In this document: in pieces, positions 1 to 64,000 of the stretch
How positions within the stretch are numbered: the stretch's first letter is position 1
Layout: every line of letters starts with the position of its first letter
Assembly: GCF_000429645.1 (NCBI RefSeq)
Contig: NZ_KE386933.1
Span: 631,711 to 695,710 of the forward strand
From: Niveispirillum irakense DSM 11586
Lineage (GTDB): Bacteria; Pseudomonadota; Alphaproteobacteria; Azospirillales; Azospirillaceae
Reading direction: 5' to 3'
Length of the DNA: 64,000 bases
Position numbers and translations under genes: made by a program
The notes under the pieces: model-generated
Told to the model about the DNA's origin: nothing
Databases searched by the model: none
What the model saw: only the letters and a program-made list of their open reading frames with translations

Positions 1-685
<685 letters not shown>

Positions 686-699
686 CGGGCCGCGCCGTC

Positions 700-1491
700 T
701 TAGCCGTTGGTGAGGCGCTGGGCCAGGGCCATGATGTCATGCGCCGCGTCAGCGGTGGGGGAGCGGACCAGAAGCGGCGTCTGGGTCTTGATGCTTTCGC
801 GCACCTTCATGTCGCGGCGGATGATGCCGGCCAGTTGCGGGCTTTTGCCCAGGAACTTGCGGCAGGCGGCCAGCAGCGTCTCGTAGGTCTTCTCCCCTTC
901 ATTCCGCGTCTGCGCCATGTTCACCACAACGCGCAGATCGGCCATGGGGTTGGCCTGATAGGACAGCTTCAGGAAGGCATAGGCGTCGGTGATGCTGGTC
1001 GGTTCGTCCGTCGTCACCACCAGGCAGATGCCGGCGGGGGCGGTGAAGGTGCGGACATTGCGGTCCACCCCGGCCCCCAGATCGATGACGATATTGTCAT
1101 AGCTGCGCGCCATGTCGGTCAGGTCGTTGCGCAACTGGTTCAACCGTGCCGGCGGCAGGTTTGCCAGACTGCCCGATCCGGACCGGCCGGCGATGATATC
1201 GAACCCGCCATCGGTATAGCGCGTCGTGCTGCCGGCCAGGGTGACCACCCCGTCGATCACCTGCCCCAGATCGCGCTTGGGCATCAGGCCCAACTGGATA
1301 TCGACGTTGGCCAAGCCCAGATCGCCGTCGAACAGCAGGGTCTTGCGACCCAGCTTGGTCAGCGCGTGGGTCAGCGTGATGGAGAAGAAGGTTTTGCCGA
1401 CCCCCCCTTTGCCGCTGGCGACCGCCAGGATATTGCGTTGGCGCAGCGGTGTGACATTGCCCGGAACGGCCATGGCGTTAAGGTCGTTCAT
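700..1491 (-). CDS. fleN: Flagellar number regulator FleN/FlhG, MinD-type ATPase
   Basis: 263 residues. A deviant Walker A motif, GKGGVGKT, is at residues 27-34, followed by DGDLGLANVD, the signature of ParA/MinD ATPases. In this position, directly after flhF, such ATPases are FlhG/FleN, which work with FlhF to limit flagellar number and place the flagellum at the pole. The ATG overlaps the flhF stop by four bases (ATGA), implying translational coupling. About 20 residues precede the ATPase core, as is common for FlhG. A chromosome-partitioning ParA is unlikely given the operon context. Confidence 0.93.
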   Translation of the reverse strand: MNDLNAMAVPGNVTPLRQRNILAVASGKGGVGKTFFSITLTHALTKLGRKTLLFDGDLGLANVDIQLGLMPKRDLGQVIDGVVTLAGSTTRYTDGGFDIIAGRSGSGSLANLPPARLNQLRNDLTDMARSYDNIVIDLGAGVDRNVRTFTAPAGICLVVTTDEPTSITDAYAFLKLSYQANPMADLRVVVNMAQTRNEGEKTYETLLAACRKFLGKSPQLAGIIRRDMKVRESIKTQTPLLVRSPTADAAHDIMALAQRLTNG

Positions 1492-2495
1492 GCGTGGGTC
1501 CCCGTCTGTTTGGCGCGCCGTTGCTCGGCTTGCTGGTCAGGCATCATCATTCTGGCCAAAATCGTCGGTGTCAGGGCGATTAACCCATCGGCCACCTTGG
1601 TTGTCGCGCTGGCATCTGCAAAAGCCAGGCCAGCCCCATGCGCAGCCGCCAGCAGGCTGCCATAGCGGCGCGCCATGTCCAGGCGGGTCACCAGCATGCG
1701 GCGGGCGCCAATCTGGCGGAAGGCGTGCGCCATCTCCACCGCCTCCACCGCATCCAGGCCGGCGGGCATCACCAGCACCGGTTCGATGTCTGCGGCGACA
1801 ATGAAATCGCGCAAATCTTTCATATCGTTCATATTATAAGGGTTGCGCCCGGCACTGTCGACCAGCACCTGCTCGCTGCCGCGCGCCACTTCCAGCGCAT
1901 CGGACAAGGCGGTCGGGTCTTCCACCGTCATCAGCCGCAGCTTCAGCACACGGGTGAAAGCCTGGAGCTGTTCGATCCCCCCGGCACGAATGGTATCGGT
2001 AGAAATGACCCCGACGGGACGTTTCTGCAGGGCGCAGCGGGCGCAGAGCTTCGCGACGGTCAAGGTTTTCCCCCCACCGGGCGGGCCCACCAGCATGATG
2101 GGCCGCACGGCCCGGCCATCGGGCAGCGGCTGGAAGGTGAAAAGATGATCCAGGGCTGCCGCCAGCGCTGCGACGGGATCGCGCGCATCAATATCGGCCA
2201 GACTGTCCATCATGCGCTGGTTCAGTTCCGCCGGCACCCCATGCTGGAGCAGTGCTTCGGAGACGATATCGACAGGATCGGGCGGGGCCGGTTCACTGAA
2301 GCGCGACGGAGAGGGGGCGGCAATGGCGGGGTGTACCGCCATCATGCCCTCATCCTCCTCAATCGCCGCAGTCACGCGGACGCCGACGCCTTCTTCCTCG
2401 CGGGTGGCGACGATGATGGCATCATCGCCCAGCACCTCGCGAACAAGGCGCATTGCGTCCTGCATTGTCGGCGCGTGGAACGATTTCAGCCTCAT
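1488..2495 (-). CDS. flhF: Flagellar biosynthesis GTPase FlhF
   Basis: 335 residues, SRP-type GTPase. The N-terminal basic region starts MRLKSF and continues with AMRLVREVLG, as in FlhF. The P-loop GPPGGGKT is at 137-144, a G2-like DTIRAGG at 167-173, DSAGR (G3) at 213-217 and TRLD (G4) at 270-273. FlhF marks the pole where the first flagellar parts are inserted. It lies between flhA and fleN, the usual order. The linker between the N-terminal domain and the GTPase (about 50-75) is short and proline-rich. Confidence 0.95.
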   Translation of the reverse strand: MRLKSFHAPTMQDAMRLVREVLGDDAIIVATREEEGVGVRVTAAIEEDEGMMAVHPAIAAPSPSRFSEPAPPDPVDIVSEALLQHGVPAELNQRMMDSLADIDARDPVAALAAALDHLFTFQPLPDGRAVRPIMLVGPPGGGKTLTVAKLCARCALQKRPVGVISTDTIRAGGIEQLQAFTRVLKLRLMTVEDPTALSDALEVARGSEQVLVDSAGRNPYNMNDMKDLRDFIVAADIEPVLVMPAGLDAVEAVEMAHAFRQIGARRMLVTRLDMARRYGSLLAAAHGAGLAFADASATTKVADGLIALTPTILARMMMPDQQAEQRRAKQTGTHA

Positions 2496-2577
2496 GCTGC
2501 CTCTGCCTTTCGGGCCGCCCTGGCCACCCTTGCCGGTGCCGGGTGCGTGTCCCTTTTACCCATTATACGCGGCCCTC

Positions 2578-4698
2578 TCATATTTGGCCCAGAGTCTTGA
2601 TCTTCGCTTTTGGATGAATCTCGTTTTGTGACATTACCACCGTCGCGGGACGGAACCGTTCGATGATCGAACGAACGAAGGGACGGATGCCGGGAGAGGT
2701 CAACAGGACCGGGGATTCCCCCTGCATGGCGAATTTCTCGAAGGTCTGCCGCACGGAAGTGATGAATTGCTGGAGATGGGATGGCGCCATGGTGAGTTGA
2801 CGGTCGTCGCCATCGCCGACGATACTCTCGGCAAAGGCCTGTTCCCATTCCGGCGAAAGGGTGACAAGAGGGATATAGCCCAGGTCGTTGGTGTTGGCGT
2901 CGGAAATCTGCCGCGCCAGCCGGGCGCGCACATGTTCGGTGATCTGGGTCATGTTGCGGGTATAGGCGGTCGCCTCCGCCACCCCTTCCAGGATGGTGGG
3001 CAGATCGCGCACGGAAATCCGTTCCCCCAGCAGGTTCTGCAGCACGCGCTGCAATCCGCCAATATTGATCTGGCCCGGCACCACATCGGCCACCAGCTTC
3101 TGGTGTTCCTTGCCCATCTCGTCCAGCAGCTTCTGCGTCTCCGCATAGGAGAGCAGGTCGGCCATATTGTCCTTGATCATCTCGGTCAGGTGGGTGGTCA
3201 GCACCGTGGGTGGGTCCACCACCGTGTAGCCCTTGAACAGGGCCTCTTCCCGATAGGCCATGTCGATCCACATGGCGGGCAGGCCAAAGGTCGGCTCGGT
3301 CGTCGCCTCGCCCGGCAGGCCGATCCGGTCCCCACGCGGATCCATGCAGAGCAGCATGTTGGGGCGCACATCGCCCCGGCCCGCCTCAATCTCCTTGATC
3401 CGGATCAGATAGGTATTGGGCGGGAGCTGTAGATTATCCTGGATGCGCACCGCCGGCATGATGATGCCGATTTCCCCGGCCAACTGGCGGCGTAGACCTT
3501 TGATCTGGTCGGTCAGCCGGTGCCCGGCCTCCGAATTGATCAGCGACAGCAGGCCATAGCCCAATTCCAGGCGCACCAGATCAATCGCCAGGGCAGTGGC
3601 GATGGGTTCGTCTGCTACCGGCGGCGGCGCGGTGGCGGCGGCCTGGGCCTCCTGCTTGGCTTCCAGCGCCTCCTTCATCAGGCGGGACCGGGGCAGGAAA
3701 TAGGCGGCCGCCGCCAACCCGATGGCCAGCAGCCCGAAGGAGATTTTCGGCATGCCGGGCAGCAGGCCCACGGCCATCACCACCGCCGCCGTCAGGCCCA
3801 GTGCTGTGGGATAGAAGGTGAGCTGCCCGATCACCGCCTTGTCGGTGGAGCCGGTGGAACCCGACTTGGACACCATCAGACCGGCGGCCAGCGACACCAG
3901 CAGGGCCGGGATCTGCGATACAAGACCATCGCCCACCGTCAGCAGCGTATAGGTCTGCCCGGCTTCGACGAAGGTCATTTCCTTCTGGCCGATACCGATG
4001 ATCATGCCGACGATAATGTTGACGAAGGTGATGACAAGGCCGGCCACGGCATCGCCGCGCACAAATTTCGACGCACCATCCATGGAGCCGAAGAACTGGC
4101 TTTCATCTTCCAGTTCCTTGCGGCGTGCCCGGGCTGTTGCCTCATCAATCAGGCCGGAGGACAGGTCGGCGTCAATCGCCATCTGCTTGCCGGGCATAGC
4201 GTCCAGGGTGAAGCGGGCTGCCACTTCCGCGATACGGCCCGAACCCTTGGTGATGACGGAGAAATTCACCAGCATCAGGATGCCGAACACCGTGACGCCG
4301 ATGATGAAATTGCCCCCCATGATGAAATTGCCGAATGTCTCGATGACGTGGCCGGCAGCACTGGCGCCATTATGGCCTTCCCCCAGGATCAGGCGGGTGG
4401 AAGCCAGGTTGAGCGACAGGCGCAACATGGTGGAGACAAGCAGGATGGTGGGGAAGCTGCTGAATTCCAGAGGCTTCTGGATCGACAGAACCACCATCAG
4501 GATCAGGATGGAAAAAGCGAAGGAGATGGTCAGGCCGATATCCAGCAGGAATGTGGGCAGCGGAATGATCAGCACGACGACGATGGTCAGGATCGCCAGC
4601 GCAAATCCCACCTCCCCGCGCTTGACCGCTTCTACGGTCAGGCGCAGCGCGTCTTTGCCCGATGCAAGGTTGGACTGGGGGTCCTTCTGGTCGGTCAT
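2578..4698 (-). CDS. flhA: Flagellar export gate protein FlhA
   Basis: 706 residues, the normal size. The N-terminal half (about 25-330) carries the hydrophobic segments of the export gate. The conserved cytoplasmic loop after the fourth helix contains FTLDAMPGKQMAIDADL, the family signature. The C-terminal half is the soluble domain that docks chaperone-substrate complexes; it includes QLPPNTYLIRIKEIEAG and the GQINIGGLQRVLQNLL segment. FlhA conducts protons and selects substrates for the flagellar type III secretion system. The start ATG is 100 bases downstream of flbD, and flhF follows after 82 bases. Confidence 0.97.
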   Translation of the reverse strand: MTDQKDPQSNLASGKDALRLTVEAVKRGEVGFALAILTIVVVLIIPLPTFLLDIGLTISFAFSILILMVVLSIQKPLEFSSFPTILLVSTMLRLSLNLASTRLILGEGHNGASAAGHVIETFGNFIMGGNFIIGVTVFGILMLVNFSVITKGSGRIAEVAARFTLDAMPGKQMAIDADLSSGLIDEATARARRKELEDESQFFGSMDGASKFVRGDAVAGLVITFVNIIVGMIIGIGQKEMTFVEAGQTYTLLTVGDGLVSQIPALLVSLAAGLMVSKSGSTGSTDKAVIGQLTFYPTALGLTAAVVMAVGLLPGMPKISFGLLAIGLAAAAYFLPRSRLMKEALEAKQEAQAAATAPPPVADEPIATALAIDLVRLELGYGLLSLINSEAGHRLTDQIKGLRRQLAGEIGIIMPAVRIQDNLQLPPNTYLIRIKEIEAGRGDVRPNMLLCMDPRGDRIGLPGEATTEPTFGLPAMWIDMAYREEALFKGYTVVDPPTVLTTHLTEMIKDNMADLLSYAETQKLLDEMGKEHQKLVADVVPGQINIGGLQRVLQNLLGERISVRDLPTILEGVAEATAYTRNMTQITEHVRARLARQISDANTNDLGYIPLVTLSPEWEQAFAESIVGDGDDRQLTMAPSHLQQFITSVRQTFEKFAMQGESPVLLTSPGIRPFVRSIIERFRPATVVMSQNEIHPKAKIKTLGQI

Positions 4699-4799
4699 GC
4701 CGATCGTGCCTGTACTTTCAAATCCACTAAGCCAGCCTTGCCGGGGGCGGTATGGCCGTCAAAACATCGCCAGGGTTTTCGCGGAGAAGCCTCCCCGCT

Positions 4800-6284
4800 T
4801 CAGCCCATCGCCTCTGCATCCACGCCACTGGCTGGCGGCGGTACGGCAACGCCGCCCTCGCTATATTCCTTCAGCTTGTTGCGCAGGGTGCGGATGGAGA
4901 TGCCCAGGATATTGGCGGCATGCGTCCGGTTGCCCAGCGTATGTTTCAGCGTATCGATGATCAGGTCGCGTTCCACATCCGCCACGGTGCGACCGACCAG
5001 CCCGCGTGTGCCGCCATCCGCACCGCCCATGCCGGGCATGGTTGGGATAACAGGGGCCGGCTGGGTTGGCGGCGGCTGATAGGCGGGCGGTGGGGCATAG
5101 CCCCCCGCATTGCCGTAGCTGGCGGCAGCGCGCGCGGCGGCAGGGGCCACGGCGGGGGCGGCTGGCGGTGCGGTATAGCTCGGCTCTGCCCCGGTCAGCA
5201 GGATGGCTTCCGGACCGATCTCCGTTCCGCGCGACAGAAGCACGGCGCGGTGCATGGTGTTTTCCAGCTCGCGCACATTGCCGCGCCAGTAATGGGCCTG
5301 CAGCATCGTCATGGCATCCGGCCCCACAGTACGGGGCGGCAGGCCATTGGCTTCGGAATATTTGGTGGCGAAATGGCGGCACAGCAGGGCGATGTCCGCA
5401 GGCCGTTCGCGCAACGGCGGCAGGTTCAGGCTGACCACGTTCAGTCGGAAATACAAATCCTCACGGAACCGGCCGGCCTTGGCTTCCGACAGCATGTCGC
5501 GGTTGGAGGTGGCCAGGATGCGGATATCTACCTTTACCGGCTGGCTGCCGCCCACCCGGTCGATCACCCGTTCCTGAATGGCCCGCAGCAGCTTGGCCTG
5601 CAGGCGCAGGTCCATTTCCGAGATTTCGTCCAGCAGCAGGGTGCCGCCATTGGCCTCCTCGAACTTGCCGATGCGCCGGGCGACGGCGCCGGTGAAGGCG
5701 CCCTTCTCATGGCCGAACAGCTCTGATTCCAGCAGGTTTTCCGGGATGGCCGCGCAATTGACCGACACGAAGGGCGCATTGGCCCGCCGGCTTTTGCGGT
5801 GCAGATAGCGGGCCATCAGCTCCTTACCCGTGCCGCTTTCACCCGTGATCAGGACGGAAGCGTCGGAGGGGGCGATCTGGTCGGCCATGGCCAGCGTTGC
5901 GGCCATGGCGGGGTCGCGGCTGACGATGGCGTGGCTTTCCTCCGCCACCGCTTCCAGCACGGCGGCGATCAGGTTCGCATCCGGGGGCAGGGGGATATAT
6001 TCCTTCGCCCCGGCGCGGATGGCGCGGACGGCAGCCTGGGCGTCGGTGCCCACGCCACAGGCCACCACGGGCACGGCGAACCTTTCATTCTTCAGATGAT
6101 CGACCAGCATGCCGACATCCAGCTTGACGTCGATCATCACCAGATCGGCGCCCTGGCCGGTGCGCAGCGCGTTCATCGCCCCGTCAATACTGTCGGTATG
6201 GGCGACCTTGGCACCCTTCTGCAGCGCGATCTTGCCAGCGGCGCTGATATAGCCCTCCAGCGTTCCCACGATCAAAAGACGCAT
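4800..6284 (-). CDS. flbD: Sigma-54-dependent flagellar regulator FlbD
   Basis: 494 residues. Residues 1-115 form a receiver-like domain that keeps an aspartate in MIDVKLD (about 52), but its first strand reads MRLLIVGTLEG and lacks the usual acidic pair, as I recall for Caulobacter FlbD. The AAA+ domain has GESGTGKE (148-155), the sigma-54-contacting GAFTGA (195-200) and Walker B TLLLDE (215-220). A proline/alanine-rich linker (about 370-420) leads to a Fis-type helix-turn-helix near the C-terminus (NRTHAANILGISIRTLRNKL). FlbD activates late and represses early flagellar genes. It sits between motA and flhA in the export/motor operon. Confidence 0.93.
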   Translation of the reverse strand: MRLLIVGTLEGYISAAGKIALQKGAKVAHTDSIDGAMNALRTGQGADLVMIDVKLDVGMLVDHLKNERFAVPVVACGVGTDAQAAVRAIRAGAKEYIPLPPDANLIAAVLEAVAEESHAIVSRDPAMAATLAMADQIAPSDASVLITGESGTGKELMARYLHRKSRRANAPFVSVNCAAIPENLLESELFGHEKGAFTGAVARRIGKFEEANGGTLLLDEISEMDLRLQAKLLRAIQERVIDRVGGSQPVKVDIRILATSNRDMLSEAKAGRFREDLYFRLNVVSLNLPPLRERPADIALLCRHFATKYSEANGLPPRTVGPDAMTMLQAHYWRGNVRELENTMHRAVLLSRGTEIGPEAILLTGAEPSYTAPPAAPAVAPAAARAAASYGNAGGYAPPPAYQPPPTQPAPVIPTMPGMGGADGGTRGLVGRTVADVERDLIIDTLKHTLGNRTHAANILGISIRTLRNKLKEYSEGGVAVPPPASGVDAEAMG

Positions 6285-6353
6285 CGCCCTTACCCTCTCG
6301 CCTTGGCCGGCCGCCGCTGGCGGCCCACCCCATGAATAACCATTCCCAGAAAC

Positions 6354-7235
6354 TCAGTCATAATTGCTGATCCGCAGATCGGGCGGCAGCACCGTGTTGA
6401 TCAGCATTTCCAGACGCCGGGGATTTTCCTGCCGCGCCACCGACCCGGCGGCCAGCAGGAACAACCCATCGATCAAGGCGTCCCGGTCGGCATTGCGGTC
6501 AATCTTGGCGGCCAGCGGTGCCAGCACCATCGACCCCAGGATTGCCCCGTAAAAAGTGGTGATCAGCGCCACCGCCATGGCGGGGCCGATGGCCGACGGG
6601 TTGGACAGGCTGCCCAGCATCTGCACCAGTCCGACCAGCGTGCCGATCAGGCCCATGGCTGGCGCCACCTCCGCCGCGCGGCGGAGCACGGCGGAGGCCA
6701 TGCGGGCGCGCGCCATGTTGCTGTCAATCTCTGTCCGCAGGATGCGCTCGGCATCGTCGGCCGGCAAGCCATCGACAATCAGTTCCACCGCCCGGTGCAT
6801 CACCGGCCAGCCGCGCGTGGTGCGCAGCAGCGGCTGCAAGGACAGGGCGCCGTGCCGGCGGGCATGTTCAGCCAGCGACAGCGCGGCATTGGCCGCCGAC
6901 CGCACATCCAGCGCATTGGCCACCATTGTCCGGCCAATGGCGCCCAACGCCGCCCGCAGATCGGGGGGCGAGAAGGAAATGGCGGTAATGGCGACCGTGC
7001 CGCCCAGCACGATCAGGGTGGATGGCAGATCGAAAAAGGCACCGACCGACCCGCCCAGCGCCAGGGCGCCGACCACCAGCGTCAGCCCCACGCCCAGGCC
7101 CAGCACCGTCGCCAGATCCAGCCGCCGGTAGAAGCGCGGCATGGTCGGATTGCGCACGCCGCCACCGGCGGTGGCCGGGGCCGCTGTTTCGGCCTCGCCT
7201 CGGCCGGCAGGTTGGTTGGCGCTTCGGTCGCTCAC
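6354..7235 (-). CDS. motA: Flagellar motor stator protein MotA/PomA family
   Basis: 293 residues starting at a GTG with AAGGGG five bases upstream; the fliN stop is 10 bases before the start. Four hydrophobic segments are visible at roughly 42-62, 68-88, 195-218 and 225-248. The third has EVAPAMGLIGTLVGLVQML, the conserved MotA/ExbB pore motif. The cytoplasmic loop between segments 2 and 3 carries the charged residues that contact FliG. MotA with MotB conducts the ions that drive rotation. No motB lies in this window. The first 35 residues are a variable tail. Confidence 0.9.
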   Translation of the reverse strand: MSDRSANQPAGRGEAETAAPATAGGGVRNPTMPRFYRRLDLATVLGLGVGLTLVVGALALGGSVGAFFDLPSTLIVLGGTVAITAISFSPPDLRAALGAIGRTMVANALDVRSAANAALSLAEHARRHGALSLQPLLRTTRGWPVMHRAVELIVDGLPADDAERILRTEIDSNMARARMASAVLRRAAEVAPAMGLIGTLVGLVQMLGSLSNPSAIGPAMAVALITTFYGAILGSMVLAPLAAKIDRNADRDALIDGLFLLAAGSVARQENPRRLEMLINTVLPPDLRISNYD

Positions 7236-7245
7236 GGCTGCCCCT

Positions 7246-7572
7246 TCACGACCGGTCGGTCTTGATGATTTCGGTCATGGTGACGCCCAGCCGGTCCTCC
7301 ACCACCACCACCTCGCCACGCGCGACCAGGCGGTTATTGACATAGATGTCGATGGCCTCGCCCACCTTGCGGTCCAGTTCCACCACGGCGCCCTTGTTCA
7401 GCCGCATCAGGGTGCTGACCTGCATGTTGGTCTTGCCCAGAACGGCGGAAATCTGCACCGGGATGTCATAGACCGATTCCAGATCCTTCACGACGGGCAG
7501 CGTTTCCAGCTCACCGCCATTGCGGCCATTGCCGTCAAAATCGCTCAAGCCCATCTCATCCTTGCCGCTCAT
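7246..7572 (-). CDS. fliN: Flagellar motor switch protein FliN
   Basis: 108 residues. The C-terminal two-thirds is a SpoA/surface-presentation domain: IPVQISAVLGKTNMQVSTL, then LNKGAVVELDRKVGEAIDIY, ending with RLGVTMTEII, all typical of FliN. FliN forms the lower C-ring with FliM and binds FliH to bring the export ATPase to the gate. It follows fliH by 39 bases and precedes motA by 10. Confidence 0.95.
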   Translation of the reverse strand: MSGKDEMGLSDFDGNGRNGGELETLPVVKDLESVYDIPVQISAVLGKTNMQVSTLMRLNKGAVVELDRKVGEAIDIYVNNRLVARGEVVVVEDRLGVTMTEIIKTDRS

Positions 7573-7611
7573 ACCGGGTCTGGTCCTTCCTCGTTCAGTG
7601 CCGTGTCATCA

Positions 7612-8319
7612 TTATCGGGCATCCGCCGGCCCGCCGGGAAAACCTGCCAGCACATTACCGGCGATCCGCTCAATATCGCTCCACAAGGCAGTGGTATCAC
7701 GCTCTGCCCCGCCGGCAGCCCAGGCCGCCCGCACATCCATTTCCCCCAGTTTGGGATCGGCGATCACCGATACTTGACCGGCAAAGCCGTGATGGGTCGC
7801 CATGTCTGCGATACGGTCACGCAGATCGGCAAACCAGCGCTCATGCACCCGGAAGACCAGTTGCGGTTCCTCCGCCAGTTCTTCCAGGAAGGTGGTGATC
7901 ACCTCCTCGACCTCCGCCTGCCCATGCCGGGCGACGAAAGCGGGCCATAATTTGCGCATGATGGCCAGGACCAGACGGTTGGTGTTTTCCCGCCGCAATG
8001 CAGTTTCCCGGTTCTGCGTCGTCACCAGCCCGCCCAGGGCACCTTCCACGGCGCGGAATGCCTGGGTGAGTGCCTGTTGCGCCTCGGTTTCCGCCTGCTG
8101 ACGGCCCTGGGCGCGGCCTTCTTCCAAGGCGCTGGCCCGTGCTTCGTCCCGCGCCTTTTGCACCTGCTGCTGCAACTGCTCCACCGAGAAGGTGGGCGGC
8201 GGCGGCGGGGGAGGCGGCGGTGGCGGCTCCGGGGGGAGTTCCGGTTCCTGGGGGGCGATGGTGGGCGTGGCGCCCCCGTCGAAATCCTCCTCGAACAGGA
8301 ATTTTTGAATGGTGGCCAT
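7612..8319 (-). CDS. fliH: Flagellar export ATPase regulator FliH
   Basis: 235 residues. The N-terminus (MATIQKFLFEEDFD) and a proline tract at about 30-42 precede a charged helical stretch rich in Ala/Glu/Gln (about 45-100), which is the coiled-coil stalk seen in FliH/FlbE. The C-terminal domain includes VVTTQNRETALRRENTNRL and a closing globular segment, as in V-ATPase E-subunit-like FliH proteins. FliH regulates the export ATPase FliI and tethers it to FliN. It lies between fliF and fliN with no fliG in between. Confidence 0.85.
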   Translation of the reverse strand: MATIQKFLFEEDFDGGATPTIAPQEPELPPEPPPPPPPPPPPTFSVEQLQQQVQKARDEARASALEEGRAQGRQQAETEAQQALTQAFRAVEGALGGLVTTQNRETALRRENTNRLVLAIMRKLWPAFVARHGQAEVEEVITTFLEELAEEPQLVFRVHERWFADLRDRIADMATHHGFAGQVSVIADPKLGEMDVRAAWAAGGAERDTTALWSDIERIAGNVLAGFPGGPADAR

Positions 8320-8330
8320 GGGTCAGGCGC

Positions 8331-9983
8331 TCAGCTTTCCTGATAGAGCCAGTTGCGGATGATGGACACGGCTTCTTCCGGATGCTTTTCCACGATCTCG
8401 CCCACCTTGCGCAGGGAGGAGGCGCGGACACGGCCATCGACACGGTTGATGTCGATCATCTGCTCCAGCTCTTCATTCGCCTGCGCGGCTTCCATCGCCA
8501 GTTCGCGCGCCAGGGCGCCATCGCCGGGGCCGGCAAGCTGCGGCACGCCCGAACCGTCGGACAGAAGATCGGGCTCCTCATCCAGGTGCGGCGTCCGGTC
8601 CAGCATGCGGGTGACCATCGGCTTGATCACCAGCAGGATCGCCAGGATGGCGACAATGGCCAGGATCAGCGTTTCCGCGATGCGGACCACATCCTCGCGC
8701 GGCATGCCGAAGATGGTGTTATCGGCACCGGCCAGATCATCATCCGGCCGCGCGAACTGCATATTCACCACCTCCACCACATCGCCGCGCGACGGATCGC
8801 TGCCGATGGCGGAAGAGACCAGCCGCTGAAGCTGGGCCAGCTCCGCCTCGCTGCGGGGCTGATAGGTGCGGGTGCCATCTTCGGCGGTGGTGTAATTGCC
8901 ATCCACCAGCACGGCCACCGACAGGCGGCGGATCTGGCCGCTTTCGCGCTCATGCGTCTTGACGGTCTTGGAGATGGCGAAATTGGTTGTTTCCTCCGAC
9001 CGGCTGCGCTTCTCGGAGGAGCCGCCGGCGGCGTTGGCGCCATCGGCATTGGGCAGGTTGGCGGCCACGGTGACCGGGTCCACCCCGTCGCGGTTCTGCG
9101 ACTCTGACGTTTCGCTGACCGATTGGGTGCCCAGCGCCACCTGGCTGTCGGGATCGTAGATTTCGCTGTTGGTGGTGATGCGGTCGAAATCCATTTCCAC
9201 CGACACACGGGCCTGGACATGGCCATGGCCAACGGAACGGCCGATCAGTTCTTCCACCGTGTTGGTCAGTTCCACTTCCCGCGCCAGACGCCGTTCCTCT
9301 GCCGAGGCGGCCAGCCCTTCCGGCGTGTTGGCGCCCATCCCGCGGGACAGCAGCGCGCCCTTGTCGTCGATGATGGAAACATTGCCCGCTTCCATCTGCG
9401 GCACGGCGGCGGCAACCAGGGTCTGGATCGCCAGCACCTGTTCACGGGATAATTGGGTGCCAGGACGCAGCTTCAACAGCACACTGGCGGTCGGGGTCTG
9501 GGCCTGACGGCTGAACAGTTCACGCTTGGCCAGCACCAGATGCACGCGCGCGGTCATCACCGGCTGCAGGGTCTGGATGGAGCGCACCAGCTCCCCCTCC
9601 TTGGCGCGGAGCTGCTGCACATTCTGCATGAAGGCGGTGGTGCCCAGCCCTTCCGGCTGGTTGAAAATCTCGTTGCCGACATTGCCCCCGGTGGGGATGC
9701 CCTGCTGGGCGAGCGTCATGCGCAGGCGGCCCACCTGATCGGCCGGCACTTCAATCCGGGTGCCGTCGGGGCTGGCCTTATAGGGGATCTGCTGCTGTTC
9801 CAATTGCTGGATGATGGCGCCGCCATCGGATGGCGACAGGTCGCTGTAAAGCAGCGACATGGTCGGCGACGACCATTGCCCGGCGAAGAAGATGATGGCG
9901 CCAATGGTGACCAGCACGGCCACCCCGATCCCGGCCAGCCGGGCGGTGCCGAGGCCACGCAAGGTTTGCAGAAACGACTCCAC
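8331..9983 (-). CDS. fliF: Flagellar MS-ring protein FliF
   Basis: About 550 residues. I choose the GTG at 9983 because AGGAG lies nine bases upstream; a TTG at 10007 would add eight residues but has no such site. A membrane segment at about 15-40 is followed by the YscJ/FliF domain (LYSDLSPSDGGAIIQQLEQ), the RBM3 region with VHLVLAKRELFS, and a second membrane segment at about 440-462. The cytoplasmic tail ends VRASSLRKVGEIVEKHPEE, the FliG-binding region. FliF forms the MS ring on which the switch and export gate assemble. It is the first gene of this minus-strand cluster. Confidence 0.97.
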   Translation of the reverse strand: MESFLQTLRGLGTARLAGIGVAVLVTIGAIIFFAGQWSSPTMSLLYSDLSPSDGGAIIQQLEQQQIPYKASPDGTRIEVPADQVGRLRMTLAQQGIPTGGNVGNEIFNQPEGLGTTAFMQNVQQLRAKEGELVRSIQTLQPVMTARVHLVLAKRELFSRQAQTPTASVLLKLRPGTQLSREQVLAIQTLVAAAVPQMEAGNVSIIDDKGALLSRGMGANTPEGLAASAEERRLAREVELTNTVEELIGRSVGHGHVQARVSVEMDFDRITTNSEIYDPDSQVALGTQSVSETSESQNRDGVDPVTVAANLPNADGANAAGGSSEKRSRSEETTNFAISKTVKTHERESGQIRRLSVAVLVDGNYTTAEDGTRTYQPRSEAELAQLQRLVSSAIGSDPSRGDVVEVVNMQFARPDDDLAGADNTIFGMPREDVVRIAETLILAIVAILAILLVIKPMVTRMLDRTPHLDEEPDLLSDGSGVPQLAGPGDGALARELAMEAAQANEELEQMIDINRVDGRVRASSLRKVGEIVEKHPEEAVSIIRNWLYQES

Positions 9984-10092
9984 GGGAACAGCGCTCCTGT
10001 CAGGCAAGGCCGGTCACTAAGATTCTACAAGGGATTAGGCCGGAATTCGAGGAAGATTGCCGCACAGACATGAAGTTGTGGTTAATCAAGTG

Positions 10093-10105
10093 GGCAAATT
10101 TTGCC
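10093..10105. promoter_or_regulatory. Palindrome GGCAAATTTTGCC upstream of fliF, candidate FlbD-type (ftr) operator
   Basis: A 13-base palindrome with six-base arms lies about 110 bases before the fliF start in a locally AT-rich stretch. In Caulobacter, FlbD binds ftr elements, one of which controls fliF, and as I recall they contain a GGCAAA-like core. The regulatory role is inference. Confidence 0.4.
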
Positions 10106-10187
10106 TGATTTTGTGCAACTGTGGCATTTCTGGAACGCGAAAGGGCAAAAAGGGCGGTTTCTGCAAACGGCTTTGCATTTCGCCAGA

Positions 10188-10952
10188 TCAGGTCAGCGCG
10201 ATCACGGACAGGAAGCGACCGTAATCAGGCTCCCCGCGCAAGGTGGCGCGGCGATAGCTGAAGAATTCACTCTCCCGCGTCACCGTATCCAGTCCGGCAT
10301 GGCTGATCTGCCCGATGCCGGCGGCGCGCAGCCGGTTGGTCACATAGCGGCCCAGATCGAACATCCAGTGCTTTTCGCGCGCTGACGGCTTGAACAGTGC
10401 CGCATGGGCTGAGTCGCGATCCAGGAACAGGGCGCGGAATTCCGGCCCGACCTCGTAGCTGTCCCAGGCGATATGCGGGCCGACACCGGCGCGGATGCGG
10501 GCAGGATCGGCGCCCAGATCGACCATGGCGGCGATGGTGGCATCCAGCACGCCGCCCACCGCACCCTTCCACCCGGCATGGGCGGCGCCGATGATCCGCG
10601 CATCGGGATCGCAGAACAGCACCGGCACACAGTCAGCCGTCAGGATACCCAGCGTGATGCCCGGCCGGTCGGTGACCATGGCATCGGCGCGCGGTGCGTC
10701 TGCCGGGGTCCAGCTTTCCCTTACCGTTACCACATCGGGGCTATGGACCTGGTGCACGGTGATCAGGCTTTCCGGCGTCTGGCCGATGGCCTGTGCGGCG
10801 CGGGCACGATTTTCCCGCACGGCAGCGGGATCATCCTTGGAGCCATAGCCGCAATTAAGCCCGGCATAGAGCCCGGTGGAAACCCCGCCGTCCCGGGTCA
10901 GGAAGGCGTGGCGGATGCCGGGAAGCCCGGCAAGGGTGGGCAGGGTGATCAT
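10188..10952 (-). CDS. pgeF: Purine nucleoside phosphorylase/polyphenol oxidase (laccase-domain, PgeF/YfiH family)
   Basis: 254 residues, full length for the family. Residues that would bind zinc in the active site are visible: His in TVHQVHS (about 67-70), Cys in TADCVPV (108) and His in AAHAGWKG (125). YfiH-type enzymes act on purine nucleosides, and PgeF has been linked to peptidoglycan quality control. The ATG overlaps the stop of the upstream methyltransferase gene, and lgt precedes that, so the three form a coupled operon (lgt, midA-like, pgeF). Which substrate is used here cannot be told from sequence. Confidence 0.92.
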   Translation of the reverse strand: MITLPTLAGLPGIRHAFLTRDGGVSTGLYAGLNCGYGSKDDPAAVRENRARAAQAIGQTPESLITVHQVHSPDVVTVRESWTPADAPRADAMVTDRPGITLGILTADCVPVLFCDPDARIIGAAHAGWKGAVGGVLDATIAAMVDLGADPARIRAGVGPHIAWDSYEVGPEFRALFLDRDSAHAALFKPSAREKHWMFDLGRYVTNRLRAAGIGQISHAGLDTVTRESEFFSYRRATLRGEPDYGRFLSVIALT

Positions 10953-12055
10953 GGCGTCTCTCGCGGGGCGAACCCTGCCGGTGCATCCAGGCCGGGGCTG
11001 GTCAGGGCGATGGCTTTGAACAGGGTGCCCATCTGGTCCGGGGCGGTCAGCCGGGCCAGGGCAGTCTCAATATCGGCGGCCTGTTTCGGCGTCGCGCGGG
11101 CTTTCAGTGCTGTGGCGCGGGCGGCGATGCCCAGGGCCGTCAGCAGGTCACCCTGGTTGACGGCCCCACCCGCCGCCGGGTGGCAGCGGCCCCCCGCTTC
11201 CGTCGCCGCCCGGCCCAGGGCAGTGAAATCGACATGGGCGGTCAGGTCGGCGGTGCCAGGGCCATCCAGCACCGGCACTGGCTTGTGTGCCCGCAGGGCC
11301 TGCAGCGTGTCGCCGATGGCCGGGCCGCAATAGCCGTAATCAATGATAAGGGCTGCGCCTGGATGGGCTGCCAGCCGCGCGCCGATTTCACCCGCAATGC
11401 CGATCCCCACGGGACAGAGTTCCGCCACGGCCCCCGGCGCGATACGTGGATCATAAAGGCTGGGGTCCAGCAGGCCGACACCGCCCGGCGCCACGGTGAA
11501 GGTGAGTTTGCCGCTATCGTCCAGACCCACCATCCGTTCCCCCCAGCCGCGCGGCAGGCGGATAAACTGGCGGATGGGCAGGGCATCAAAAAACTCGTTG
11601 GCGACCAGCAGCATCGGCCCGTCCGGCACATCCCCCAGCCGGTCGTACCAGTTAGGGGAAAAGCCATGCAGGGCCGCGGCCTGCCGCTGGCGCAGGGCAG
11701 GACTGGTTTCCACCAGCGCCAGCCGTAATGCCGCATGGAAGCCCGGCACGCGGGCCGTGGCGCGCAGGGCGTCGGCCATTAATGTGCCGCGTCCCGGCCC
11801 TAGCTCCACCAGGGTGAAGGGGCTGGGGGCGCCCAGACGCAGCCAGCAATCGGCCAGCCAGATGCCCACCATTTCCCCGAACATCTGGCTGATTTCCGGC
11901 GCGGTGGTGAAGTCCCCGGTCCGGCCGAGCGGGTCGCGGGTAATATAATAGCCATGGTCCGGATGGCCCAAAGCATCAGCCATGAAGGTGGCGACACTGA
12001 TCGGGCCGCCCAAGGCGATACGGCGGACCAGCAGCGATTCCAGCGCGCCCGTCAT
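10949..12055 (-). CDS. SAM-dependent methyltransferase, MidA/NDUFAF7 family (COG1565)
   Basis: 368 residues. The SAM-binding motif VELGPGRGTLMADAL is at about 83-97. The N-terminal HPDHGYYITRDPLGRTGDFTT-type segment is the hallmark of this family; the mitochondrial member NDUFAF7 dimethylates an arginine of a complex I subunit. The bacterial role is less clear; I infer protein arginine methylation. Start and stop overlap both neighbours by four bases (lgt upstream, pgeF downstream). Confidence 0.88.
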   Translation of the reverse strand: MTGALESLLVRRIALGGPISVATFMADALGHPDHGYYITRDPLGRTGDFTTAPEISQMFGEMVGIWLADCWLRLGAPSPFTLVELGPGRGTLMADALRATARVPGFHAALRLALVETSPALRQRQAAALHGFSPNWYDRLGDVPDGPMLLVANEFFDALPIRQFIRLPRGWGERMVGLDDSGKLTFTVAPGGVGLLDPSLYDPRIAPGAVAELCPVGIGIAGEIGARLAAHPGAALIIDYGYCGPAIGDTLQALRAHKPVPVLDGPGTADLTAHVDFTALGRAATEAGGRCHPAAGGAVNQGDLLTALGIAARATALKARATPKQAADIETALARLTAPDQMGTLFKAIALTSPGLDAPAGFAPRETP

Positions 12056-12888
12056 GCCTTCTTGCCGTCGGCACCTTCAACCGGGGCCGCCACGGGTGTG
12101 CCGAAGGGGGCGCGCCACACCATCCACAGGCCCGCGGCCAGCATCGGCAGGGACAGAAGCTGGCCCATCGTGGTGCCGAACATCAGGAAGCCCAGTTGCG
12201 CGTCGGGCTGGCGGAACAGTTCTCCGATGATGCGGGCGATGGCATAGCCGATCAGGAAACAACCCGACAGGGTGCCGGTACGGGCGCGGACCGTCGGGCT
12301 GCGCGCCAGGAAGAACAGGATGGCAAACAGGATCAGCCCTTCCATCCCTGCCTGATAAAGCTGGCTGGGATGGCGCGGAATATCGCCGCCGGTGGGGAAG
12401 ATCATGGCCCAGGGCACATCGGTGGGCCGGCCCCACAATTCCCCGTTCACGAAATTGGCCAGCCGCCCCAGCAGCAGCCCGACCGGGGCGGCACAGGCCA
12501 CCAGATCGCCCAGCGCAAAGGGGGAGAAACCCCGCCGCAAGGAGAAGGCGATGATGGCGACGATCACGCCCGTCAGCCCGCCATGGAAGGACATGCCGCC
12601 ATGCCAGACACGGAAAATTTCCAGCGGATCGGCCAGATAGGCATCCAGATTATAGAAGAGCACGCTGCCCAGCCGTCCGCCGACCAGGATGCCGGCCGCC
12701 GCCCAGATCAGGAAGTCGGACAGATCGTCCGGAGTCGGGCGCGTGCCGGTATTGCGGGCCAGCCGCATCGTGTACCAGAGCGCAAAACCGATGCCGACTG
12801 CATAGGCCAGCCCGTACCATTTTATCGATATCGGCCCCAGCGACAGCGCCACGGGGTCGAAGGCGGGAAAGGGAATGGCCAGCAGCAT
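12052..12888 (-). CDS. lgt: Prolipoprotein diacylglyceryl transferase Lgt
   Basis: 278 residues with about seven hydrophobic segments. The Lgt signature GRLANFVNGELWG is at 141-153, and the conserved HGG (SFHGGL, about 101-105) is present. Lgt moves diacylglycerol from phosphatidylglycerol to the lipobox cysteine of prelipoproteins at the inner membrane. It is the first gene of the minus-strand operon lgt, midA-like, pgeF and is divergent from ubiK. The C-terminal tail (about 255-278) is hydrophilic. Confidence 0.97.
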   Translation of the reverse strand: MLLAIPFPAFDPVALSLGPISIKWYGLAYAVGIGFALWYTMRLARNTGTRPTPDDLSDFLIWAAAGILVGGRLGSVLFYNLDAYLADPLEIFRVWHGGMSFHGGLTGVIVAIIAFSLRRGFSPFALGDLVACAAPVGLLLGRLANFVNGELWGRPTDVPWAMIFPTGGDIPRHPSQLYQAGMEGLILFAILFFLARSPTVRARTGTLSGCFLIGYAIARIIGELFRQPDAQLGFLMFGTTMGQLLSLPMLAAGLWMVWRAPFGTPVAAPVEGADGKKA

Positions 12889-13066
12889 CGGGTCTGTCTT
12901 CGCTTACATACAAGGGTGCGGGCGGCAAACAGCCCACCCGCCTTATAGGCCCCTGGAACCGGTGCGGCAAGCCACCGGCCCAACCCTGACCTACCCGCCA
13001 ACGCAATGGACAGGCCCCATGCCCATCCCCATAATGCCGGCCACTTTAATCCAGGGATATCGACCC

Positions 13067-13369
13067 ATGCAGATCGAGAACAAGCTGTTGGACGACCTGG
13101 CCCGGATCGCCAGCGGCGCCGCCGGCGCGCTGTCGGGCATCCGTGGCGAGGTGGAGGCGCAGTTCCGCCAGCAGTTCGAGCGCATCCTGTCGCAGATGGA
13201 TGTCGTCTCCCGCGAGGAGTTCGAGGCCGTCAAGGCGTCCGCCGCCGAAGCGCGCGCGCGCCAGGAAGTGCTGGAGGAAAAGCTGGCAGCATCCTCCCCG
13301 CTGGAGGAACGGGTGGCCAAGCTGGAAGCGCTGGTCGCCGAATTGACGGCGGGTCAGGCCAAGACCTGA
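13067..13369 (+). CDS. ubiK: Ubiquinone biosynthesis accessory factor UbiK (BMFP family, COG2960)
   Basis: 100 residues from the ATG at 13067, which has AGGGA nine bases upstream. The N-terminal half (NKLLDDLARIASGAAGAL) and the VVSREEFEAVKASAAEAR segment match the YqiC/UbiK family. Residues about 68-95 are a heptad-like coiled coil (LEERVAKLEALVAEL) that trimerises in family members. UbiK helps assemble or target the soluble ubiquinone complex and has a membrane-fusogenic coiled coil. It stands alone, divergent from lgt. Confidence 0.88.
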   Translation: MQIENKLLDDLARIASGAAGALSGIRGEVEAQFRQQFERILSQMDVVSREEFEAVKASAAEARARQEVLEEKLAASSPLEERVAKLEALVAELTAGQAKT

Positions 13370-13616
13370 CCGCCTGTTCAGAACGCCTTGAAGGCGGCCT
13401 TGATATTTTCCTGTGGCCGTAAGCCGTCAGTGAAAGTTGTTTTGATCGGGTCGGGCATCCGCCGGAAGGCCGGCTTGCCAGTTCCATATGGTACTGGCAC
13501 CGTATTTCTGGGGGTTCGCCCACCAAATGCCACAACATCTGGATTAAAATCCGGGGGGTGGTTGACCGGCAGTCTTTGGGGAACCAGGGCGCCGGTTGGG
13601 GACGAGGAGAGTTGAG

Positions 13617-14120
13617 ATGACGGCCGTGAGCACAGAGAATGGCGCCGCCACGCATAATCCGCTGGATATGCTGGAAGAGATTGTGGTCGCCAATGAATGG
13701 GCGTTCGACCGCGTAAGTGAAGAGGAAATGGTGGTGGAGATCGGCGGGCGCTGGTGCGCCTACCGGCTGTTCTTCATGTGGCAGGACGAGGTGAGCGCGA
13801 TGCAGTTCTCCTGCCAGTTCGACATGAAGGTGCCGGGCCCGCGCCGCACCGCCGTGTCCGAACTGCTGGGAGAGATCAACCCCAAGCTCTGGCTGGGCCA
13901 TTTTGATGTCTGCCTGGAGCAGGGGACGCCGATGTTCCGCCAGACCACCTTGCTGCGCGGCGCGCGTGCCGCCAGTGCGGAACAGTTGGAAGATCTGGTG
14001 GACATCGCCCTGTCAGAATGTGAGCGTTTCTATCCCGCCTTCCAGTTTGTGATCTGGGGCGGCAAAACAGCCGAGGAAGCGGTGGCAGCCGCCATCCTGG
14101 ATACGGTCGGGGAGGCCTGA
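13617..14120 (+). CDS. YbjN domain-containing protein
   Basis: 167 residues from the ATG at 13617, preceded by GAGGAGA at a seven-base spacing. The fold pattern (two aromatic-rich strand blocks around CAYRLFFMWQDEVSAMQFSC, then TTLLRGARAASAEQLEDLV) fits the YbjN/PF10722 family, described as a sensory-transduction regulator but without a known biochemical activity. It precedes proC by 49 bases and may be cotranscribed with it. No membrane segment or signal peptide is visible. Confidence 0.75.
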   Translation: MTAVSTENGAATHNPLDMLEEIVVANEWAFDRVSEEEMVVEIGGRWCAYRLFFMWQDEVSAMQFSCQFDMKVPGPRRTAVSELLGEINPKLWLGHFDVCLEQGTPMFRQTTLLRGARAASAEQLEDLVDIALSECERFYPAFQFVIWGGKTAEEAVAAAILDTVGEA

Positions 14121-14169
14121 GGCCGCAACGGCCAGGGCCGGTTCAATCAATTTGGGAAGGGAGACGAAC

Positions 14170-14976
14170 GTGAGCGCGACATTGCTGTTGGTCGGCTGTG
14201 GGAAGATGGGCAGTGCCATGCTGGCGGGCTGGAAACAGGCCGACCCCGCCACCCGCCTTGTCGTGGTGGAGCCGTTCGGTGCGCCCAAGGGCCTGCCGGC
14301 CGATGTGCAAGTTGTCGCCAGCGCCGATGAAATCCCCGCTGATTTCCAGCCCGATGCCATCATTCTGGCCGTTAAGCCGCAGATGATGGACGAGGCGCTG
14401 CCCGCCTATGCCCGCTTCGCCGACCGCGCGCTCTATCTCTCCATCGCCGCCGGCAAGACGCTGGCTTATTTCGAAAAGCATCTGGGCGCGTCTGCGCGGA
14501 TCGTGCGGGCTATGCCCAACACGCCGGCCGCCGTTGGCCGGGGGATCAGCGCCCTGGTGGCGAATGGCCGTGTCGATCAGGCGGGCCGTACCCTGGCGCA
14601 GCAGCTTCTGTCCGCCGTGGGTGAGGTCGCCTGGGTGGAAGAGGAAGGGCTGCTGGATGCCGTGACCGCTGTGTCCGGGTCCGGCCCCGCCTATGTGTTC
14701 CTGCTGGTGGAAACGCTGGCGCGGGCGGGAGAGCAGGCGGGATTGCCGGCCGATCTCGCCATGCGTCTGGCCCGCGCCACTGTGATGGGGTCGGGTGAAT
14801 TGCTGCGCCAGAGCCATGAATCGGCTGAGCAGCTTCGCCGCAATGTCACCAGCCCCAAGGGCACCACACAGGCGGCCCTGGATGTGTTGATGGCGGAAGG
14901 GCCGGCTGGCATGGCCGACCTGCTGCGCCGTGCGGTGGCGGCGGGTACCAACCGCTCCCGCGAACTGGCCGGTTGA
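14170..14976 (+). CDS. proC: Pyrroline-5-carboxylate reductase
   Basis: 268 residues from a GTG with AAGGGAGA upstream. The NAD(P)-binding GCGKMG is at 9-14. MPNTPAAVGRG and the C-terminal VTSPKGTTQAALDVL region are signatures of ProC. It catalyses the last step of proline synthesis, reducing pyrroline-5-carboxylate with NAD(P)H. The stop region overlaps the next gene's upstream sequence, and the YbaK gene follows within 15 bases. Confidence 0.96.
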   Translation: MSATLLLVGCGKMGSAMLAGWKQADPATRLVVVEPFGAPKGLPADVQVVASADEIPADFQPDAIILAVKPQMMDEALPAYARFADRALYLSIAAGKTLAYFEKHLGASARIVRAMPNTPAAVGRGISALVANGRVDQAGRTLAQQLLSAVGEVAWVEEEGLLDAVTAVSGSGPAYVFLLVETLARAGEQAGLPADLAMRLARATVMGSGELLRQSHESAEQLRRNVTSPKGTTQAALDVLMAEGPAGMADLLRRAVAAGTNRSRELAG

Positions 14977-14990
14977 CGGGGAATAGCGGG

Positions 14991-15485
14991 ATGGCGGGTC
15001 CGCTCAGCCCCAGCGCGCAGCGTGTGCAGAACTTGCTGAACGATCTGGGGCATCCGATCCATGTGCTGGAATTCGCAGCCTCCACCCGTACCTCGGCAGA
15101 GGCTGCGGCGGCGATTGGATGCGATGTGGCACAGATCGCCAAATCCATCATGTTCCGCACCCGGGACACTGACCGGCCCGTGCTGGTTGTTGCCTCTGGC
15201 GCGGCACGGGTGAACGAGGCGTTTGTGATGCGCCATCTGGCCAATGCCCTGGCGGGGGAGCGATTGGCCAAGGCGGACGCAGATTTCGTCCGCCAGAAGA
15301 CCGGCTATGTCATTGGTGGCGTCCCGCCGCTGGGCCATAATGTGCCGCCCATCGCCTTGTTCGACCGGGATCTGCTGCGCCATGCCACGGTCTGGGCGGC
15401 GGCTGGCACACCGAACACGGTCTTCCCCATCGCGCCGGATGTCCTGCGCGATCTGGTGGGTGGCGTGGTGGGGGATGTGGCCTAA
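14991..15485 (+). CDS. YbaK/EbsC family aminoacyl-tRNA deacylase-like protein
   Basis: 164 residues from the ATG at 14991, with GGGGAA upstream; a TTG at 14973 overlapping the proC stop is a weaker alternative. The family pattern is clear: CDVAQIAKSIMFRT near the middle and KTGYVIGGVPPLGH, the conserved substrate-pocket motif with GxxPxGH. Members clear mischarged tRNAs such as Cys-tRNA(Pro). Its position just after proC is suggestive but does not prove a proline link. Confidence 0.88.
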   Translation: MAGPLSPSAQRVQNLLNDLGHPIHVLEFAASTRTSAEAAAAIGCDVAQIAKSIMFRTRDTDRPVLVVASGAARVNEAFVMRHLANALAGERLAKADADFVRQKTGYVIGGVPPLGHNVPPIALFDRDLLRHATVWAAAGTPNTVFPIAPDVLRDLVGGVVGDVA

Positions 15486-15514
15486 GGGCCGGCCCTCATC
15501 CCCCTGTCTGCCTT

Positions 15515-17023
15515 TCATTCCGCCGGGATCAGGTGACGGATGGGCATTGGCCGGGCGCGCTCCTGCCTGGTCCGGTCGATCACCTGTGCCAGCCTTTCCG
15601 CCGCCCGGCGCATTTTCTCCGGGGTGAAGGCGGCATAGCCCAGCACCAGGGCGCCCGGATCGTTGGGGGCGGCCGGTATCTGCCGATAATCGGCCAGTGA
15701 CGGGGCAACCAGCCGGGCGGTGCGCGCCTGTGCTGACAAGGTTCTGTCACTGAAGCCCAGGTCCGGCGCCAGCCGCGCCGTCAGATGCAGCCCGGCGGGG
15801 GCGGCCTCCACCGCAAGCGCGCCCGACCATAGCCGGTCGGCGGCGAACAGAAGCGCCTGCTGCCGCTCGGCATACAGCACCCGCGTCCGCCGGAGATGGG
15901 AAGCATAGTGCCCTTCGACCAGCAAATCATGGATTGCCATCTGTTCCGGCAGGGGGACGGACATACCCAGCCGGTCCCGTAAGGCACGGGCGGTATCCAC
16001 CAGCGCCGCTGGCAGGACGAGCCAGGACAGCCGGATGGCGGGGACCAGCACCTGATCCAGCCCGCCCAGATGCAGCACCCGCCCGCTTTCATCCAGCGCC
16101 TGCAGGGCGGGCAGTGGCCGACCGGTATAGCGGCAGCCGCCGTCACGGTCATCTTCCAGCAGCCAGCCGCCGCTGCGCCGTGCCCAGGCCAGCAACGCCA
16201 TGCGCCGGCGCAGCGGCATGCAGCCCCCCAGCGGGAATTGCCAGGACGGGCTGACCACGGCCAGCCGCGCTTCCGGGGCCAGCCGTTGGCCCCGTTCCGG
16301 GTCCAACCCCTCCTCATCCACAGAAATGGAGGTGACAGGGCCGGGATGGCGGGCCAGGATGGCAGCGCGCAGGGGACAGCCCGGCTCTTCCAGCCATACG
16401 CCATCGCCCGGCACCAGCAGCAGGGCGGTTGCCAGTTCCAGCGCACTGCGCCGGTCGGGCAGAATCAGGATCTGCTCGGCATCGCATCCGATGCCCCGGC
16501 TGGTCTGCATATGGGCGGCCAGGGCGCGGCGCAATGGCAGCCAGCCGCCTTGTGTGTCATGCCCCAGCAGCAATCCGCCAGCATCACGCCAGCGCTTGGC
16601 GAGCAGCCGTCGCCAGGTTTCGATGTCGAACTGGTCGTAGGCAGGGATGCAGGGCTGAAAGGGGAGCAGATCGGCCGCCGCGGCTGGCACCGCCGACGGG
16701 CGGGGGCGTGTTGCCGGTTGCGGTTGTGCCAGCCGTACGGCTGGGGCCATCGCATCATCGGGCAGGGTGCGGCACACATAGGTGCCAGAGCCGATGCGGG
16801 CTTCCAGATAGCCTTCCGCGATCAGCCGGTCGATGGCGGCCACCACCGTGTTGCGGGAAATGCCCAGATCGGTCGCCATGGTACGGGTGGAGGGCAGACG
16901 CTCGGCCGCACGGATGGCGCCATTGATGATTGCCTCGCGCAGCCGGTCGAACAGGCGCTGCTGCAGCGGCACGCCATCATCGGCGTCGAAGAGGGAGAGC
17001 AGGGGCCCTTGTGACAGTTTCAT
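15515..17023 (-). CDS. MocR/GntR-type transcriptional regulator with degenerate aminotransferase domain
   Basis: 502 residues. Residues 15-83 form a GntR winged helix (RLPSTRTMATDLGISRNTVV). Residues 125-480 align with the fold-type I aminotransferase domain of MocR regulators, with GRPLPALQALD at 301-311. Several cofactor positions are altered. The segment that normally reads GTFSK-x-L reads GGLDQVL (320-326), so the PLP lysine is Gln324. The usual DDYD is DDRD (291-294), and PSHQ is PSWQ (259-262). It therefore probably cannot form the internal aldimine. It may respond to another ligand or to none. No obvious divergent metabolic target lies next door. Confidence 0.82.
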   Translation of the reverse strand: MKLSQGPLLSLFDADDGVPLQQRLFDRLREAIINGAIRAAERLPSTRTMATDLGISRNTVVAAIDRLIAEGYLEARIGSGTYVCRTLPDDAMAPAVRLAQPQPATRPRPSAVPAAAADLLPFQPCIPAYDQFDIETWRRLLAKRWRDAGGLLLGHDTQGGWLPLRRALAAHMQTSRGIGCDAEQILILPDRRSALELATALLLVPGDGVWLEEPGCPLRAAILARHPGPVTSISVDEEGLDPERGQRLAPEARLAVVSPSWQFPLGGCMPLRRRMALLAWARRSGGWLLEDDRDGGCRYTGRPLPALQALDESGRVLHLGGLDQVLVPAIRLSWLVLPAALVDTARALRDRLGMSVPLPEQMAIHDLLVEGHYASHLRRTRVLYAERQQALLFAADRLWSGALAVEAAPAGLHLTARLAPDLGFSDRTLSAQARTARLVAPSLADYRQIPAAPNDPGALVLGYAAFTPEKMRRAAERLAQVIDRTRQERARPMPIRHLIPAE

Positions 17024-17175
17024 GTGGCCTCGCTTTGTCTGCCCGCCCAGGATGGCGGGGGCCCCGTTGGCGGGGAGCGGGCGGGTGCCGGCGGATAGCG
17101 GTTCTGTTAGGGAAAACCGTTACCCGCCGGACCGACCGGGAGGCGGCCGGGTGACACCGGGATGCCGCCTCACCA

Positions 17176-17202
17176 CCGCCGGCGACGGGGCGATGCCGGC
17201 GG
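17176..17202. terminator. Hairpin after the PepSY gene (CCGCCGGC/GCCGGCGG)
   Basis: Perfect eight-base arms lie 25 bases past the PepSY stop in its transcription direction. No T-run follows, so it is a stabilising or weak terminator hairpin at best. Confidence 0.35.
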
Positions 17203-17226
17203 TAGTCGGTCAGAAGCAGGGAAGGA

Positions 17227-17517
17227 TCAGTTGACGATCTGGCCCGCTGCATCAATCTTCAGGGTCTTCAGACGGATGCCGTCGGCGGACTTCAGTTCCA
17301 CCTCGTAACCGCCATCGACAGTGCGGATGTCACCGACGCGGCCCTGGCGGACCTTGTTTTCGGTGAGGAAGTTGCGGGCGATCTCGCGCACTTCCTTCTT
17401 GGTCACCGGCGTGGCGCTGGCGGCAGCCTGGGTCTGGGCGACCTGGGCATTTTCCGCGGCCTGAACCGTGGCAACGCCGAAGGTGGCGACAAGGGCGATG
17501 GCGATCAGGGTGCGCAT
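17227..17517 (-). CDS. Exported PepSY-domain protein
   Basis: 96 residues from the ATG at 17517, which has GAGGAAAA upstream; an in-frame ATG at 17532 has no site. A signal peptide (about 1-21, ending VQA) precedes a PepSY-type domain: KKEVREIARNFL, then GRVGDIRTVDGGYEVEL and KTLKIDAAGQIV. PepSY domains modulate periplasmic proteases or sensors. It is divergent from the two-component pair beginning at 17722, a common arrangement in which the pair controls the PepSY gene. The 204-base gap should hold both promoters, but I cannot place them. Confidence 0.8.
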   Translation of the reverse strand: MRTLIAIALVATFGVATVQAAENAQVAQTQAAASATPVTKKEVREIARNFLTENKVRQGRVGDIRTVDGGYEVELKSADGIRLKTLKIDAAGQIVN

Positions 17518-17721
17518 TGGTGTTTTCCTCATGTTCTTTTACCTGGGTCCAGCCGATCGGTTCCGGCTGGTGACAGGGCTATGAGAACACGGGCCTTTTT
17601 CCGTACCATGTCCAAGAGGGTGTGCTTGTGAAACACTCTGTTTCCACCCCCGCCGAGGTTTACATTGTGGTAACAAGATCGGCGTCGGCACCACGCCACG
17701 GACAGCGATAGAATTACCGTC

Positions 17722-18441
17722 ATGACCGATACCAGCACCCATCTCCTCGTCGTTGATGACGACCGTGAAATCCGCGATCTGTTGACGCGCTACCTCACCC
17801 GCCATGGCTACCGTGTGACGGCGGCCAAGGATGGGGTTGAGATGCGTCGCTATCTGGCGGATCGCAATATTGACCTGATCGTGCTGGACCTGATGATGCC
17901 GGGGGAGGATGGGCTTTCGCTCTGCCGTGCCGTCCGCGCCGAGGCCGGCCCGCCTGTGGTCATGCTCTCTGCCATGGGGGAGGATGCGGACCGTATCCTG
18001 GGGCTGGAGATCGGGGCCGATGATTATCTGCCCAAGCCCTTCAACCCGCGTGAACTGGTGGCCCGCATCAAGGCCGTGCTGCGCCGGGCCCAGACGCAGA
18101 ACAGCGGACCGGCAACGGCCAGCGGCGCCATCCATTTCGCGGGCTTCATGCTGGACCAGGCGCAACGCCGGTTGAGCGATGCGAATGGCGAGGAAGTGAC
18201 GCTGACCGCCGGGGAATATGAATTGCTGGTGGCGCTGGCGACGCGGCCGCGCCGCGTGCTGTCCCGCGATGATCTGCTGGAAATCACGCGTGGCCGCTCC
18301 GCCGGTCCGTTCGACCGCTCCATCGATGTGCAGATCAGCCGTCTGCGCCGGAAGATCGAAACCGATCCCGCCGATCCCACCATCATCAAGACCGTCCGTT
18401 CCGGCGGCTATATCTTCTCGCCCGAGGTGCAATCATCATGA
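17722..18441 (+). CDS. OmpR-family response regulator
   Basis: 239 residues. The receiver domain has acidic residues in LLVVDDDRE (about 8-16), the phospho-acceptor in VLDLMMP (Asp56) and the conserved lysine in YLPKPF (105). The C-terminal winged helix (about 135-235) includes SAGPFDRSIDVQISRLRRKI, typical of OmpR/PhoB. The stop overlaps the kinase start (ATGA). The signal is unknown; the divergent PepSY gene is a likely target. Confidence 0.93.
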   Translation: MTDTSTHLLVVDDDREIRDLLTRYLTRHGYRVTAAKDGVEMRRYLADRNIDLIVLDLMMPGEDGLSLCRAVRAEAGPPVVMLSAMGEDADRILGLEIGADDYLPKPFNPRELVARIKAVLRRAQTQNSGPATASGAIHFAGFMLDQAQRRLSDANGEEVTLTAGEYELLVALATRPRRVLSRDDLLEITRGRSAGPFDRSIDVQISRLRRKIETDPADPTIIKTVRSGGYIFSPEVQSS

Positions 18442-19754
18442 AGGCCCTCACCGACCGCATGTCCTATTCCATCTTCGCGGTGCTGGTCGGTGGTATCCTG
18501 CTGTCCCAGGCCATCGCGCTGGGTCTTTACCGCTCTGACCGGGCGGAGGCGGTGGCCGATGCGGAGGGCGGGCAGTTGGCGAACTGTCTGGACGGTTTCG
18601 CCACCGCCATCGAGGAACAGCCGACGGATGTGCGTCTGGCGGTGCTGCGCTCCCTGAAGGAGCGGGAACTGACCGTGCGGACCAGCGCCGGCCACAATGT
18701 CATGCTGGATGTGTACGAGCAGGCGCCCAAGGTGGAAGGCAAGCCGGAAATGTCGCCGGCCGTTTCCATCCCGCCTTTCGGCATGCCCGTGCCGCCGCCG
18801 CCGGCCCCGTCGGTCATTGAAGTGTCGCGCCAGTTGAAGGACGGCACCTGGATGAAATTCCATGCGCCGGTAACCCCCACCGACGCGCTGCGGGAACCGG
18901 GCTTCATCGCGTCGTTGGCCGGCAGTGCCGCCGTGGCGATTTTACTATCAGCCTGGGTCCTGGGCTTCACCACCAGGCCGCTGCGCCGCTTTGCCGCCGC
19001 CGCCAACCGGCTGGGCGTGGATATGAACGCGCCCTCCCTGGAAGAGGCCGGCCCGCGTGAGGTTCGGCTGGCCGCCGCTGCCTTCAACAAGATGCAGCGC
19101 CGCCTGCGGGCCTTTGTGGAGGACCGCACCCGCATGCTGGCGGCCGTCAGTCACGATCTGCGTACGCCGCTGACCCGCCTGCGTTTGCGCGCCGAATTCA
19201 TCGATGATGATGCCGTGCGCGAGAAGATGCTGGATGATCTGGAGGAGATGCAGGCGATGATCGGCTCCACCCTGGCCTTTGCCCGTGACGAGGCGGCGAA
19301 GGAGACGATGGAGCGCCTGGAACTGAACGCCATGCTGGACCGGCTGGGAGAGGATATGCGCGAGGCCGGCAACCCGGTCACCGTCACGCCCGCACCGTTC
19401 GCCGTGCCCATCATGGGGCGCCGCATGGGCCTGCGCCGCGCCATCGGCAACCTGATGGAAAATGCCGTCAAATATGGCCGCAGTGCGGAGGTGGCGCTGG
19501 CCATCACGGGTGAGAATGTCACCATCACCATCGACGATCGCGGTCCCGGCATCCCGGAAACGGAATTCGACAATGTATTCCGCCCCTTCTTCCGCCTGGA
19601 AGGGTCGCGCTCCCGCGATACCGGCGGCACTGGCCTGGGCCTGTCCGTCGCCAATGACGTGATCCGCGCCCATGGTGGGGAGATCGGGTTACAGAACCGG
19701 CCGGAAGGCGGCTTGCGGGTGACGGTCACCCTGCCGATGCTGGCGGAGGGGTGA
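18438..19754 (+). CDS. EnvZ/RstB-like sensor histidine kinase
   Basis: 438 residues. Membrane segments are at about 10-31 and 156-176, enclosing a periplasmic domain of about 125 residues with a proline-rich patch (111-124). HAMP (177-230) leads to the dimerisation helix with His239 in SHDLRTPL. The ATP-binding boxes are NLMENAVKYG (N), DDRGPGIP (G1) and GGTGLGLS (G2). It pairs with the response regulator through a four-base overlap. The periplasmic domain suggests an envelope signal. Confidence 0.93.
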   Translation: MKALTDRMSYSIFAVLVGGILLSQAIALGLYRSDRAEAVADAEGGQLANCLDGFATAIEEQPTDVRLAVLRSLKERELTVRTSAGHNVMLDVYEQAPKVEGKPEMSPAVSIPPFGMPVPPPPAPSVIEVSRQLKDGTWMKFHAPVTPTDALREPGFIASLAGSAAVAILLSAWVLGFTTRPLRRFAAAANRLGVDMNAPSLEEAGPREVRLAAAAFNKMQRRLRAFVEDRTRMLAAVSHDLRTPLTRLRLRAEFIDDDAVREKMLDDLEEMQAMIGSTLAFARDEAAKETMERLELNAMLDRLGEDMREAGNPVTVTPAPFAVPIMGRRMGLRRAIGNLMENAVKYGRSAEVALAITGENVTITIDDRGPGIPETEFDNVFRPFFRLEGSRSRDTGGTGLGLSVANDVIRAHGGEIGLQNRPEGGLRVTVTLPMLAEG

Positions 19755-19778
19755 AGCGGACATGGGAGTGAACCGGGC

Positions 19779-20084
19779 TTATGTCGGGAAACCATCTTCC
19801 AGATTTTGCCCGCCGTAAAAAACACCTTCGATCAGCACGGTGGTTGCCGTGATGGTGAAAGCGATGGTGGTTCGCCGTTCAAAGCCGATGATGCGCAGAC
19901 CCGTTAATATATCGTCACGTCTGTGACCCCGTTCCGGAAATAGCGCCAAGCCCTCGCAATATTGGATGAGGCGGTTGAGATAATTATCAGCACGCATGTC
20001 GCCGCCTTGGGCGGAGATGTAATCATACAGTCTCTCGACCTGCCGCTCTGCCGCCGCCGTGAAAATCACAGTGCGCTGGGTCAT
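19779..20084 (-). CDS. parE: ParE/RelE-family toxin
   Basis: 101 residues. The pattern VIFTAAAERQVERLYDYI at the start, a central FPERGHRRDD and RIIGFERRTTIAFTI fit ParE/RelE toxins. ParE members poison gyrase. The ATG overlaps the antitoxin stop by four bases, the usual antitoxin-first order. Whether it targets gyrase or mRNA cannot be read from sequence. Confidence 0.88.
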   Translation of the reverse strand: MTQRTVIFTAAAERQVERLYDYISAQGGDMRADNYLNRLIQYCEGLALFPERGHRRDDILTGLRIIGFERRTTIAFTITATTVLIEGVFYGGQNLEDGFPT

Positions 20085-20344
20085 GCCGTCCGGCGCGCCT
20101 TCAGCCTTGCTAAGACCTGATCGGCGGGAACCCCCGTCTCTGGTTCAGCCACATGCGCCATATGGCCGGTCACGACCTCCTCTTTCAGCCAGCGTTCCAC
20201 GGCCGCGTCACGCTCCATAAGCGCGCGGATACCGTCCCGCATGACTTCGCTGACTGAAGCGTAAGCGCCGGATTGAATTTTCCGTTCAACCATTTCTGCC
20301 ATTTCCAACGGCAGAGTGATGCTGAATTGCTGGGTGGTTCGCAT
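20081..20344 (-). CDS. parD: ParD/CopG-family antitoxin
   Basis: 87 residues from the ATG at 20344, which places GGA nine bases upstream; the ATG at 20350 would be too close to it. The N-terminal ribbon-helix-helix (QQFSITLPLEMAEMVERKI, SVSEVMRDGIRAL) binds DNA and the C-terminal half wraps the toxin. It probably autorepresses the pair. The module sits between the two-component system and serC, on the opposite strand to both. Confidence 0.88.
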   Translation of the reverse strand: MRTTQQFSITLPLEMAEMVERKIQSGAYASVSEVMRDGIRALMERDAAVERWLKEEVVTGHMAHVAEPETGVPADQVLARLKARRTA

Positions 20345-20433
20345 CGTCATCTTTCCGTGTGATGGGATTAAATCCTATTCAATCCTATGCCAGGATCAAT
20401 CCCATAATTTTCCCGTAACATTCTTTCCTCTGC

Positions 20434-20555
20434 GCCCTGTGCAGGGCAGAAATCGAACAAGCGGCCCCCTCAATGTCATTGACGGCAACCCGGTCCTTCC
20501 ATAGCTTCAGCGGCGGGTCACATCCCCCCAACGGGATGCTACTATTCTGGAAGGA
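20434..20555 (+). promoter_or_regulatory. Candidate structured leader of serC that can sequester its ribosome binding site
   Basis: TCCTTCCA at 20494-20501 is the exact complement of TGGAAGGA at 20548-20555, which contains the serC Shine-Dalgarno. Between them is a hairpin CATCCC(20521-20526)/GGGATG(20533-20538). ACCCG (20488-20492) can pair with CGGGT (20514-20518), which would put the anti-SD in a loop, a pseudoknot-like layout. An upstream hairpin GCCCT/AGGGC is at 20434-20447. A conserved serC leader motif is known in Alphaproteobacteria; I could not confirm a match. Confidence 0.4.
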
Positions 20556-20564
20556 ATAGCCATA

Positions 20565-21719
20565 ATGGCTGCGCCGAAGCCGGGCAATCGCCCCGCCAAT
20601 CCGCAATTCTCGTCCGGCCCCTGCGCCAAGCGCCCCGGCTGGTCGATCGACGCCTTGAAGGGCGCCCTGACGGGCCGCTCGCACCGCTCCAAGCCCGGCA
20701 AGGCCAAGCTGGAGCAGGTGATTAATCTCTCCAAAGAAATTCTGGGCATCCCCGCCGATTACCGGCTGGGCATTGTTCCCGCCTCCGACACGGGCGCCGT
20801 TGAAATGGCGCTGTGGTCGCTGCTGGGTGCCCGTGGCGTTGATATGCTGGCCTGGGAATCCTTCGGCAAGGATTGGGTCACCGACGTCGTCAAGCAGTTG
20901 AAGCTGGATGCCCGGTCCCTCACCGCCGGCTATGGCAAGCTGCCGGACCTTTCCACGGTGGATTTCTCCCGTGATGTGGTCTTCACCTGGAATGGCACCA
21001 CCTCGGGTGTCCGCGTTGCCAATGGCGACTGGATCCCGGCTGACCGCGAAGGCCTGACGATCTGCGATGCCACCTCGGCCGCGTTCGCCATGGACCTGCC
21101 TTGGGACAAGCTGGATGTCGTCACCTGGTCCTGGCAAAAGGTGCTGGGCGGTGAAGCGGCGCACGGCATGCTGGCGCTCTCCCCCCGCGCTGTGGAACGG
21201 CTGCTGAGCTATACGCCGGCCTGGCCGATGCCGAAGATTTTCCGTATGGCCAGCAATGGCAAGCTGTCGGAAGGCATCTTCAAGGGTGAGACGATCAACA
21301 CCCCCTCCATGATCGCCGTGGAAGATGCGCTGGATGGCCTGAACTGGGCCAAGTCCGTCGGGGGCCTGGAAGGGCTGATCGGCCGGTCGGAAGCCAATCT
21401 GAAGGCCGTTGCCGACTGGGTTGCCAAGACCGACTGGGTGGATTTCCTGGCGGAGACGGCGGATAGCCGTTCCTGCACCTCCATCTGCCTGAAGATCGTC
21501 GACCCCTGGGCGACGGAACAGCCGGCAGAAGCGCAGGCCGAGATCGCCAAGAAGCTGACTTCTCTGCTGGAGAAGGAAGGCGTGGCTTTGGATGCCGGTT
21601 CTTACCGCGATGCGCCTCCGGGTATTCGTATCTGGGGCGGCGCTACGGTTGAGAATGCCGATATCGTGGCCTTGCTGCCCTGGCTGGATTGGGCCTACGC
21701 CACCGTCAAGGCCGGCTGA
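20565..21719 (+). CDS. serC: Phosphoserine aminotransferase (alphaproteobacterial type)
   Basis: 384 residues. It begins with [17 protein letters not shown], typical of the alphaproteobacterial SerC clade. The PLP lysine is in [13 protein letters not shown] (Lys192). It converts 3-phosphohydroxypyruvate and glutamate to phosphoserine. The Shine-Dalgarno GGAAGGA is nine bases before the ATG and lies inside the candidate leader structure. serA follows at 22200 after a small membrane-protein gene, so two serine-synthesis enzymes are together. Confidence 0.96.
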
Positions 21720-21813
21720 TCGGCTGATTTGATAAGCGACATCCCCCGCTTGGTTCCGGCCGGCGGGGGAGGGACATCGGGGCCGGAAGTCACTTCGTCG
21801 ATCGCCGGCGCCC

Positions 21814-22167
21814 ATGCCCACACTCACTGCTTATCTCTGGCCGGTCCTGCTGCTGGTCGCTTCCAACATCTTCATGACCTTTGCCTGGTACGGGCATCTG
21901 AAGTTCAAGTCGGCACCCTTGATCACGGCCATCATGGTCAGTTGGGGCATCGCCTTCTTTGAATATTGCCTTCAGGTGCCGGCCAACCGGCTGGGTCACG
22001 CGGTCTATACGGCCCCGCAGCTGAAGATGATCCAGGAGGCGATCACGCTGACCGTGTTCGCCATCTTCTCCGCTTTCTGGCTTGGCGAATCCCTGCGCTG
22101 GAACGATTGGGTCGCGTTTCTGCTGATCGCCGCCGCCGTCTTCTTTTCCGTCCATGATTGGAGCTGA
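21814..22167 (+). CDS. DMT-like small membrane protein, DUF486 family
   Basis: 117 residues with four hydrophobic segments (about 6-24, 33-52, 70-90, 95-114). The start TAYLWPVLLLVASNIFMTFAW and the AWYGHLKFKSAP segment are characteristic of DUF486, a family related to small drug/metabolite transporters with no established substrate. It lies between serC and serA on the same strand, so it is probably in their operon, but nothing shows a serine function. Confidence 0.85.
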   Translation: MPTLTAYLWPVLLLVASNIFMTFAWYGHLKFKSAPLITAIMVSWGIAFFEYCLQVPANRLGHAVYTAPQLKMIQEAITLTVFAIFSAFWLGESLRWNDWVAFLLIAAAVFFSVHDWS

Positions 22168-22199
22168 CCCGCTCCTCGTCTGAGATTTCGGAGTCACCC

Positions 22200-23777
22200 A
22201 TGCCCAAGGTTCTTATTTCCGACAGCCTGAGCCCCCGCGCCGTTGAGATTTTCAAAGAGCGCGGCGTTGAGGTCGATGTGAAGGTCGGCCTGAAGCCGGA
22301 TGAGCTGAAGGCCATTATCGGCGAGTATGATGGTCTGGCCATCCGCTCGGCCACCAAGGTGACCAAGGATATCCTGGCTGCCGCCACCAACCTGAAGGTC
22401 GTTGGCCGCGCCGGTATCGGTGTTGACAATGTGGACATCCCCGCCGCCACCGCCCGTGGCGTGGTGGTGATGAACACCCCGTTCGGCAATTCCATCACCA
22501 CTGCCGAACATGCCATCGCCATGATGTTCGCGCTGGCCCGTGAAATCCCGGCCGCCAACGCCTCCACCCATGCCGGCAAGTGGGAAAAGAACCGCTTCAT
22601 GGGCGTGGAACTGTTCGGCAAGGTGCTGGGCGTCATCGGCTGCGGCAATATCGGCGGCATCGTCGCCGACCGCGCCATCGGCCTGAAGATGAAGGTCATC
22701 GCCTTCGACCCGTTCCTGTCCCCGGAACGCGCTACCGAAATCGGCGTGGAAAAGGTGGAACTGGAAGACCTGCTGAAGCGCGCCGACTTCATCACCCTGC
22801 ATACGCCGCTGACCGAGGCGACCAAGAACGTCCTGGACGCCAAGGCCCTGGCCAAGACCAAGAAGGGCGTGCGCATCATCAACTGCGCCCGTGGCGGCCT
22901 GATCGTGGAAGAGGCGCTGCAGGCAGCCATCGAAGCCGGCCATGTCGCCGGTGCCGCGCTGGACGTGTTCGCAGAGGAGCCGGCCAAGGCCCATCCTTTG
23001 TTCGGCAATGAGAAGGTGATTGCCACCCCGCACCTGGGTGCGTCCACCACCGAAGCGCAGGAAAATGTCGCCCTGCAGGTGGCCGAGCAGTTGGCCGATT
23101 ATCTGGTCAGTGGCGCCGTGGTCAACGCGCTGAACATGCCGTCCGTGTCGGCGGAAGATGCGCCGAAGCTGCGCCCCTACATGAAGCTGGCCGAACAGTT
23201 GGGCGGCTTTGCCGGTCAGATCACCGAAACCGGCATCAAGGCCGTGACCATCGAGTTTGAAGGTCAGGCCGCCGAGTTGAACACCCGCCCGCTGACCGCC
23301 ATCGTGCTGAAGGGCCTGCTGGGCCCGCTGATGGAATCGGTCAACATGGTCAACGCGCCGGTTATCGCCAAGGAGCGTGACATCAAGGTGAGCGAGACCA
23401 AGCGCGAAGTGGCTGGCGATTATCAGACCCTGGTGCGCGTCATCGTGCAGACCGAACAGCGCACCCGCTCTGTTGCCGGTACCCTGTTCGGCGGCGACAA
23501 GCCCCGTCTGGTGGAAATCGAGGAAGTGCCGGTCGAGGCGGAAGTCACCGACCATATGCTGTTCATCCGCAACGAGGACAAGCCGGGCTTCATCGGCAAG
23601 CTGGGCAGCACCCTGGGCGATGCTGGCGTGAATATCGCCACCTTCCACCTGGGCCGTACCGCGCCGGGCGCCAACGCCATCTGTCTGGTGTCGGTCGACC
23701 AGGCTGTGTCGGAAGAACTGCTGGGCAAGATCCAGGGCCTGCCGAGCGTGGTGCGCGTGAAGTCGCTGGATTTCTGA
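22200..23777 (+). CDS. serA: D-3-phosphoglycerate dehydrogenase
   Basis: 525 residues from the ATG at 22200, with GGAG seven bases upstream. The NAD-binding GCGNIG is at 147-152; the catalytic set Arg231 (ARGG), Glu260 and His278 (TPHLGAS) is present. After about 320 come an intervening ASB domain and a C-terminal ACT domain (about 455-525, MLFIRNEDKPGFIGKLG), the long form of the enzyme. It oxidises 3-phosphoglycerate in the first step of serine synthesis; the ACT domain suggests control by serine. Confidence 0.97.
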   Translation: MPKVLISDSLSPRAVEIFKERGVEVDVKVGLKPDELKAIIGEYDGLAIRSATKVTKDILAAATNLKVVGRAGIGVDNVDIPAATARGVVVMNTPFGNSITTAEHAIAMMFALAREIPAANASTHAGKWEKNRFMGVELFGKVLGVIGCGNIGGIVADRAIGLKMKVIAFDPFLSPERATEIGVEKVELEDLLKRADFITLHTPLTEATKNVLDAKALAKTKKGVRIINCARGGLIVEEALQAAIEAGHVAGAALDVFAEEPAKAHPLFGNEKVIATPHLGASTTEAQENVALQVAEQLADYLVSGAVVNALNMPSVSAEDAPKLRPYMKLAEQLGGFAGQITETGIKAVTIEFEGQAAELNTRPLTAIVLKGLLGPLMESVNMVNAPVIAKERDIKVSETKREVAGDYQTLVRVIVQTEQRTRSVAGTLFGGDKPRLVEIEEVPVEAEVTDHMLFIRNEDKPGFIGKLGSTLGDAGVNIATFHLGRTAPGANAICLVSVDQAVSEELLGKIQGLPSVVRVKSLDF

Positions 23778-23791
23778 TCCAGCTCAAGGAC

Positions 23792-23828
23792 GGGCACCTC
23801 TTAAGGAAACTATCCTTTGGGGGTGCCC
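23792..23828 (+). terminator. Stem-loop after serA
   Basis: GGGCACC (23792-23798) pairs with GGTGCCC (23822-23828), with an inner AAGGA/TCCTT pairing. It is 15 bases past the serA stop. No T-run follows, so it may end or stabilise the transcript in a Rho-assisted way. Confidence 0.5.
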
Positions 23829-23948
23829 CAGCCGGAAAATCGTCACGATGCGTCCGGCGGGATTGTGCTATGAATGGGAAACCCGGGGCGATCGGGTAAT
23901 GGATCGTTCAACCATTCAATCAACCCCTAAGACGCAAGGCCTTTGCAG

Positions 23949-24311
23949 ATGAAGTACGGCAGCGAATCGAGCAATTTCTCCGGCGCCGGCAAGAGCGAGG
24001 TTTCCTCCGCCCTGCAGGAAATCAGCCGCGAACTGGAAGGTCTTCGCACCGAGATCGAGAAGGTGGGCACCGTTGCCCAGCAGATCGACGCCATCGCCAA
24101 GCAGACCAACCTGCTGGCGCTGAACGCCACGATCGAAGCCGCCCGTGCGGGTGAAGCCGGTAAGGGCTTTGCCGTCGTGGCCGGTGAGGTGAAGAACCTG
24201 TCCGGTCAGACCGCTGCCGCTACGGCTGAAATCTCTGCGGTGCTGCAGAGCCTGACCAAGCGCACCCAGCATCTGGGCCAGCTTGTCGAACGGGCAATCA
24301 GCAACGCCTGA
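23949..24311 (+). CDS. Short soluble MCP signalling-domain protein
   Basis: 120 residues from the ATG at 23949. Nearly the whole protein is the conserved tip of a chemoreceptor signalling hairpin: [20 protein letters not shown], then [20 protein letters not shown] (about 46-85). There is no membrane segment, ligand domain or HAMP, and the flanking helices are far shorter than in a receptor. It could still bind CheA/CheW or insert in receptor arrays. It has its own 5' spacer and a downstream hairpin, so it looks like a complete gene. Confidence 0.8.
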
Positions 24312-24338
24312 TCCGGCGTTCCAAACGCTTGACGCGCA

Positions 24339-24369
24339 GGGGCGGCACCAGCCACGGTGCCGCCCCTTT
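24339..24369 (+). terminator. Terminator-like hairpin after the MCP-tip gene
   Basis: GGGGCGGCACC (24339-24349) and GGTGCCGCCCC (24356-24366) form a perfect 11-base stem with a six-base loop, followed by TTT. Confidence 0.65.
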
Positions 24370-24419
24370 GCCATTTCGGGTCCCGACGCGGCCTGCCCAT
24401 GATTGACGGAAACAAATCC

Positions 24420-25634
24420 ATGTCCGACCGCCCCTTCATCATTATCGGTGCCGGTCCGGCCGGGTTGATGGCGGCGGAAACCATCGCGGCCAGCGGCAGG
24501 CCAGTGCAGATTTATGACGCGATGCCCTCGCCGGCCCGCAAGCTGCTGATTGCCGGGCGGGGGGGATTGAACATCACCCATAGCGAACCCCTCGACCGGT
24601 TCATCAGCCGCTATGGCGCGGCGCGGCCCCTGTTTGATCGGTTGGTGCGGGCCTTCACACCGGCGGACCTGCGGGCCTGGTGCCATGGTTTGGGTGTGGA
24701 GACGTTCGTTGGGTCGTCGGGGCGGGTTTTCCCCAACAGTTTCAAGGCCAGCACCCTGCTGCGGGCCTGGCTGAAGCGGCTGGAAGGGCAGGGGGTGCGC
24801 CTGTTCACCCGTCACCGCTGGACCGGCTGGGATGCGGATGGGGCATTGACCTTCGATAGTCCCGCCGGTCCGGTCCGGGTAAGCGACGCAGCCGCGACGC
24901 TGCTGGCGCTGGGCGGGGCCAGTTGGCCGCGCCTGGGCTCGGATGGCGGCTGGACATCGATTCTCAAGGAACGCGGTGTGCCGCTGGCACCGTTCCGGCC
25001 GTCCAACAGTGGCTTTGATATCGCCTGGACGCCCGGCTTTCTGGAACGGGCGGAAGGCCAGCCCTTGAAGCGAATCGCAGTCAGTTTCGCGGGGCGCACG
25101 GTGCCGGGGGAACTGGTGGTGACGCGCAGCGGGCTGGAGGGCGGGGCCCTTTACGCCCTGTCCGCCCCATTGCGTGAGGCGATTGACCGGGAAGGACAAG
25201 CCCTTCTGCATCTGGACCTGAAGCCGGACATGAATTGGGCGCAGGTGCAGAACCGTCTGGCCCGCGTACCGCCGGCGGACAGTCTGCCCAACCGCTTGCG
25301 CAAGGCGCTTTCACTCTCCCCGCCCATGGCGCCGCTGGTGCGGGAATTTGCTGGCGACGCGGATTTGAACCGGTCCACCGTGCTGGCGGGGCTGGTCAAG
25401 GCGCTGCCCGTCACCGTGACCGGCATGCGCGGGCTGGACCGCGCCATATCCAGTGCTGGCGGTATTAAGCTGGCGGCCCTGGACGAGAAACTGATGTTGG
25501 GTGACCTGCCGGGCGTCTTCGCCTGCGGGGAGATGCTGGATTGGGAGGCGCCAACCGGGGGCTATCTGCTCCAGGGCTGTTATGCCAGCGGCCGCGCGGC
25601 CGCACGGGGGGCGTTGGCCTGGACGGGCGCGTAA
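24420..25634 (+). CDS. BaiN/HI0933-like flavoprotein (NAD(P)/FAD-dependent oxidoreductase)
   Basis: 404 residues from the ATG at 24420. The FAD-binding GAGPAG is at 10-15, followed by an ARKLLIAGRGGLNITHSE segment with the GGxN(I/L)T motif that marks the HI0933/YhiN family. The C-terminus has GGIKLAALDEKLM and GEMLDWEAPTGGYLLQG, the second FAD contact. The reaction is unknown; family members are FAD-dependent and one gut homologue was linked to bile-acid reduction. A strong hairpin follows at 25645-25677. Confidence 0.86.
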   Translation: MSDRPFIIIGAGPAGLMAAETIAASGRPVQIYDAMPSPARKLLIAGRGGLNITHSEPLDRFISRYGAARPLFDRLVRAFTPADLRAWCHGLGVETFVGSSGRVFPNSFKASTLLRAWLKRLEGQGVRLFTRHRWTGWDADGALTFDSPAGPVRVSDAAATLLALGGASWPRLGSDGGWTSILKERGVPLAPFRPSNSGFDIAWTPGFLERAEGQPLKRIAVSFAGRTVPGELVVTRSGLEGGALYALSAPLREAIDREGQALLHLDLKPDMNWAQVQNRLARVPPADSLPNRLRKALSLSPPMAPLVREFAGDADLNRSTVLAGLVKALPVTVTGMRGLDRAISSAGGIKLAALDEKLMLGDLPGVFACGEMLDWEAPTGGYLLQGCYASGRAAARGALAWTGA

Positions 25635-25644
25635 TACCGACCGG

Positions 25645-25677
25645 CACGGATTGGAAGCAACGGTGCTAATCCGTGCG
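25645..25677 (+). terminator. Two-part hairpin downstream of the flavoprotein gene
   Basis: GCACGGATT (25645-25653) pairs perfectly with AATCCGTGC (25669-25677), enclosing AGCA/TGCT around an ACGG loop. It starts 11 bases past the stop codon. There is no T-run, so a structural or weak terminator role is inferred. Confidence 0.45.
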
Positions 25678-25737
25678 CAGGGCCCAAGTGACGACATGCG
25701 CCGATTACAGCGTGATGCAAAATGGCATCAGTAGTTA

Positions 25738-25761
25738 CAAATGAGAATGCGTGTCAGTCAT
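25738..25761. promoter_or_regulatory. Possible iron-regulator (Fur-like) site before the TonB receptor
   Basis: AAATGAGAATGC about 90 bases before the receptor start resembles one half of a Fur box; the other half (GTCAGTCAT) matches poorly. TonB receptors are often iron-controlled, which is the main reason to list it. Confidence 0.25.
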
Positions 25762-25837
25762 AAAAACTTGGCCCGTGCGACTGCCCTGGTTAATAAGAGG
25801 CACTTGCAGTTGGTTTCTAAATAAAAAAGGTACAACC

Positions 25838-28000
25838 ATGCTTATGATGCTGTCGCCCTCCGCCCGGAGGGCGCTGTTGGCTTCGGCTGCCTGCTTTCTG
25901 GCGCCGGCCGCTTTCGCTCAGTCCGTTCCGGTTGAAAATCCCGCCAATGTCCAGGTGGCCGACCGCACTGCGGTGACGGAAGAGGTGGTGGTGACGGCGG
26001 CAGGGTTCGCCCAGAAGCTGGTCGATGCACCTGCCAGCATCACGGTCCTGAACAACAAGGACTTGCGCGAAAAGGCTTATGGCAGCCTGGCGGAAGCGCT
26101 GGTTGATGTTGAAGGCGTGGATGTCGGTGACACGGCTGGCAAGACGGGCGGCCTGAACATCTCCATGCGGGGCATGCCCAGCGATTATACGCTGGTGCTG
26201 GTCGATGGCCGGCGCCAGAACGCCGCCGGGAATGTCACGCCCAACGGCTTTGGCGAAACCTCTACCAGCTTCATGCCCCCCCTTTCCGCCATTGAGCGGA
26301 TCGAGGTGGTGCGCGGGCCGATGTCCACCCTGTACGGGTCGGATGCGATGGGCGGGGTCATCAACATCATCACCCGCAAGGTGGGTGAGCGCTGGGGTGG
26401 TGCGGTCACGCTGGACACGACGCTGAACGAGAACAGCGATTTCGGCAACACCTCGCAGGCCAATTTCTACCTGAACGGCCCCCTGGTTTCGGGCCTTGCC
26501 GGGTTGGCCGTGCGTGGGTCCATCCTTAACCGGGGCAAGTCAGATCTTTCCTATACCGATGCCAGCGGCAATCCGGTGGAAGTGTCCAAGCGGGGCCCCA
26601 GCCCGGTAGAGGCACTGAACCGCACTGCTGGCGCGCGGCTGACCCTGACGCCTTCCCCCGATCATGACCTGTGGGTTGATGTCGATGGCGCCTGGCAGCG
26701 CTATGAAAACAGCGACAATCAGTTGGGCACGGTCGGCACGTCCGGCGGCTATGGCCCGGTGCAGAAGTTCGAGCGGATGCAGTACACGCTGGCCCATACC
26801 TGGCGCATCAACGGGGATTTCACCCTCGACAGCAACATCATGCGCAACCGGACGGAGACTATCGGTCGTACCCTGCCGCCGGGCACGCCGGGCAAGGTGG
26901 CCGGAGCCCCGCGTACGCTGGAAGCGGAAAACACCATCTATGACACCAAGCTGAATGCGCGGCTGGGCAATCACATCACCACTGTCGGTGGCCAGTGGTG
27001 GGATGCGGAGATGGTGGACGGCGTTGCTCCCGCGCCCTACGAGCATCGCCAATGGGCACTTTTTGCGGAGAATGAATGGCGCTTCATTCCCGATATGGCG
27101 CTGACCCTGGGTGTCCGCCACGATGATCACAGCGTCTTTGGCGGCCAGACCAGCCCGCGCGCCTATCTGGTCTGGAATGCCAGCGAGGCCTGGACCTTCA
27201 AGGGCGGTGTCAGCCGGGGTTACAAGACCCCGCGTCTGGACCAGTTGGCCGACGGGATCACCGGTTTCACCGGGCAGGGCACCATCCCTTCCATCGGCAG
27301 CCCCGGTCTGAAGCCGGAGACCAGCACCAGCACGGAAATTGCTGCCTATTTTGATGATGGCGGCTGGCTGTCAGGCAACCTGACCCTGTTCAACAACGAG
27401 TTCCAGGACAAGATCGCCAGCGGGCCGGGCCTGCCCAACTGTTCCTTTGCCGGCAATTTGAACCGGCCGGGCTGCGTTGATTATGGCAACTGGCCGCGCG
27501 TCGATCTGTTCAGCCAGAGTGTGAATGTGGACGAGGCGGTGACGCGCGGTGGCGAAGCCGCCCTGCGTGCCCGGCTGGCATCGGACCTGACCCTGTCCGC
27601 CAATTACACCTATACCTACAGTGAGCAGAAGAGCGGCGCGCAGAAGGGCCTGCCGCTGAACAACACGCCCAAGCATATGCTGAACGGTGCGCTGCGCTGG
27701 GCGACCACCGATCAGATCAGCACCTGGGTGCGCAGCGAATATCGGTCCAAGCGCTATCGCAGCGACGCGGTTTCCCGCACCGCGCTGGGCGACTTCAAGT
27801 CCTATGTCCTGTTCCATGTCGGCGGCGCTTACGAGGTGTCGGAGAACGTCACCATCAACGCCACCGTCTATAACGTGCTGGATAAGGATTTCCTGCAATA
27901 TCTGCCCTATCGCAGCGGTGCCAACACCGTTTACGCCAATGAGTATAACAACAACCAACCCGGTCGCCGCCTGTGGCTGGCGGTGAATGTGACGTTCTGA
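25838..28000 (+). CDS. TonB-dependent outer-membrane receptor (FepA/CirA-like)
   Basis: 720 residues from the ATG at 25838, with AAGG seven bases upstream. A signal peptide (about 1-31, ending AFAQ) is followed by a TonB-box-like EEVVVTA, a plug domain (LNISMRGMPSDYTLVLVDGR; IERIEVVRGPMSTLYGSDAM) and a 22-strand-type barrel with alternating aromatic residues, ending in a terminal Phe (VNVTF). Architecture and RGPMSTLYGSDAMGG fit catecholate-siderophore or colicin-type receptors. The substrate is unknown and no siderophore genes are nearby. Confidence 0.93.
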   Translation: MLMMLSPSARRALLASAACFLAPAAFAQSVPVENPANVQVADRTAVTEEVVVTAAGFAQKLVDAPASITVLNNKDLREKAYGSLAEALVDVEGVDVGDTAGKTGGLNISMRGMPSDYTLVLVDGRRQNAAGNVTPNGFGETSTSFMPPLSAIERIEVVRGPMSTLYGSDAMGGVINIITRKVGERWGGAVTLDTTLNENSDFGNTSQANFYLNGPLVSGLAGLAVRGSILNRGKSDLSYTDASGNPVEVSKRGPSPVEALNRTAGARLTLTPSPDHDLWVDVDGAWQRYENSDNQLGTVGTSGGYGPVQKFERMQYTLAHTWRINGDFTLDSNIMRNRTETIGRTLPPGTPGKVAGAPRTLEAENTIYDTKLNARLGNHITTVGGQWWDAEMVDGVAPAPYEHRQWALFAENEWRFIPDMALTLGVRHDDHSVFGGQTSPRAYLVWNASEAWTFKGGVSRGYKTPRLDQLADGITGFTGQGTIPSIGSPGLKPETSTSTEIAAYFDDGGWLSGNLTLFNNEFQDKIASGPGLPNCSFAGNLNRPGCVDYGNWPRVDLFSQSVNVDEAVTRGGEAALRARLASDLTLSANYTYTYSEQKSGAQKGLPLNNTPKHMLNGALRWATTDQISTWVRSEYRSKRYRSDAVSRTALGDFKSYVLFHVGGAYEVSENVTINATVYNVLDKDFLQYLPYRSGANTVYANEYNNNQPGRRLWLAVNVTF

Positions 28001-28031
28001 TGTGAAGGGCCCACTGCCGGTCAGGCGTGGG

Positions 28032-28745
28032 TCAGGGGAGGGGCGGGACCGCCCATCCCCGGTGCCCGAAGGTGGCAGCCATATGCGGCGGGGGTGGAGC
28101 GGTGGCGGCGATGGTGCCGCCACCATCCAGGTCCGGAAAGGCGATATGGCGGGCCAGCAGGTGCAGCGGCAGCCGCGCCGGCTGTTCCGCGCCATAAATC
28201 GGGTCGCCCAGCAGGGGCAGGCCATAATAGGCACAATGGGCGCGGATCTGGTGCATGCGGCCAGTGCGCGGATGCAGTTCCAGCCAGGAAAGGTTCCCGT
28301 CGCTGGCCAGCAGGCGCCAATCGGTCAAGGCCGGCTTGCCATCCAGATGGACCACGACTTTCGATCCGCCGGGGATGCGTACCTTCAGCAAAGGCATGTC
28401 GATGGTACCGGTTTCCTGACGCGGGCGGCCTTGCACAACCGCCCAATAGGTTTTGGCGATCCGGCCTGACAGGAAATAGGCGCCCAGCCGCGCGGCGGCA
28501 TCCCCGTCGCGGGCCAGCACCAGACAACCGGCGGTATCCTTGTCCAGCCGGTGGGCCAGCCGCGGTGGTTCCGCACAATCCTCGGTCAGATGGTGCAGGT
28601 AGCGTTCCAGATGATCGGTGGCTTTGGTGCCGTAATGGACCTGCAGCCCATAAGGCTTGTTCATAATCACCACACGCGAATCCTGGTACAGCACCCGCGC
28701 CTGGATCTCGGCCGCGGAATAGGCCGGTGGATTGAGAAGGTTCAT
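28032..28745 (-). CDS. RluA-family RNA pseudouridine synthase
   Basis: 237 residues from the ATG at 28745, which overlaps the upstream gene's stop by four bases. The catalytic motif HRLDKDTAG is at 65-73 with Asp68, and HPRTGRMHQIRAHCAY matches the RluA RTGRxHQIR box. There is no S4 domain at the N-terminus. It isomerises uridines in rRNA or tRNA; the target is not predictable. It is coupled to the unknown 536-residue gene. Confidence 0.92.
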   Translation of the reverse strand: MNLLNPPAYSAAEIQARVLYQDSRVVIMNKPYGLQVHYGTKATDHLERYLHHLTEDCAEPPRLAHRLDKDTAGCLVLARDGDAAARLGAYFLSGRIAKTYWAVVQGRPRQETGTIDMPLLKVRIPGGSKVVVHLDGKPALTDWRLLASDGNLSWLELHPRTGRMHQIRAHCAYYGLPLLGDPIYGAEQPARLPLHLLARHIAFPDLDGGGTIAATAPPPPHMAATFGHRGWAVPPLP

Positions 28746-30352
28746 GCCGGGCGCAGCCGGCTTTCCGCCAATTCGGCAAAGGCCTGAAGGGTGGCATCCT
28801 TCCAATGGCGGGTGCGGCGCAACTCCTTCTGCGCCATATCCAGCACGGCGGTGATGAAAGCGGTCTCGCCCTCAGTCAGCGGTTCTTTGGCGGCCAGCCT
28901 CTCGGTCACGGTACGCACCAGACCCTGATCCATCAGGCCCGCCCATGTGGAAGTATCCGCCCCCAACCTTGCGCCCAGTTGTGCCAGCCGGATGGCGTGG
29001 TCCAGCCGGTGGGCGGCGTCGCTATATCCCGCCCGCACGAAGCAACCATGATGGGCATCGCGCAGCACTTCCATCACATGATCATAGAATTCAGTGAAAC
29101 CGGTCCCCCAGAACAGGCTGCGCTTCAGCACATTGCGCCAGCGGGTGCAGAAATCCAGCAGCCAGTCCAGCGCCTCGAAATCGGCGATCGGCCTGTTGAT
29201 GGCCCGTCCTTCGGCAGTGCATCGCTCGACCAGGACGGGATAGAGCTCCGACTCGATCCGTCGCACCATGCGGTCCAGGAAATCCCGCACCTGTCCGCCA
29301 TAACGCGGATGGCTGATCACATCCAGATCGTCGAACAGGCCCAGAAGCTTGTCCAGCCGACCCAATTCCCGGTTCAGATTATCCTGGCGGGGAGGGGGAA
29401 GGGACAGGCCGGCGCGGACCACCTGACCAGTGCCCAGCACCAGACCGATTTCTTCCGTCAGCACAAAGCAGGCGCGGCCCAGATGGCGGACCAGGGCAAT
29501 CAGGGTCGGTTCCTGCCAAGCCAGCGGGCCATAGGTCAATGTCAGCTGGCCAGCATCATAATCCATATCCTCATGCACCAGCACGAGGGGCAGGATCAGC
29601 GCGGCGCCGGTTGCCGGCAACCCGGCCTTGGCCAACACCCCCGTTTCCATATCCGCCAGCAGGCTGGACAGGCTGTGCGCATCGCGCGCGGCGCGCCGCA
29701 TCTGCTCCATCAAGGGGATCAAAGCGGCCTGTTGCTGCAGGATGCCCAGCATCAGGCGCAGATCATCCGCCTGTAAGGCCCGCGGCTCAAAACCCAGCCG
29801 CATCCGCTTGGCTTCACCGTGACGCCAGCGGTTCATTTCCTCCAGCAGGGTGCGCAGGGGTGCCTGTGCGGACAGCAGGGCGGGCAGCGTCTTGATCGCT
29901 GCGCCCATCATCTCCGTGCGCAGGGCCTGCACGGCAGGCTGGCGGAAGACACTGCGCAAGGGCCGATTGCTGGCAAGATCGCCCAAGTCAGTATCGGCTT
30001 TTCTCGCCAGGGATTGCAGCCCGCCCTGGGCCAGCCTTACCCATAGGGCGCCGACATCCATCGGATGCAAGACACCGGTTGCACCAAATTCCGCCCGGAG
30101 CAGGTTGGTGTCATGCGTCAGAAAGGGCTGGAACAGCTCGGTGAACAGGCGGCGTGTATGCTGCCGGCGCTGGGCGTTCAGCTTGTCCGCCAGAGCACGC
30201 CGAACGGCACGACGGTCTGGCGTATCCTCCGCCAGGGCGTCCAGTTCGTCATAAAGCTTGTCTGCTTCCGCCGCCGGCAGGCGGGCAACCAGATCGTTGA
30301 TTTTATTCTCAGCAGCTTTCATCGGCATCGCCGTAGACTTAGTCCCGTCCAT
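28742..30352 (-). CDS. Hypothetical protein, long and mostly helical
   Basis: 536 residues that I do not recognise. It is rich in Leu, Ala and Arg with amphipathic helices throughout, no signal peptide and no clear membrane segment. Tryptophan-bearing clusters occur near 445-460 (DWLLDFCTRWRNVLKRSLFW). Overlap with rluA downstream and a 94-base gap to the phosphatase gene upstream suggest an operon. The start at 30352 is uncertain because no good ribosome site precedes it; in-frame ATGs at 30328 and 30322 are alternatives. Confidence 0.7.
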   Translation of the reverse strand: MDGTKSTAMPMKAAENKINDLVARLPAAEADKLYDELDALAEDTPDRRAVRRALADKLNAQRRQHTRRLFTELFQPFLTHDTNLLRAEFGATGVLHPMDVGALWVRLAQGGLQSLARKADTDLGDLASNRPLRSVFRQPAVQALRTEMMGAAIKTLPALLSAQAPLRTLLEEMNRWRHGEAKRMRLGFEPRALQADDLRLMLGILQQQAALIPLMEQMRRAARDAHSLSSLLADMETGVLAKAGLPATGAALILPLVLVHEDMDYDAGQLTLTYGPLAWQEPTLIALVRHLGRACFVLTEEIGLVLGTGQVVRAGLSLPPPRQDNLNRELGRLDKLLGLFDDLDVISHPRYGGQVRDFLDRMVRRIESELYPVLVERCTAEGRAINRPIADFEALDWLLDFCTRWRNVLKRSLFWGTGFTEFYDHVMEVLRDAHHGCFVRAGYSDAAHRLDHAIRLAQLGARLGADTSTWAGLMDQGLVRTVTERLAAKEPLTEGETAFITAVLDMAQKELRRTRHWKDATLQAFAELAESRLRPA

Positions 30353-30446
30353 TGGAAGGGGCGGATAGGCGATCTGTAACCTGTTTGGTCCGATAGCTCA
30401 CTTGTTTATTGGCATAGTATTCAGTGCCGGCCCTGGCCGGGCCCGA

Positions 30447-31169
30447 TTATTCGCGCAGCAGAAGCTGATCCATCATCAGATTGGCCCACCGTTTGGACCG
30501 GAAGGTGGCTTTGAAGCGCACCGGGTCATAATCTTTTTCGACCCAGGTCAGGAAATCTTCCGCCGTGCGCCCGCCGCTGGCGGCGAAGGTTTCCAGGAAA
30601 TAATCCAGGATGCCTGTTTTGGCCTCCCGCAGATGGCCGTAGCGCCAGCTTAACTGCTGTTGGGCCGTTTCAAGCGGTTCCCGTTTGACCAGCAGGACGT
30701 AAAGCGCACTCATCAGTCCCACACGGTCGGCCCCGGCCTTGCAGTGCATGACGGCGGGATAGCGGATGCGGCGCCACATCTCCACCGCCGCGAAAATATC
30801 GTCCTTCCGCGGGGCATCGCGGGACCGGACGGGGAAATCAATCAGTTCAATCCCCAATCGCGCGCAATTCCGGACCTCAAAAAAATAGGAACCACAGCTT
30901 TCCCGGCGGCCGCGCAGATTGATGATCGTCCGGATACCGGCTTTCGCCATGTCTTCCACCTGGCCCGGCGTGGGCTGGGCGGCGCGCCACATTCTGTCAT
31001 CCAGCGGATGCATGTTGCGATAAGCCATGCGGATGAAGGCATGGTCCTTGAAAAGCATATTGGCATAACGGCTGGAAATAGCCCACGGACAGGAGATGCT
31101 GGCCCATGCGGGCAGCAGCCGGGCAGGGGAGGCCATGCGTGGCTCTTCGTACTGCATATAAGGCCCCAT
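30447..31169 (-). CDS. Dual-specificity/tyrosine phosphatase-like protein
   Basis: About 240 residues from the ATG at 31169; later in-frame ATGs (31157, 31137) are possible. The cysteine phosphatase signature HCKAGADR (142-149 in this numbering) has the nucleophile Cys143 and Arg149. Upstream, MWRAAQPTPGQVEDMAKAGI and TIINLRGR are typical of the DSP-like family that includes many bacterial members with phosphoinositide or protein substrates. It starts the minus-strand group that continues with the 536-residue gene and rluA, and is divergent from the PLP enzyme. Confidence 0.85.
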   Translation of the reverse strand: MGPYMQYEEPRMASPARLLPAWASISCPWAISSRYANMLFKDHAFIRMAYRNMHPLDDRMWRAAQPTPGQVEDMAKAGIRTIINLRGRRESCGSYFFEVRNCARLGIELIDFPVRSRDAPRKDDIFAAVEMWRRIRYPAVMHCKAGADRVGLMSALYVLLVKREPLETAQQQLSWRYGHLREAKTGILDYFLETFAASGGRTAEDFLTWVEKDYDPVRFKATFRSKRWANLMMDQLLLRE

Positions 31170-31393
31170 CGCACCTGTTGGGGATTTGGCGGAGCCGCCC
31201 CCGGCCCCCACCCAACGGACTATTCATACGATATAGGTCTAGGCGACGGGAGGGTAAAATCGGCTCACTTTTGGTTATGTTATTTTGACAAATGATTGAC
31301 GCTTTGCTCAAGAGGGGCTTGGACACCGGGCATCAATCAGGCCGCTTATCCGTTGATGCCGCCAATATCAGCCCTTGAGACCAGGGAATGCCC

Positions 31394-32542
31394 ATGACCC
31401 AGGATACTTCTTGCCGTCCCGATACGATTCTCGCCAATGCGCTGGGGCGTCATGACGGGATGACCGGCGGCGTGGTGCCGGCGATCCATACGGCAACAAC
31501 GTTCCTGCGGGCTGGTGATCTCTCCTACCCCACCGGCATGATTTATGCCCGGCCGAGCAATCCCACCTTTGATGGGGCGGAGGCGCTGCTGTCGCACCTG
31601 GAAGGGGCGGCGGAAAGCCTTTTGTTCGGGTCCGGCATGGCGGCGGCGACTGCCTTGTTCCAAACCCTGTCGCCCGGCGACCATGTGGTGGCGCCGAAGG
31701 TGATGTACTGGGCCCTGCGCCGCTGGCTCCGCCAGTTCACCGCGCAATGGAAGATCGACCTGGATCTGGTCGACATGACCGATCCCGATGCCATAGCGGC
31801 AGTCATGCGGCCAGGCCGCACCCGTATCGTCTGGATTGAGACGCCCTGCAATCCCACCTGGGAGATTACCGATATCGCCGCGATGGCCGATATTGCACAC
31901 AAGGCCGGCGCCATCCTGGCCGTTGACAGCACGGCCGCCACGCCGCTGCTGACCCGGCCGATCGCGCTGGGCGCGGATATCGTCATGCATTCGGCGACCA
32001 AATATCTGAATGGCCATTCAGATGTGCTGTGCGGCACCCTGTCCTGCGCGCGGGCCGATGATTTCTGGGCCAGGATCAAGGGAGTGCGGGGCGATCTGGG
32101 GGGTATCCCTGGTCCGTTCGAGGCATGGCTGCTGTTGCGCGGCATGCGGACCCTGGCGGTGCGGGTGGAGCGGTCCTGTGCCAACGCGATGGCGGTCGCG
32201 CGGCATTTCGAGGGGCATGCCCGTATTGCCCAGGTGCTTTATCCGGGCCTGGAAAGCCATCCCCAGCACGCGCTGGCGGCCCGGCAGATGCTGGGCGGCT
32301 TTGGCGGCATGCTCTCGATCCGGGTCCAGGGTGGGGAGGCGGCTTCCATCCGCGCGGCGGCGGGATTGCGGCTGTGGACTCGCGCCACGTCACTGGGCGG
32401 GGTGGAGAGCTTGGTGGAACACCGGGCGTCGGTGGAAGGAAAGGACAGCCCGTGTCCGACCGATCTGCTGCGCCTGTCCTGCGGTATCGAAGCCGCCGCC
32501 GACCTGATTGCCGATCTGGAACAGGCGCTGGCAGGGCTGTGA
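31394..32542 (+). CDS. Cys/Met metabolism PLP-dependent enzyme (cystathionine beta-lyase/gamma-synthase family)
   Basis: 382 residues from the ATG at 31394, with AGGGA seven bases upstream. The PLP lysine is in SATKYLNGHSDVLCG (Lys203). YARPSNPTFDGAEALLSHLE near 51-70 and the C-terminal SLGGVESLVEHRAS region match the family, with the latter close to cystathionine beta-lyase (MetC) and gamma-synthase. It probably cleaves or forms a thioether in methionine synthesis. The exact activity is not decidable; the absence of linked met genes gives no help. Confidence 0.88.
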   Translation: MTQDTSCRPDTILANALGRHDGMTGGVVPAIHTATTFLRAGDLSYPTGMIYARPSNPTFDGAEALLSHLEGAAESLLFGSGMAAATALFQTLSPGDHVVAPKVMYWALRRWLRQFTAQWKIDLDLVDMTDPDAIAAVMRPGRTRIVWIETPCNPTWEITDIAAMADIAHKAGAILAVDSTAATPLLTRPIALGADIVMHSATKYLNGHSDVLCGTLSCARADDFWARIKGVRGDLGGIPGPFEAWLLLRGMRTLAVRVERSCANAMAVARHFEGHARIAQVLYPGLESHPQHALAARQMLGGFGGMLSIRVQGGEAASIRAAAGLRLWTRATSLGGVESLVEHRASVEGKDSPCPTDLLRLSCGIEAAADLIADLEQALAGL

Positions 32543-32643
32543 CACTGACGATGATGCCGGGCGGTTGCATCAAGGCCCCTTGCCTTGTGTCCGGCAGTGG
32601 CCTAGGGTCCGCTCGCCCATTGTGGAGAGGGGTCTTTTCAACC

Positions 32644-33948
32644 GTGGTTCGTTCCGTGTCGTCCGCCGTTGCGCGCCTGCTGCTGGCAGGTGCTGCATTC
32701 TCGATTGCCGGCACTGCTGTCGCGCAATCCAACAGCGCTCCGGCGCAACAGCAACAGCCGGCTGCCGGCGGGCTGATCCTGCCGGGCACCGTGCAATCAC
32801 CACAGCAGGGGCCAAGCCCCGCTGCGGGTACCATCGGGCAGCAGCCGCAAGCCGCGCCGAGGCCGCAACAGCAGCAGGCTCCGGCCGCTGCACGGCCCCA
32901 GCAAGCGCCGGCCGCCGCACCGAGCGCTGCGGCGCCTTCGGCGGCTGCGCAGCCGTCCGCACCGTCCAAGCCCGGTGTCCTGAAGGGCCAGTGGCAGGTG
33001 GAGCCGGAAGTCTTTACTGACGGCACATTCAAGATGTGTTCCGCCGGGGCTGAATTCGATAACCGCCTGCACCTGCTGTTCCTGCGCAATCCTGCCAAGC
33101 GGACGCAGATGGTGCTGGGCATTCCCGGCGCGCAGATGCCGCCGGGCCAGCGGGCTGAAATCAACGTTTCCGTTGATGATAAGGTCAAGCGGACCCTTGG
33201 CGCCGTCGTCAGCCAGCCCAACGCCTTGGCTATCGGCCTGGGTGATGATGCTGAACTGCTGAAGGCCATTGGCAGCGGCAGTGTGCTGAAGATCGATGTG
33301 CCGGGCGATACGGCGTCCTTCCAGCTCAAGGGCACCACCAAGGCCTTGTCCGATCTGACCACTTGTGTGGATCAGGGCGTTGCCGGCACGCTGAAGCTGC
33401 CGGCCCCGCGGGAACCGGTCATCGCCCCGCCGCTGGCCAAGCTGCTGGTTGATGCCGGTCTGCAGAATGCCCGCGCCATCCCGGTGGATAAGATCCCGCC
33501 GCAGCAGCGTCCGGGTGATTATGCCTGGCAGATCGGCGACAAGGTGCTGGGTGCCGTCCGCTCCTTCCCCATCGGGGAAGCCGCCGGTGATTTCAGCAAG
33601 GTGACCGACACCTATGTCGAGCAGTTGAAGAAGAGCTGCACCGGCACCTACACGCCCAATATGGCGGCGGTGGAAAACCTGCCGGCCTATAAGCTGCGCA
33701 CGGGCAGCGTCGCGTGCGACGCTGAGGGGCAGAAGATCCATGTCTCGTTGCTGATGCAGTTCATCGAACTGCCGAAGCAGCAGGGACAGGAACAGGCCGT
33801 GCGTGTCCTGAACGTCTATTCGCATGAAGCGACGGACGCGGAGAAGGCGCAGGCAGACGGCGCTACCCAGGGTCTGGCCAAGGCCCTGCGTGAAAAGGGC
33901 AAGGAGCCGTTGCCGACGCCCGGTGCGGCAGCACCCAAGGCACAGTAA
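32644..33948 (+). CDS. Exported protein with Pro/Gln/Ala-rich linker, possible IalB-like fold
   Basis: About 434 residues from a GTG. A signal peptide (about 1-28, ending AVAQ) is followed by a long low-complexity linker of Pro, Gln and Ala (about 30-115). A first domain (about 115-255) has KMCSAGAEFDNRLHLLFLRN and FQLKGTTKALSDLTTCVDQG, a paired-cysteine pattern reminiscent of invasion-associated locus B proteins. A second domain (about 260-420) holds another Cys pair. The function is unknown. An intrinsic terminator follows at 33995. Confidence 0.7.
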   Translation: MVRSVSSAVARLLLAGAAFSIAGTAVAQSNSAPAQQQQPAAGGLILPGTVQSPQQGPSPAAGTIGQQPQAAPRPQQQQAPAAARPQQAPAAAPSAAAPSAAAQPSAPSKPGVLKGQWQVEPEVFTDGTFKMCSAGAEFDNRLHLLFLRNPAKRTQMVLGIPGAQMPPGQRAEINVSVDDKVKRTLGAVVSQPNALAIGLGDDAELLKAIGSGSVLKIDVPGDTASFQLKGTTKALSDLTTCVDQGVAGTLKLPAPREPVIAPPLAKLLVDAGLQNARAIPVDKIPPQQRPGDYAWQIGDKVLGAVRSFPIGEAAGDFSKVTDTYVEQLKKSCTGTYTPNMAAVENLPAYKLRTGSVACDAEGQKIHVSLLMQFIELPKQQGQEQAVRVLNVYSHEATDAEKAQADGATQGLAKALREKGKEPLPTPGAAAPKAQ

Positions 33949-33994
33949 GGCCAGCCGGTCGTCCTGTCTGGGACGCGATGGACGGAAAGGGGAA

Positions 33995-34025
33995 GGGGTG
34001 CGGATAGTGTCCGACACCCCTTTTT
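33995..34025 (+). terminator. Intrinsic terminator after the exported-protein gene
   Basis: GGGGTGCGG pairs with CCGACACCCC (one bulge), loop ATAGTGT, followed by TTTTT, 47 bases past the stop. Confidence 0.85.
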
Positions 34026-34163
34026 CTTTGCCTCTCCTGTCCTGGGGGCGGGGCTGGGGCCGCTTGCCATACGCGAACAGCCGGTTCATCCGGGTAACAA
34101 CGGGGTATGATGGGCCTTGTGGCCGCCGGCACGCCCAAGATGCCGGGGCGGGAGGGTGCCCCC

Positions 34164-35099
34164 ATGACCAAACCGTTCCTATCGCTGCTTCTGATTTTCC
34201 TTCTTGTGCCCCCGCCATCGATGGCCCTGCCGGGTGTGGAACCTGTGGCTGCCATTACCGTCACCGCAGACCCTGTCTATGCCATTCCCACCCGGCCAGA
34301 TCGGGCAGGCCGTTTGCTGACCCCGGTGATGGTGGATGGGCTGGGGCCGTATCGTTTCCTGGTCGATACCGGCTGCAGCGGCACCATGGTCGGTCATCAT
34401 TTGGCCGAGCGGCTGGGCCAGGGGCGCGACCGGCCGCTGGCCCCCTTCGTCCGGGTCCATGATGTGCTGGGGCCGGTGGACTTGCCGGCCGCCAGGCTGG
34501 CGCAACTGGATATCGGTCTGTTCACCGCCAGTGACATCACCGCACCGATCCTGACCATCGGCGATGCATCGGGCGCAGATGGGGTGCTGGGAACCAACAG
34601 TTTGCTGGGGCGCCGGTTGTGGGTTGATTTCCGCCGCGATCAAATCCGGATCGAACGGTCGAAACGGTCAGCCCCGTCCGGTTACGATACGGTGCGGGGC
34701 CGGCTGCATGAAGGGGGCCTGTTGATCGTGCCGGTACGGGTTGGCGGCGTCACCGTGCCAGGGCTGGTGGATACGGGGGCTGAGCGCTCCTTTTTCAATC
34801 AGGCGCTCTGGCAGCAGTTGCGGACCAATGAAAACACCAAAGCGCTGGGGGAGGTGGAACTGTTGAACCTGGCTGGCCTGTCTGCGCGCGGTCCGGTTTT
34901 CACCCTGCCGCGCCTGCGTGTCGGTCCGATCACCATCCGCGGACTCGATGCAATCCTTGTTGATGCCTATGCCTTCAACACGCTGGGCCTGTCTGAGGAA
35001 CCCGCCATGGTGCTGGGCATGGACATATTGGGCCTGACAGAGGCTTTCGCGGTTGATTTCGGGCAAGCCGAATTACATTTACGGCTACGACAGCACTGA
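34164..35099 (+). CDS. Exported two-lobed retropepsin-like aspartyl protease
   Basis: 311 residues from the ATG at 34164, with GGGAGGG upstream. A signal peptide (about 1-21) is present. Two catalytic-type triads appear: FLVDTGCSG (Asp68) and GLVDTGAERSF (Asp203), each opening a domain with a LG(T/M) strand near its end (VLGTNSLLG; VLGMDILG). Bacterial retropepsins are often single-domain dimers, so a single chain carrying both halves would make a pepsin-like bilobed enzyme. The substrate is unknown; it acts in the periplasm or outside. Confidence 0.85.
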   Translation: MTKPFLSLLLIFLLVPPPSMALPGVEPVAAITVTADPVYAIPTRPDRAGRLLTPVMVDGLGPYRFLVDTGCSGTMVGHHLAERLGQGRDRPLAPFVRVHDVLGPVDLPAARLAQLDIGLFTASDITAPILTIGDASGADGVLGTNSLLGRRLWVDFRRDQIRIERSKRSAPSGYDTVRGRLHEGGLLIVPVRVGGVTVPGLVDTGAERSFFNQALWQQLRTNENTKALGEVELLNLAGLSARGPVFTLPRLRVGPITIRGLDAILVDAYAFNTLGLSEEPAMVLGMDILGLTEAFAVDFGQAELHLRLRQH

Positions 35100-35273
35100 C
35101 GTGACAATTTATTGTCCTGCCTCGGATTTTGCCGTGCAACCCGGCAGGATTTTCCGTGTTTCCACAGTCACAGTTTTCCCTGATCGACTGTGGAGCATGA
35201 AGATTGTTGCATGGCGACATGACTCCCTAACCCCGGTCGTTTAAGCTGGTCACATTGCTCATGGTGTGGACCC

Positions 35274-35927
35274 GTGCGTAGAATCGTCGCCGCCCTTCTG
35301 TGCCTGACCTGCCTTGCCTCCGCCGGCCGCGCGGCGGAAACAAGTAGCGATTCGGCCCCGGCGACTGGCGATGTCTATATGCAGAGCCTTTCAGGCCGGG
35401 CCATCGGCGGCACTGCCCTGGACAATTTCAGCACTGGCGGCGATTCGGCCCTGACGGGCCTTTCGACATTGGGCAGCCCCTCCATGGGGGCGGCGGTCGG
35501 CTGGCAACCGATGGAAAGCCTGCGCCTGGAACTGGAATATGCCTCGCGTGGAAAGGACCGGGCCATGTTGCCGCCATCGGTCGATGTGGCCGGCACCGGT
35601 TCCGTCAGCCTGATGGCCAACGCCCTGTTCGATGTGAAGGTGACGGATTGGCTGACACCCTATGTCGGTTTCGGCGTTGGCTGGACCCGACAGGAGGCGG
35701 ACCGTGTCAATGCCACTTTCTCCAGCGATGTCCGGGGAGAGGTCTTTGCCTATCAGGGGATCATCGGGCTGAGCGTGCCTTTCACCAGCCGGCTTTCCTT
35801 CTTTGCTGATGGCCGCTATCTGCGGACGGGTGATTTCGCCGCCGCCGCGGCGGATGAATTTGCCGCCCATAGCAATGTTCAGACCTGGAGCGCTTTGGCC
35901 GGTATCAGGTTCACGTTCGGCAAATAA
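35274..35927 (+). CDS. Small outer-membrane beta-barrel protein
   Basis: 217 residues from a GTG. A signal peptide (about 1-21) is followed by alternating hydrophobic/polar strands: GAAVGWQPMESLRLELEYA, WLTPYVGFGVGWTR, LSFFADGRYLRTG, and a C-terminal strand ending RFTFGK. The pattern fits an eight-stranded OmpA/OmpW-like barrel. The final residue is Lys and not Phe, but Phe is two residues earlier. The function is unknown. Confidence 0.75.
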   Translation: MRRIVAALLCLTCLASAGRAAETSSDSAPATGDVYMQSLSGRAIGGTALDNFSTGGDSALTGLSTLGSPSMGAAVGWQPMESLRLELEYASRGKDRAMLPPSVDVAGTGSVSLMANALFDVKVTDWLTPYVGFGVGWTRQEADRVNATFSSDVRGEVFAYQGIIGLSVPFTSRLSFFADGRYLRTGDFAAAAADEFAAHSNVQTWSALAGIRFTFGK

Positions 35928-35979
35928 GCAGGCGTTCTCGAGTGGCTTCTGCTGGTCGGCGGCCTGGACGCGCAGAAAT

Positions 35980-37290
35980 TCACTCTTCCTTTTTCGGTCG
36001 GCCGCCAAGGCCGCGGCCCTTCAGGATAGCGGCGCTGCCTAGTTTGGCGCGCACCGTATCAATAGCGCGCTCCACCTTTGCGCGACGTTCCTGGTCTGGG
36101 TCGGCCAGGTCCGGCGGATCGGCGTCGCGCGCATCCACAAGATTATCGCAGCCGATCCCCAGCAGGCGGAAAGGTCTGCCATCGGCCTCCCGCGCCAGCA
36201 GGTCGCGCCCATGGCGGAAGATGCGGTCGGCCAGGACCGTGGGGGTGGATAAACGTTGTGACCGGCTGATCAGTTTGAAATCCGCCGTCTTCAGTTTCAG
36301 GACCACGGTATGGCCCGCCAGATCGGCTTCCTTCAACCGCCGGGAGACGGTTTCCGCCAGGGGCCACAGCGCCTTTTCCAAGGCATCGCGCGCGGCGATA
36401 TCCTCGTTAAAGGTGGTTTCCGCCGAGATGCTTTTGGTCGGGCTGTTCGGCGTGACGATGCGATCATCCTCCCCGCGGGAGAATTTGGCCAGCCGCAGCC
36501 CGATACTGCCATAGCGGGCGACCAGTTGCTTCACCTCCATCTCCCGCAACTGGCCAATGGTGCGGATGCCGTCAGCCTCCAGCTTTTGCTGCAAGGCCCG
36601 CCCTACGCCCCAGATCATGCCAACCGGGCGGGGCCCCAGGAAGGACAGGGCCTCTGCCTGGCCGATGACGGCAAACCCGCGCGGCTTGTCCAGATCGCTG
36701 GCCACCTTGGCGAGAAATTTATTGTAGCTCAGCCCGATGGAGGCCGTGATCCCCACCTCCTGCTCAATCCGGCGTACCAGCAGGGCCAATGTGCGCGCCG
36801 GACTGCCGCCATGCAGAAGGGCAGTGCCGGACAGGTCCAGAAACGCCTCGTCGATGGAAAGCGGCTCCACCAGGGGCGTGGTCTCCTCCATCATCCGCCT
36901 TACGCGATGTCCCACCTCGGCATAGCGGCGCATGTCGGGCTTGATCACCACAGCCTGGGGGCAGAGCTTCAAAGCCTTGAACATCGGCATGGCGGAACGC
37001 ACGCCATAAAGCCGCGCGACATAACAGCAGGCCGATACCACGCCGCGTTTGCCGCCGCCCACAATGACCGGCTGGTCCGCCAGTTCCGGCCGGTCGCATT
37101 TCTCCACGCTGGCATAAAAGGCATCGCAGTCGATATGGGCGACGCTGAGCCGGTGCAACTCGGCATGCGCGATCATGCGCACCGACCGACAGGCACGGCA
37201 GCGGCGTGCCGGCACCTGCATCGTGCCGCAATCGCGGCACAAAGCGGTGTTTTCAGCATCGAAAGGATCAGGAGAAGGGGCTATGGGCAC
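35980..37290 (-). CDS. dinB: DNA polymerase IV with N-terminal zinc-ribbon-like extension
   Basis: 436 residues from a GTG. The Y-family core starts at about residue 50 with [13 protein letters not shown]; the second catalytic site is SIDEAFLD. Thumb and little-finger regions follow to about 410. Before the core lies a four-cysteine motif (Cys18, 21, 31, 34; CRDCG...CRACRS) that looks like a zinc ribbon. DinB does error-prone lesion bypass. No beta-clamp peptide is obvious at the C-terminus, which ends in a basic tail. It is divergent from divK. Confidence 0.93.
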
Positions 37291-37420
37291 GGTATGGTAA
37301 CGGATGGTTAACGGTTGGGCCGGGATAATCCTTTTTCGTAAAGATAACTTTCCCTACCCTTTCCCCCTGGCCTGCCGGTAGAAAAACCATCGTCGAATGC
37401 CGGGAATTGGAGCGGTTCTG

Positions 37421-37846
37421 ATGGATATGGACATGGCCGACGGCATAGAAGGTGGCCCCCTGACCGCAATTGAGGGCGCGCCGCGCGCGCCTTGCGTGCT
37501 GATCGTGGAGGATAACGAGCTTAACATGAAGCTCTTCCATGATCTGCTGGAAGCCCATGGCTATGATACGATCCAGACCCGCGACGGCATGGATGCGCTG
37601 CGGTTGGCGCGCAAGCACCGGCCAGATCTGATTCTCATGGATATACAGCTTCCAGAGGTATCAGGCCTTGAGGTTACCAAGTGGTTGAAGGAAGATGACG
37701 AATTGCGGGCGATCCCCGTTGTCGCTGTCACGGCTTTCGCCATGAAGGGTGATGAGGAAAAAATTCGTGAGGGCGGGTGCGAAGATTATATTGCCAAGCC
37801 GATTTCGGTGGCAAAATTCCTGCAAACGGTACAACGGTTCATTTGA
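37421..37846 (+). CDS. divK: DivK-like single-domain response regulator
   Basis: 141 residues from the ATG at 37421. The receiver domain runs from about 23 to the end: [20 protein letters not shown], the phospho-acceptor in ILMDIQLPE (Asp74), the switch Thr in VAVTAFAM and Lys in YIAKPIS. There is no output domain. It lies 36 bases before pleD, the Caulobacter order, where DivK relays cell-cycle polarity signals to DivL/CckA and CtrA. An N-terminal extension of about 22 residues is unusual and depends on the start chosen. Confidence 0.92.
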
Positions 37847-37882
37847 CAGGCCCGTATGACGGGCTGCCAGAAATAGGAAACC

Positions 37883-39283
37883 ATGTCGGCTCGGGTTCTT
37901 GTTGTCGATGACGTGCTGCCCAACGTGAAACTCCTCGCGGCCAAGCTGACGCGGGAATATTTCGACGTGGTGACGGCCAATAGCGGCCCAGAGGCGCTGG
38001 AGCGCGTCAAAGCGCAACAACCCGATATCATCCTGCTGGATGTGATGATGCCCGGCATGGATGGTTTTGAGGTGTGTGAGCGGATTCGCTCCGATCCCGC
38101 AACCATGCATATCCCTGTCGTCATGGTGACCGCGCTTTCCGATGTCAGTGATCGTGTCCGCGGGCTGGAGGCGGGGGCCGACGATTTCCTGACCAAGCCG
38201 GTCAATGACGTGGCTCTGTTCGCCCGTGTCCGGTCGCTGGTCCGACTGAAGATGATGATGGATGAGTGGCGGCTGCGCGAAAGCACATCCGGTCAGCTTG
38301 GCATGCTGGTATCCACCGACTCGGTCCAGACGCAGACCTCTGAAGGGGCCCGCGTTCTGGTGGTGGAGGATAGCAGCATCGATCTCGACAAGATCGGGGA
38401 GACCTTGTCGCGGGACCGCGACCATGTCGTCGCTGCCGATAATTGTGCCGCCGGGCTGGAACTGGCGCTGGGGCAGGAATTTGAGCTGATCATCGTCAGT
38501 CTTACCCTGATGCGCGAGGATGGGTTGCGCCTCTGCTCCCAGTTGCGCAGCCATGAGCAGACGCGCCAGATCCCCATCCTGCTGCTGGCGGATGAAACGG
38601 ACATGGACCGTGTCGCCAAGGGGCTGGAACTGGGCGCCAATGATTATCTGATCAAGCCCATCGACCGTAATGAGCTGCTGGCCCGTGCCCGCACCCAGGT
38701 CCGCCGCAAGCGCTATCAGGACCGGCTGCGCGCCAATTATGAGCAGAGCCTGTCCATGGCGCTGACGGACAGCCTGACCGGGCTGTTCAACCGCCGCTAT
38801 CTTTCCGCCCATCTGCCGCGCCTGCTGGATCGCAGCGGCGGCAACGCCAAGCCCGTGGCGACCTTGCTGTTCGATATCGACCATTTCAAAGTGGTCAATG
38901 ACAGTTGGGGCCATGGTGTCGGTGACGAGGTGTTGAAGGAAGTCGCCACCCGCGCCAGCCGCAATCTGCGCAATTTCGACCTTGTCGCCCGGCTGGGGGG
39001 CGAGGAATTTGTTGTGATCATGCCGGATACCGATCTGGCCCAGGCCATGATGGTGGCGGAACGGTTGCGCCGCCGGATCGGGAACGAGCCCTTCACCGTC
39101 AACGCCCCGGTCGGTAATATCAGTGTTACCATCTCCATCGGTGTGGCGGTGGCCGATGGCAGCCCCACCGATGATGGCAAGCCAGAAAGCGGGGAGCAGT
39201 TGCTGCGCCGCGCCGATACCGCGCTTTACAAGGCCAAACGGGCCGGCCGCAACCGTGTGGTGGCGGATGGCGAGGAACCGTGA
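37883..39283 (+). CDS. pleD: PleD-like response regulator/diguanylate cyclase
   Basis: 466 residues. The first receiver has Asp53 in LLDVMMPGMD; the second (about 150-270) has lost its phospho-acceptor, reading IIVSLTLMRED, as an adaptor domain. The GGDEF domain reads RLGGEEF and keeps an RNFD inhibitory-site motif nine residues upstream, so it should make cyclic di-GMP with feedback inhibition. PleD drives the swarmer-to-sessile switch in Caulobacter. ATAGGAAACC precedes the ATG, and it is the second gene of the divK operon. Confidence 0.95.
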   Translation: MSARVLVVDDVLPNVKLLAAKLTREYFDVVTANSGPEALERVKAQQPDIILLDVMMPGMDGFEVCERIRSDPATMHIPVVMVTALSDVSDRVRGLEAGADDFLTKPVNDVALFARVRSLVRLKMMMDEWRLRESTSGQLGMLVSTDSVQTQTSEGARVLVVEDSSIDLDKIGETLSRDRDHVVAADNCAAGLELALGQEFELIIVSLTLMREDGLRLCSQLRSHEQTRQIPILLLADETDMDRVAKGLELGANDYLIKPIDRNELLARARTQVRRKRYQDRLRANYEQSLSMALTDSLTGLFNRRYLSAHLPRLLDRSGGNAKPVATLLFDIDHFKVVNDSWGHGVGDEVLKEVATRASRNLRNFDLVARLGGEEFVVIMPDTDLAQAMMVAERLRRRIGNEPFTVNAPVGNISVTISIGVAVADGSPTDDGKPESGEQLLRRADTALYKAKRAGRNRVVADGEEP

Positions 39284-39393
39284 GTTCTGCTGACCGGTCT
39301 TTTGTCGGTGACCGGCAATCATGGGCCGGTCGCGCTGTTTGTTGGTGACCACCTGCCCGGGTGGTGACGGGTCCACAAAAATCACGGGGCGTA

Positions 39394-40152
39394 ATGCTTG
39401 AAGAAATCCTGCTGTTCATGGCCATCGGTTTCGCCGCCCAGATGGTGGATGGCGCAATCGGCATGGCCTATGGGGTCACTGCCAGCAGTGTTATGATGTC
39501 CATGGGGGTACCGCCATCAACCGCCAGCGCATCGGTCCATGTGGCGGAGATGTTCACTACCGGTGCGTCCGGATTCGCCCATTGGCGTGCCCGTAATATC
39601 CGGCCGGAACTGGTGTGGCGGCTGGCCCTGCCCGGTATGCTGGGGGGCGCGTTGGGCGCCTATCTGCTGACCGAGATCGACGGCCACATCATCCAGCCTT
39701 TCATTTCGATTTATCTGTTGGCGATTGGTGGCCTGATTCTCTGGAAGGCGCTGCATCCGCGCCTGCCGCGTCCGGATATGGCCCCCAACCGGGTGCGGGC
39801 GCTGGGCGTGACTGGCGGCTTTCTGGATGCGATTGGCGGCGGCGGCTGGGGGCCCATGGTGGCCAGCACCCTGATTGGTGCCGGTACCACCCCCCGCTAT
39901 GCCATCGGCTCCACCAATCTGGCGGAATTTTTCGTCACCCTCACCATCTCCGCCACCTTCGTGGCGACCATCGGCCTTCATCTCTGGCCGGCGATCTTAG
40001 GCCTTGTGCTGGGTGGAGTGATCGCCGCGCCTTTTGCTGCCATGGTGACACAGCGCCTGCCGGACAAGCCGATGATGATCCTGGTGGCCGTCATCATCAT
40101 GTTGCTCAGCCTGCGCAATCTGGTAGAGGCGCTGGACAAGATGATGGGGTGA
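39394..40152 (+). CDS. TauE/SafE-family membrane permease
   Basis: 252 residues with about seven or eight hydrophobic segments. The N-terminal GFAAQMVDGAIGMAYGV and the internally repeated VTGGFLDAIGGGGWGPMV are the paired half-motifs of the TauE/SafE family, which exports or imports sulfur-containing anions or other organic acids. The substrate is unknown here. A strong bidirectional terminator follows at 40196. Confidence 0.92.
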   Translation: MLEEILLFMAIGFAAQMVDGAIGMAYGVTASSVMMSMGVPPSTASASVHVAEMFTTGASGFAHWRARNIRPELVWRLALPGMLGGALGAYLLTEIDGHIIQPFISIYLLAIGGLILWKALHPRLPRPDMAPNRVRALGVTGGFLDAIGGGGWGPMVASTLIGAGTTPRYAIGSTNLAEFFVTLTISATFVATIGLHLWPAILGLVLGGVIAAPFAAMVTQRLPDKPMMILVAVIIMLLSLRNLVEALDKMMG

Positions 40153-40195
40153 GGGCACGTCCGCGAACATTGGCTGCGTGGGGTTCAAGCCACCC

Positions 40196-40233
40196 ATAAA
40201 AAACCCCGCCGGCGGTGCTGGCGGGGTTTTTAT
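40196..40233. terminator. Bidirectional intrinsic terminator between the TauE gene and mlaA
   Basis: AAAAAACCCCGCC (40198-40210) and GGCGGGGTTTTT (40220-40231) form a GC stem flanked by A and T runs, so it can stop convergent transcripts from both sides. Confidence 0.92.
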
Positions 40234-40250
40234 GGGGCGTGCCGGCAAGG

Positions 40251-41051
40251 TCAGTCGTAATCCGGAATGTCCGGCATCTGGCTGACATCGGGCGCCCCAT
40301 CCCGGATCCAGCCATCACGGCGCTGGCGGTAGAGGGAGCGCATGGAGGCGTAATAGTCGAAGCTGTTGCGCTTGATATCGTCCAGCGCATCGATGTAGCT
40401 GGCGCGTGTATCCACCGCATAAAGGCCGGCGCGGGTATAGCTGATCCAGTCACGGTCGGTATTGCTGGCATAGTTCGATACTGGATCGGCAAAGAACTCA
40501 CCCGCCGTACCGAAGGCATCGCGCACGGAGGAGGAGCCAAGAACCGGCAACACCAGATAAGGCCCTTCCGGCAGGCCCCAGACGGCCAGCGTCTGGTCCA
40601 GGCTCTCATATTCGTACGGAATGCCGTTTTCCGCCGCGACATCCACCAGCCCGACGATACCAACCGTGCTGTTGATGACGAAGCGCTTGATCACATCCCC
40701 AGCGCCCTTGGTATCCCCCTGCAGAAGCTGGTTGGTGAAGTCCAGCGGCGAGCGGAGATTGCGCAGCACATTGCGGATACCGGTCTGGGCCGGATCGGGC
40801 AGGACAGCGCGGTAAACCTCTGCCGCCGGGCGCAGCAGAATATAATCGACCCCTTCATTGAACCAGAAGATGCCGCGATTGAACGGCTCCAGCGGGTCAT
40901 TGGCGGAATCGGCCTGGCGTTGAGCCTGGGCTATCTGGTTGTCTGTGCTTTGGGCGTGCGATACGACCGGCGCAGACGTTGCCAGCACAGCCGCCAGCAA
41001 TGCGGCAAGGCCGCTGCGGCGCAGCGCGGTGTCTGTCAAGGGGCGGGCCAT
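40251..41051 (-). CDS. mlaA: MlaA/VacJ family outer-membrane phospholipid-retrieval protein
   Basis: 266 residues. The MlaA signature NDPLEPFNRGIFWFNEGVD begins at about 51, and the domain continues to about 235 with GLPEGPYLVLPVLG. MlaA removes misplaced phospholipids from the outer leaflet of the outer membrane. The signal peptide (about 1-33, ending SHAQ) has no lipobox cysteine, so it appears to be a cleaved soluble or non-lipidated form. No other mla genes are adjacent. It faces the sphingolipid island across a 247-base gap. Confidence 0.92.
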   Translation of the reverse strand: MARPLTDTALRRSGLAALLAAVLATSAPVVSHAQSTDNQIAQAQRQADSANDPLEPFNRGIFWFNEGVDYILLRPAAEVYRAVLPDPAQTGIRNVLRNLRSPLDFTNQLLQGDTKGAGDVIKRFVINSTVGIVGLVDVAAENGIPYEYESLDQTLAVWGLPEGPYLVLPVLGSSSVRDAFGTAGEFFADPVSNYASNTDRDWISYTRAGLYAVDTRASYIDALDDIKRNSFDYYASMRSLYRQRRDGWIRDGAPDVSQMPDIPDYD

Positions 41052-41084
41052 GGGGTGCCTTCAGCAATAGGACGTGTCAGGGGA

Positions 41085-41114
41085 GTTTAACCATGCGTGA
41101 TGCGACGGTTAAAC
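41085..41114. promoter_or_regulatory. Inverted repeat GTTTAACC-N14-GGTTAAAC between mlaA and the island
   Basis: Perfect eight-base arms (41085-41092, 41107-41114) lie 34-63 bases upstream of the mlaA start. The left arm contains TTAACCAT, like a CtrA half-site. It may be a regulator operator for mlaA or the divergent flippase operon. The rest of the 41052-41298 gap shows no gene. Confidence 0.4.
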
Positions 41115-41298
41115 CAACAATTAGGTCAGGTACGGGCGCCGCAAAGTGATAGTAGTCACAGTCGGTAATGCCAGTGCGATGGTTGCAAACGTTCCATGTC
41201 CCCAAGGATGGCCTAGCCCTTGGCCGCGTCGGCTGCTACATGGGGCGCTATTGTTCGCCGCTTATGCCCGGCGGTCCCTTTTTTGAACTGCATGCGGA

Positions 41299-42675
41299 AT
41301 GACCGCCCCTGACCCCGAGGCCGGTGTGACGAAGCCGGCAAATCGATTCGGCTGGTTTGCCGACGACAAGATGCGCCGCCTGTTCGGCAATGCCGGCATT
41401 CTGCTGGGCGGCAAGACGGTGAATGCCATTGCCGGTCTGGCTGGGCTGGCGATTGCTGCCCGCGCGCTGGGTGTTGAACAGTTTGGCGTGCTGGTATTGA
41501 TCCACACATTCACCCAGGCCATTGGTGAGATCGCCAAGTTCCAGTCCTGGCAGGCGGTGCTGCGCTATGGCACGCCGGCCCTGGCCGAGGGACGCAAGGG
41601 TGATTTTCAGCGTCTGCTGCGCTTCACCATCTTTCTGGATGGCGGCAGTGCCGTGGTCGGCATGTTCCTGTCGGTGCTGGTGGCCTGGGTGGCCGGCCCG
41701 CATTTCGACTGGCCAGCGGACCAGATGCCCGCGGCGCTGATCTATGTCACCTCTGTCCTGTTCATGGTGCAGGCGACGCCCACCGGCGTGCTGCGCCTGA
41801 TCGACCGATTCGACATCCAATCCATACAAAGCACGCTGGGCGCCATCATCCGGATGGTGGGCGGTGGCATTGTCTGGGCCGTGGGTGGCGGGATGGTCGG
41901 TTTCCTGATCGCCTGGTATGTCGCCACGGCCGTAGCCGGCATCTATCTGGTCTGGGCTGGCTGGCGGGAACTGGGCAAGCGCGGCCTGCTGGACGGGTTT
42001 ACCTGGCGTGGCGATGGCGGCTCCCTGACGCGGGGCTTCGATGATATCTGGCGATTCGTCTGGTCTACCAACCTCTCTTCCACCCTGGAACTGGCCTATA
42101 CCCATGTTGGCACGCTGGCCGTGGGCTGGATGCTGGGGCCGAAGGATGCGGCCCTGTTCCGCATCGCCCGCCAGTTGGGCGAAGCGCTGGCCAAGCCGGC
42201 CAAGCTGCTGATCCCGGCGATATATCCGGAACTGGCGCGCATGACGGCGGCGGGGGAGCATAAGGCCATGCATGCGCTGGTGATGCGGTCCGCCACCCTG
42301 GCAGGCGCCGGTGCCATGCTGGCGCTGGTCATCTGCTGGGTGCTGGGGGAATTCGCCCTGCGGGTCATTATCGGGCCGGAATTTGTCGATGCTTTCCCGG
42401 TCATGATGTGGCTGGTGGCGGCGGCGGTGCTGGGCATCTGGTCCTTCCCGCTGGAGCCGGTGCTGGTATCGGGCGGGGAGGCGCATACGGCGCTGAAGGT
42501 CCGGATATGGACCACCATCGCCTATATGCCGGTGCTGCTGTTCTGCATCGACCAATATGGGCTGATCGGGGCGGGCTGGGCGCGCATGTTCTCCGCCTTC
42601 CTGGTACTGGTGGCTTTTCTGGTTCCTGTGCTGCGCTGGTTCCGCCAGCGCATGGATAATAAGACGGGGGGCTGA
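41299..42675 (+). CDS. Polysaccharide/lipid flippase, Wzx/MOP superfamily
   Basis: 458 residues with about 12 hydrophobic segments. LFGNAGILLGGKTVNAIAGL at the start and ALGVEQFGVLVLIHTFTQAI are typical of Wzx-type flippases. Such proteins turn lipid-linked saccharides or lipids across the inner membrane. It opens the plus-strand island, and its stop overlaps the ATG of the next gene (TGATG). In this setting it might move a sphingolipid or its glycan; this is inference. Confidence 0.88.
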   Translation: MTAPDPEAGVTKPANRFGWFADDKMRRLFGNAGILLGGKTVNAIAGLAGLAIAARALGVEQFGVLVLIHTFTQAIGEIAKFQSWQAVLRYGTPALAEGRKGDFQRLLRFTIFLDGGSAVVGMFLSVLVAWVAGPHFDWPADQMPAALIYVTSVLFMVQATPTGVLRLIDRFDIQSIQSTLGAIIRMVGGGIVWAVGGGMVGFLIAWYVATAVAGIYLVWAGWRELGKRGLLDGFTWRGDGGSLTRGFDDIWRFVWSTNLSSTLELAYTHVGTLAVGWMLGPKDAALFRIARQLGEALAKPAKLLIPAIYPELARMTAAGEHKAMHALVMRSATLAGAGAMLALVICWVLGEFALRVIIGPEFVDAFPVMMWLVAAAVLGIWSFPLEPVLVSGGEAHTALKVRIWTTIAYMPVLLFCIDQYGLIGAGWARMFSAFLVLVAFLVPVLRWFRQRMDNKTGG

Positions 42676-43802
42676 TGCGGGTCGGGTTCCTTTACATCAC
42701 CCAGTTCCACCAGATCCTGCACAGCCTGCCGACGGCGCTGGAGCTTTCCATCCTGCGGCCCGATTTCAAGGTGGAGATCTGGGGTGCCACGGCCGGGCAT
42801 CTGGAATTCATCCAGCGGCTGGTGCCGCTTTATCCGGGCGCCAAGGTGGAATATCACCTTCTGCGCCAGCCCTGGCCAATGCGGCTTTATCAGCGTTACG
42901 CCATCCAGAATGTCCCGCCCAAGGTGGTGACCCTGTTCCATAACCGGCGCCGATTGAATGAGTTGGATGCGCTGGTGGTGCCGGACAAGACCAGCCTGAT
43001 CCTGCGCCGCATGGGCTGTACCCACCCGCTGTTCATCAATACCGAACATGGGGCTGGCGACCGGGACGTGACCTTCGACCCCCGCGTCGCCCAGTTCGAT
43101 TTCAACCTGTTGCCTAGCCCCAAGACAGCGGCACGCCTGCTGGCCGATGGCTATCTGAAGCCGGGCCAGTATGCCGTCGGCGCCTATGCCAAGTTCGACA
43201 TTGTGCGCCGGATGCATGCGGGGCGGCCGCCGCTTTTCGCCAATGGCCGACCGACCGTGCTGTACAATCCGCATTTTCTGCAGCGCCTGTCCTCCTGGCA
43301 CCGCTGGGGATGTGACGTGCTGCGGGCCTTTGCGGCGCAGGATCGGTATAATCTGGTCTTCGCGCCCCATGTCCGGCTGTTTGATCCTCCCACGCCGGCC
43401 AAGCTGGCGGATTTCCAGTCCTTCGCCGAGGTGCCGCACCTGATGATCGATCTGGGGAGCGAGCGGAGCGTGGATATGAGCTACACGCTGGGCGCCGATC
43501 TCTACCTTGGTGATGTCAGCAGTCAGGTCTATGAATTCCTGATGCAGCCGCGCCCTTGCCTGTTTCTCAACGCCCATGGGGTGAATTGGCACCCGGACAG
43601 TTGCTATGCCTTCTGGAAATTGGGGCCTGTGCTGGATGGAGTGGCGGGGTTGATGGCAGGGGTGGATGAGGCCTTTGCCCGCCATGGCGATTTTCTGCCC
43701 ATTCAGCGGCAGGCGCTGGCCGCCAATTTCGATCTCTCAATCGCCGATCCGGGCCGCCACAATGCCGCCTTGTTGGCCGATTATCTGCTGTCCCGTAAGT
43801 GA
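42675..43802 (+). CDS. GT-B-fold protein similar to CDP-glycerol glycerophosphotransferases
   Basis: 375 residues. It has no signal peptide. A short N-terminal Rossmann strand (MRVGFLYITQFHQIL) and a C-terminal block LGADLYLGDVSSQVYEFL resemble the TagF/Glyphos_transf pattern (…ISDYSS…FEF…). INTEHGAGDRDVTFDPRVA holds a conserved His. I infer that it transfers a glycerophosphate- or sugar-type group. Coupled to the flippase by TGATG, it precedes acps by 185 bases. A role in extending an anionic headgroup is plausible but unproven. Confidence 0.55.
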   Translation: MRVGFLYITQFHQILHSLPTALELSILRPDFKVEIWGATAGHLEFIQRLVPLYPGAKVEYHLLRQPWPMRLYQRYAIQNVPPKVVTLFHNRRRLNELDALVVPDKTSLILRRMGCTHPLFINTEHGAGDRDVTFDPRVAQFDFNLLPSPKTAARLLADGYLKPGQYAVGAYAKFDIVRRMHAGRPPLFANGRPTVLYNPHFLQRLSSWHRWGCDVLRAFAAQDRYNLVFAPHVRLFDPPTPAKLADFQSFAEVPHLMIDLGSERSVDMSYTLGADLYLGDVSSQVYEFLMQPRPCLFLNAHGVNWHPDSCYAFWKLGPVLDGVAGLMAGVDEAFARHGDFLPIQRQALAANFDLSIADPGRHNAALLADYLLSRK

Positions 43803-43987
43803 CATGGCTCTTTAACGGGGCGCTTAGACGCGCTGGCGCATTGCCCCGAACCTGTCCGTCTGGTATGAGCGCGCATCATTGTGGCGTTGAAGCCGCGATG
43901 CGGCTGCCTGCGCGCGCCTCGGAACAGCTTTCATTCTACCAGAGCGGGCGGGTCGCCTCCCCGTTTGAGCATTCGGAATAGTTCGCC

Positions 43988-45715
43988 ATGGTCAGTCCTA
44001 CCCCCTCTTTTCATGCGCTGCCCTCCCGGCTGGCGGACTTTACGACCGTACCCGAGGCCATTTCCTACGCGGCGCAGGGTGAGACGGGCCTGAATTTCTA
44101 TTCCGGCAAGGGTGAATTGCTGGAGGCATTGCCTTACCGCGACATGAAGGCCCAGGCGGAGGCTCTGGCGCGCCGCATGCTGGCCAGCGGTCTGGTCAGG
44201 GGGGACCGTGTTGCCATCATCGCGGAGAGCGATGGCGATTTCATGCGGGCCTTCGCCGCCTGCCAGTTTGCCGGGCTGGTTCCCGCACCGCTGCCGCTGC
44301 CGGCGGCCTTCGGGGGCAAGGACGCTTATATCGACCATATCCGCCGCATGATGCAGGGCGCTTCTGCCGCTGCCGCCCTGTCGCCGGCCAATCTGGCTGA
44401 CTGGGTCGCCGCCGCCGCCGATGGGCTGGGCATGAAGGCGGTGGGAACGCTGGCCGTGTTCGACGGTGTGGATGGCAGCGGCATCGAATTGCCCACCATC
44501 GGCCCCGATGATCTTTGCTATCTGCAATTTTCCAGCGGCAGCACCCGCTTCCCCCTCGGCGTGGCGGTAACCCAGCGGGCGCTGATGGCCAATGCGCATG
44601 CCATCACGGCCCATGGGCTGAAAATCACCAAGGATGACCGCTGTGTCTCCTGGCTGCCGCTCTACCATGATATGGGGCTGGTCGGCTTCCTGCTGACCCC
44701 GATGGTTTGTCAGGTTTCGATCGATTATCTCCCGACCCGTGAATTTGCCCGCCGCCCGCTGCTGTGGCTGAGCCTGATCACGCGCAACCGTGGCACGCTC
44801 TCCTACAGCCCGTCCTTCGGGTATGAGCTTGCTGCCCGCCGTGCGGAGACGGCGTCCACCGAAGGGCTGGACCTGTCGACCTGGCGCGGTGCCGGCATTG
44901 GCGGTGATATGGTCCGCCCCCGCGTCATGCGCAAATTCGCTGAAACCTTCGCCAACCGTGGCTTTAAGGCGCAAGCCTTCGTGCCCTCCTATGGCATGGC
45001 GGAAGCGTCGCTGGCCCTGTCTTTCGCGCCGCTGGACACCGGTGTCGTGACCGATCTGGTTGATCTGGACCGGCTGGAGAATGAGGGTGTGGCTGTGCCG
45101 CCGGATGCGGACACCCAGCGCTCACGCGAATTTGTGCTGAATGGACCGGTCCTGCCGCTGCATGAGCTGGAAATCCGTGACCCGGATGGCCGTATCCTGC
45201 CGGAAAAGCGCGTGGGCCGGGTCTTTACCCGGGGCCCGTCCCTGATGCGGGAATATCTGGATCGGCCAGAGGAAACGGCGGCCGTTCTGTCCCCCGAGGG
45301 CTGGCTGGATACAGGCGATCTCGGCTATCTCTGCGACGGGCAGATCGTCATCACCGGTCGGGCCAAGGATCTGATTCTGGTAAATGGCCGCAATATCTGG
45401 CCGCAGGATCTGGAATGGTCGGCTGAACATGCGGTGGAGTCGCTGCGCAGCGGCGATGTGGTGGCCTTCTCCGTGGACAAGGATGCCGGCGAGGATGTGA
45501 CGGTGCTGGTGCAGTGCCGTGCCACCCAGCCTGACGCGCGCGAGGCCCTGATGGCGGCTGTCAGCGGTGTGCTGCGTTCGGCCCATGGGGTGGAAGTGAC
45601 GGTGGTGCTGGTGCCGCCGCATTCCTTGCCGCAGACCTCTTCCGGCAAGCTCAGCCGGTCGCGGGCCAAGCAGATGTATGTGCAAGGTGCCTTCAGCGCC
45701 AAGGCATCGGGCTGA
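43988..45715 (+). CDS. acps: Acyl-ACP synthetase of the sphingolipid pathway (fatty-acyl-AMP ligase family)
   Basis: 575 residues. The adenylate-forming motifs are clear: the phosphate loop YLQFSSGSTRFPLG, YGMAE, TGDLGYL, RAKDLILVNGRNIWPQDLE and the catalytic lysine in SSGKLSR. The FAAL-type core with FTTVPEAISYAAQ at the start suggests it charges a fatty acid as acyl-AMP onto a carrier protein. In Caulobacter the homologous enzyme charges the dedicated ACP that feeds serine palmitoyltransferase. cerR follows after two bases, and acp and spt lie downstream. Confidence 0.9.
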   Translation: MVSPTPSFHALPSRLADFTTVPEAISYAAQGETGLNFYSGKGELLEALPYRDMKAQAEALARRMLASGLVRGDRVAIIAESDGDFMRAFAACQFAGLVPAPLPLPAAFGGKDAYIDHIRRMMQGASAAAALSPANLADWVAAAADGLGMKAVGTLAVFDGVDGSGIELPTIGPDDLCYLQFSSGSTRFPLGVAVTQRALMANAHAITAHGLKITKDDRCVSWLPLYHDMGLVGFLLTPMVCQVSIDYLPTREFARRPLLWLSLITRNRGTLSYSPSFGYELAARRAETASTEGLDLSTWRGAGIGGDMVRPRVMRKFAETFANRGFKAQAFVPSYGMAEASLALSFAPLDTGVVTDLVDLDRLENEGVAVPPDADTQRSREFVLNGPVLPLHELEIRDPDGRILPEKRVGRVFTRGPSLMREYLDRPEETAAVLSPEGWLDTGDLGYLCDGQIVITGRAKDLILVNGRNIWPQDLEWSAEHAVESLRSGDVVAFSVDKDAGEDVTVLVQCRATQPDAREALMAAVSGVLRSAHGVEVTVVLVPPHSLPQTSSGKLSRSRAKQMYVQGAFSAKASG

Positions 45716-45717
45716 TC

Positions 45718-46671
45718 ATGAAGCCGGTGGCTCCGCTGGCGGCTGTCACCGGTGCCACCGGCTTTCTGGGGCGTCATCTGGTGGCGGCCCTGGCAAGGGC
45801 CGGATTCCGGGTCCGGCTGCTGGTACGGCAGGACCCCACCCACCCATTGCTGGCAGGCATCCATCCCGAACTGGTGATGGGTGATCTGGGCAGTGATGCC
45901 GCCCTGGGCCGGCTGGTGCGCGGGGCCGATGTCGTGATCCACGCTGCCGGTCTGATCAAGGCCCGTAACCGCGATCATTTCTTTGCTGTGAATGAGGGTG
46001 GTTCCGCCCGGCTGGGGCGGGCCATCGCTGCCGGCGCGCCGGGCGCCCGTTTGGTGATCGTCTCTTCCCAGGCGGCGCGGGAGCCTCAGCTTTCCGATTA
46101 TGCGGCCTCCAAACGGGCAGGGGAGGGGGCGGCGATTGGCGCCGCCGGTACCGCGGATTGGGTCATTGTGCGTCCACCGGCCATCTACGGCCCGTGGGAC
46201 CGGGAGACACTGGCCTTGTTCAAAGCCCTGAAGGGGCCGCTCGTGCCGGTGCTGGGCGGGCCGAAAACCCGGATTGCCATGGTCCATGCAGTTGATGCCG
46301 CCGAGGCGGTTGCAGCCCTGGCCCGGCCCGGTGGGCCACCCGGCGAAACCTTTGCCCTGAGCGACGGCGTTACCGGTTATGGGTGGGGCATGATTCTCGA
46401 TAGTGCCGCCCAGGCCATGGGGCGGTCCCCCCCGCGCGTGGCCATCCCGCATTCGCTTCTGCGTGCGGTGGGGCGGATCGGGACTCTGCGGGCCGCCCTG
46501 ACCGGCCGGCCGCAGATGTTGACGGTTGGAAAAGTGCGGGAAATCAGCCATCCCGATTGGTCTGTCCCCGCCGCCGATTTGCCCCCGCCTGATGTCTGGC
46601 AGCCGCGCATTCCCTTAGCGGAAGGCTTCGCCGAGACCGTTTCCTGGTACCGCGCACATGGCTGGCTGTAG
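45718..46671 (+). CDS. cerR: SDR-family reductase of sphingolipid synthesis (CerR-like)
   Basis: 317 residues. The NAD(P)-binding TGATGFLG is at 11-18, the active-site pattern SSQ...YAASK is present (about 117-126), and the fold is that of an extended SDR/epimerase. CerR homologues reduce the ketone in the sphingoid moiety during bacterial ceramide synthesis. It starts two bases after acps. A generic NAD-dependent epimerase is the alternative, but the operon makes CerR likely. Confidence 0.85.
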   Translation: MKPVAPLAAVTGATGFLGRHLVAALARAGFRVRLLVRQDPTHPLLAGIHPELVMGDLGSDAALGRLVRGADVVIHAAGLIKARNRDHFFAVNEGGSARLGRAIAAGAPGARLVIVSSQAAREPQLSDYAASKRAGEGAAIGAAGTADWVIVRPPAIYGPWDRETLALFKALKGPLVPVLGGPKTRIAMVHAVDAAEAVAALARPGGPPGETFALSDGVTGYGWGMILDSAAQAMGRSPPRVAIPHSLLRAVGRIGTLRAALTGRPQMLTVGKVREISHPDWSVPAADLPPPDVWQPRIPLAEGFAETVSWYRAHGWL

Positions 46672-46906
46672 TTTTGTGTATGGAACAGATCAGCAATCTG
46701 TTGCGTAATTACCAGTCGCTGTGTCATCTGTCACAGAGCGTGGTGGCGGAACGTGCTTTGTTCTTGCATCCGCGAGCGTTGCATTTACCTTACCAAATCG
46801 TGACGCTTTTCTACGACCCAGGTCGGGGGGCACCTTCCTGGTTCGTTTTTCGTGAACAGCAATGGGCGGCCGGTGGCCGTCTCGAGTGATACCCTGGGGC
46901 GACTTA
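46672..46906. other. 235-base spacer before acp
   Basis: A gap, less GC-rich than its neighbours, lies between cerR and acp. It probably holds a promoter for acp-spt. A 71-codon open frame at 46674-46889 has no recognisable protein features or ribosome site. Confidence 0.4.
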
Positions 46907-47158
46907 ATGACTGCTGAGCTTGACGAGATTGTTGACGAAATAATCTCCGCCCTCGGGCCTACCGTTCAAACGCCAGTCACCATCACGACGGACACCAATA
47001 TCACGCGCGACCTCGGCCTGGATTCCCTGGCCGTGATGGATTTCGTGATGGTGCTCGAAGACAAGTTCGACGTCTCGATTCCGCTGGAGCGGATTGCCGA
47101 GGTCGAAACGATAGGCGATCTGGCTAGGACCATTCAGGATCTCCGGGGGCGCGCCTGA
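46907..47158 (+). CDS. acp: Acyl carrier protein dedicated to sphingolipid synthesis
   Basis: 83 residues from the ATG at 46907. It is a small acidic helical protein with the phosphopantetheine attachment serine in LGLDSLAVMDF (Ser40). It ends three bases before the spt start. In bacteria that use an ACP-linked acyl donor for serine palmitoyltransferase, the carrier is encoded beside it, as here. It lies apart from any fab genes, which argues against a housekeeping role. Confidence 0.93.
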   Translation: MTAELDEIVDEIISALGPTVQTPVTITTDTNITRDLGLDSLAVMDFVMVLEDKFDVSIPLERIAEVETIGDLARTIQDLRGRA

Positions 47159-47161
47159 GTC

Positions 47162-48382
47162 ATGACCATCCTTGCCAAATTCACGCAGCTTCGTGAATCG
47201 TACCAGAAGATGGCGGCCATTGGCCGCGATCCTTTCAGCGTCCGATTCGACGGCATTCTTTCCCCGACCGAGGGGATGTTGAATGGTCGCCGGACCATTC
47301 TGCTGGGCACCAACAATTATCTGGGCCTGACCTTCGACCAGAGCTGCATCGACAAGGGCGTCGAAGCACTGGTGGAACAGGGAACGGGCACCACGGGTTC
47401 CCGCATCGCCAATGGCTCCTACGGTGGGCATGGCGATCTGGAACGCGATCTGGCGGATTTCTATGGCCGTCAGCATTGCATGGTGTTCACCACCGGCTAT
47501 CAGGCCAATCTGGGCATCATCTCCACCCTGGTGGGCAAGGATGATATCCTGGTCATCGACGGTGACAGCCACGCCAGCATCTATGATGCGGCGAAGATGA
47601 CCGCTGGTCAGGTTGTGCGCTTCCGCCATAACGACCCGGACGATCTCTATAAGCGTCTGCGTCGCCTGTCCGACCATCCCGGCAACAAGCTGGTGGTTGT
47701 CGAAGGCATCTATTCCATGCTGGGCGACACCGCCCCCTTGCGCGAATTTGCGCAGGTGAAGCGGGAAACCGGTGCCTTCCTGCTGGTCGATGAAGCCCAT
47801 TCCATGGGTGTTCTGGGTCAGACCGGGCGCGGCCTGGCGCAGGAGGTGGGTGTTGAGGCGGATGTCGATTTCATCGTCGGCACCTTCTCCAAGAGCCTGG
47901 GCGCCGTTGGCGGCTTCTGTGTCTCCGACCTGCCGGATTTTGATATCCTGCGCGTTGCCTGCCGGCCCTATATGTTCACGGCATCGCTGCCGCCGTCGGT
48001 CATCGCCACCTCCATCCAGGCGCTGAAGCGCATGCGGGAGGAGCCGGGCCTGCGCCTGCGCCTGAATGCGAACTCCCATCGTCTGTATGAGGGGCTGCGC
48101 AATCTGGGCTTCCAGGTTGGGCCGGAAGCAAACCCGATCGTGGCTGTTGCCCTGCCGACGAAGGAACTGGCGATCACCTTCTGGAATGCCCTTCTGGAAG
48201 CCGGCCTCTATCTCAACCTGGCCCTGCCGCCGGCAACGCCGAACAGCCTGGCCCTGCTGCGGTCCAGCGTCAGCGCTGCCCACACGCCGCAGCAGATTGA
48301 CACCGCGATCCAACTGTTTGCCCAGGTTGGCCGTGAATTGGGGGTTCTGCCGGACCCTGCCATCGTGCAGGCGGCGGAATAA
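47162..48382 (+). CDS. spt: Serine palmitoyltransferase
   Basis: 406 residues, an alpha-oxoamine synthase. Key residues are the His in DGDSHASIYDAA (137) over the PLP ring, DEAHSMGVLG (210-219) and the PLP lysine in GTFSKSLGAVGG (Lys244). It condenses serine with an acyl-thioester to 3-ketosphinganine, the first committed sphingolipid step. Adjacent acp and acps show that the acyl group comes from ACP. KBL/HemA-type enzymes are related, but the context settles on Spt. A strong terminator follows. Confidence 0.94.
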   Translation: MTILAKFTQLRESYQKMAAIGRDPFSVRFDGILSPTEGMLNGRRTILLGTNNYLGLTFDQSCIDKGVEALVEQGTGTTGSRIANGSYGGHGDLERDLADFYGRQHCMVFTTGYQANLGIISTLVGKDDILVIDGDSHASIYDAAKMTAGQVVRFRHNDPDDLYKRLRRLSDHPGNKLVVVEGIYSMLGDTAPLREFAQVKRETGAFLLVDEAHSMGVLGQTGRGLAQEVGVEADVDFIVGTFSKSLGAVGGFCVSDLPDFDILRVACRPYMFTASLPPSVIATSIQALKRMREEPGLRLRLNANSHRLYEGLRNLGFQVGPEANPIVAVALPTKELAITFWNALLEAGLYLNLALPPATPNSLALLRSSVSAAHTPQQIDTAIQLFAQVGRELGVLPDPAIVQAAE

Positions 48383-48405
48383 GGTTTCTCCGTTTCAGGA
48401 TCAAG

Positions 48406-48440
48406 AAAAGCCCCCGCGCCGAGAGGTTCGGGGGCTTTTT
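48406..48440. terminator. Bidirectional intrinsic terminator between spt and the methyltransferase gene
   Basis: AAAAGCCCCCG (48406-48416) pairs with CGGGGGCTTTTT (48429-48440). It separates the plus-strand spt operon from the minus-strand methyltransferase end, which reaches 48439. Confidence 0.92.
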
Positions 48441-49044
48441 ATGTCGTCAGACGCCAGATGGCGGCGAGCCAGCCTTGGTCCCGGCGGGGTGCTGCCAGCG
48501 GCCGCCGCCATTGCGTAACGGGTGCAAAACCCGCATCGCGCATCAGCCGGGTGAGGCTTTGGGGACGGCGCAGGGCGACATGGCGCCCGTCCGGCAATTC
48601 CCCTTCACTGTTATCCCCTGTGGGATCACAGCTATAAAAAAGGCCGCCGGCAACCAGCCATTCCCGTACCTGCTTCAGCAGGCCCGGCAGCGCCGGGCTG
48701 GGCAGGTGGAACAGCAGGTGATGGGCATAAAGCGCATCATAGCGCCGCCCCTGCCAGGGTGGGGGTGCTGGTGACAGCAAATCATGCTGATGGACGGTCT
48801 GGCCCGTGCGGCTGGCGGCGATGGCAACCAGGGCCGGGGCACCTTCTACCCCTTCCACCCGCGCGCCTGCTGCGGCCAGCGCCGTCAGGTCACGGCCATT
48901 GCCGCAGCCAAGCTCAAGGATGCCTGGATCAGGGACGGGAAGGGCGGCCATCAGACGGGTGATGGCATCGTGTGTGTCATGATCGGCCAAGGCCGTGTCG
49001 TAATGGGCGGCATGGTGCTGGTAATGATCCAGCGTCCGGTTCAC
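48439..49044 (-). CDS. SAM-dependent class I methyltransferase
   Basis: 201 residues from a GTG that overlaps the upstream nucleotidyltransferase stop (GTGA). The SAM site ILELGCGNGRDLTAL lies near residues 40-54, with an acidic residue at the end of the second strand (VEGVEGAP). The substrate is unknown. It is the last gene of the minus-strand headgroup operon (CDP-alcohol transferase, kinase, nucleotidyltransferase, methyltransferase), so a lipid-headgroup substrate is worth testing. Confidence 0.8.
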   Translation of the reverse strand: MNRTLDHYQHHAAHYDTALADHDTHDAITRLMAALPVPDPGILELGCGNGRDLTALAAAGARVEGVEGAPALVAIAASRTGQTVHQHDLLSPAPPPWQGRRYDALYAHHLLFHLPSPALPGLLKQVREWLVAGGLFYSCDPTGDNSEGELPDGRHVALRRPQSLTRLMRDAGFAPVTQWRRPLAAPRRDQGWLAAIWRLTT

Positions 49045-49967
49045 CGTACGGCCCCCTGACGGCGTAACCGCGACAGGATGAAGGGCGCGGACAGGATGGG
49101 ATGGCGCCGCTGCCAGGGTGTCAGTTCCACCCGCACGCCGGAATGGCGCTCGATCTTCCACAGGATGTAATCGACGCCATCTTTGAAGGTGAAGGCGGCC
49201 TTGGACAGGCGGGCGAGGTTCAGCACTTTGCCCAGCCGCCGCCGCAGACCCCAGCCGAAGCGGCCGGCGGCCCGCTGCTGCCCGGTCAGGATGGGGCGCA
49301 GAAGGTCACCGTCCGACGGCCCCTCCGCAATGCCCGCCGCTTTCCACCCCGGTAACAGCAGGGCGCGGTATCGGGCTTCGGCATGGCTGACCAGGCTGGC
49401 GCCGCGTTCCCCCTTCTCCACCCGCAATTCCGCGCCATAGGTGGCCCGGAACAGGGTTTCCCAATAGGCCGGTGCGCTGGCCGTTTCCGGCCCCAGCAAG
49501 GCGGCCCAGCGGGCGGCGGTGGTGACAGCAGCGGCCAGCGTATCCGTCACCATCTGCCGCGCCATCGCATCGCGCGCATGGGGCAACATGACCGGCTGGG
49601 CAAAGCGAGCCCAAAGCGTGGTGTCCAGGCTACCCGGTCGCATGGCCCGGATAAACTGGTCTGTGCGGATGATCGCCACTTTGGCCCGCAATATATGGCC
49701 CTGCCAGGGCAGTTCCCAATATTCCACCGTGGGCGGCAGGATACGGGTGGCGAGCGCCAGGGGGCGCGACTGATGCCAATCCACCAGCCGGTCGACCAGC
49801 ACATAGAAATCCAGGACCCCCTCCACCGACCCGCTGCGCAGGTTGGACCCGTAAAACAGGATTGCCGCCACGTTGGGCCCGCCATGGGCGGCCAGCGCCC
49901 CAGCCATGGCCATGGCCGGGGCGGGCGGTTCCTCCTGTAATTCACGGGCGATGAGTTGCTGGGGCAT
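49041..49967 (-). CDS. Tam41-like nucleotidyltransferase, candidate ceramide-phosphate cytidylyltransferase
   Basis: 308 residues. It opens with ILFYGSNLRSGSVEGVLDFY (about 37-55), a glycine-serine nucleotidyltransferase loop followed by an acidic residue (Asp53) and LVD (Asp59). Tam41 and related proteins make CDP-diacylglycerol from CTP and phosphatidic acid and share this arrangement. It lies between the lipid kinase and the methyltransferase genes. The start is 12 bases after the kinase stop. Which lipid it uses is inference; CpgA-like genes of the Caulobacter locus should be compared. Confidence 0.6.
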   Translation of the reverse strand: MPQQLIARELQEEPPAPAMAMAGALAAHGGPNVAAILFYGSNLRSGSVEGVLDFYVLVDRLVDWHQSRPLALATRILPPTVEYWELPWQGHILRAKVAIIRTDQFIRAMRPGSLDTTLWARFAQPVMLPHARDAMARQMVTDTLAAAVTTAARWAALLGPETASAPAYWETLFRATYGAELRVEKGERGASLVSHAEARYRALLLPGWKAAGIAEGPSDGDLLRPILTGQQRAAGRFGWGLRRRLGKVLNLARLSKAAFTFKDGVDYILWKIERHSGVRVELTPWQRRHPILSAPFILSRLRRQGAVR

Positions 49968-49979
49968 TGGCCTTGCGCG

Positions 49980-50933
49980 TCAGGGGATGATGAAATCGAT
50001 ATGGTCGGCGCTGGAAAGCTGGATACGCCCGCCGGGATAGGTTTCCCCATCCATGATGAAGGGGCCGGGCAAGACCATGTCAATCCGATCTGCCCCGCCG
50101 CTGCGATAGGCACCGCTTTCCAGCATCCAGGGCGATGGGTTGCCTTTGGCCAGCCGGGGCAGGGCGCGCATCAGTGATGGCGGCGCGGCCGCTACATCCA
50201 GATAACGCAACCGGGCATCCCCATGGTTCCAGAAGGGCCATAAACCGAGGATCAGCCGGTGCAAGGTTGTGGACAGGAACAGGAAACGGTTGCCGCTCGG
50301 TGCGCGCTCTCCATCGGCGCTGAGGCTGATGGACTCCCCCGCCAGCCAGCCATGGGCATCGCGACCGATCAGCGCCCCGCCCAGCACCCCGGCCATGGCC
50401 AGCGCTACCGCGGCCCCCTGGGTGAAGCCGGCATTGTGAATGCGGGCATTGGCCAGTTCCGTCCCGCGAGTAAAAGCGCCAGCCCCCATGAACATGCCCC
50501 GCACGGTGCCATGTTCCCCATCCGGCCAGGAAATGGTCAGCACGGGTCGGCGCTGGCTGCCCTGATCCAGGCGGCCGCTTTGCGCGGCATCGATCAACCG
50601 GCGCAAGCCTTTCAGCCCATGGCCAGGGGTGCCGACGTCGGCGGCGATCAGGTTGGTCTTGCCAGCGGCCAGGATGGCCATGCGCGGGGGCTTGTCGCCA
50701 AAGGCGCCCGGCATGGCGGTCAGCACGTCGCGGACGGTACCGTCGCCCCCATCCACGCACAGCACATCCACCCCTTCACGGGCGAAATCGCTCAAGGTTT
50801 CGGCCAGCTCGGCGCGGGTGGCCGGTTCGGCGAAATAAAAGCCCAGCAGGGCTGCCGCCTGCTCGCGCGCATCGCCCCCGCCGCGCTTGTTGCGTTGGCT
50901 GCGCGGATTTCGGATCAAACCCAGACGAGACAT
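49980..50933 (-). CDS. cpgB: Diacylglycerol-kinase-fold lipid kinase, candidate ceramide kinase (CpgB-like)
   Basis: 317 residues from the ATG at 50933. The N-terminus MSRLGLIRNPRSQRNKRGG and GGDGTVRDVL (62-71) are the nucleotide-binding motifs of the DAGK catalytic domain. The C-terminal beta-sandwich ends PGGRIQLSSADHIDF, typical of YegS/BmrU-type kinases. Caulobacter CpgB in the sphingolipid locus phosphorylates ceramide; the same setting suggests that function here. A YegS-type kinase with another lipid is the alternative. The CDP-alcohol transferase gene ends 22 bases upstream. Confidence 0.8.
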   Translation of the reverse strand: MSRLGLIRNPRSQRNKRGGGDAREQAAALLGFYFAEPATRAELAETLSDFAREGVDVLCVDGGDGTVRDVLTAMPGAFGDKPPRMAILAAGKTNLIAADVGTPGHGLKGLRRLIDAAQSGRLDQGSQRRPVLTISWPDGEHGTVRGMFMGAGAFTRGTELANARIHNAGFTQGAAVALAMAGVLGGALIGRDAHGWLAGESISLSADGERAPSGNRFLFLSTTLHRLILGLWPFWNHGDARLRYLDVAAAPPSLMRALPRLAKGNPSPWMLESGAYRSGGADRIDMVLPGPFIMDGETYPGGRIQLSSADHIDFIIP

Positions 50934-50955
50934 GGGAAAAGCCGCTGCCCCCGCC

Positions 50956-52131
50956 TCAAGCCGACAGGTAGGAACGGATCGGCCCATTGGCCTGCGCGCG
51001 TTCCGCCTGGATGATCTGGGCCATATGGACCAGGAAGCACAGCACGATCCAGATCGCCACCAGCAACATGCCGATATCCGGCCGGCCCAGCAGGGTGGCA
51101 ATGGTCAGGACCACCAGATTGGGGTTGCGCCGGGCGGTGATGAGCCGGAAGAAACTGTCGAACGGCCGCCAGGTGTGCATGTCGATCTTGAAACGGCTGA
51201 GGAAGTAGCCTTCCTGCAGGCGCTGAGAGACATAGCCGGCCCAGATCACCGCCAGAACCCAGCCCTCGCCACCCGGCATGGTGAAGCCGGCCACGCTCAA
51301 CCCGGCCAGCCACGCCCACCACCAGAAGGGCGGATGCACCAGATCAATCCCATGATCAAAGATATTGCCCCATTTGCTGGAGGTCAGGGTGACACGCGCC
51401 AGCTTGCCATCCACCGTATCCAGGAAGGTCATGACCCAGGCAGCGGCCAATCCAGGCAGATACTGGCCCTGGGCGAACAGATAGAGCGCCAGCAGCATCA
51501 GGATGGCACCGATGCTGGTCACCATATTAGGGCTGAGGCCGATCAACGAACACCATTTGGTGACGTGCCGGGCCGGCAGGGGCCAGACATATTTGGTGAT
51601 GATGTCGGTCACGCCCTTATAGCTGCCGGCAAACATCCGCTTTTCGATCGCCGGCAATGCTTCCCGCGTCAGGCGCAGCAGGAATGGATTCTCCCGCTTG
51701 CGAAGCTGGTGATTATAGGTGGAGGACAGGTCCCCCGGCCCGATCACCCGCAGCCGCGCCGACAGGTCGGCCGGCACCACGCGGGATTCGGAGAGCATGG
51801 TGGCAGTGGCCACGGTGTCGGCGGCTTCGCAATGAGCGGCCACCGGCTCCCCGCTGGCGGGATCGATCAGGATCGTGTCCGGCGCCTGGATCAGGTCGCG
51901 CACCAGCACCTCGTCAAAGACGAAATCGGTGCGCAGCAGGATATGCGCGCTACCTTTGGCATCACCATCCCAGGCCCGCACCTCTGGCACGCCGTTGCGG
52001 ACCAGTTCACGCCGCAGACGCTCTGCCGAACTCATCCCCCACAAGCGCACGGGATTGGCGCCGATGGTGGCCCCCAGGAGGGGTTGGGTGGAGGGCTTGG
52101 CGGCGGCGGCCGGCTTATCGGATGCGGTCAC
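50956..52131 (-). CDS. CDP-alcohol phosphatidyltransferase with N-terminal extension (headgroup transferase)
   Basis: 391 residues from the GTG at 52131. The CDP-alcohol phosphotransferase motif is complete: Asp238-x2-DG-x2-AR, then Gly255, Asp259 and Asp263. It sits in a C-terminal domain (about 165-391) with about six membrane segments. Residues about 15-150 form a soluble domain with RTDFVFDEVLVRDLI that resembles part of a nucleotidyltransferase; its catalytic loop is not obvious. It would join a CMP-activated partner to an alcohol or phosphate at the membrane. It is the first gene of the minus-strand headgroup operon. Confidence 0.8.
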   Translation of the reverse strand: MTASDKPAAAAKPSTQPLLGATIGANPVRLWGMSSAERLRRELVRNGVPEVRAWDGDAKGSAHILLRTDFVFDEVLVRDLIQAPDTILIDPASGEPVAAHCEAADTVATATMLSESRVVPADLSARLRVIGPGDLSSTYNHQLRKRENPFLLRLTREALPAIEKRMFAGSYKGVTDIITKYVWPLPARHVTKWCSLIGLSPNMVTSIGAILMLLALYLFAQGQYLPGLAAAWVMTFLDTVDGKLARVTLTSSKWGNIFDHGIDLVHPPFWWWAWLAGLSVAGFTMPGGEGWVLAVIWAGYVSQRLQEGYFLSRFKIDMHTWRPFDSFFRLITARRNPNLVVLTIATLLGRPDIGMLLVAIWIVLCFLVHMAQIIQAERAQANGPIRSYLSA

Positions 52132-52227
52132 GGGGCGGATACCTGGCAGGCGGAAAAGAAGATGCGCGTCTTCATACAGGCTGACAGGCCCTTTGCCTAT
52201 GGGCAGCGCACAGCGTAGGCTGCGGCA

Positions 52228-53160
52228 ATGCAACGTTTCCGCTTTGCCCACCTGTCCGACCCGCATCTGCCGCTGGAGCCTGACCGGCTTCGCGGGCGGG
52301 GTCTGCTGTCCAAGCAGCTTTTGAGCTACCTGTCCTGGCGGCGCAAAAGAAGGCATCACCACCGCCCGGATGTGCTGGCAGCGCTGGTGGCCGATATCCA
52401 TGCCCATGCCCCCGACCATGTCGCGGTGACTGGTGATATCGCCAATATCTCCCTGCCCGGTGAGTTCACCCGCGGACGGGAATGGCTGGAAAGCGTCGGT
52501 CTGCCAGGGCAGGTCAGCTATATTCCGGGCAATCATGACGCGATGGTCACGGTGCCGTTCGGTCAGGGGCTTGGCTTGTGGCGGGACTATATGGAAGGCG
52601 ATGTGGTCGCCGCTCCCGGCTCCAGCCTGCCCGACGGGCTTTTCCCCTATGTCCGTCGGCGGGGGCCGGTCGCTTTTATCGGTTTGAATTCCGGCCTGCC
52701 GACCCTGCCGCTGCTGGCGACCGGCCGGCTGGGCACGGCGCAGGTGGAAGCACTGGGGGATATTCTGTCCGACCTGGGGCGGCAGGGACTGTTTCGCGTC
52801 GTCATGGTGCATCATCCCGTGGCGGATGGTGTGGTCAAACCCCGTAAGGGTCTGACTGATCGGGCGCGCCTGCGGGCGGTTCTCGCCCGCCATGGGGCGG
52901 AGATGCTGCTGCATGGCCATGCGCACCGGGCCAGCCTTTCCACCATTGCCGGTCCATCCGGCATCATTCCCTGCCTCACCGTGCCCTCGGCTTCCTGTGG
53001 CGGGCTTGGCAAGGATGAGGCGGCGAAATGGAACCTCGTCACGGTGATGCGGGAAGCAGACGGCTGGCGGGTCCAGGTGGACATACGTGGCTATGATAGG
53101 CGGGAAGGTATCATCCCCACGGGTGGTTACACATTGTTAGTGCCGTTTCCGACCGTTTAA
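52228..53160 (+). CDS. Metallophosphoesterase (calcineurin-like)
   Basis: 310 residues. The five metal-binding motifs are present in order: SDPH (Asp11, His13), TGDI, GNHD, a VHH pair and GHAH. An N-terminal arginine/histidine-rich loop (RRKRRHHHR) is unusual. The fold hydrolyses phosphomonoesters, diesters or pyrophosphates. It is divergent from the CDP-alcohol transferase and lies just before hit-lptFG. It could dephosphorylate a sphingolipid intermediate, but nothing in the sequence fixes this. Confidence 0.85.
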   Translation: MQRFRFAHLSDPHLPLEPDRLRGRGLLSKQLLSYLSWRRKRRHHHRPDVLAALVADIHAHAPDHVAVTGDIANISLPGEFTRGREWLESVGLPGQVSYIPGNHDAMVTVPFGQGLGLWRDYMEGDVVAAPGSSLPDGLFPYVRRRGPVAFIGLNSGLPTLPLLATGRLGTAQVEALGDILSDLGRQGLFRVVMVHHPVADGVVKPRKGLTDRARLRAVLARHGAEMLLHGHAHRASLSTIAGPSGIIPCLTVPSASCGGLGKDEAAKWNLVTVMREADGWRVQVDIRGYDRREGIIPTGGYTLLVPFPTV

Positions 53161-53238
53161 GCCTGCTTAGTCGCTTTGCCTGGGCGCGGAATGGTTCTAT
53201 GGTGCCGCCTTTCCGGCCGTTAGCCCCCGCGTGCGCCC

Positions 53239-53688
53239 ATGACCGACGTCCCGAACGCCACCTTGCTGAAATTCGGTTACCCGCACAGCGTGGTTGCCGA
53301 AACACCGTTCTGGACAATACAGGTCCGGCCGCAGCAGCCCACACTGGGGTCCCTGGTGCTGGTCTGCCGGGAACCGGTAACAGCTTTCGGTCAGGTCAGC
53401 CCGGCTGCCTTCGCCGCCCTTCAGCCCGTTGTGACACGGCTGGAGGCAGTGCTACGCCGTTTCGTCGATTATCAGAAAATCAACTATCTGATGCTGATGA
53501 TGGTCGATCCCGATGTGCATTTTCACGTTATCCCGCGTTATCAGGGGGAACGGGATTTCCAGGGCACGGTTTTCACCGATGCCGGCTGGCCCGGTCCACC
53601 CAATCTGGGGGCGGCTGTGCCCCTGGATGCGGCAGCGATGGCGGAAATGACAGCCCTGTTGAAGCGGCTGTGGGACGAGGTGGCGTGA
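53239..53688 (+). CDS. HIT-family hydrolase/AMP-lyase
   Basis: 149 residues. The histidine-triad region reads DPDVHFHVIPRY, the HxHxHxx-type motif with two visible His residues plus upstream contacts. HIT proteins act on nucleoside monophosphate linkages. The stop sits directly before the TTG of lptF, so the genes are coupled. A link to nucleotide-activated lipid headgroups is possible but speculative. Confidence 0.8.
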   Translation: MTDVPNATLLKFGYPHSVVAETPFWTIQVRPQQPTLGSLVLVCREPVTAFGQVSPAAFAALQPVVTRLEAVLRRFVDYQKINYLMLMMVDPDVHFHVIPRYQGERDFQGTVFTDAGWPGPPNLGAAVPLDAAAMAEMTALLKRLWDEVA

Positions 53689-53689
53689 A

Positions 53690-54949
53690 TTGATCGGAAC
53701 CGGGGCGTCTGGGGCGAAGGGGCGGGCGGTCAGCACAAGGCTGATTGACCGCTATATCCTGCGCGAAACCCTGAAGCCGCTGGCGGGGTCGCTGGCGGTG
53801 GTGCTGATTGCCTTGCTGATGGAGCGGCTGCTGCGGCTGTTCGATCTGCTGGCAGTGCATGGCGGGCCGTTCGATCTGGTCGTGCGCATGGCGGCCAATC
53901 TGATCCCCCATTATCTGGGGCTGGCGCTGCCGGCAGCCTTCTTCATTTCCATGTTCATCATCGTCGCCCGCATGGGCGAGGATAATGAGCTGGACGCCCT
54001 GCAATCGACCGGTCTGTCCGTGCCCCGTATTGCCCGCGCCTTTCTGGGGCTGGGTGCGGTACTGATGGTCTTCTCCGTTCTGCTGTTCGGCTTTCTGCAG
54101 CCCTATGGGCGCTATGGCTACAGCGCGGTCTACCATTTGGTGGTCAATGCCGCCTGGGATGCCACCGTGCCGCAGGCAACCTTCGTGGATGCGGGCGATG
54201 GGGTGACGATCAGTGCCGATATTGTCGATGGCACCGGCCGCAATCTGAACCATGTGTTCGTCCACCAGAAGCGCCCGAATGGGGAAACCTGGGTCACCAC
54301 GGCCAATAGTGGCACGCTGGCGGCAACCGCAGATCGGGAACGCATTCTCCTGACCTTGAATGACGGGGTACAGGTGCGCACCTTGCCTGACGGGCGCCAG
54401 CAGGTGCTGGATTTCGGTCGTCTGACCCTGGATCGGCCATTCCAACTGGTGACGGAACCGTTCCGGGCGCGGGGCAGCAGTGAACGCGAGCTGACCATTA
54501 TCGAACTGTGGCAGGAGATGCGTGACCCGCATTCCATCCTGCCCCTGAACCAGCTTCAGTCGGAATTCCATTCCCGTCTGGCGCGTGCCTTCAGCCTGCC
54601 CTTGCTGCCACTGTTGGCTGTGCCGATGGGGATGGCGGCCAAAAGGGCGCGGCGCGGGCAGGGCATCGCCCTGGCCACCCTGATCTTGCTGATTTACCAC
54701 CACACGATCCAGTTGGGGGAGAGCCTGGCCGATATCGGCCGCGTGCCGGCCCTGCTGGGTATCTGGATTCCCTTCGCCCTGTTTGCCGCGCTCTGTGCCT
54801 GGTTATTCCGTCGCGCCCAGGTGCGACCGGGCGAGAATCCCTTTGCCGCCCTTTTCGATGGCATTGATGCGGCCCTGACCCGGCTGGCGCGGCTGTTGCC
54901 CCGCCGTGCCAAGGATAAGGACAAGGCCGGGAAGAAGGTGGCACCGTGA
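53690..54949 (+). CDS. lptF: LptF-type lipid transporter permease (YjgP family)
   Basis: 419 residues from a TTG that follows the hit stop by one base. The pattern is LptF/YjgP: an N-terminal pair of membrane helices with LIDRYILRETLKPLAG, a large periplasmic domain (about 135-285) and a closing pair with FSLPLLPLLAVPMGMAAKRA. LptF with LptG and LptB extracts LPS from the inner membrane. Here it is inside a sphingolipid locus with no lptA/B/C/D or lptE. lptG overlaps it by four bases (GTGA). Confidence 0.9.
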   Translation: MIGTGASGAKGRAVSTRLIDRYILRETLKPLAGSLAVVLIALLMERLLRLFDLLAVHGGPFDLVVRMAANLIPHYLGLALPAAFFISMFIIVARMGEDNELDALQSTGLSVPRIARAFLGLGAVLMVFSVLLFGFLQPYGRYGYSAVYHLVVNAAWDATVPQATFVDAGDGVTISADIVDGTGRNLNHVFVHQKRPNGETWVTTANSGTLAATADRERILLTLNDGVQVRTLPDGRQQVLDFGRLTLDRPFQLVTEPFRARGSSERELTIIELWQEMRDPHSILPLNQLQSEFHSRLARAFSLPLLPLLAVPMGMAAKRARRGQGIALATLILLIYHHTIQLGESLADIGRVPALLGIWIPFALFAALCAWLFRRAQVRPGENPFAALFDGIDAALTRLARLLPRRAKDKDKAGKKVAP

Positions 54950-56016
54950 CCAATACCATCACCCGCTATCTCACCCGTACCTTCCTGATCCGCGTTCTGT
55001 CGGTGCTGGCCGCCTTGTCGGCCCTGCTGCAATTACTGGATCTGCTGGATGCTGCCAGTTCCGTGCTGGAACGTGGCGGCGGTATCCTGGATATCCTGCG
55101 CTATGTCAGCCTGCGCCTGCCGATGATCGTGGAGCGGCTGGTGCCGCTGGCGGTGCTGATCGGCTCCCTGTCCACGCTCTGGACCTTTGCCGCCACGAAT
55201 GAGTTCGTGGCCATGCGGTCGGTGGGCATGACGCCCTATCAGATCATGGGCGCGATGTTGCCGGCGGCGGTATTGCTGGCGGCTTTCCACTTTCTGATCG
55301 CTGATCAGATTGCGCCCCGGTCGGAACGGGCCTTTGTGACATGGTGGAATTCCACCACTGAGCCGGGAGAGGAGCCAGAGGCGCCGAAGCCGATCTGGTT
55401 CCGGCTGGGGAATGCTGTCGTGGGCATCCAGGATACGGGTGATGATGGTCTTAGCCTGACCGGGCTGGAACTGGTGGAGCGTGACGAAAAGGGCCGTGCC
55501 ACATTGATCCTGCAGGCTGAGAAGGGTGTCTGGCAGGGTGGCGCCTGGATGTTGACCGGTGTTTCCCGCACCCGCGTCGGCACCCCGCTGGAGGTGGAGA
55601 AGCTGGCGAGCCTGCGTTGGCAGGCGCCTTTGACCCCGGCCAACCTTGTGGAATTGCGGGTGCCGACGGAGAGCATTTCCGTTAACCGTCTGCTGCGCAT
55701 TCTGCACGGTGCCTGGGCTGGCAGCCAGAGCCCGGCTTATTATGCGACCCGTCTGCATTCAACCTATGCCGGCCCCCTGGCCTCCCTGGTCATGCTGCTG
55801 CTGGCGGCCCCTGTGGCCCATGGGCTGCGCCGCCGGGGTGGGGCGATGGGCAGCGTCGCCCTCGGCGTGGTCGTGGGGCTTACCTTCCTGCTATCGTCCG
55901 GGATTTTAGGGTCCATGGGGCAGGCTGGTGCCTTGCCGCCCTGGGTGGCGGTATGGTCGCCGCTGCTGTTCTTCACCGCCGTTGGCGGCGCGATCATGGT
56001 GCATGTGGAAGGGTAA
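54946..56016 (+). CDS. lptG: LptG-type lipid transporter permease (YjgQ family)
   Basis: 356 residues from a GTG overlapping lptF. It starts ITRYLTRTFLIRVLSVLAAL with the YjgQ pattern, has the FVAMRSVGMTPYQIMGAMLP coupling helix segment, a periplasmic beta-domain (about 125-250) and terminal helices with YAGPLASLVMLLLAAPVAHG. With LptF it would form the transmembrane part of an ABC transporter. Because the downstream genes are a hydroxylase and ceramide synthase, a sphingolipid substrate is possible; the housekeeping LPS role cannot be excluded. Confidence 0.9.
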   Translation: MTNTITRYLTRTFLIRVLSVLAALSALLQLLDLLDAASSVLERGGGILDILRYVSLRLPMIVERLVPLAVLIGSLSTLWTFAATNEFVAMRSVGMTPYQIMGAMLPAAVLLAAFHFLIADQIAPRSERAFVTWWNSTTEPGEEPEAPKPIWFRLGNAVVGIQDTGDDGLSLTGLELVERDEKGRATLILQAEKGVWQGGAWMLTGVSRTRVGTPLEVEKLASLRWQAPLTPANLVELRVPTESISVNRLLRILHGAWAGSQSPAYYATRLHSTYAGPLASLVMLLLAAPVAHGLRRRGGAMGSVALGVVVGLTFLLSSGILGSMGQAGALPPWVAVWSPLLFFTAVGGAIMVHVEG

Positions 56017-56142
56017 GGGAAAGGCAGGGGGCAGACCTGTCCCGCCTTGGTGCTTGCCGTCCCGCACGCGCCGCCCTACTTTCGCAGTGCCGTAATATTT
56101 ATCTCGCCTTCCCGGCGGGTGTTTCAGGAAAGGATCACGGGC

Positions 56143-56925
56143 ATGTGGGGCGATGCCTGGCGTGGCCGCAGCTATGACCTGGGGAAGATGAATCTGCGCG
56201 ATCTGGCGATCGCCTATTCAACATATCCCGCTATCCAGGCCTATGCGGCCCTGGCACTGATCAGCGCCGTGCTGGCTTTGGTCTGGGTGGAAAGCTGGCT
56301 GCGCCTGGGCGCAGTGGTGCTGGTGGCATCGCTGCTCTATCCGCTGGCCTGGTATGGCATCCACCGTTACATCCTGCATGGCCGCTGGCTTTACCGGATG
56401 AAATGGTCGGCCACCCTGTGGAAGCGCATCCATTTCGACCATCATCAGGACCCGCATAAGCTGGAAGTGCTGTTCGGCAGCCTGGCCAACACATTGCCGA
56501 CCATTGCCCTGGTGACAGTGCCGGTGGGTTGGTTGATTGACGGGCAGGCGGGCGCCGCCGCTGCGCTGGCGACCGGGCTGGTGACCACCTGTGTTTATGA
56601 ATTTTTCCACTGCATCCAGCACCTGAATTACAAGCCCCGCTGGGCTTGGGTGGCGCGGATCAAGCAGCTTCACCTCTACCACCATTTCCACAATGAAGAC
56701 GGCAATTACGGCATCATCGCCTATGGGCCGGACATGCTGTTCGGCAGCTATTATGCCGAAGCCAAGCAGATGCCGCGCAGCCCCACGGTTTTCAACCTGG
56801 GCTATGATCTGGCGGAAGCTGAGCGCTATCCCTGGGTGATGGAAGCAACCGGCGCCCCGCCGCGTGACCGCCCGCCGCGCCCGCCGGCCCAGACGGGTAA
56901 CGAGAAGGTGAAGGCGGCATCGTGA
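56143..56925 (+). CDS. Fatty-acid hydroxylase/sterol desaturase family membrane enzyme
   Basis: 260 residues from the ATG at 56143, with AAAGGA upstream. Hydrophobic segments are at about 25-50 and 55-75, with two more between 115 and 150. Histidine clusters for a di-iron centre are visible: HRYILH, HFDHHQDPH, HCIQH and HLYHHFH. The family hydroxylates fatty acids or sphingoid bases. The stop overlaps the ceramide synthase start (GTGA), so it probably hydroxylates the sphingoid base or the N-acyl chain of the ceramide; this is inference. Confidence 0.85.
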   Translation: MWGDAWRGRSYDLGKMNLRDLAIAYSTYPAIQAYAALALISAVLALVWVESWLRLGAVVLVASLLYPLAWYGIHRYILHGRWLYRMKWSATLWKRIHFDHHQDPHKLEVLFGSLANTLPTIALVTVPVGWLIDGQAGAAAALATGLVTTCVYEFFHCIQHLNYKPRWAWVARIKQLHLYHHFHNEDGNYGIIAYGPDMLFGSYYAEAKQMPRSPTVFNLGYDLAEAERYPWVMEATGAPPRDRPPRPPAQTGNEKVKAAS

Positions 56926-58073
56926 CCGGCACTTCCATCAATAGCGATGCCATCCGGATCGAGCAGGTCGCCGATCCGTCCGCCATGGATCAGTTCATCC
57001 GCCTTCCTTACCGGTTGCATCAGGGCGATCCCAACTGGGTGCCGCCCCTGATGCTGGAACGGCAGGAGGCGCTGTCACCCGCTAAGAATCCTTATTTCCA
57101 GCATGCCGAGGTGGCGTTTTTCCTGGCACGGCGCGGGGATCAGGTCGTGGGGCGCATTTCCGCCCAAGTTGACCGGCTGGCGCTGGAAACGCATCAGAAC
57201 GGCACCGGCCATTTCGGCCTGCTGGCGGCGGAAAATGATCCGGCCATCGTCCAGCTTCTGCTGGCAACGGCGGAGACCTGGCTGCGGGAGCGGGGGATTA
57301 CCCGCGTTATCGGTCCCTTCAACCTGTCCATCAATGAAGAGACCGGGCTGCTGGTATCGGGCTGGGACACGCCACCGATGCTGCTGATGGGCCATGATCG
57401 GGACTATCTGGGCGGATTGGTTGAGGCGGCGGGCTATGCTAAGGCCAAGGATATTTTTGCCTATCTCTATAATATTGAACGCGATTTGCCGCGCACCGTG
57501 CGCGGCGTGATCGACCGGCCCTGGCCGACAGACTTGCGGGTCCGCCCGCTGGACATGAAGCGGTATGATGAGGATTTGAAGATCATCACTGCCATCTTCA
57601 ATGATGCGTGGCTGAATAACTGGGGCTTCGTGCCGCTGACCGAGGCGGAAATCGCCCATATGGCCAAGTCCCTTCGTCCCCTGATCAATCCCCGACTGGT
57701 GCAGATTGCCGAGGTGAAGGGCGAGCCGGTGGCATTTGGCGTGTGCCTGCCCAATCTGAACGCTGCCATCCATGATCTGGGCGGCAAGCTGTTGCCCTTT
57801 GGCTGGGCCAAATTGCTGTGGCGGCTGAAAGTGACCGGCGTGAAGACGGCGCGCGTGCCGCTGATGGGTGTGAAGCGCAATATCTCCAAAGGGTTGGTGG
57901 CGGTGCTCCCTTTCCTGGTGATTGACGCGATGCGCAAGGAAGCCAAAGCGCTGGGATACGAGAAGATCGAGCTGTCCTGGATTTTGGAAGACAATATGCC
58001 GATGCGCCGGATCATCGAAGCGTTCGGCACCACCAACTATAAAACCTATCGGCTGTATACCAAGGATCTGTGA
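56922..58073 (+). CDS. bcerS: Bacterial ceramide synthase, GNAT-like N-acyltransferase (bCerS-like)
   Basis: 383 residues from a GTG overlapping the hydroxylase stop. Residues about 10-200 and 200-383 resemble paired GNAT-like lobes: LPYRLHQGDPNWVPPL, RGITRVIGPFNLSINEETGL, and a C-terminal SWILEDNMPMRRIIEAFG segment with YKTYRLY. This is the pattern of the Caulobacter-type ceramide synthase, which N-acylates the sphingoid base and is unrelated to the eukaryotic enzyme. Position after Spt/CerR-type genes supports it. The alternative is a related GNAT protein. Confidence 0.8.
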   Translation: MTGTSINSDAIRIEQVADPSAMDQFIRLPYRLHQGDPNWVPPLMLERQEALSPAKNPYFQHAEVAFFLARRGDQVVGRISAQVDRLALETHQNGTGHFGLLAAENDPAIVQLLLATAETWLRERGITRVIGPFNLSINEETGLLVSGWDTPPMLLMGHDRDYLGGLVEAAGYAKAKDIFAYLYNIERDLPRTVRGVIDRPWPTDLRVRPLDMKRYDEDLKIITAIFNDAWLNNWGFVPLTEAEIAHMAKSLRPLINPRLVQIAEVKGEPVAFGVCLPNLNAAIHDLGGKLLPFGWAKLLWRLKVTGVKTARVPLMGVKRNISKGLVAVLPFLVIDAMRKEAKALGYEKIELSWILEDNMPMRRIIEAFGTTNYKTYRLYTKDL

Positions 58074-58846
58074 TGTCCCAGCCGATGACGACCCTGATCC
58101 TGGCCGGGTCGCGCGGGCCGGACGATCCGGTGGCGCGGCTGGCTGGGGTCAGCCACAAGGCCTTCGCCCCCATTGCCGGTATTCCCATGCTGGTCCGCGT
58201 TGTGCGGGCGCTGACGGCCTCGCCTACCGTGGGCACGATCCATATCGCCATTGAACGGCCTGACCTGGTACGCGACCATCCGGAACTGGGCCTGTTGCTG
58301 GATGGCGGTCGGCTGGCCCTGCTGCCGGCGGAAGGCAGCCCCAGCCGCACCGTGGGGGCCGCCCTGGAAACCCTGGGGTCACCCCTGTTCGTCACCACGG
58401 CTGACCATGCGCTGCTACGACCGGAATGGGTGCAGTATTTCCTGAACAACCTGCCGGATGGTGCGGATGTGTGCGCCGCCCTGGCCCGGGATCATGTGGT
58501 GCAGGGGGCGGTGCCGGAAACCAAGCGCACGTATCTGCGCTTCGCGGACGGGGCTTTTTCCGGCTGCAACATGTTCGCCTTCCGCACCCCGCAAGCCGTT
58601 GGTGTTGCCCATCTATGGCGGCAGGTGGAAGCCCAGCGCAAAAATCCGCTGCGGATGATCCGCCTGCTGGGGCCGCTCTCGGTGCTGCGCTTCCTGCTCG
58701 GGCGGCTGACCCTGGGGGCGGCGCTGAAGCGCCTGGGTACCATTGCCGGCGCGCGTGCGGCGATTGTGGAAATGCCGTTCGGGCTGGCCGCCGTGGATGT
58801 GGACAAGGAAGCGGACATGGTGCTGGCGGAAAAGCTGCTGTCCTGA
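58073..58846 (+). CDS. MobA-like nucleotidyltransferase, candidate headgroup cytidylyltransferase
   Basis: 257 residues from the ATG at 58073, which overlaps the bcerS stop (TGATG) and has AAGGA upstream. It begins MTTLILAGSRG, the nucleotide-binding loop of NTP transferases, with LAGVSHKAFAPIAGIPML and a metal-site segment TTADHALL (the usual D is followed by H). Caulobacter has a phosphoglycerate cytidylyltransferase (CpgD, as I recall) in ceramide diphosphoglycerate synthesis; this may be its counterpart. Specificity is not readable from sequence. Confidence 0.65.
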   Translation: MSQPMTTLILAGSRGPDDPVARLAGVSHKAFAPIAGIPMLVRVVRALTASPTVGTIHIAIERPDLVRDHPELGLLLDGGRLALLPAEGSPSRTVGAALETLGSPLFVTTADHALLRPEWVQYFLNNLPDGADVCAALARDHVVQGAVPETKRTYLRFADGAFSGCNMFAFRTPQAVGVAHLWRQVEAQRKNPLRMIRLLGPLSVLRFLLGRLTLGAALKRLGTIAGARAAIVEMPFGLAAVDVDKEADMVLAEKLLS

Positions 58847-58870
58847 CCGGTTTTTCCGGCGGCAGGACAT

Positions 58871-58904
58871 GAAAAGGGGGATGGCGCGGGCCATCCCCCT
58901 TTTC
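58871..58904. terminator. Bidirectional intrinsic terminator at the end of the sphingolipid island
   Basis: GAAAAGGGGGATGGC pairs perfectly with GCCATCCCCCTTTTC around GCGG. It separates the island from the convergent ald gene. Confidence 0.93.
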
Positions 58905-58924
58905 GTTTCAGCCATCGCGTGAGC

Positions 58925-60034
58925 TTAACCGATTACGCTTTCCGGGCTGACCACCGGGCCCAGATGGGCAATGGCGGGGTGGGTCAGCTTGCCCTTGGCA
59001 ACGTTCAGGCCGTTGCGCAGATGCACATCATCGGACAAGGCCTGCACCCAGCCCTTGTCCGCCAGGGCCAGCACGAAGGGGGCTGTGGCATTGTTCAGCG
59101 CGAAGGTGGAGGTGCGGGCAACGGCACCCGGCATGTTGGCCACGCAATAATGGATCACGCCATCCACAACATAGGTCGGGTCCGCATGGGTGGTGGCGTG
59201 GCTGGTCTCAAAGCAGCCGCCCTGGTCGATGGCCACATCCACCAGCACGGCACCTTTCTTCATGCGGCCAACCAGATCGCGGCTGACCAGCTTGGGGGCT
59301 TCTGCACCCGGCACCAGTACGGCGCCAATCACCAGATCGGCTTCCAGCACGGCCTGTTCGATCGTATCGACATTGGCATAGACCGTGTTCAGCCGACGGC
59401 CGAACTGCTGATCCAGCACGCGCAGCCGGTCCAGCGACTTGTCCAGCACGGTGACGTGGGCCTCCAGCCCCATGGCCATGCGGGCGGCATTGGTCCCGAC
59501 CACACCACCGCCGATGATGGCCACCTTGGCCGGCGGCGTACCCGGAACGCCGCCCAGCAGGATGCCGATCCCGCCATAGGATTTTTCCAGGCAATGGGCG
59601 CCAGCCTGGATGGACATGCGCCCGGCCACTTCCGACATCGGCGCCAGCAAGGGCAGGCCGCCATTGCGGTCGGTCACGGTTTCATAGGCGATGCAGATGG
59701 CACCGGATTCCTGCAACAGCTTGGTCTGTTCCGGATCGGGCGCCAGATGCAGATAGGTGAACAGAATCTGGCCGGGGCGCAGCATGCGGCATTCCTGCGG
59801 CTGCGGCTCCTTCACCTTCACGATCATGTCGGCCTTGGCGAAAATCTCTTCCGCATTATCGATGATGGTGGCCCCGGCGGCCACATACAGGTCATCGCTT
59901 AACCCGATGGCGGTGCCTGCATCCTTCTGCACGATGACCTGATGGCCGTGCACTACCAACTGGCGGACATTGCCGGGGATCAGGCCGACGCGATATTCGT
60001 GATTCTTGATCTCTTTCGGAACGCCGATCAGCAT
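58925..60034 (-). CDS. ald: Alanine dehydrogenase
   Basis: 369 residues from the ATG at 60034, with GGGAGAAA upstream. It starts [18 protein letters not shown], the Ald signature, and has the NAD-binding [13 protein letters not shown] near 170-182 and the family loop [16 protein letters not shown]. It interconverts alanine and pyruvate plus ammonia. A divergent Lrp-type gene 127 bases away probably controls it. Confidence 0.96.
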
Positions 60035-60161
60035 TATTTTTCTCCCTGTCTTATGTGTAAAACGATACGCCTGAAGGGGTGTGAAGGTCCTTGCAAAGAC
60101 AGGGGCCGCCATGGCCTGATTTCGGCGTTTCGTGCATTAAATCTGACTGAGACGGGGGATT

Positions 60162-60632
60162 ATGCGGCCGATCGACCTGGACGCCATTGATCGTAAGATT
60201 CTCACCATCATCCAGGCAGATGGACGGATCAGCGTCGCCGACCTGGCAGAACAGGTGGGCCTGTCACCGTCTGCCTGCCATCGCCGCCTGAAACGGCTGG
60301 AGGAGGAGGCGGTCATTGAAGGCTATGTCGGGCTGGTCAGTCCGGCGGCTTTGGGCCGGGGCACGTCGGTTTTCGTGCAGATCACCTTGGATCGGCAGCA
60401 AGACCAGGATCTGCGCGCGTTTGAGGCGCGGGTGATGGAATGCCCGGAGGTGATGGAATGTTATCTGATGGCTGGCGAAGCGGATTTCCTGCTCCGAGTC
60501 GTGGTGGCGGATGGCAGCGATTATGAGCGGCTGCATACCCAGACATTAACCCGCCTGCCGGGCGTGGCACGGATACGATCCAGCTTTACCCTGCGCACGG
60601 TGGCCAAAAGGACCACCGTGCCGATGGGGTAA
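60162..60632 (+). CDS. Lrp/AsnC-family transcriptional regulator
   Basis: 156 residues. The N-terminal helix-turn-helix is DRKILTIIQADGRISVADL...LSPSACHRRLKRL (about 7-48), followed by the C-terminal ligand-binding RAM domain with GEADFLLRVVVADGSDYERL. Lrp members next to ald commonly sense alanine and activate the gene. The 127-base divergent gap should carry the operator; I could not assign one exactly. Confidence 0.92.
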   Translation: MRPIDLDAIDRKILTIIQADGRISVADLAEQVGLSPSACHRRLKRLEEEAVIEGYVGLVSPAALGRGTSVFVQITLDRQQDQDLRAFEARVMECPEVMECYLMAGEADFLLRVVVADGSDYERLHTQTLTRLPGVARIRSSFTLRTVAKRTTVPMG

Positions 60633-60650
60633 GCGGGCACGCGCCCTGGC

Positions 60651-61079
60651 TTATTCGGGTACCGGATACATGCCATCAAGACAGATGAAGGCATTGAGGG
60701 TGACGTAGGGCGGCGGCGGCAGTGCCGTGCTGATCGTTTGCGGCGTCTGTACGGTTTCCGTTTGGCTACTTCCTTCCGGCTTGGCTGCGGAAACGCCGCT
60801 GCCCGACGGAATGGTGATGCTGGTCGCGCCACCCGCGTCACCCAGACGGTTTGTGGAAAGACGACCTGTTGCACCATTTGCCGGCGTGACGGGGACGCGG
60901 CCGCGCAGGTCAGGCAGGGCGAAATTTGTTCTGCCATCGCCGCCATAGGCCGTCCCGAGCAGGCTGAAAAGGGCCTGATATTGCATGATCGGCAGGAGAC
61001 GACCGTCGCACGGCAGCCAGCCGGCTGGCGGTCGCTGGAACGCAAAGAAGCAGACCTGTCCAATGTAGAAATCCGTCAT
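60651..61079 (-). CDS. Phage tail collar domain protein
   Basis: 142 residues from the ATG at 61079, with GGAG six bases upstream; an ATG at 61091 lacks a site. The tail-collar pattern is clear: FYIGQVCFFAFQRPPAGWLP, CDGRLLPIMQYQALFSLLG, YGGDGRTNFALPDLRGRVP. Such proteins often stand alone in bacterial genomes (MdpB-type), away from complete prophages, and here no other phage gene is near. The function is unknown; it may be a spike or surface protein. Confidence 0.85.
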   Translation of the reverse strand: MTDFYIGQVCFFAFQRPPAGWLPCDGRLLPIMQYQALFSLLGTAYGGDGRTNFALPDLRGRVPVTPANGATGRLSTNRLGDAGGATSITIPSGSGVSAAKPEGSSQTETVQTPQTISTALPPPPYVTLNAFICLDGMYPVPE

Positions 61080-61228
61080 TCCGCTCTCCATCTAAAGGTT
61101 GTGTAAAGACGGGTTTAACACAATTTTTTCTTATGTAAATGGAGATCGTGAAGAGGGGCTGTTCGGTTTTTGAAGGTTCAATGCCCAAATTCATGGGATA
61201 AACAAGGATACGTAAAGGAAACGTCAAA

Positions 61229-61630
61229 ATGTCCATGATTCGCGTCGGTTGCGGCGCTTTCATCCAGGATGCCGAAGGGCGTCTGTTGCTGGTTAAGCGC
61301 CGCCGTCATCCGGAGGCCGACCATTGGGGCTTGCCGGGTGGCAAGGTGGATTTCCTGGAGCCGGTGCCGGTGACCATCGTCCGCGAAATCCGGGAGGAAC
61401 TGGGGGTGGAAATCGCCCTGACCGGCCTGCTCTGCGTTGTGGACCAGATCGATGCGCAAGCGGGGACCCATTGGGTCAACCCGGTTCACCGCGCGAGAAT
61501 CGTCAGCGGCGAGCCGGCTGTGATGGAACCGGACGCATTGGCCGACTGGGGCTGGTTTGATCTAGCGGATTTGCCGGCCCCTTTGACCTTTTCCACGCGC
61601 ACGGCGCTGGCGGCTTTGACCCCTGGATAA
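61229..61630 (+). CDS. Nudix hydrolase
   Basis: 133 residues with AAAGGAAAC upstream. The Nudix box starts at Gly38 and ends REIREELGV (52-60), in GX5EX7REUXEEXGU register. The protein is the simple ADP-ribose/NUDT1-size type. The substrate is unknown. It is convergent with plsY. Confidence 0.9.
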   Translation: MSMIRVGCGAFIQDAEGRLLLVKRRRHPEADHWGLPGGKVDFLEPVPVTIVREIREELGVEIALTGLLCVVDQIDAQAGTHWVNPVHRARIVSGEPAVMEPDALADWGWFDLADLPAPLTFSTRTALAALTPG

Positions 61631-61636
61631 AGAAAA

Positions 61637-61663
61637 GCCCGCGATGCCAGGGGCACCGCGGGC
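61637..61663 (-). terminator. Hairpin that can terminate minus-strand transcription after plsY
   Basis: GCCCGCG (61637-61643) and CGCGGGC (61657-61663) are perfect arms. Read on the minus strand the stem is followed by TTTTCTTT, giving an intrinsic terminator about 100 bases beyond the plsY stop. Confidence 0.6.
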
Positions 61664-61766
61664 GATAAAGGGAGGCACCTGACCATCCAGGTTGGGGCTG
61701 CAGGAGGCCAGGTGATCGTGCCTGCCCTTAGAACAAGGGGAGAGGGAAAGGGTTCCCGCCCTTTGT

Positions 61767-62393
61767 TCAGGATTCTTTTTTCTTCGCCCCGATCTTTGGC
61801 TCCTCGCCCTTCAGCAGGCGGGCGATATTGTCCTTGTGCCGGACAAACACTAGCAAAGTGATGAAAACGCATAGGCCCGCCACAGCCGGTCCGGCCAGGA
61901 ACCAGCTTGTCACCGGGCTGAGCCCGATGGCAATCAGGGCAGAGAGGGAGGAAATGCGGAACAGGGCTGCCGCCAGCAGCCAGGTACCGCAGGCAGCCAA
62001 GCCGACCGGCCAGGAAATGGCCAGCAGCACGCCCAGCGCCGTGGCAACCCCCTTGCCGCCCTTGAAGCCCAGCCAGACGGGGAAGGAATGGCCCAGCATG
62101 GAGCCGGCGGCGGCGGCAATGGCGGCTTCCGTACCGCCCAGCCACAGGGCCAGCAGGGTAGCAATGCCGCCTTTGCCGCTATCCAGGATCAGGGTGGCGG
62201 CGGCCAGGGGCTTGTTGCCCGTTCGCAGCACATTGGTGGCGCCGATATTACCACTGCCGATCTTGCGGATATCGCCATAGCCGGCCAACCGGGTCAGCAC
62301 CAGCCCGAACGGGATGGACCCCAACAGATAGCCCCCTGCGAAGGCGGCAAGAAGCAGACCCCAGGCCAGGGACGTGGTGGCCGGTTCAACCAT
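61767..62393 (-). CDS. plsY: Glycerol-3-phosphate acyltransferase PlsY
   Basis: 208 residues with about five membrane segments. The signature GSIPFG appears early, [15 protein letters not shown] is the conserved loop, and [19 protein letters not shown] is the catalytic/binding segment. PlsY uses acyl-phosphate to make lysophosphatidic acid, feeding phospholipid synthesis. It follows pyrC by 50 bases in the same direction. Confidence 0.96.
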
Positions 62394-62443
62394 GGTCGCG
62401 GCGATCCTTTTCTTCTTCTATCGGGTTCTGTCGGGCGCTGGGG

Positions 62444-63736
62444 TCAGCCGGCGTGGGTGAACACGGTGCGGCCATCCACGACAGTACGCATCACCATGCC
62501 CTGAACCGGGCGGCGATCAAAACAGCAATTTTTCGATTTGGACGCGAGCTTGTCCGCTTCCACGCACCAGGGGCGGTCCGCATCGAACAGCACCAGATCG
62601 GCCGGCCCGCCCTTGGTCAGGCGACCCAGGGACTTCAGCCCCAGAATATCCGCCGGGATATGGGTAAGGGCGGCCAGGGCGCGGCTCAGCGGCAACTGGC
62701 CCTTATGGACCAGTTCCAGGGCCAGTGGCAGCAGCGTCTCAAACCCGACCGCGCCAAAGGCGGCCTGGGCGAAGGGCACCCGCTTGCTGTCCTGATCATG
62801 CGGCTGGTGGTCTGACGTGATGGCGTCAATCGTGCCATCGGCCAGACCTTCGACAATCGCCTGACGGTCGCTATCGCTGCGCAGCGGCGGCGACAGCTTG
62901 AAGAAGGTGCGGTAATCGCCCACATCCCGTTCCGTCAGGGCGAAATAGGGCGGGGCGGTATCGCAGGTGATGCGGATGCCGCGTGCCTTGGCCCGGCGGA
63001 TGACATTGACCGATTCGGCCGTGGAAATATTGGCGGCGTGATAACGACCGCCGGTCATTTCCACCAGACGCAGGTCACGTTCCAGCATGATCACTTCGGC
63101 CATGCCGGGGATGCCGCCCAGGCCCAGGCGCGTCGCCATTTCCCCTGCATTCATCACCCCGCCGGCCAGACGTGGCTCGCTGGGATGCTGGAAAATCGTC
63201 TGGCCGAAGGCGCTGGCATAGGCGAGCAGGCGGCGCATCAGCGCCGGATCGGCAATCGGCCCGCCATCGGTGAAGCCGATGGCACCGGCTTCAGCCAACA
63301 GGCCGATTTCCGTCAGTTCCTTGCCCGCCGTTTCCCGCGTGGCGGCGGCATAGGCGAAGATTTTCACCCGCTTGGTTTCCCGCGCGCGCCGCGCGATGAA
63401 TTCCAGGCCGGCCAGATCGTCGATCACCGGATCGGTATTGGGCAAGGCGGCCAGGGCGGTGATACCACCGGCGGCCGCACTGCGGCTGGCGGTCTGGATC
63501 GTCTCATTATGCTCAAAACCCGGCTCGCCCACGGCGGCCCGCAGGTCCACCAGACCGGGGGAGAGGGTCAGGCCGGCACAATCGACGCGCTCGGCCCCTT
63601 CCGGTGCGCCGTTCGCCAGCAGGCCAGGGCCGAAATCGGCGATGCGGCTGCCTTCCACCAGCAGGTCACCCACGGCATCCATGCCGGTGGCGGGGTCGAT
63701 CAGGCGGGCATTGAGGAAAGCGGTACGATGGGTCAT
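62444..63736 (-). CDS. pyrC: Dihydroorotase-like protein, probably a non-catalytic partner of PyrB
   Basis: 430 residues from the ATG at 63736. The amidohydrolase barrel is complete, with TSDHQPHD near residue 310. The N-terminal metal motif, normally DxHxH, reads DLRAA (64-68): both His residues are replaced. A later His is Asn in AANIST. This pattern is typical of the pseudo-DHOase that stabilises aspartate transcarbamoylase in many bacteria. A true dihydroorotase would have to be elsewhere. It follows pyrB by 13 bases. Confidence 0.9.
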   Translation of the reverse strand: MTHRTAFLNARLIDPATGMDAVGDLLVEGSRIADFGPGLLANGAPEGAERVDCAGLTLSPGLVDLRAAVGEPGFEHNETIQTASRSAAAGGITALAALPNTDPVIDDLAGLEFIARRARETKRVKIFAYAAATRETAGKELTEIGLLAEAGAIGFTDGGPIADPALMRRLLAYASAFGQTIFQHPSEPRLAGGVMNAGEMATRLGLGGIPGMAEVIMLERDLRLVEMTGGRYHAANISTAESVNVIRRAKARGIRITCDTAPPYFALTERDVGDYRTFFKLSPPLRSDSDRQAIVEGLADGTIDAITSDHQPHDQDSKRVPFAQAAFGAVGFETLLPLALELVHKGQLPLSRALAALTHIPADILGLKSLGRLTKGGPADLVLFDADRPWCVEADKLASKSKNCCFDRRPVQGMVMRTVVDGRTVFTHAG

Positions 63737-63749
63737 GACAGGGCTTCCC

Positions 63750-64000
63750 TCAGCGGTTGGTGCCGTTGCGGACCAGCAGGTCCAGGCAGGCCATGCGCAC
63801 GGCCACACCCAGTTCCACCTGCTGCAAAATGACGGAGCGGTGGATATCGTCAGCCACAAGACTGTCGATCTCCACGCCGCGATTCATCGGGCCGGGATGC
63901 ATGATCAGGGCGCCGGGCTTGGCTACGGCCAGCTTGTCGTAATCCAGGCCGAAGAAGCGGAAATATTCCCGCTGGCTGGGCAGGAACTGGCCCTGCATCC
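63750..64000 (-). CDS. pyrB: Aspartate carbamoyltransferase catalytic subunit (3' part only)
   Basis: The last 83 codons of the gene; the rest lies past the window edge. The stretch [16 protein letters not shown] and the C-terminal [20 protein letters not shown] are PyrB signatures. It makes carbamoyl-aspartate in pyrimidine synthesis and is followed 13 bases later by the pseudo-dihydroorotase gene, a typical pair. Confidence 0.94.

Follow-up and report, generated by a model that had tools for sequence, protein, structure and literature searches.

The question raised by positions 41299 to 58846 of the window (the whole 64,000-nucleotide stretch of Niveispirillum irakense DSM 11586 DNA that was analysed) was whether the genes found there form a complete and unusual sphingolipid island with synthesis, headgroup and possible export functions, as the original prediction had claimed. 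Seventeen genes were identified in this region, 15 of which had counterparts in near-identical order in L132, a comparison locus from Caulobacter vibrioides DSM 9893. Because the gene order agreed with that of L132, a chance arrangement was ruled out. High GC3 was found across the listed gene frames, and the genes were tightly packed, with 4-base overlaps between LptF2 and LptG2, the hydroxylase (FAH) and CerS, CerS and the nucleotidyltransferase (NT), and CpgC and the methyltransferase, and a 1-base overlap at the junction between the Wzx gene and that at 42675. All the gene types originally listed were found, through profile matches or, for CpgC, through its predicted fold, and the likeness of the core genes to those of Caulobacter was borne out by the near-colinearity with L132. 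That list had, however, left out a TagF-like protein, a methyltransferase, a metallophosphoesterase and a HIT protein, plus an MlaA protein just outside the island.

According to PMC11324152, CC_1168-CC_1152 of Caulobacter crescentus constitute a phosphosphingolipid (CPG2) cluster. The island shares with it the ceramide core, CpgA, CpgB, CpgC, the phosphoesterase, the HIT position, LptF2/LptG2, CerS, the nucleotidyltransferase, the flippase and the TagF-like gene, the order of the flippase and TagF-like genes being swapped in the window. In contrast, the methyltransferase is extra in the window. CpgD is encoded elsewhere and a second LptC (LptC2) was not found in the window's genome, so the description of the island as complete did not hold. 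As CpgD lies outside the island and LptC2 was not found, the chemistry may differ from that of Caulobacter.

The gene neighbourhood was compared across 80 named CpgA loci, with record titles including Caulobacter, Burkholderiales, Nevskia and others, and the cluster set recurred widely; LptF2 and LptG2 matches adjoined CpgA in 71 and 70 of these loci, respectively, and CerS matches were present in 66. Given these export genes beside CpgA and the counterparts in L132, the island is of a known kind, a Caulobacter-type phosphosphingolipid cluster, and is not rare; the combination had been called unusual, whereas the same set occurs in Caulobacter (PMC11324152). Among the 289 genomes of the class, CerS homologues were detected in 40, including the window's own genome, and CpgA in 20, all of them within those 40. 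Sphingolipid synthesis, headgroup formation and export are the best reading of the gene families, the synteny with L132 and the 80-locus survey. Whereas gene identities, orthology and linkage were observed, every substrate named below is a predicted one. It is highly probable that this Niveispirillum-type alphaproteobacterium carries on its chromosome a phosphosphingolipid island of the Caulobacter CPG2 kind, and this confidence extends to the proposed pathway as a whole.

The ceramide core is encoded on the forward strand. It comprises AasR, a fatty acyl-AMP ligase (FAAL-type) or acyl-ACP synthetase (43988..45715; NF006624, 882.5 bits, cut-off 600), the SDR reductase CerR (45718..46671; PF01370 and synteny), the dedicated acyl carrier protein AcpR (46907..47158; PF00550, 49 bits, with the start codon read from the sequence), the serine palmitoyltransferase Spt (47162..48382; NF047599, 678.7 bits, cut-off 500) and the GNAT-type bacterial ceramide synthase CerS (56922..58073; PF00583, 22.4 bits, cut-off 20.7). 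AasR would load AcpR with a fatty acid, Spt would condense the acyl group with serine, and CerS and CerR would complete the (dihydro)ceramide.

A putative fatty acid or ceramide hydroxylase of 245 aa (56188..56925, forward strand; PF04116, 64.3 bits, cut-off 31) sits inside the CerS operon, in contrast to the Caulobacter arrangement, where none was found within L132; a PF04116 protein is nevertheless present elsewhere in the C. vibrioides control genome. When its family profile was compared with the PDB at E<=1, yeast Scs7 was the only match (best E 2.2e-14), and ten His residues were invariant across the 18 aligned rows, in keeping with the Scs7/FA2H ceramide hydroxylases. Scs7 carries a cytochrome b5 domain, whereas the window protein has none. 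The hydroxylase gene adjoins CerS in 26/39 loci, and its Scs7-like product would hydroxylate the ceramide.

Headgroup genes lie on the reverse strand, with CpgC (CC_1161), a Tam41-like protein (49041..49967), CpgB, a ceramide kinase of the DAGK type (49980..50933; PF00781, with a GGDG motif in the sequence), and CpgA, a CDP-alcohol phosphotransferase (50956..52035; PF01066 and family alignment). A longer open reading frame (50956-52926) was considered as a CpgD-CpgA fusion and rejected, the gene start being likelier near 52035, and a PDB search with the 422-aa form returned CDP-alcohol transferases only. On the forward strand, a calcineurin-type phosphoesterase (metallophosphoesterase) occupies the CC_1158 position (52228..53160; PF00149, present in 70/80 loci) and a MobA-like nucleotidyltransferase that of CC_1153 (58070..58846; PF12804 in 24/24 members).

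CpgB would generate ceramide-1-phosphate, from which CpgC, a predicted CTP:ceramide-1-phosphate cytidylyltransferase, would probably form CDP-ceramide. In PMC12275187, dating from 2025, the mechanism of CpgC is called unidentified. In a Pfam scan of 22 CpgC family members no family was matched by more than one of them; in contrast, when the predicted structure (AF2 pLDDT 92.1) was compared with PDB folds the five best matches were all Tam41, with a best E of 1.5e-8. CpgC thus resembles the CDP-DAG synthase Tam41 in predicted fold and differs from it in having no Pfam match and in its presumed lipid substrate, ceramide-1-phosphate. This Tam41-like predicted fold suggests that CpgC could make CDP-ceramide. 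Published genetics, in which CPG is formed with no need for CpgA, counts against this explanation and leaves CDP-ceramide with no evident consumer.

CpgD makes CDP-glycerate in Caulobacter, where the cluster chemistry uses this compound (PMC12275187). A CpgD-like cytidylyltransferase gene was located at C1:399321-400052 of the window's genome, about 273 kb from the island, with 53% identity to the homologue in L040; the family label rests on its place after the CC_1153 counterpart in L132 and on reading of the sequence. CpgA, the MobA-like nucleotidyltransferase, the phosphoesterase and this remotely encoded CpgD would together build a (phospho)glycerate headgroup. The absence of CpgD from the island and the presence of the methyltransferase, found in 3/80 loci that are all Niveispirillum-type, raise the alternative of a headgroup other than (di)phosphoglycerate, but the full set of CpgA, CpgB, CpgC, phosphoesterase and nucleotidyltransferase is present and the CpgD-like gene is in the genome, and we regard that alternative as rather unlikely.

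The forward gene at 42675..43802, in the CC_1167 position, encodes a GT-B protein predicted from a weak family profile and its fold to be a CDP-glycerate (CDP-polyol) phosphotransferase. TagF uses CDP-glycerol, an analogue of the CpgD product. The Glyphos_transf (TagF) profile PF04464 was matched by 17/24 family members at E<=1 (best 7.1e-4), whereas the window protein did not match it at E<=1, thus falling short of the gathering cut-off, and had no Pfam match at all; it is therefore described as working like TagF and not filed as a member of that family. The family alignment, read by eye, contained conserved HGAGD, PH and GDVSSQ motifs, which we take to be akin to those of TagF. The likeness to the TagF/TarL CDP-polyol phosphotransferases thus lies in the GT-B fold, the weak PF04464 matches and these motifs, whereas the window protein is a single small domain.

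It may instead be another GT-B enzyme, a glycosyltransferase or a relative of the UDP-GlcNAc 2-epimerases, that adds or modifies a sugar. When its predicted structure (AF2 pLDDT 89.8) was searched with Foldseek, UDP-GlcNAc 2-epimerases ranked first (E 1.3e-12) ahead of TagF (4.8e-11; TMq 0.59-0.63 for TagF chains), so the TagF likeness is not exclusive, and weak matches to PF13579 and PF13439 were found in 3/24 members and in 1, respectively. Against this stand the PF04464 matches, the TagF-like Cps3D as the best PDB match of the family profile, though at just E 0.0087 with unrelated matches close behind (TarL itself matched at E 0.63), and the use of CDP-glycerate by the known cluster chemistry (PMC12275187), which make a sugar-directed enzyme doubtful. 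A TagF-like protein would probably add a further unit from CDP-glycerate. CC_1167 was termed "probably unrelated" in print. Only 7/20 CpgA-positive genomes gave a match to the TagF-like gene, and a universal requirement for it in CPG2 formation is thereby excluded.

Upstream of it lies a Wzx/MATE-type flippase gene in the CC_1166 position (41299..42675, forward; PF01943 and synteny with L132), the product of which may flip the lipid. Its divergent neighbour, just outside the island, encodes an MlaA-type outer membrane lipoprotein of retrograde lipid transport (40251..41051, reverse; PF04333, 230 bits), also found beside Wzx in L037 and L089, two loci from congeners; the association is weak. 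The SAM methyltransferase gene (48439..49044, reverse; PF13489), whose GTG start overlaps the end of CpgC, was present only in L088, L089 and L153 of the named loci. A HIT-family protein in the CC_1157 position (53239..53688, forward; PF01230, 23.0 bits, cut-off 21.5) accompanies CpgA in 75/80 loci, with H94 and H96 invariant across 24 rows and mostly Asp at the first position of the triad, and it probably handles a nucleotide-linked intermediate. Its absence from the matches in 5/20 CpgA-positive genomes and its presence in 8 CerS-negative ones count against this explanation, and, according to PMC11324152 (2024), mutants of CC_1157 showed no high cofitness with the cluster. The open reading frame at 53199-53693 was rejected as a gene, its GC3 being low (0.46) and its reading frame differing from that of the HIT gene.

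The export pair consists of LptF2 (53690..54949, start codon uncertain) and LptG2 (54946..56016), both on the forward strand and assigned by PF03739 and by phylogeny. Cluster-linked LptF (support 100/98) and LptG (99/96) formed clades apart from the non-cluster, presumed LPS-type F (100/100) and G (100/99) proteins, in a tree that contains no proven LPS exporter such as that of E. coli. Three columns passed the search for residues separating the cluster proteins from the others, giving nothing interpretable. At least four PF03739 copies were found in 16/40 CerS-positive versus 1/40 CerS-negative genomes (Fisher p 2.6e-5). The window's genome also holds a non-cluster LptFG pair, so LptF2G2 could be partly redundant, and an LptC-LptA-LptB locus. 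Pfam gave one LptC in this genome, and a C. vibrioides LptC2 query convincingly found only that same protein (27%, E 7e-12), so parts are probably shared; clusters of N. eutropha, A. vinelandii and P. luteola likewise have no LptC2 according to PMC11324152. LptF2G2 resembles the LptB2FG LPS exporter in its families and would export the lipid to the outer membrane over a common LptB/LptC/LptA/LptD bridge.

In one genome of the set (G275), the only two PF03739 matches lay within the cluster and LptA, LptB and LptD matches were present, whereas lpxC, lpxB, lpxK and waaA gave no significant match, with Sinorhizobium waaA and lpxK as the control for this search. No weight attaches to the absence of an LptC match there: in loci L001-L189 (2.41 Mb in pieces) a search with nine lpx/lpt sequences of E. 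coli returned nothing at E<=1e-5, even though L085, the LptC/LptA locus of the window's own genome, is among them, so the LptA and LptC sequences of E. coli make poor queries. The separate clades and the gene content of G275 support sphingolipid export by LptF2G2. That the pair is an ordinary second LPS exporter lying beside sphingolipid genes by happenstance is very unlikely, for even if LptG2 passes the LPS model TIGR04408 (275.6 bits, cut-off 240) and the single LptC is probably shared, LptF2 falls below the TIGR04407 cut-off (219.3 versus 230), both proteins stand in their own clades, LptF2 accompanies CpgA across the variously titled records of the survey and the pair is kept in G275.

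As of 2024, PMC11324152 described the route by which bacterial sphingolipids arrive at the outer membrane as unknown. Searches of the open-licence PMC literature turned up no paper in which CC_1167 is called TagF-like, CC_1157 has a sphingolipid role or sphingolipid export by LptF2G2 is demonstrated. The comparison points to a branch of the LPS-export machine of its own and to headgroup genes that had been set aside earlier. Lipid A and the LPS-type pair would have disappeared from some alphaproteobacteria, which would have retained the bridge for sphingolipids, and a teichoic-acid-like headgroup would be assembled by a TagF-like transferase using CDP-glycerate and coupled to the flippase. Taken jointly, an ancient exporter LptF2G2 that is dedicated to ceramide lipids, works on the LptB-LptA-LptD bridge and is able to outlive LPS, a teichoic-acid-like headgroup assembly and a Tam41-like CpgC making CDP-ceramide are proposed tentatively, at somewhat less than an even chance. 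The clade split, G275, the TagF-like protein and the Tam41-like fold make the questions of export and of CpgC function directly testable by gene deletion and enzyme assay.

The 17 genes of the island lie within 41299-58846 of the window (C1:631711-695710, in a 5.45-Mb genome), in four apparent transcription units at 41299-43802 (+), 43988-48382 (+), 52035-48439 (-) and 52228-58846 (+). All gene types named for the island in the original prediction, from sphingolipid synthesis through headgroup genes to a flippase and LptF/LptG, were borne out by family assignments or, for CpgC, by predicted fold; a TagF-like protein (42675-43802), a methyltransferase, a phosphoesterase and a HIT protein were missing from that list. 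A single phage tail collar-domain protein (PF07484, 60651-61091) was also seen, its gene flanked by those of an AsnC-type regulator and a NUDIX protein.

The island is a known kind of gene cluster. Its combination of genes had been regarded as unusual, which did not hold, as a 17-gene counterpart, CC_1168-CC_1152 of Caulobacter crescentus, is already described (PMC11324152); that cluster covers ceramide, CPG/CPG2 and presumed transport, and includes a second LptC, LptF and LptG plus a flippase. By gene-neighbourhood comparison, 15 of the 17 window genes had counterparts in C. vibrioides DSM 9893 (locus L132), in the same order except for a swap of the flippase and TagF-like genes. L132 lacks the hydroxylase and methyltransferase and has a CpgD-like gene, and an LptC2-like ORF, named from its position, adjoins its TagF-like gene. 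The CpgD-like gene of the window genome lies outside the island, about 273 kb before it (C1:399321-400052; 53% to the homologue of locus L040).

The alignment of CpgA, the CDP-alcohol phosphotransferase, was scanned against named genomes, confirming 511 relatives, and the best 80 of the 511 were surveyed as loci by tblastn (E<=1e-4). As many contigs end inside the locus, the counts are lower bounds, and each gene was found in at least the number of these 80 loci given in brackets: HIT (75), CpgC (73), LptF2 (71), phosphoesterase (70), LptG2 (70), CpgB (70), CerS (66), nucleotidyltransferase (66), CerR (56), Spt (56), AasR (55), AcpR (54), CpgD (50), Wzx (33), DUF2141 (31), TagF-like (26) and hydroxylase (14). 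The secreted protein that we take to be DUF2141-like is encoded on the opposite strand between the phosphoesterase and HIT genes (L094, L100, L101 and others), and no counterpart of it was seen in the window island. Among 289 genomes of the class, CerS (ceramide synthase) was matched in 40 and CpgA in 20, all 20 being CerS+ (Fisher p 4e-20; relatedness of the genomes was not corrected for in this or any other Fisher test). Three CpgA-like matches each were seen in G037, G165 and G263, the two weaker ones lying no more than about 17 kb from the principal match; these extra matches are possible additional headgroup transferases. Spt homologues were also seen on plasmid records, 13 of 22 from Roseomonas (about 60% identity) and the remainder from Pseudomonas, Escherichia, Klebsiella, Rahnella and Sphingomonas; therefore, the Spt gene can be plasmid-borne.

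Four of the five loci with no HIT match (L105, L124, L134 and L164) stop where the gene would be expected or close to it; the miss in L156 looks real. HIT was matched in 23 of the 289 class genomes (15 CpgA+, 8 CerS- and no CerS+ genome without CpgA; association with CpgA, p 1.5e-15, kinship ignored), with no match in 5 of the 20 CpgA+ genomes. High cofitness is lacking for mutants of CC_1157, the gene at the HIT position, as published, which argues against an essential role of HIT.

No Pfam family was found for the CpgC family. When its predicted fold (pLDDT 92.1) was compared with the PDB, the top five matches were all Tam41 (TMq 0.50-0.55), and an InterPro hint of CDP-DAG synthase had been noted earlier (PMC11324152). 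From the model, we infer that the CpgC product would be CDP-ceramide. According to published genetics, CPG formation does not need CpgA.

In the window, the hydroxylase gene and cerS share 4 bases; the hydroxylase gene adjoins CerS in 26 of 39 CerS loci of the class sample (one per genome, that of the window excluded). Ten histidines are invariant across the 18 rows of its alignment, and Scs7 was the only PDB match of the profile at E<=1 (best 2.2e-14). Two more PF04116 proteins are present in the window genome. In Caulobacter, the hydroxylase is reported to be CC_0202, encoded elsewhere in the genome (PMC11324152). In C. segnis (L109) and a Caulobacter locus (L111) a 63-64% homologue lies between the TagF-like and flippase genes.

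The TagF-like 42675 protein alone had no Pfam match, and PF04464 was detected at E<=1 in 17 of 24 family members (best 7.1e-4). The family profile matched the TagF-like Cps3D (E 0.0087) and TarL (E 0.63) in the PDB, with unrelated matches equally strong, and the predicted structure (pLDDT 89.8) matched UDP-GlcNAc 2-epimerases (E 1.3e-12) as well as TagF (E 4.8e-11), for which the chains listed gave TMq 0.59-0.63. Of 20 named loci with both genes, 15 have the TagF-like and flippase genes on one strand and at most 90 bases apart, with a 4-base overlap in 11 of those 15. CDP-glycerate has been compared to the TagF substrate CDP-glycerol, and transfer from it assigned to CpgA, in PMC12275187; in PMC11324152, CC_1167, at the position of the 42675 gene, is termed probably unrelated, although cofitness values of 0.57 (spt) and 0.54 (CC_1159) are given for it. 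The gene was matched in 10 of the 289 class genomes, 7 of them CpgA+, and 13 of the 20 CpgA+ genomes had no match, which counts against a core role; the protein may add a lineage-specific unit. Family matches without a CerS match were seen in G091 and, weakly, in G265.

Two LptF/LptG pairs are encoded in the window genome, where only one LptC was found (Pfam search and C. vibrioides LptC2 query); this LptC is at the same locus as LptB (57% to E. coli), with neighbours assigned to LptA and RpoN by position and sequence reading. A tree of 102 proteins separated four groups, each by a single branch: cluster F (32 rows, 100/98), cluster G (30 rows, 99/96), non-cluster F (20 rows, 100/100) and non-cluster G (20 rows, 100/99). 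Cluster rows came from the window and 31 chosen loci, two LptG rows being lost to a length filter, and non-cluster rows from pairs of 20 genomes, genome L181 having been left out beforehand; 'LPS-type' for the non-cluster pairs is a presumption, as the tree holds no proven LPS exporter. Four or more PF03739 matches were found in 16 of 40 CerS+ genomes versus 1 of 40 CerS- genomes (p 2.6e-5, kinship ignored), the latter a convenience pick by low handle numbers that holds smaller, less complete genomes; at >=90% completeness the count was 1 of 29, all 40 CerS+ genomes being at >=91%. The other CerS+ genomes had three matches (1), two (21) or none (2). G066 and G280 are CerS+, yet had no LptF/LptG match at E<=0.001. 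Among the matches listed, 19 of the 21 two-match genomes had at least one at most about 27 kb away on the contig that carries CerS, and 11 of the 21 were of cluster type in the tree, one by LptF only. Therefore, the cluster-type pair seems to be the sole LptF/LptG pair in many genomes.

One such candidate, G275, was scanned over all its 92 stretches (1.806 Mb, 91% complete). E. coli LpxC, LpxB, LpxK and WaaA had no tblastn match there at E<=0.01, and LpxA (E 2.4e-4) and LpxD (2.4e-5 and 0.001) had weak matches only, the one common to both resembling a generic hexapeptide protein on reading; Sinorhizobium WaaA and LpxK reached at best E 0.92 and 0.018, respectively. The controls FabZ, RnhB, Hpf, CoaD and MutM were all detected in G275. 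As query controls, the E. coli proteins were run against a Sinorhizobium locus of 7 kb, where they detected waaA (E 7e-70) and lpxK (E 8e-37), and in a 7.3-billion-base collection WaaA reached Sinorhizobium at E 6e-52 and LpxC found records labelled Sinorhizobium, Rhizobium and Paracoccus. The non-cluster LptF of the window genome had no match in G275, and its non-cluster LptG matched the cluster LptG only. All 17 island-related queries (the island genes minus the methyltransferase, plus CpgD) were matched, as were LptB (54%), LptA (E 6e-7), LptD (E 1.5e-15), an MlaA homologue and MsbA-like ABC proteins; LptC was absent from the matches, but E. coli LptC as query fails to detect the LptC of the window genome as well. 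Judged by its gene content, this one genome, 91% complete, is consistent with an Lpt bridge serving sphingolipids.

In the window, an MlaA gene (40251-41051) is divergent from the flippase gene, an adjacency also seen in two congener loci (L037 and L089), which could connect sphingolipid export with lipid asymmetry.
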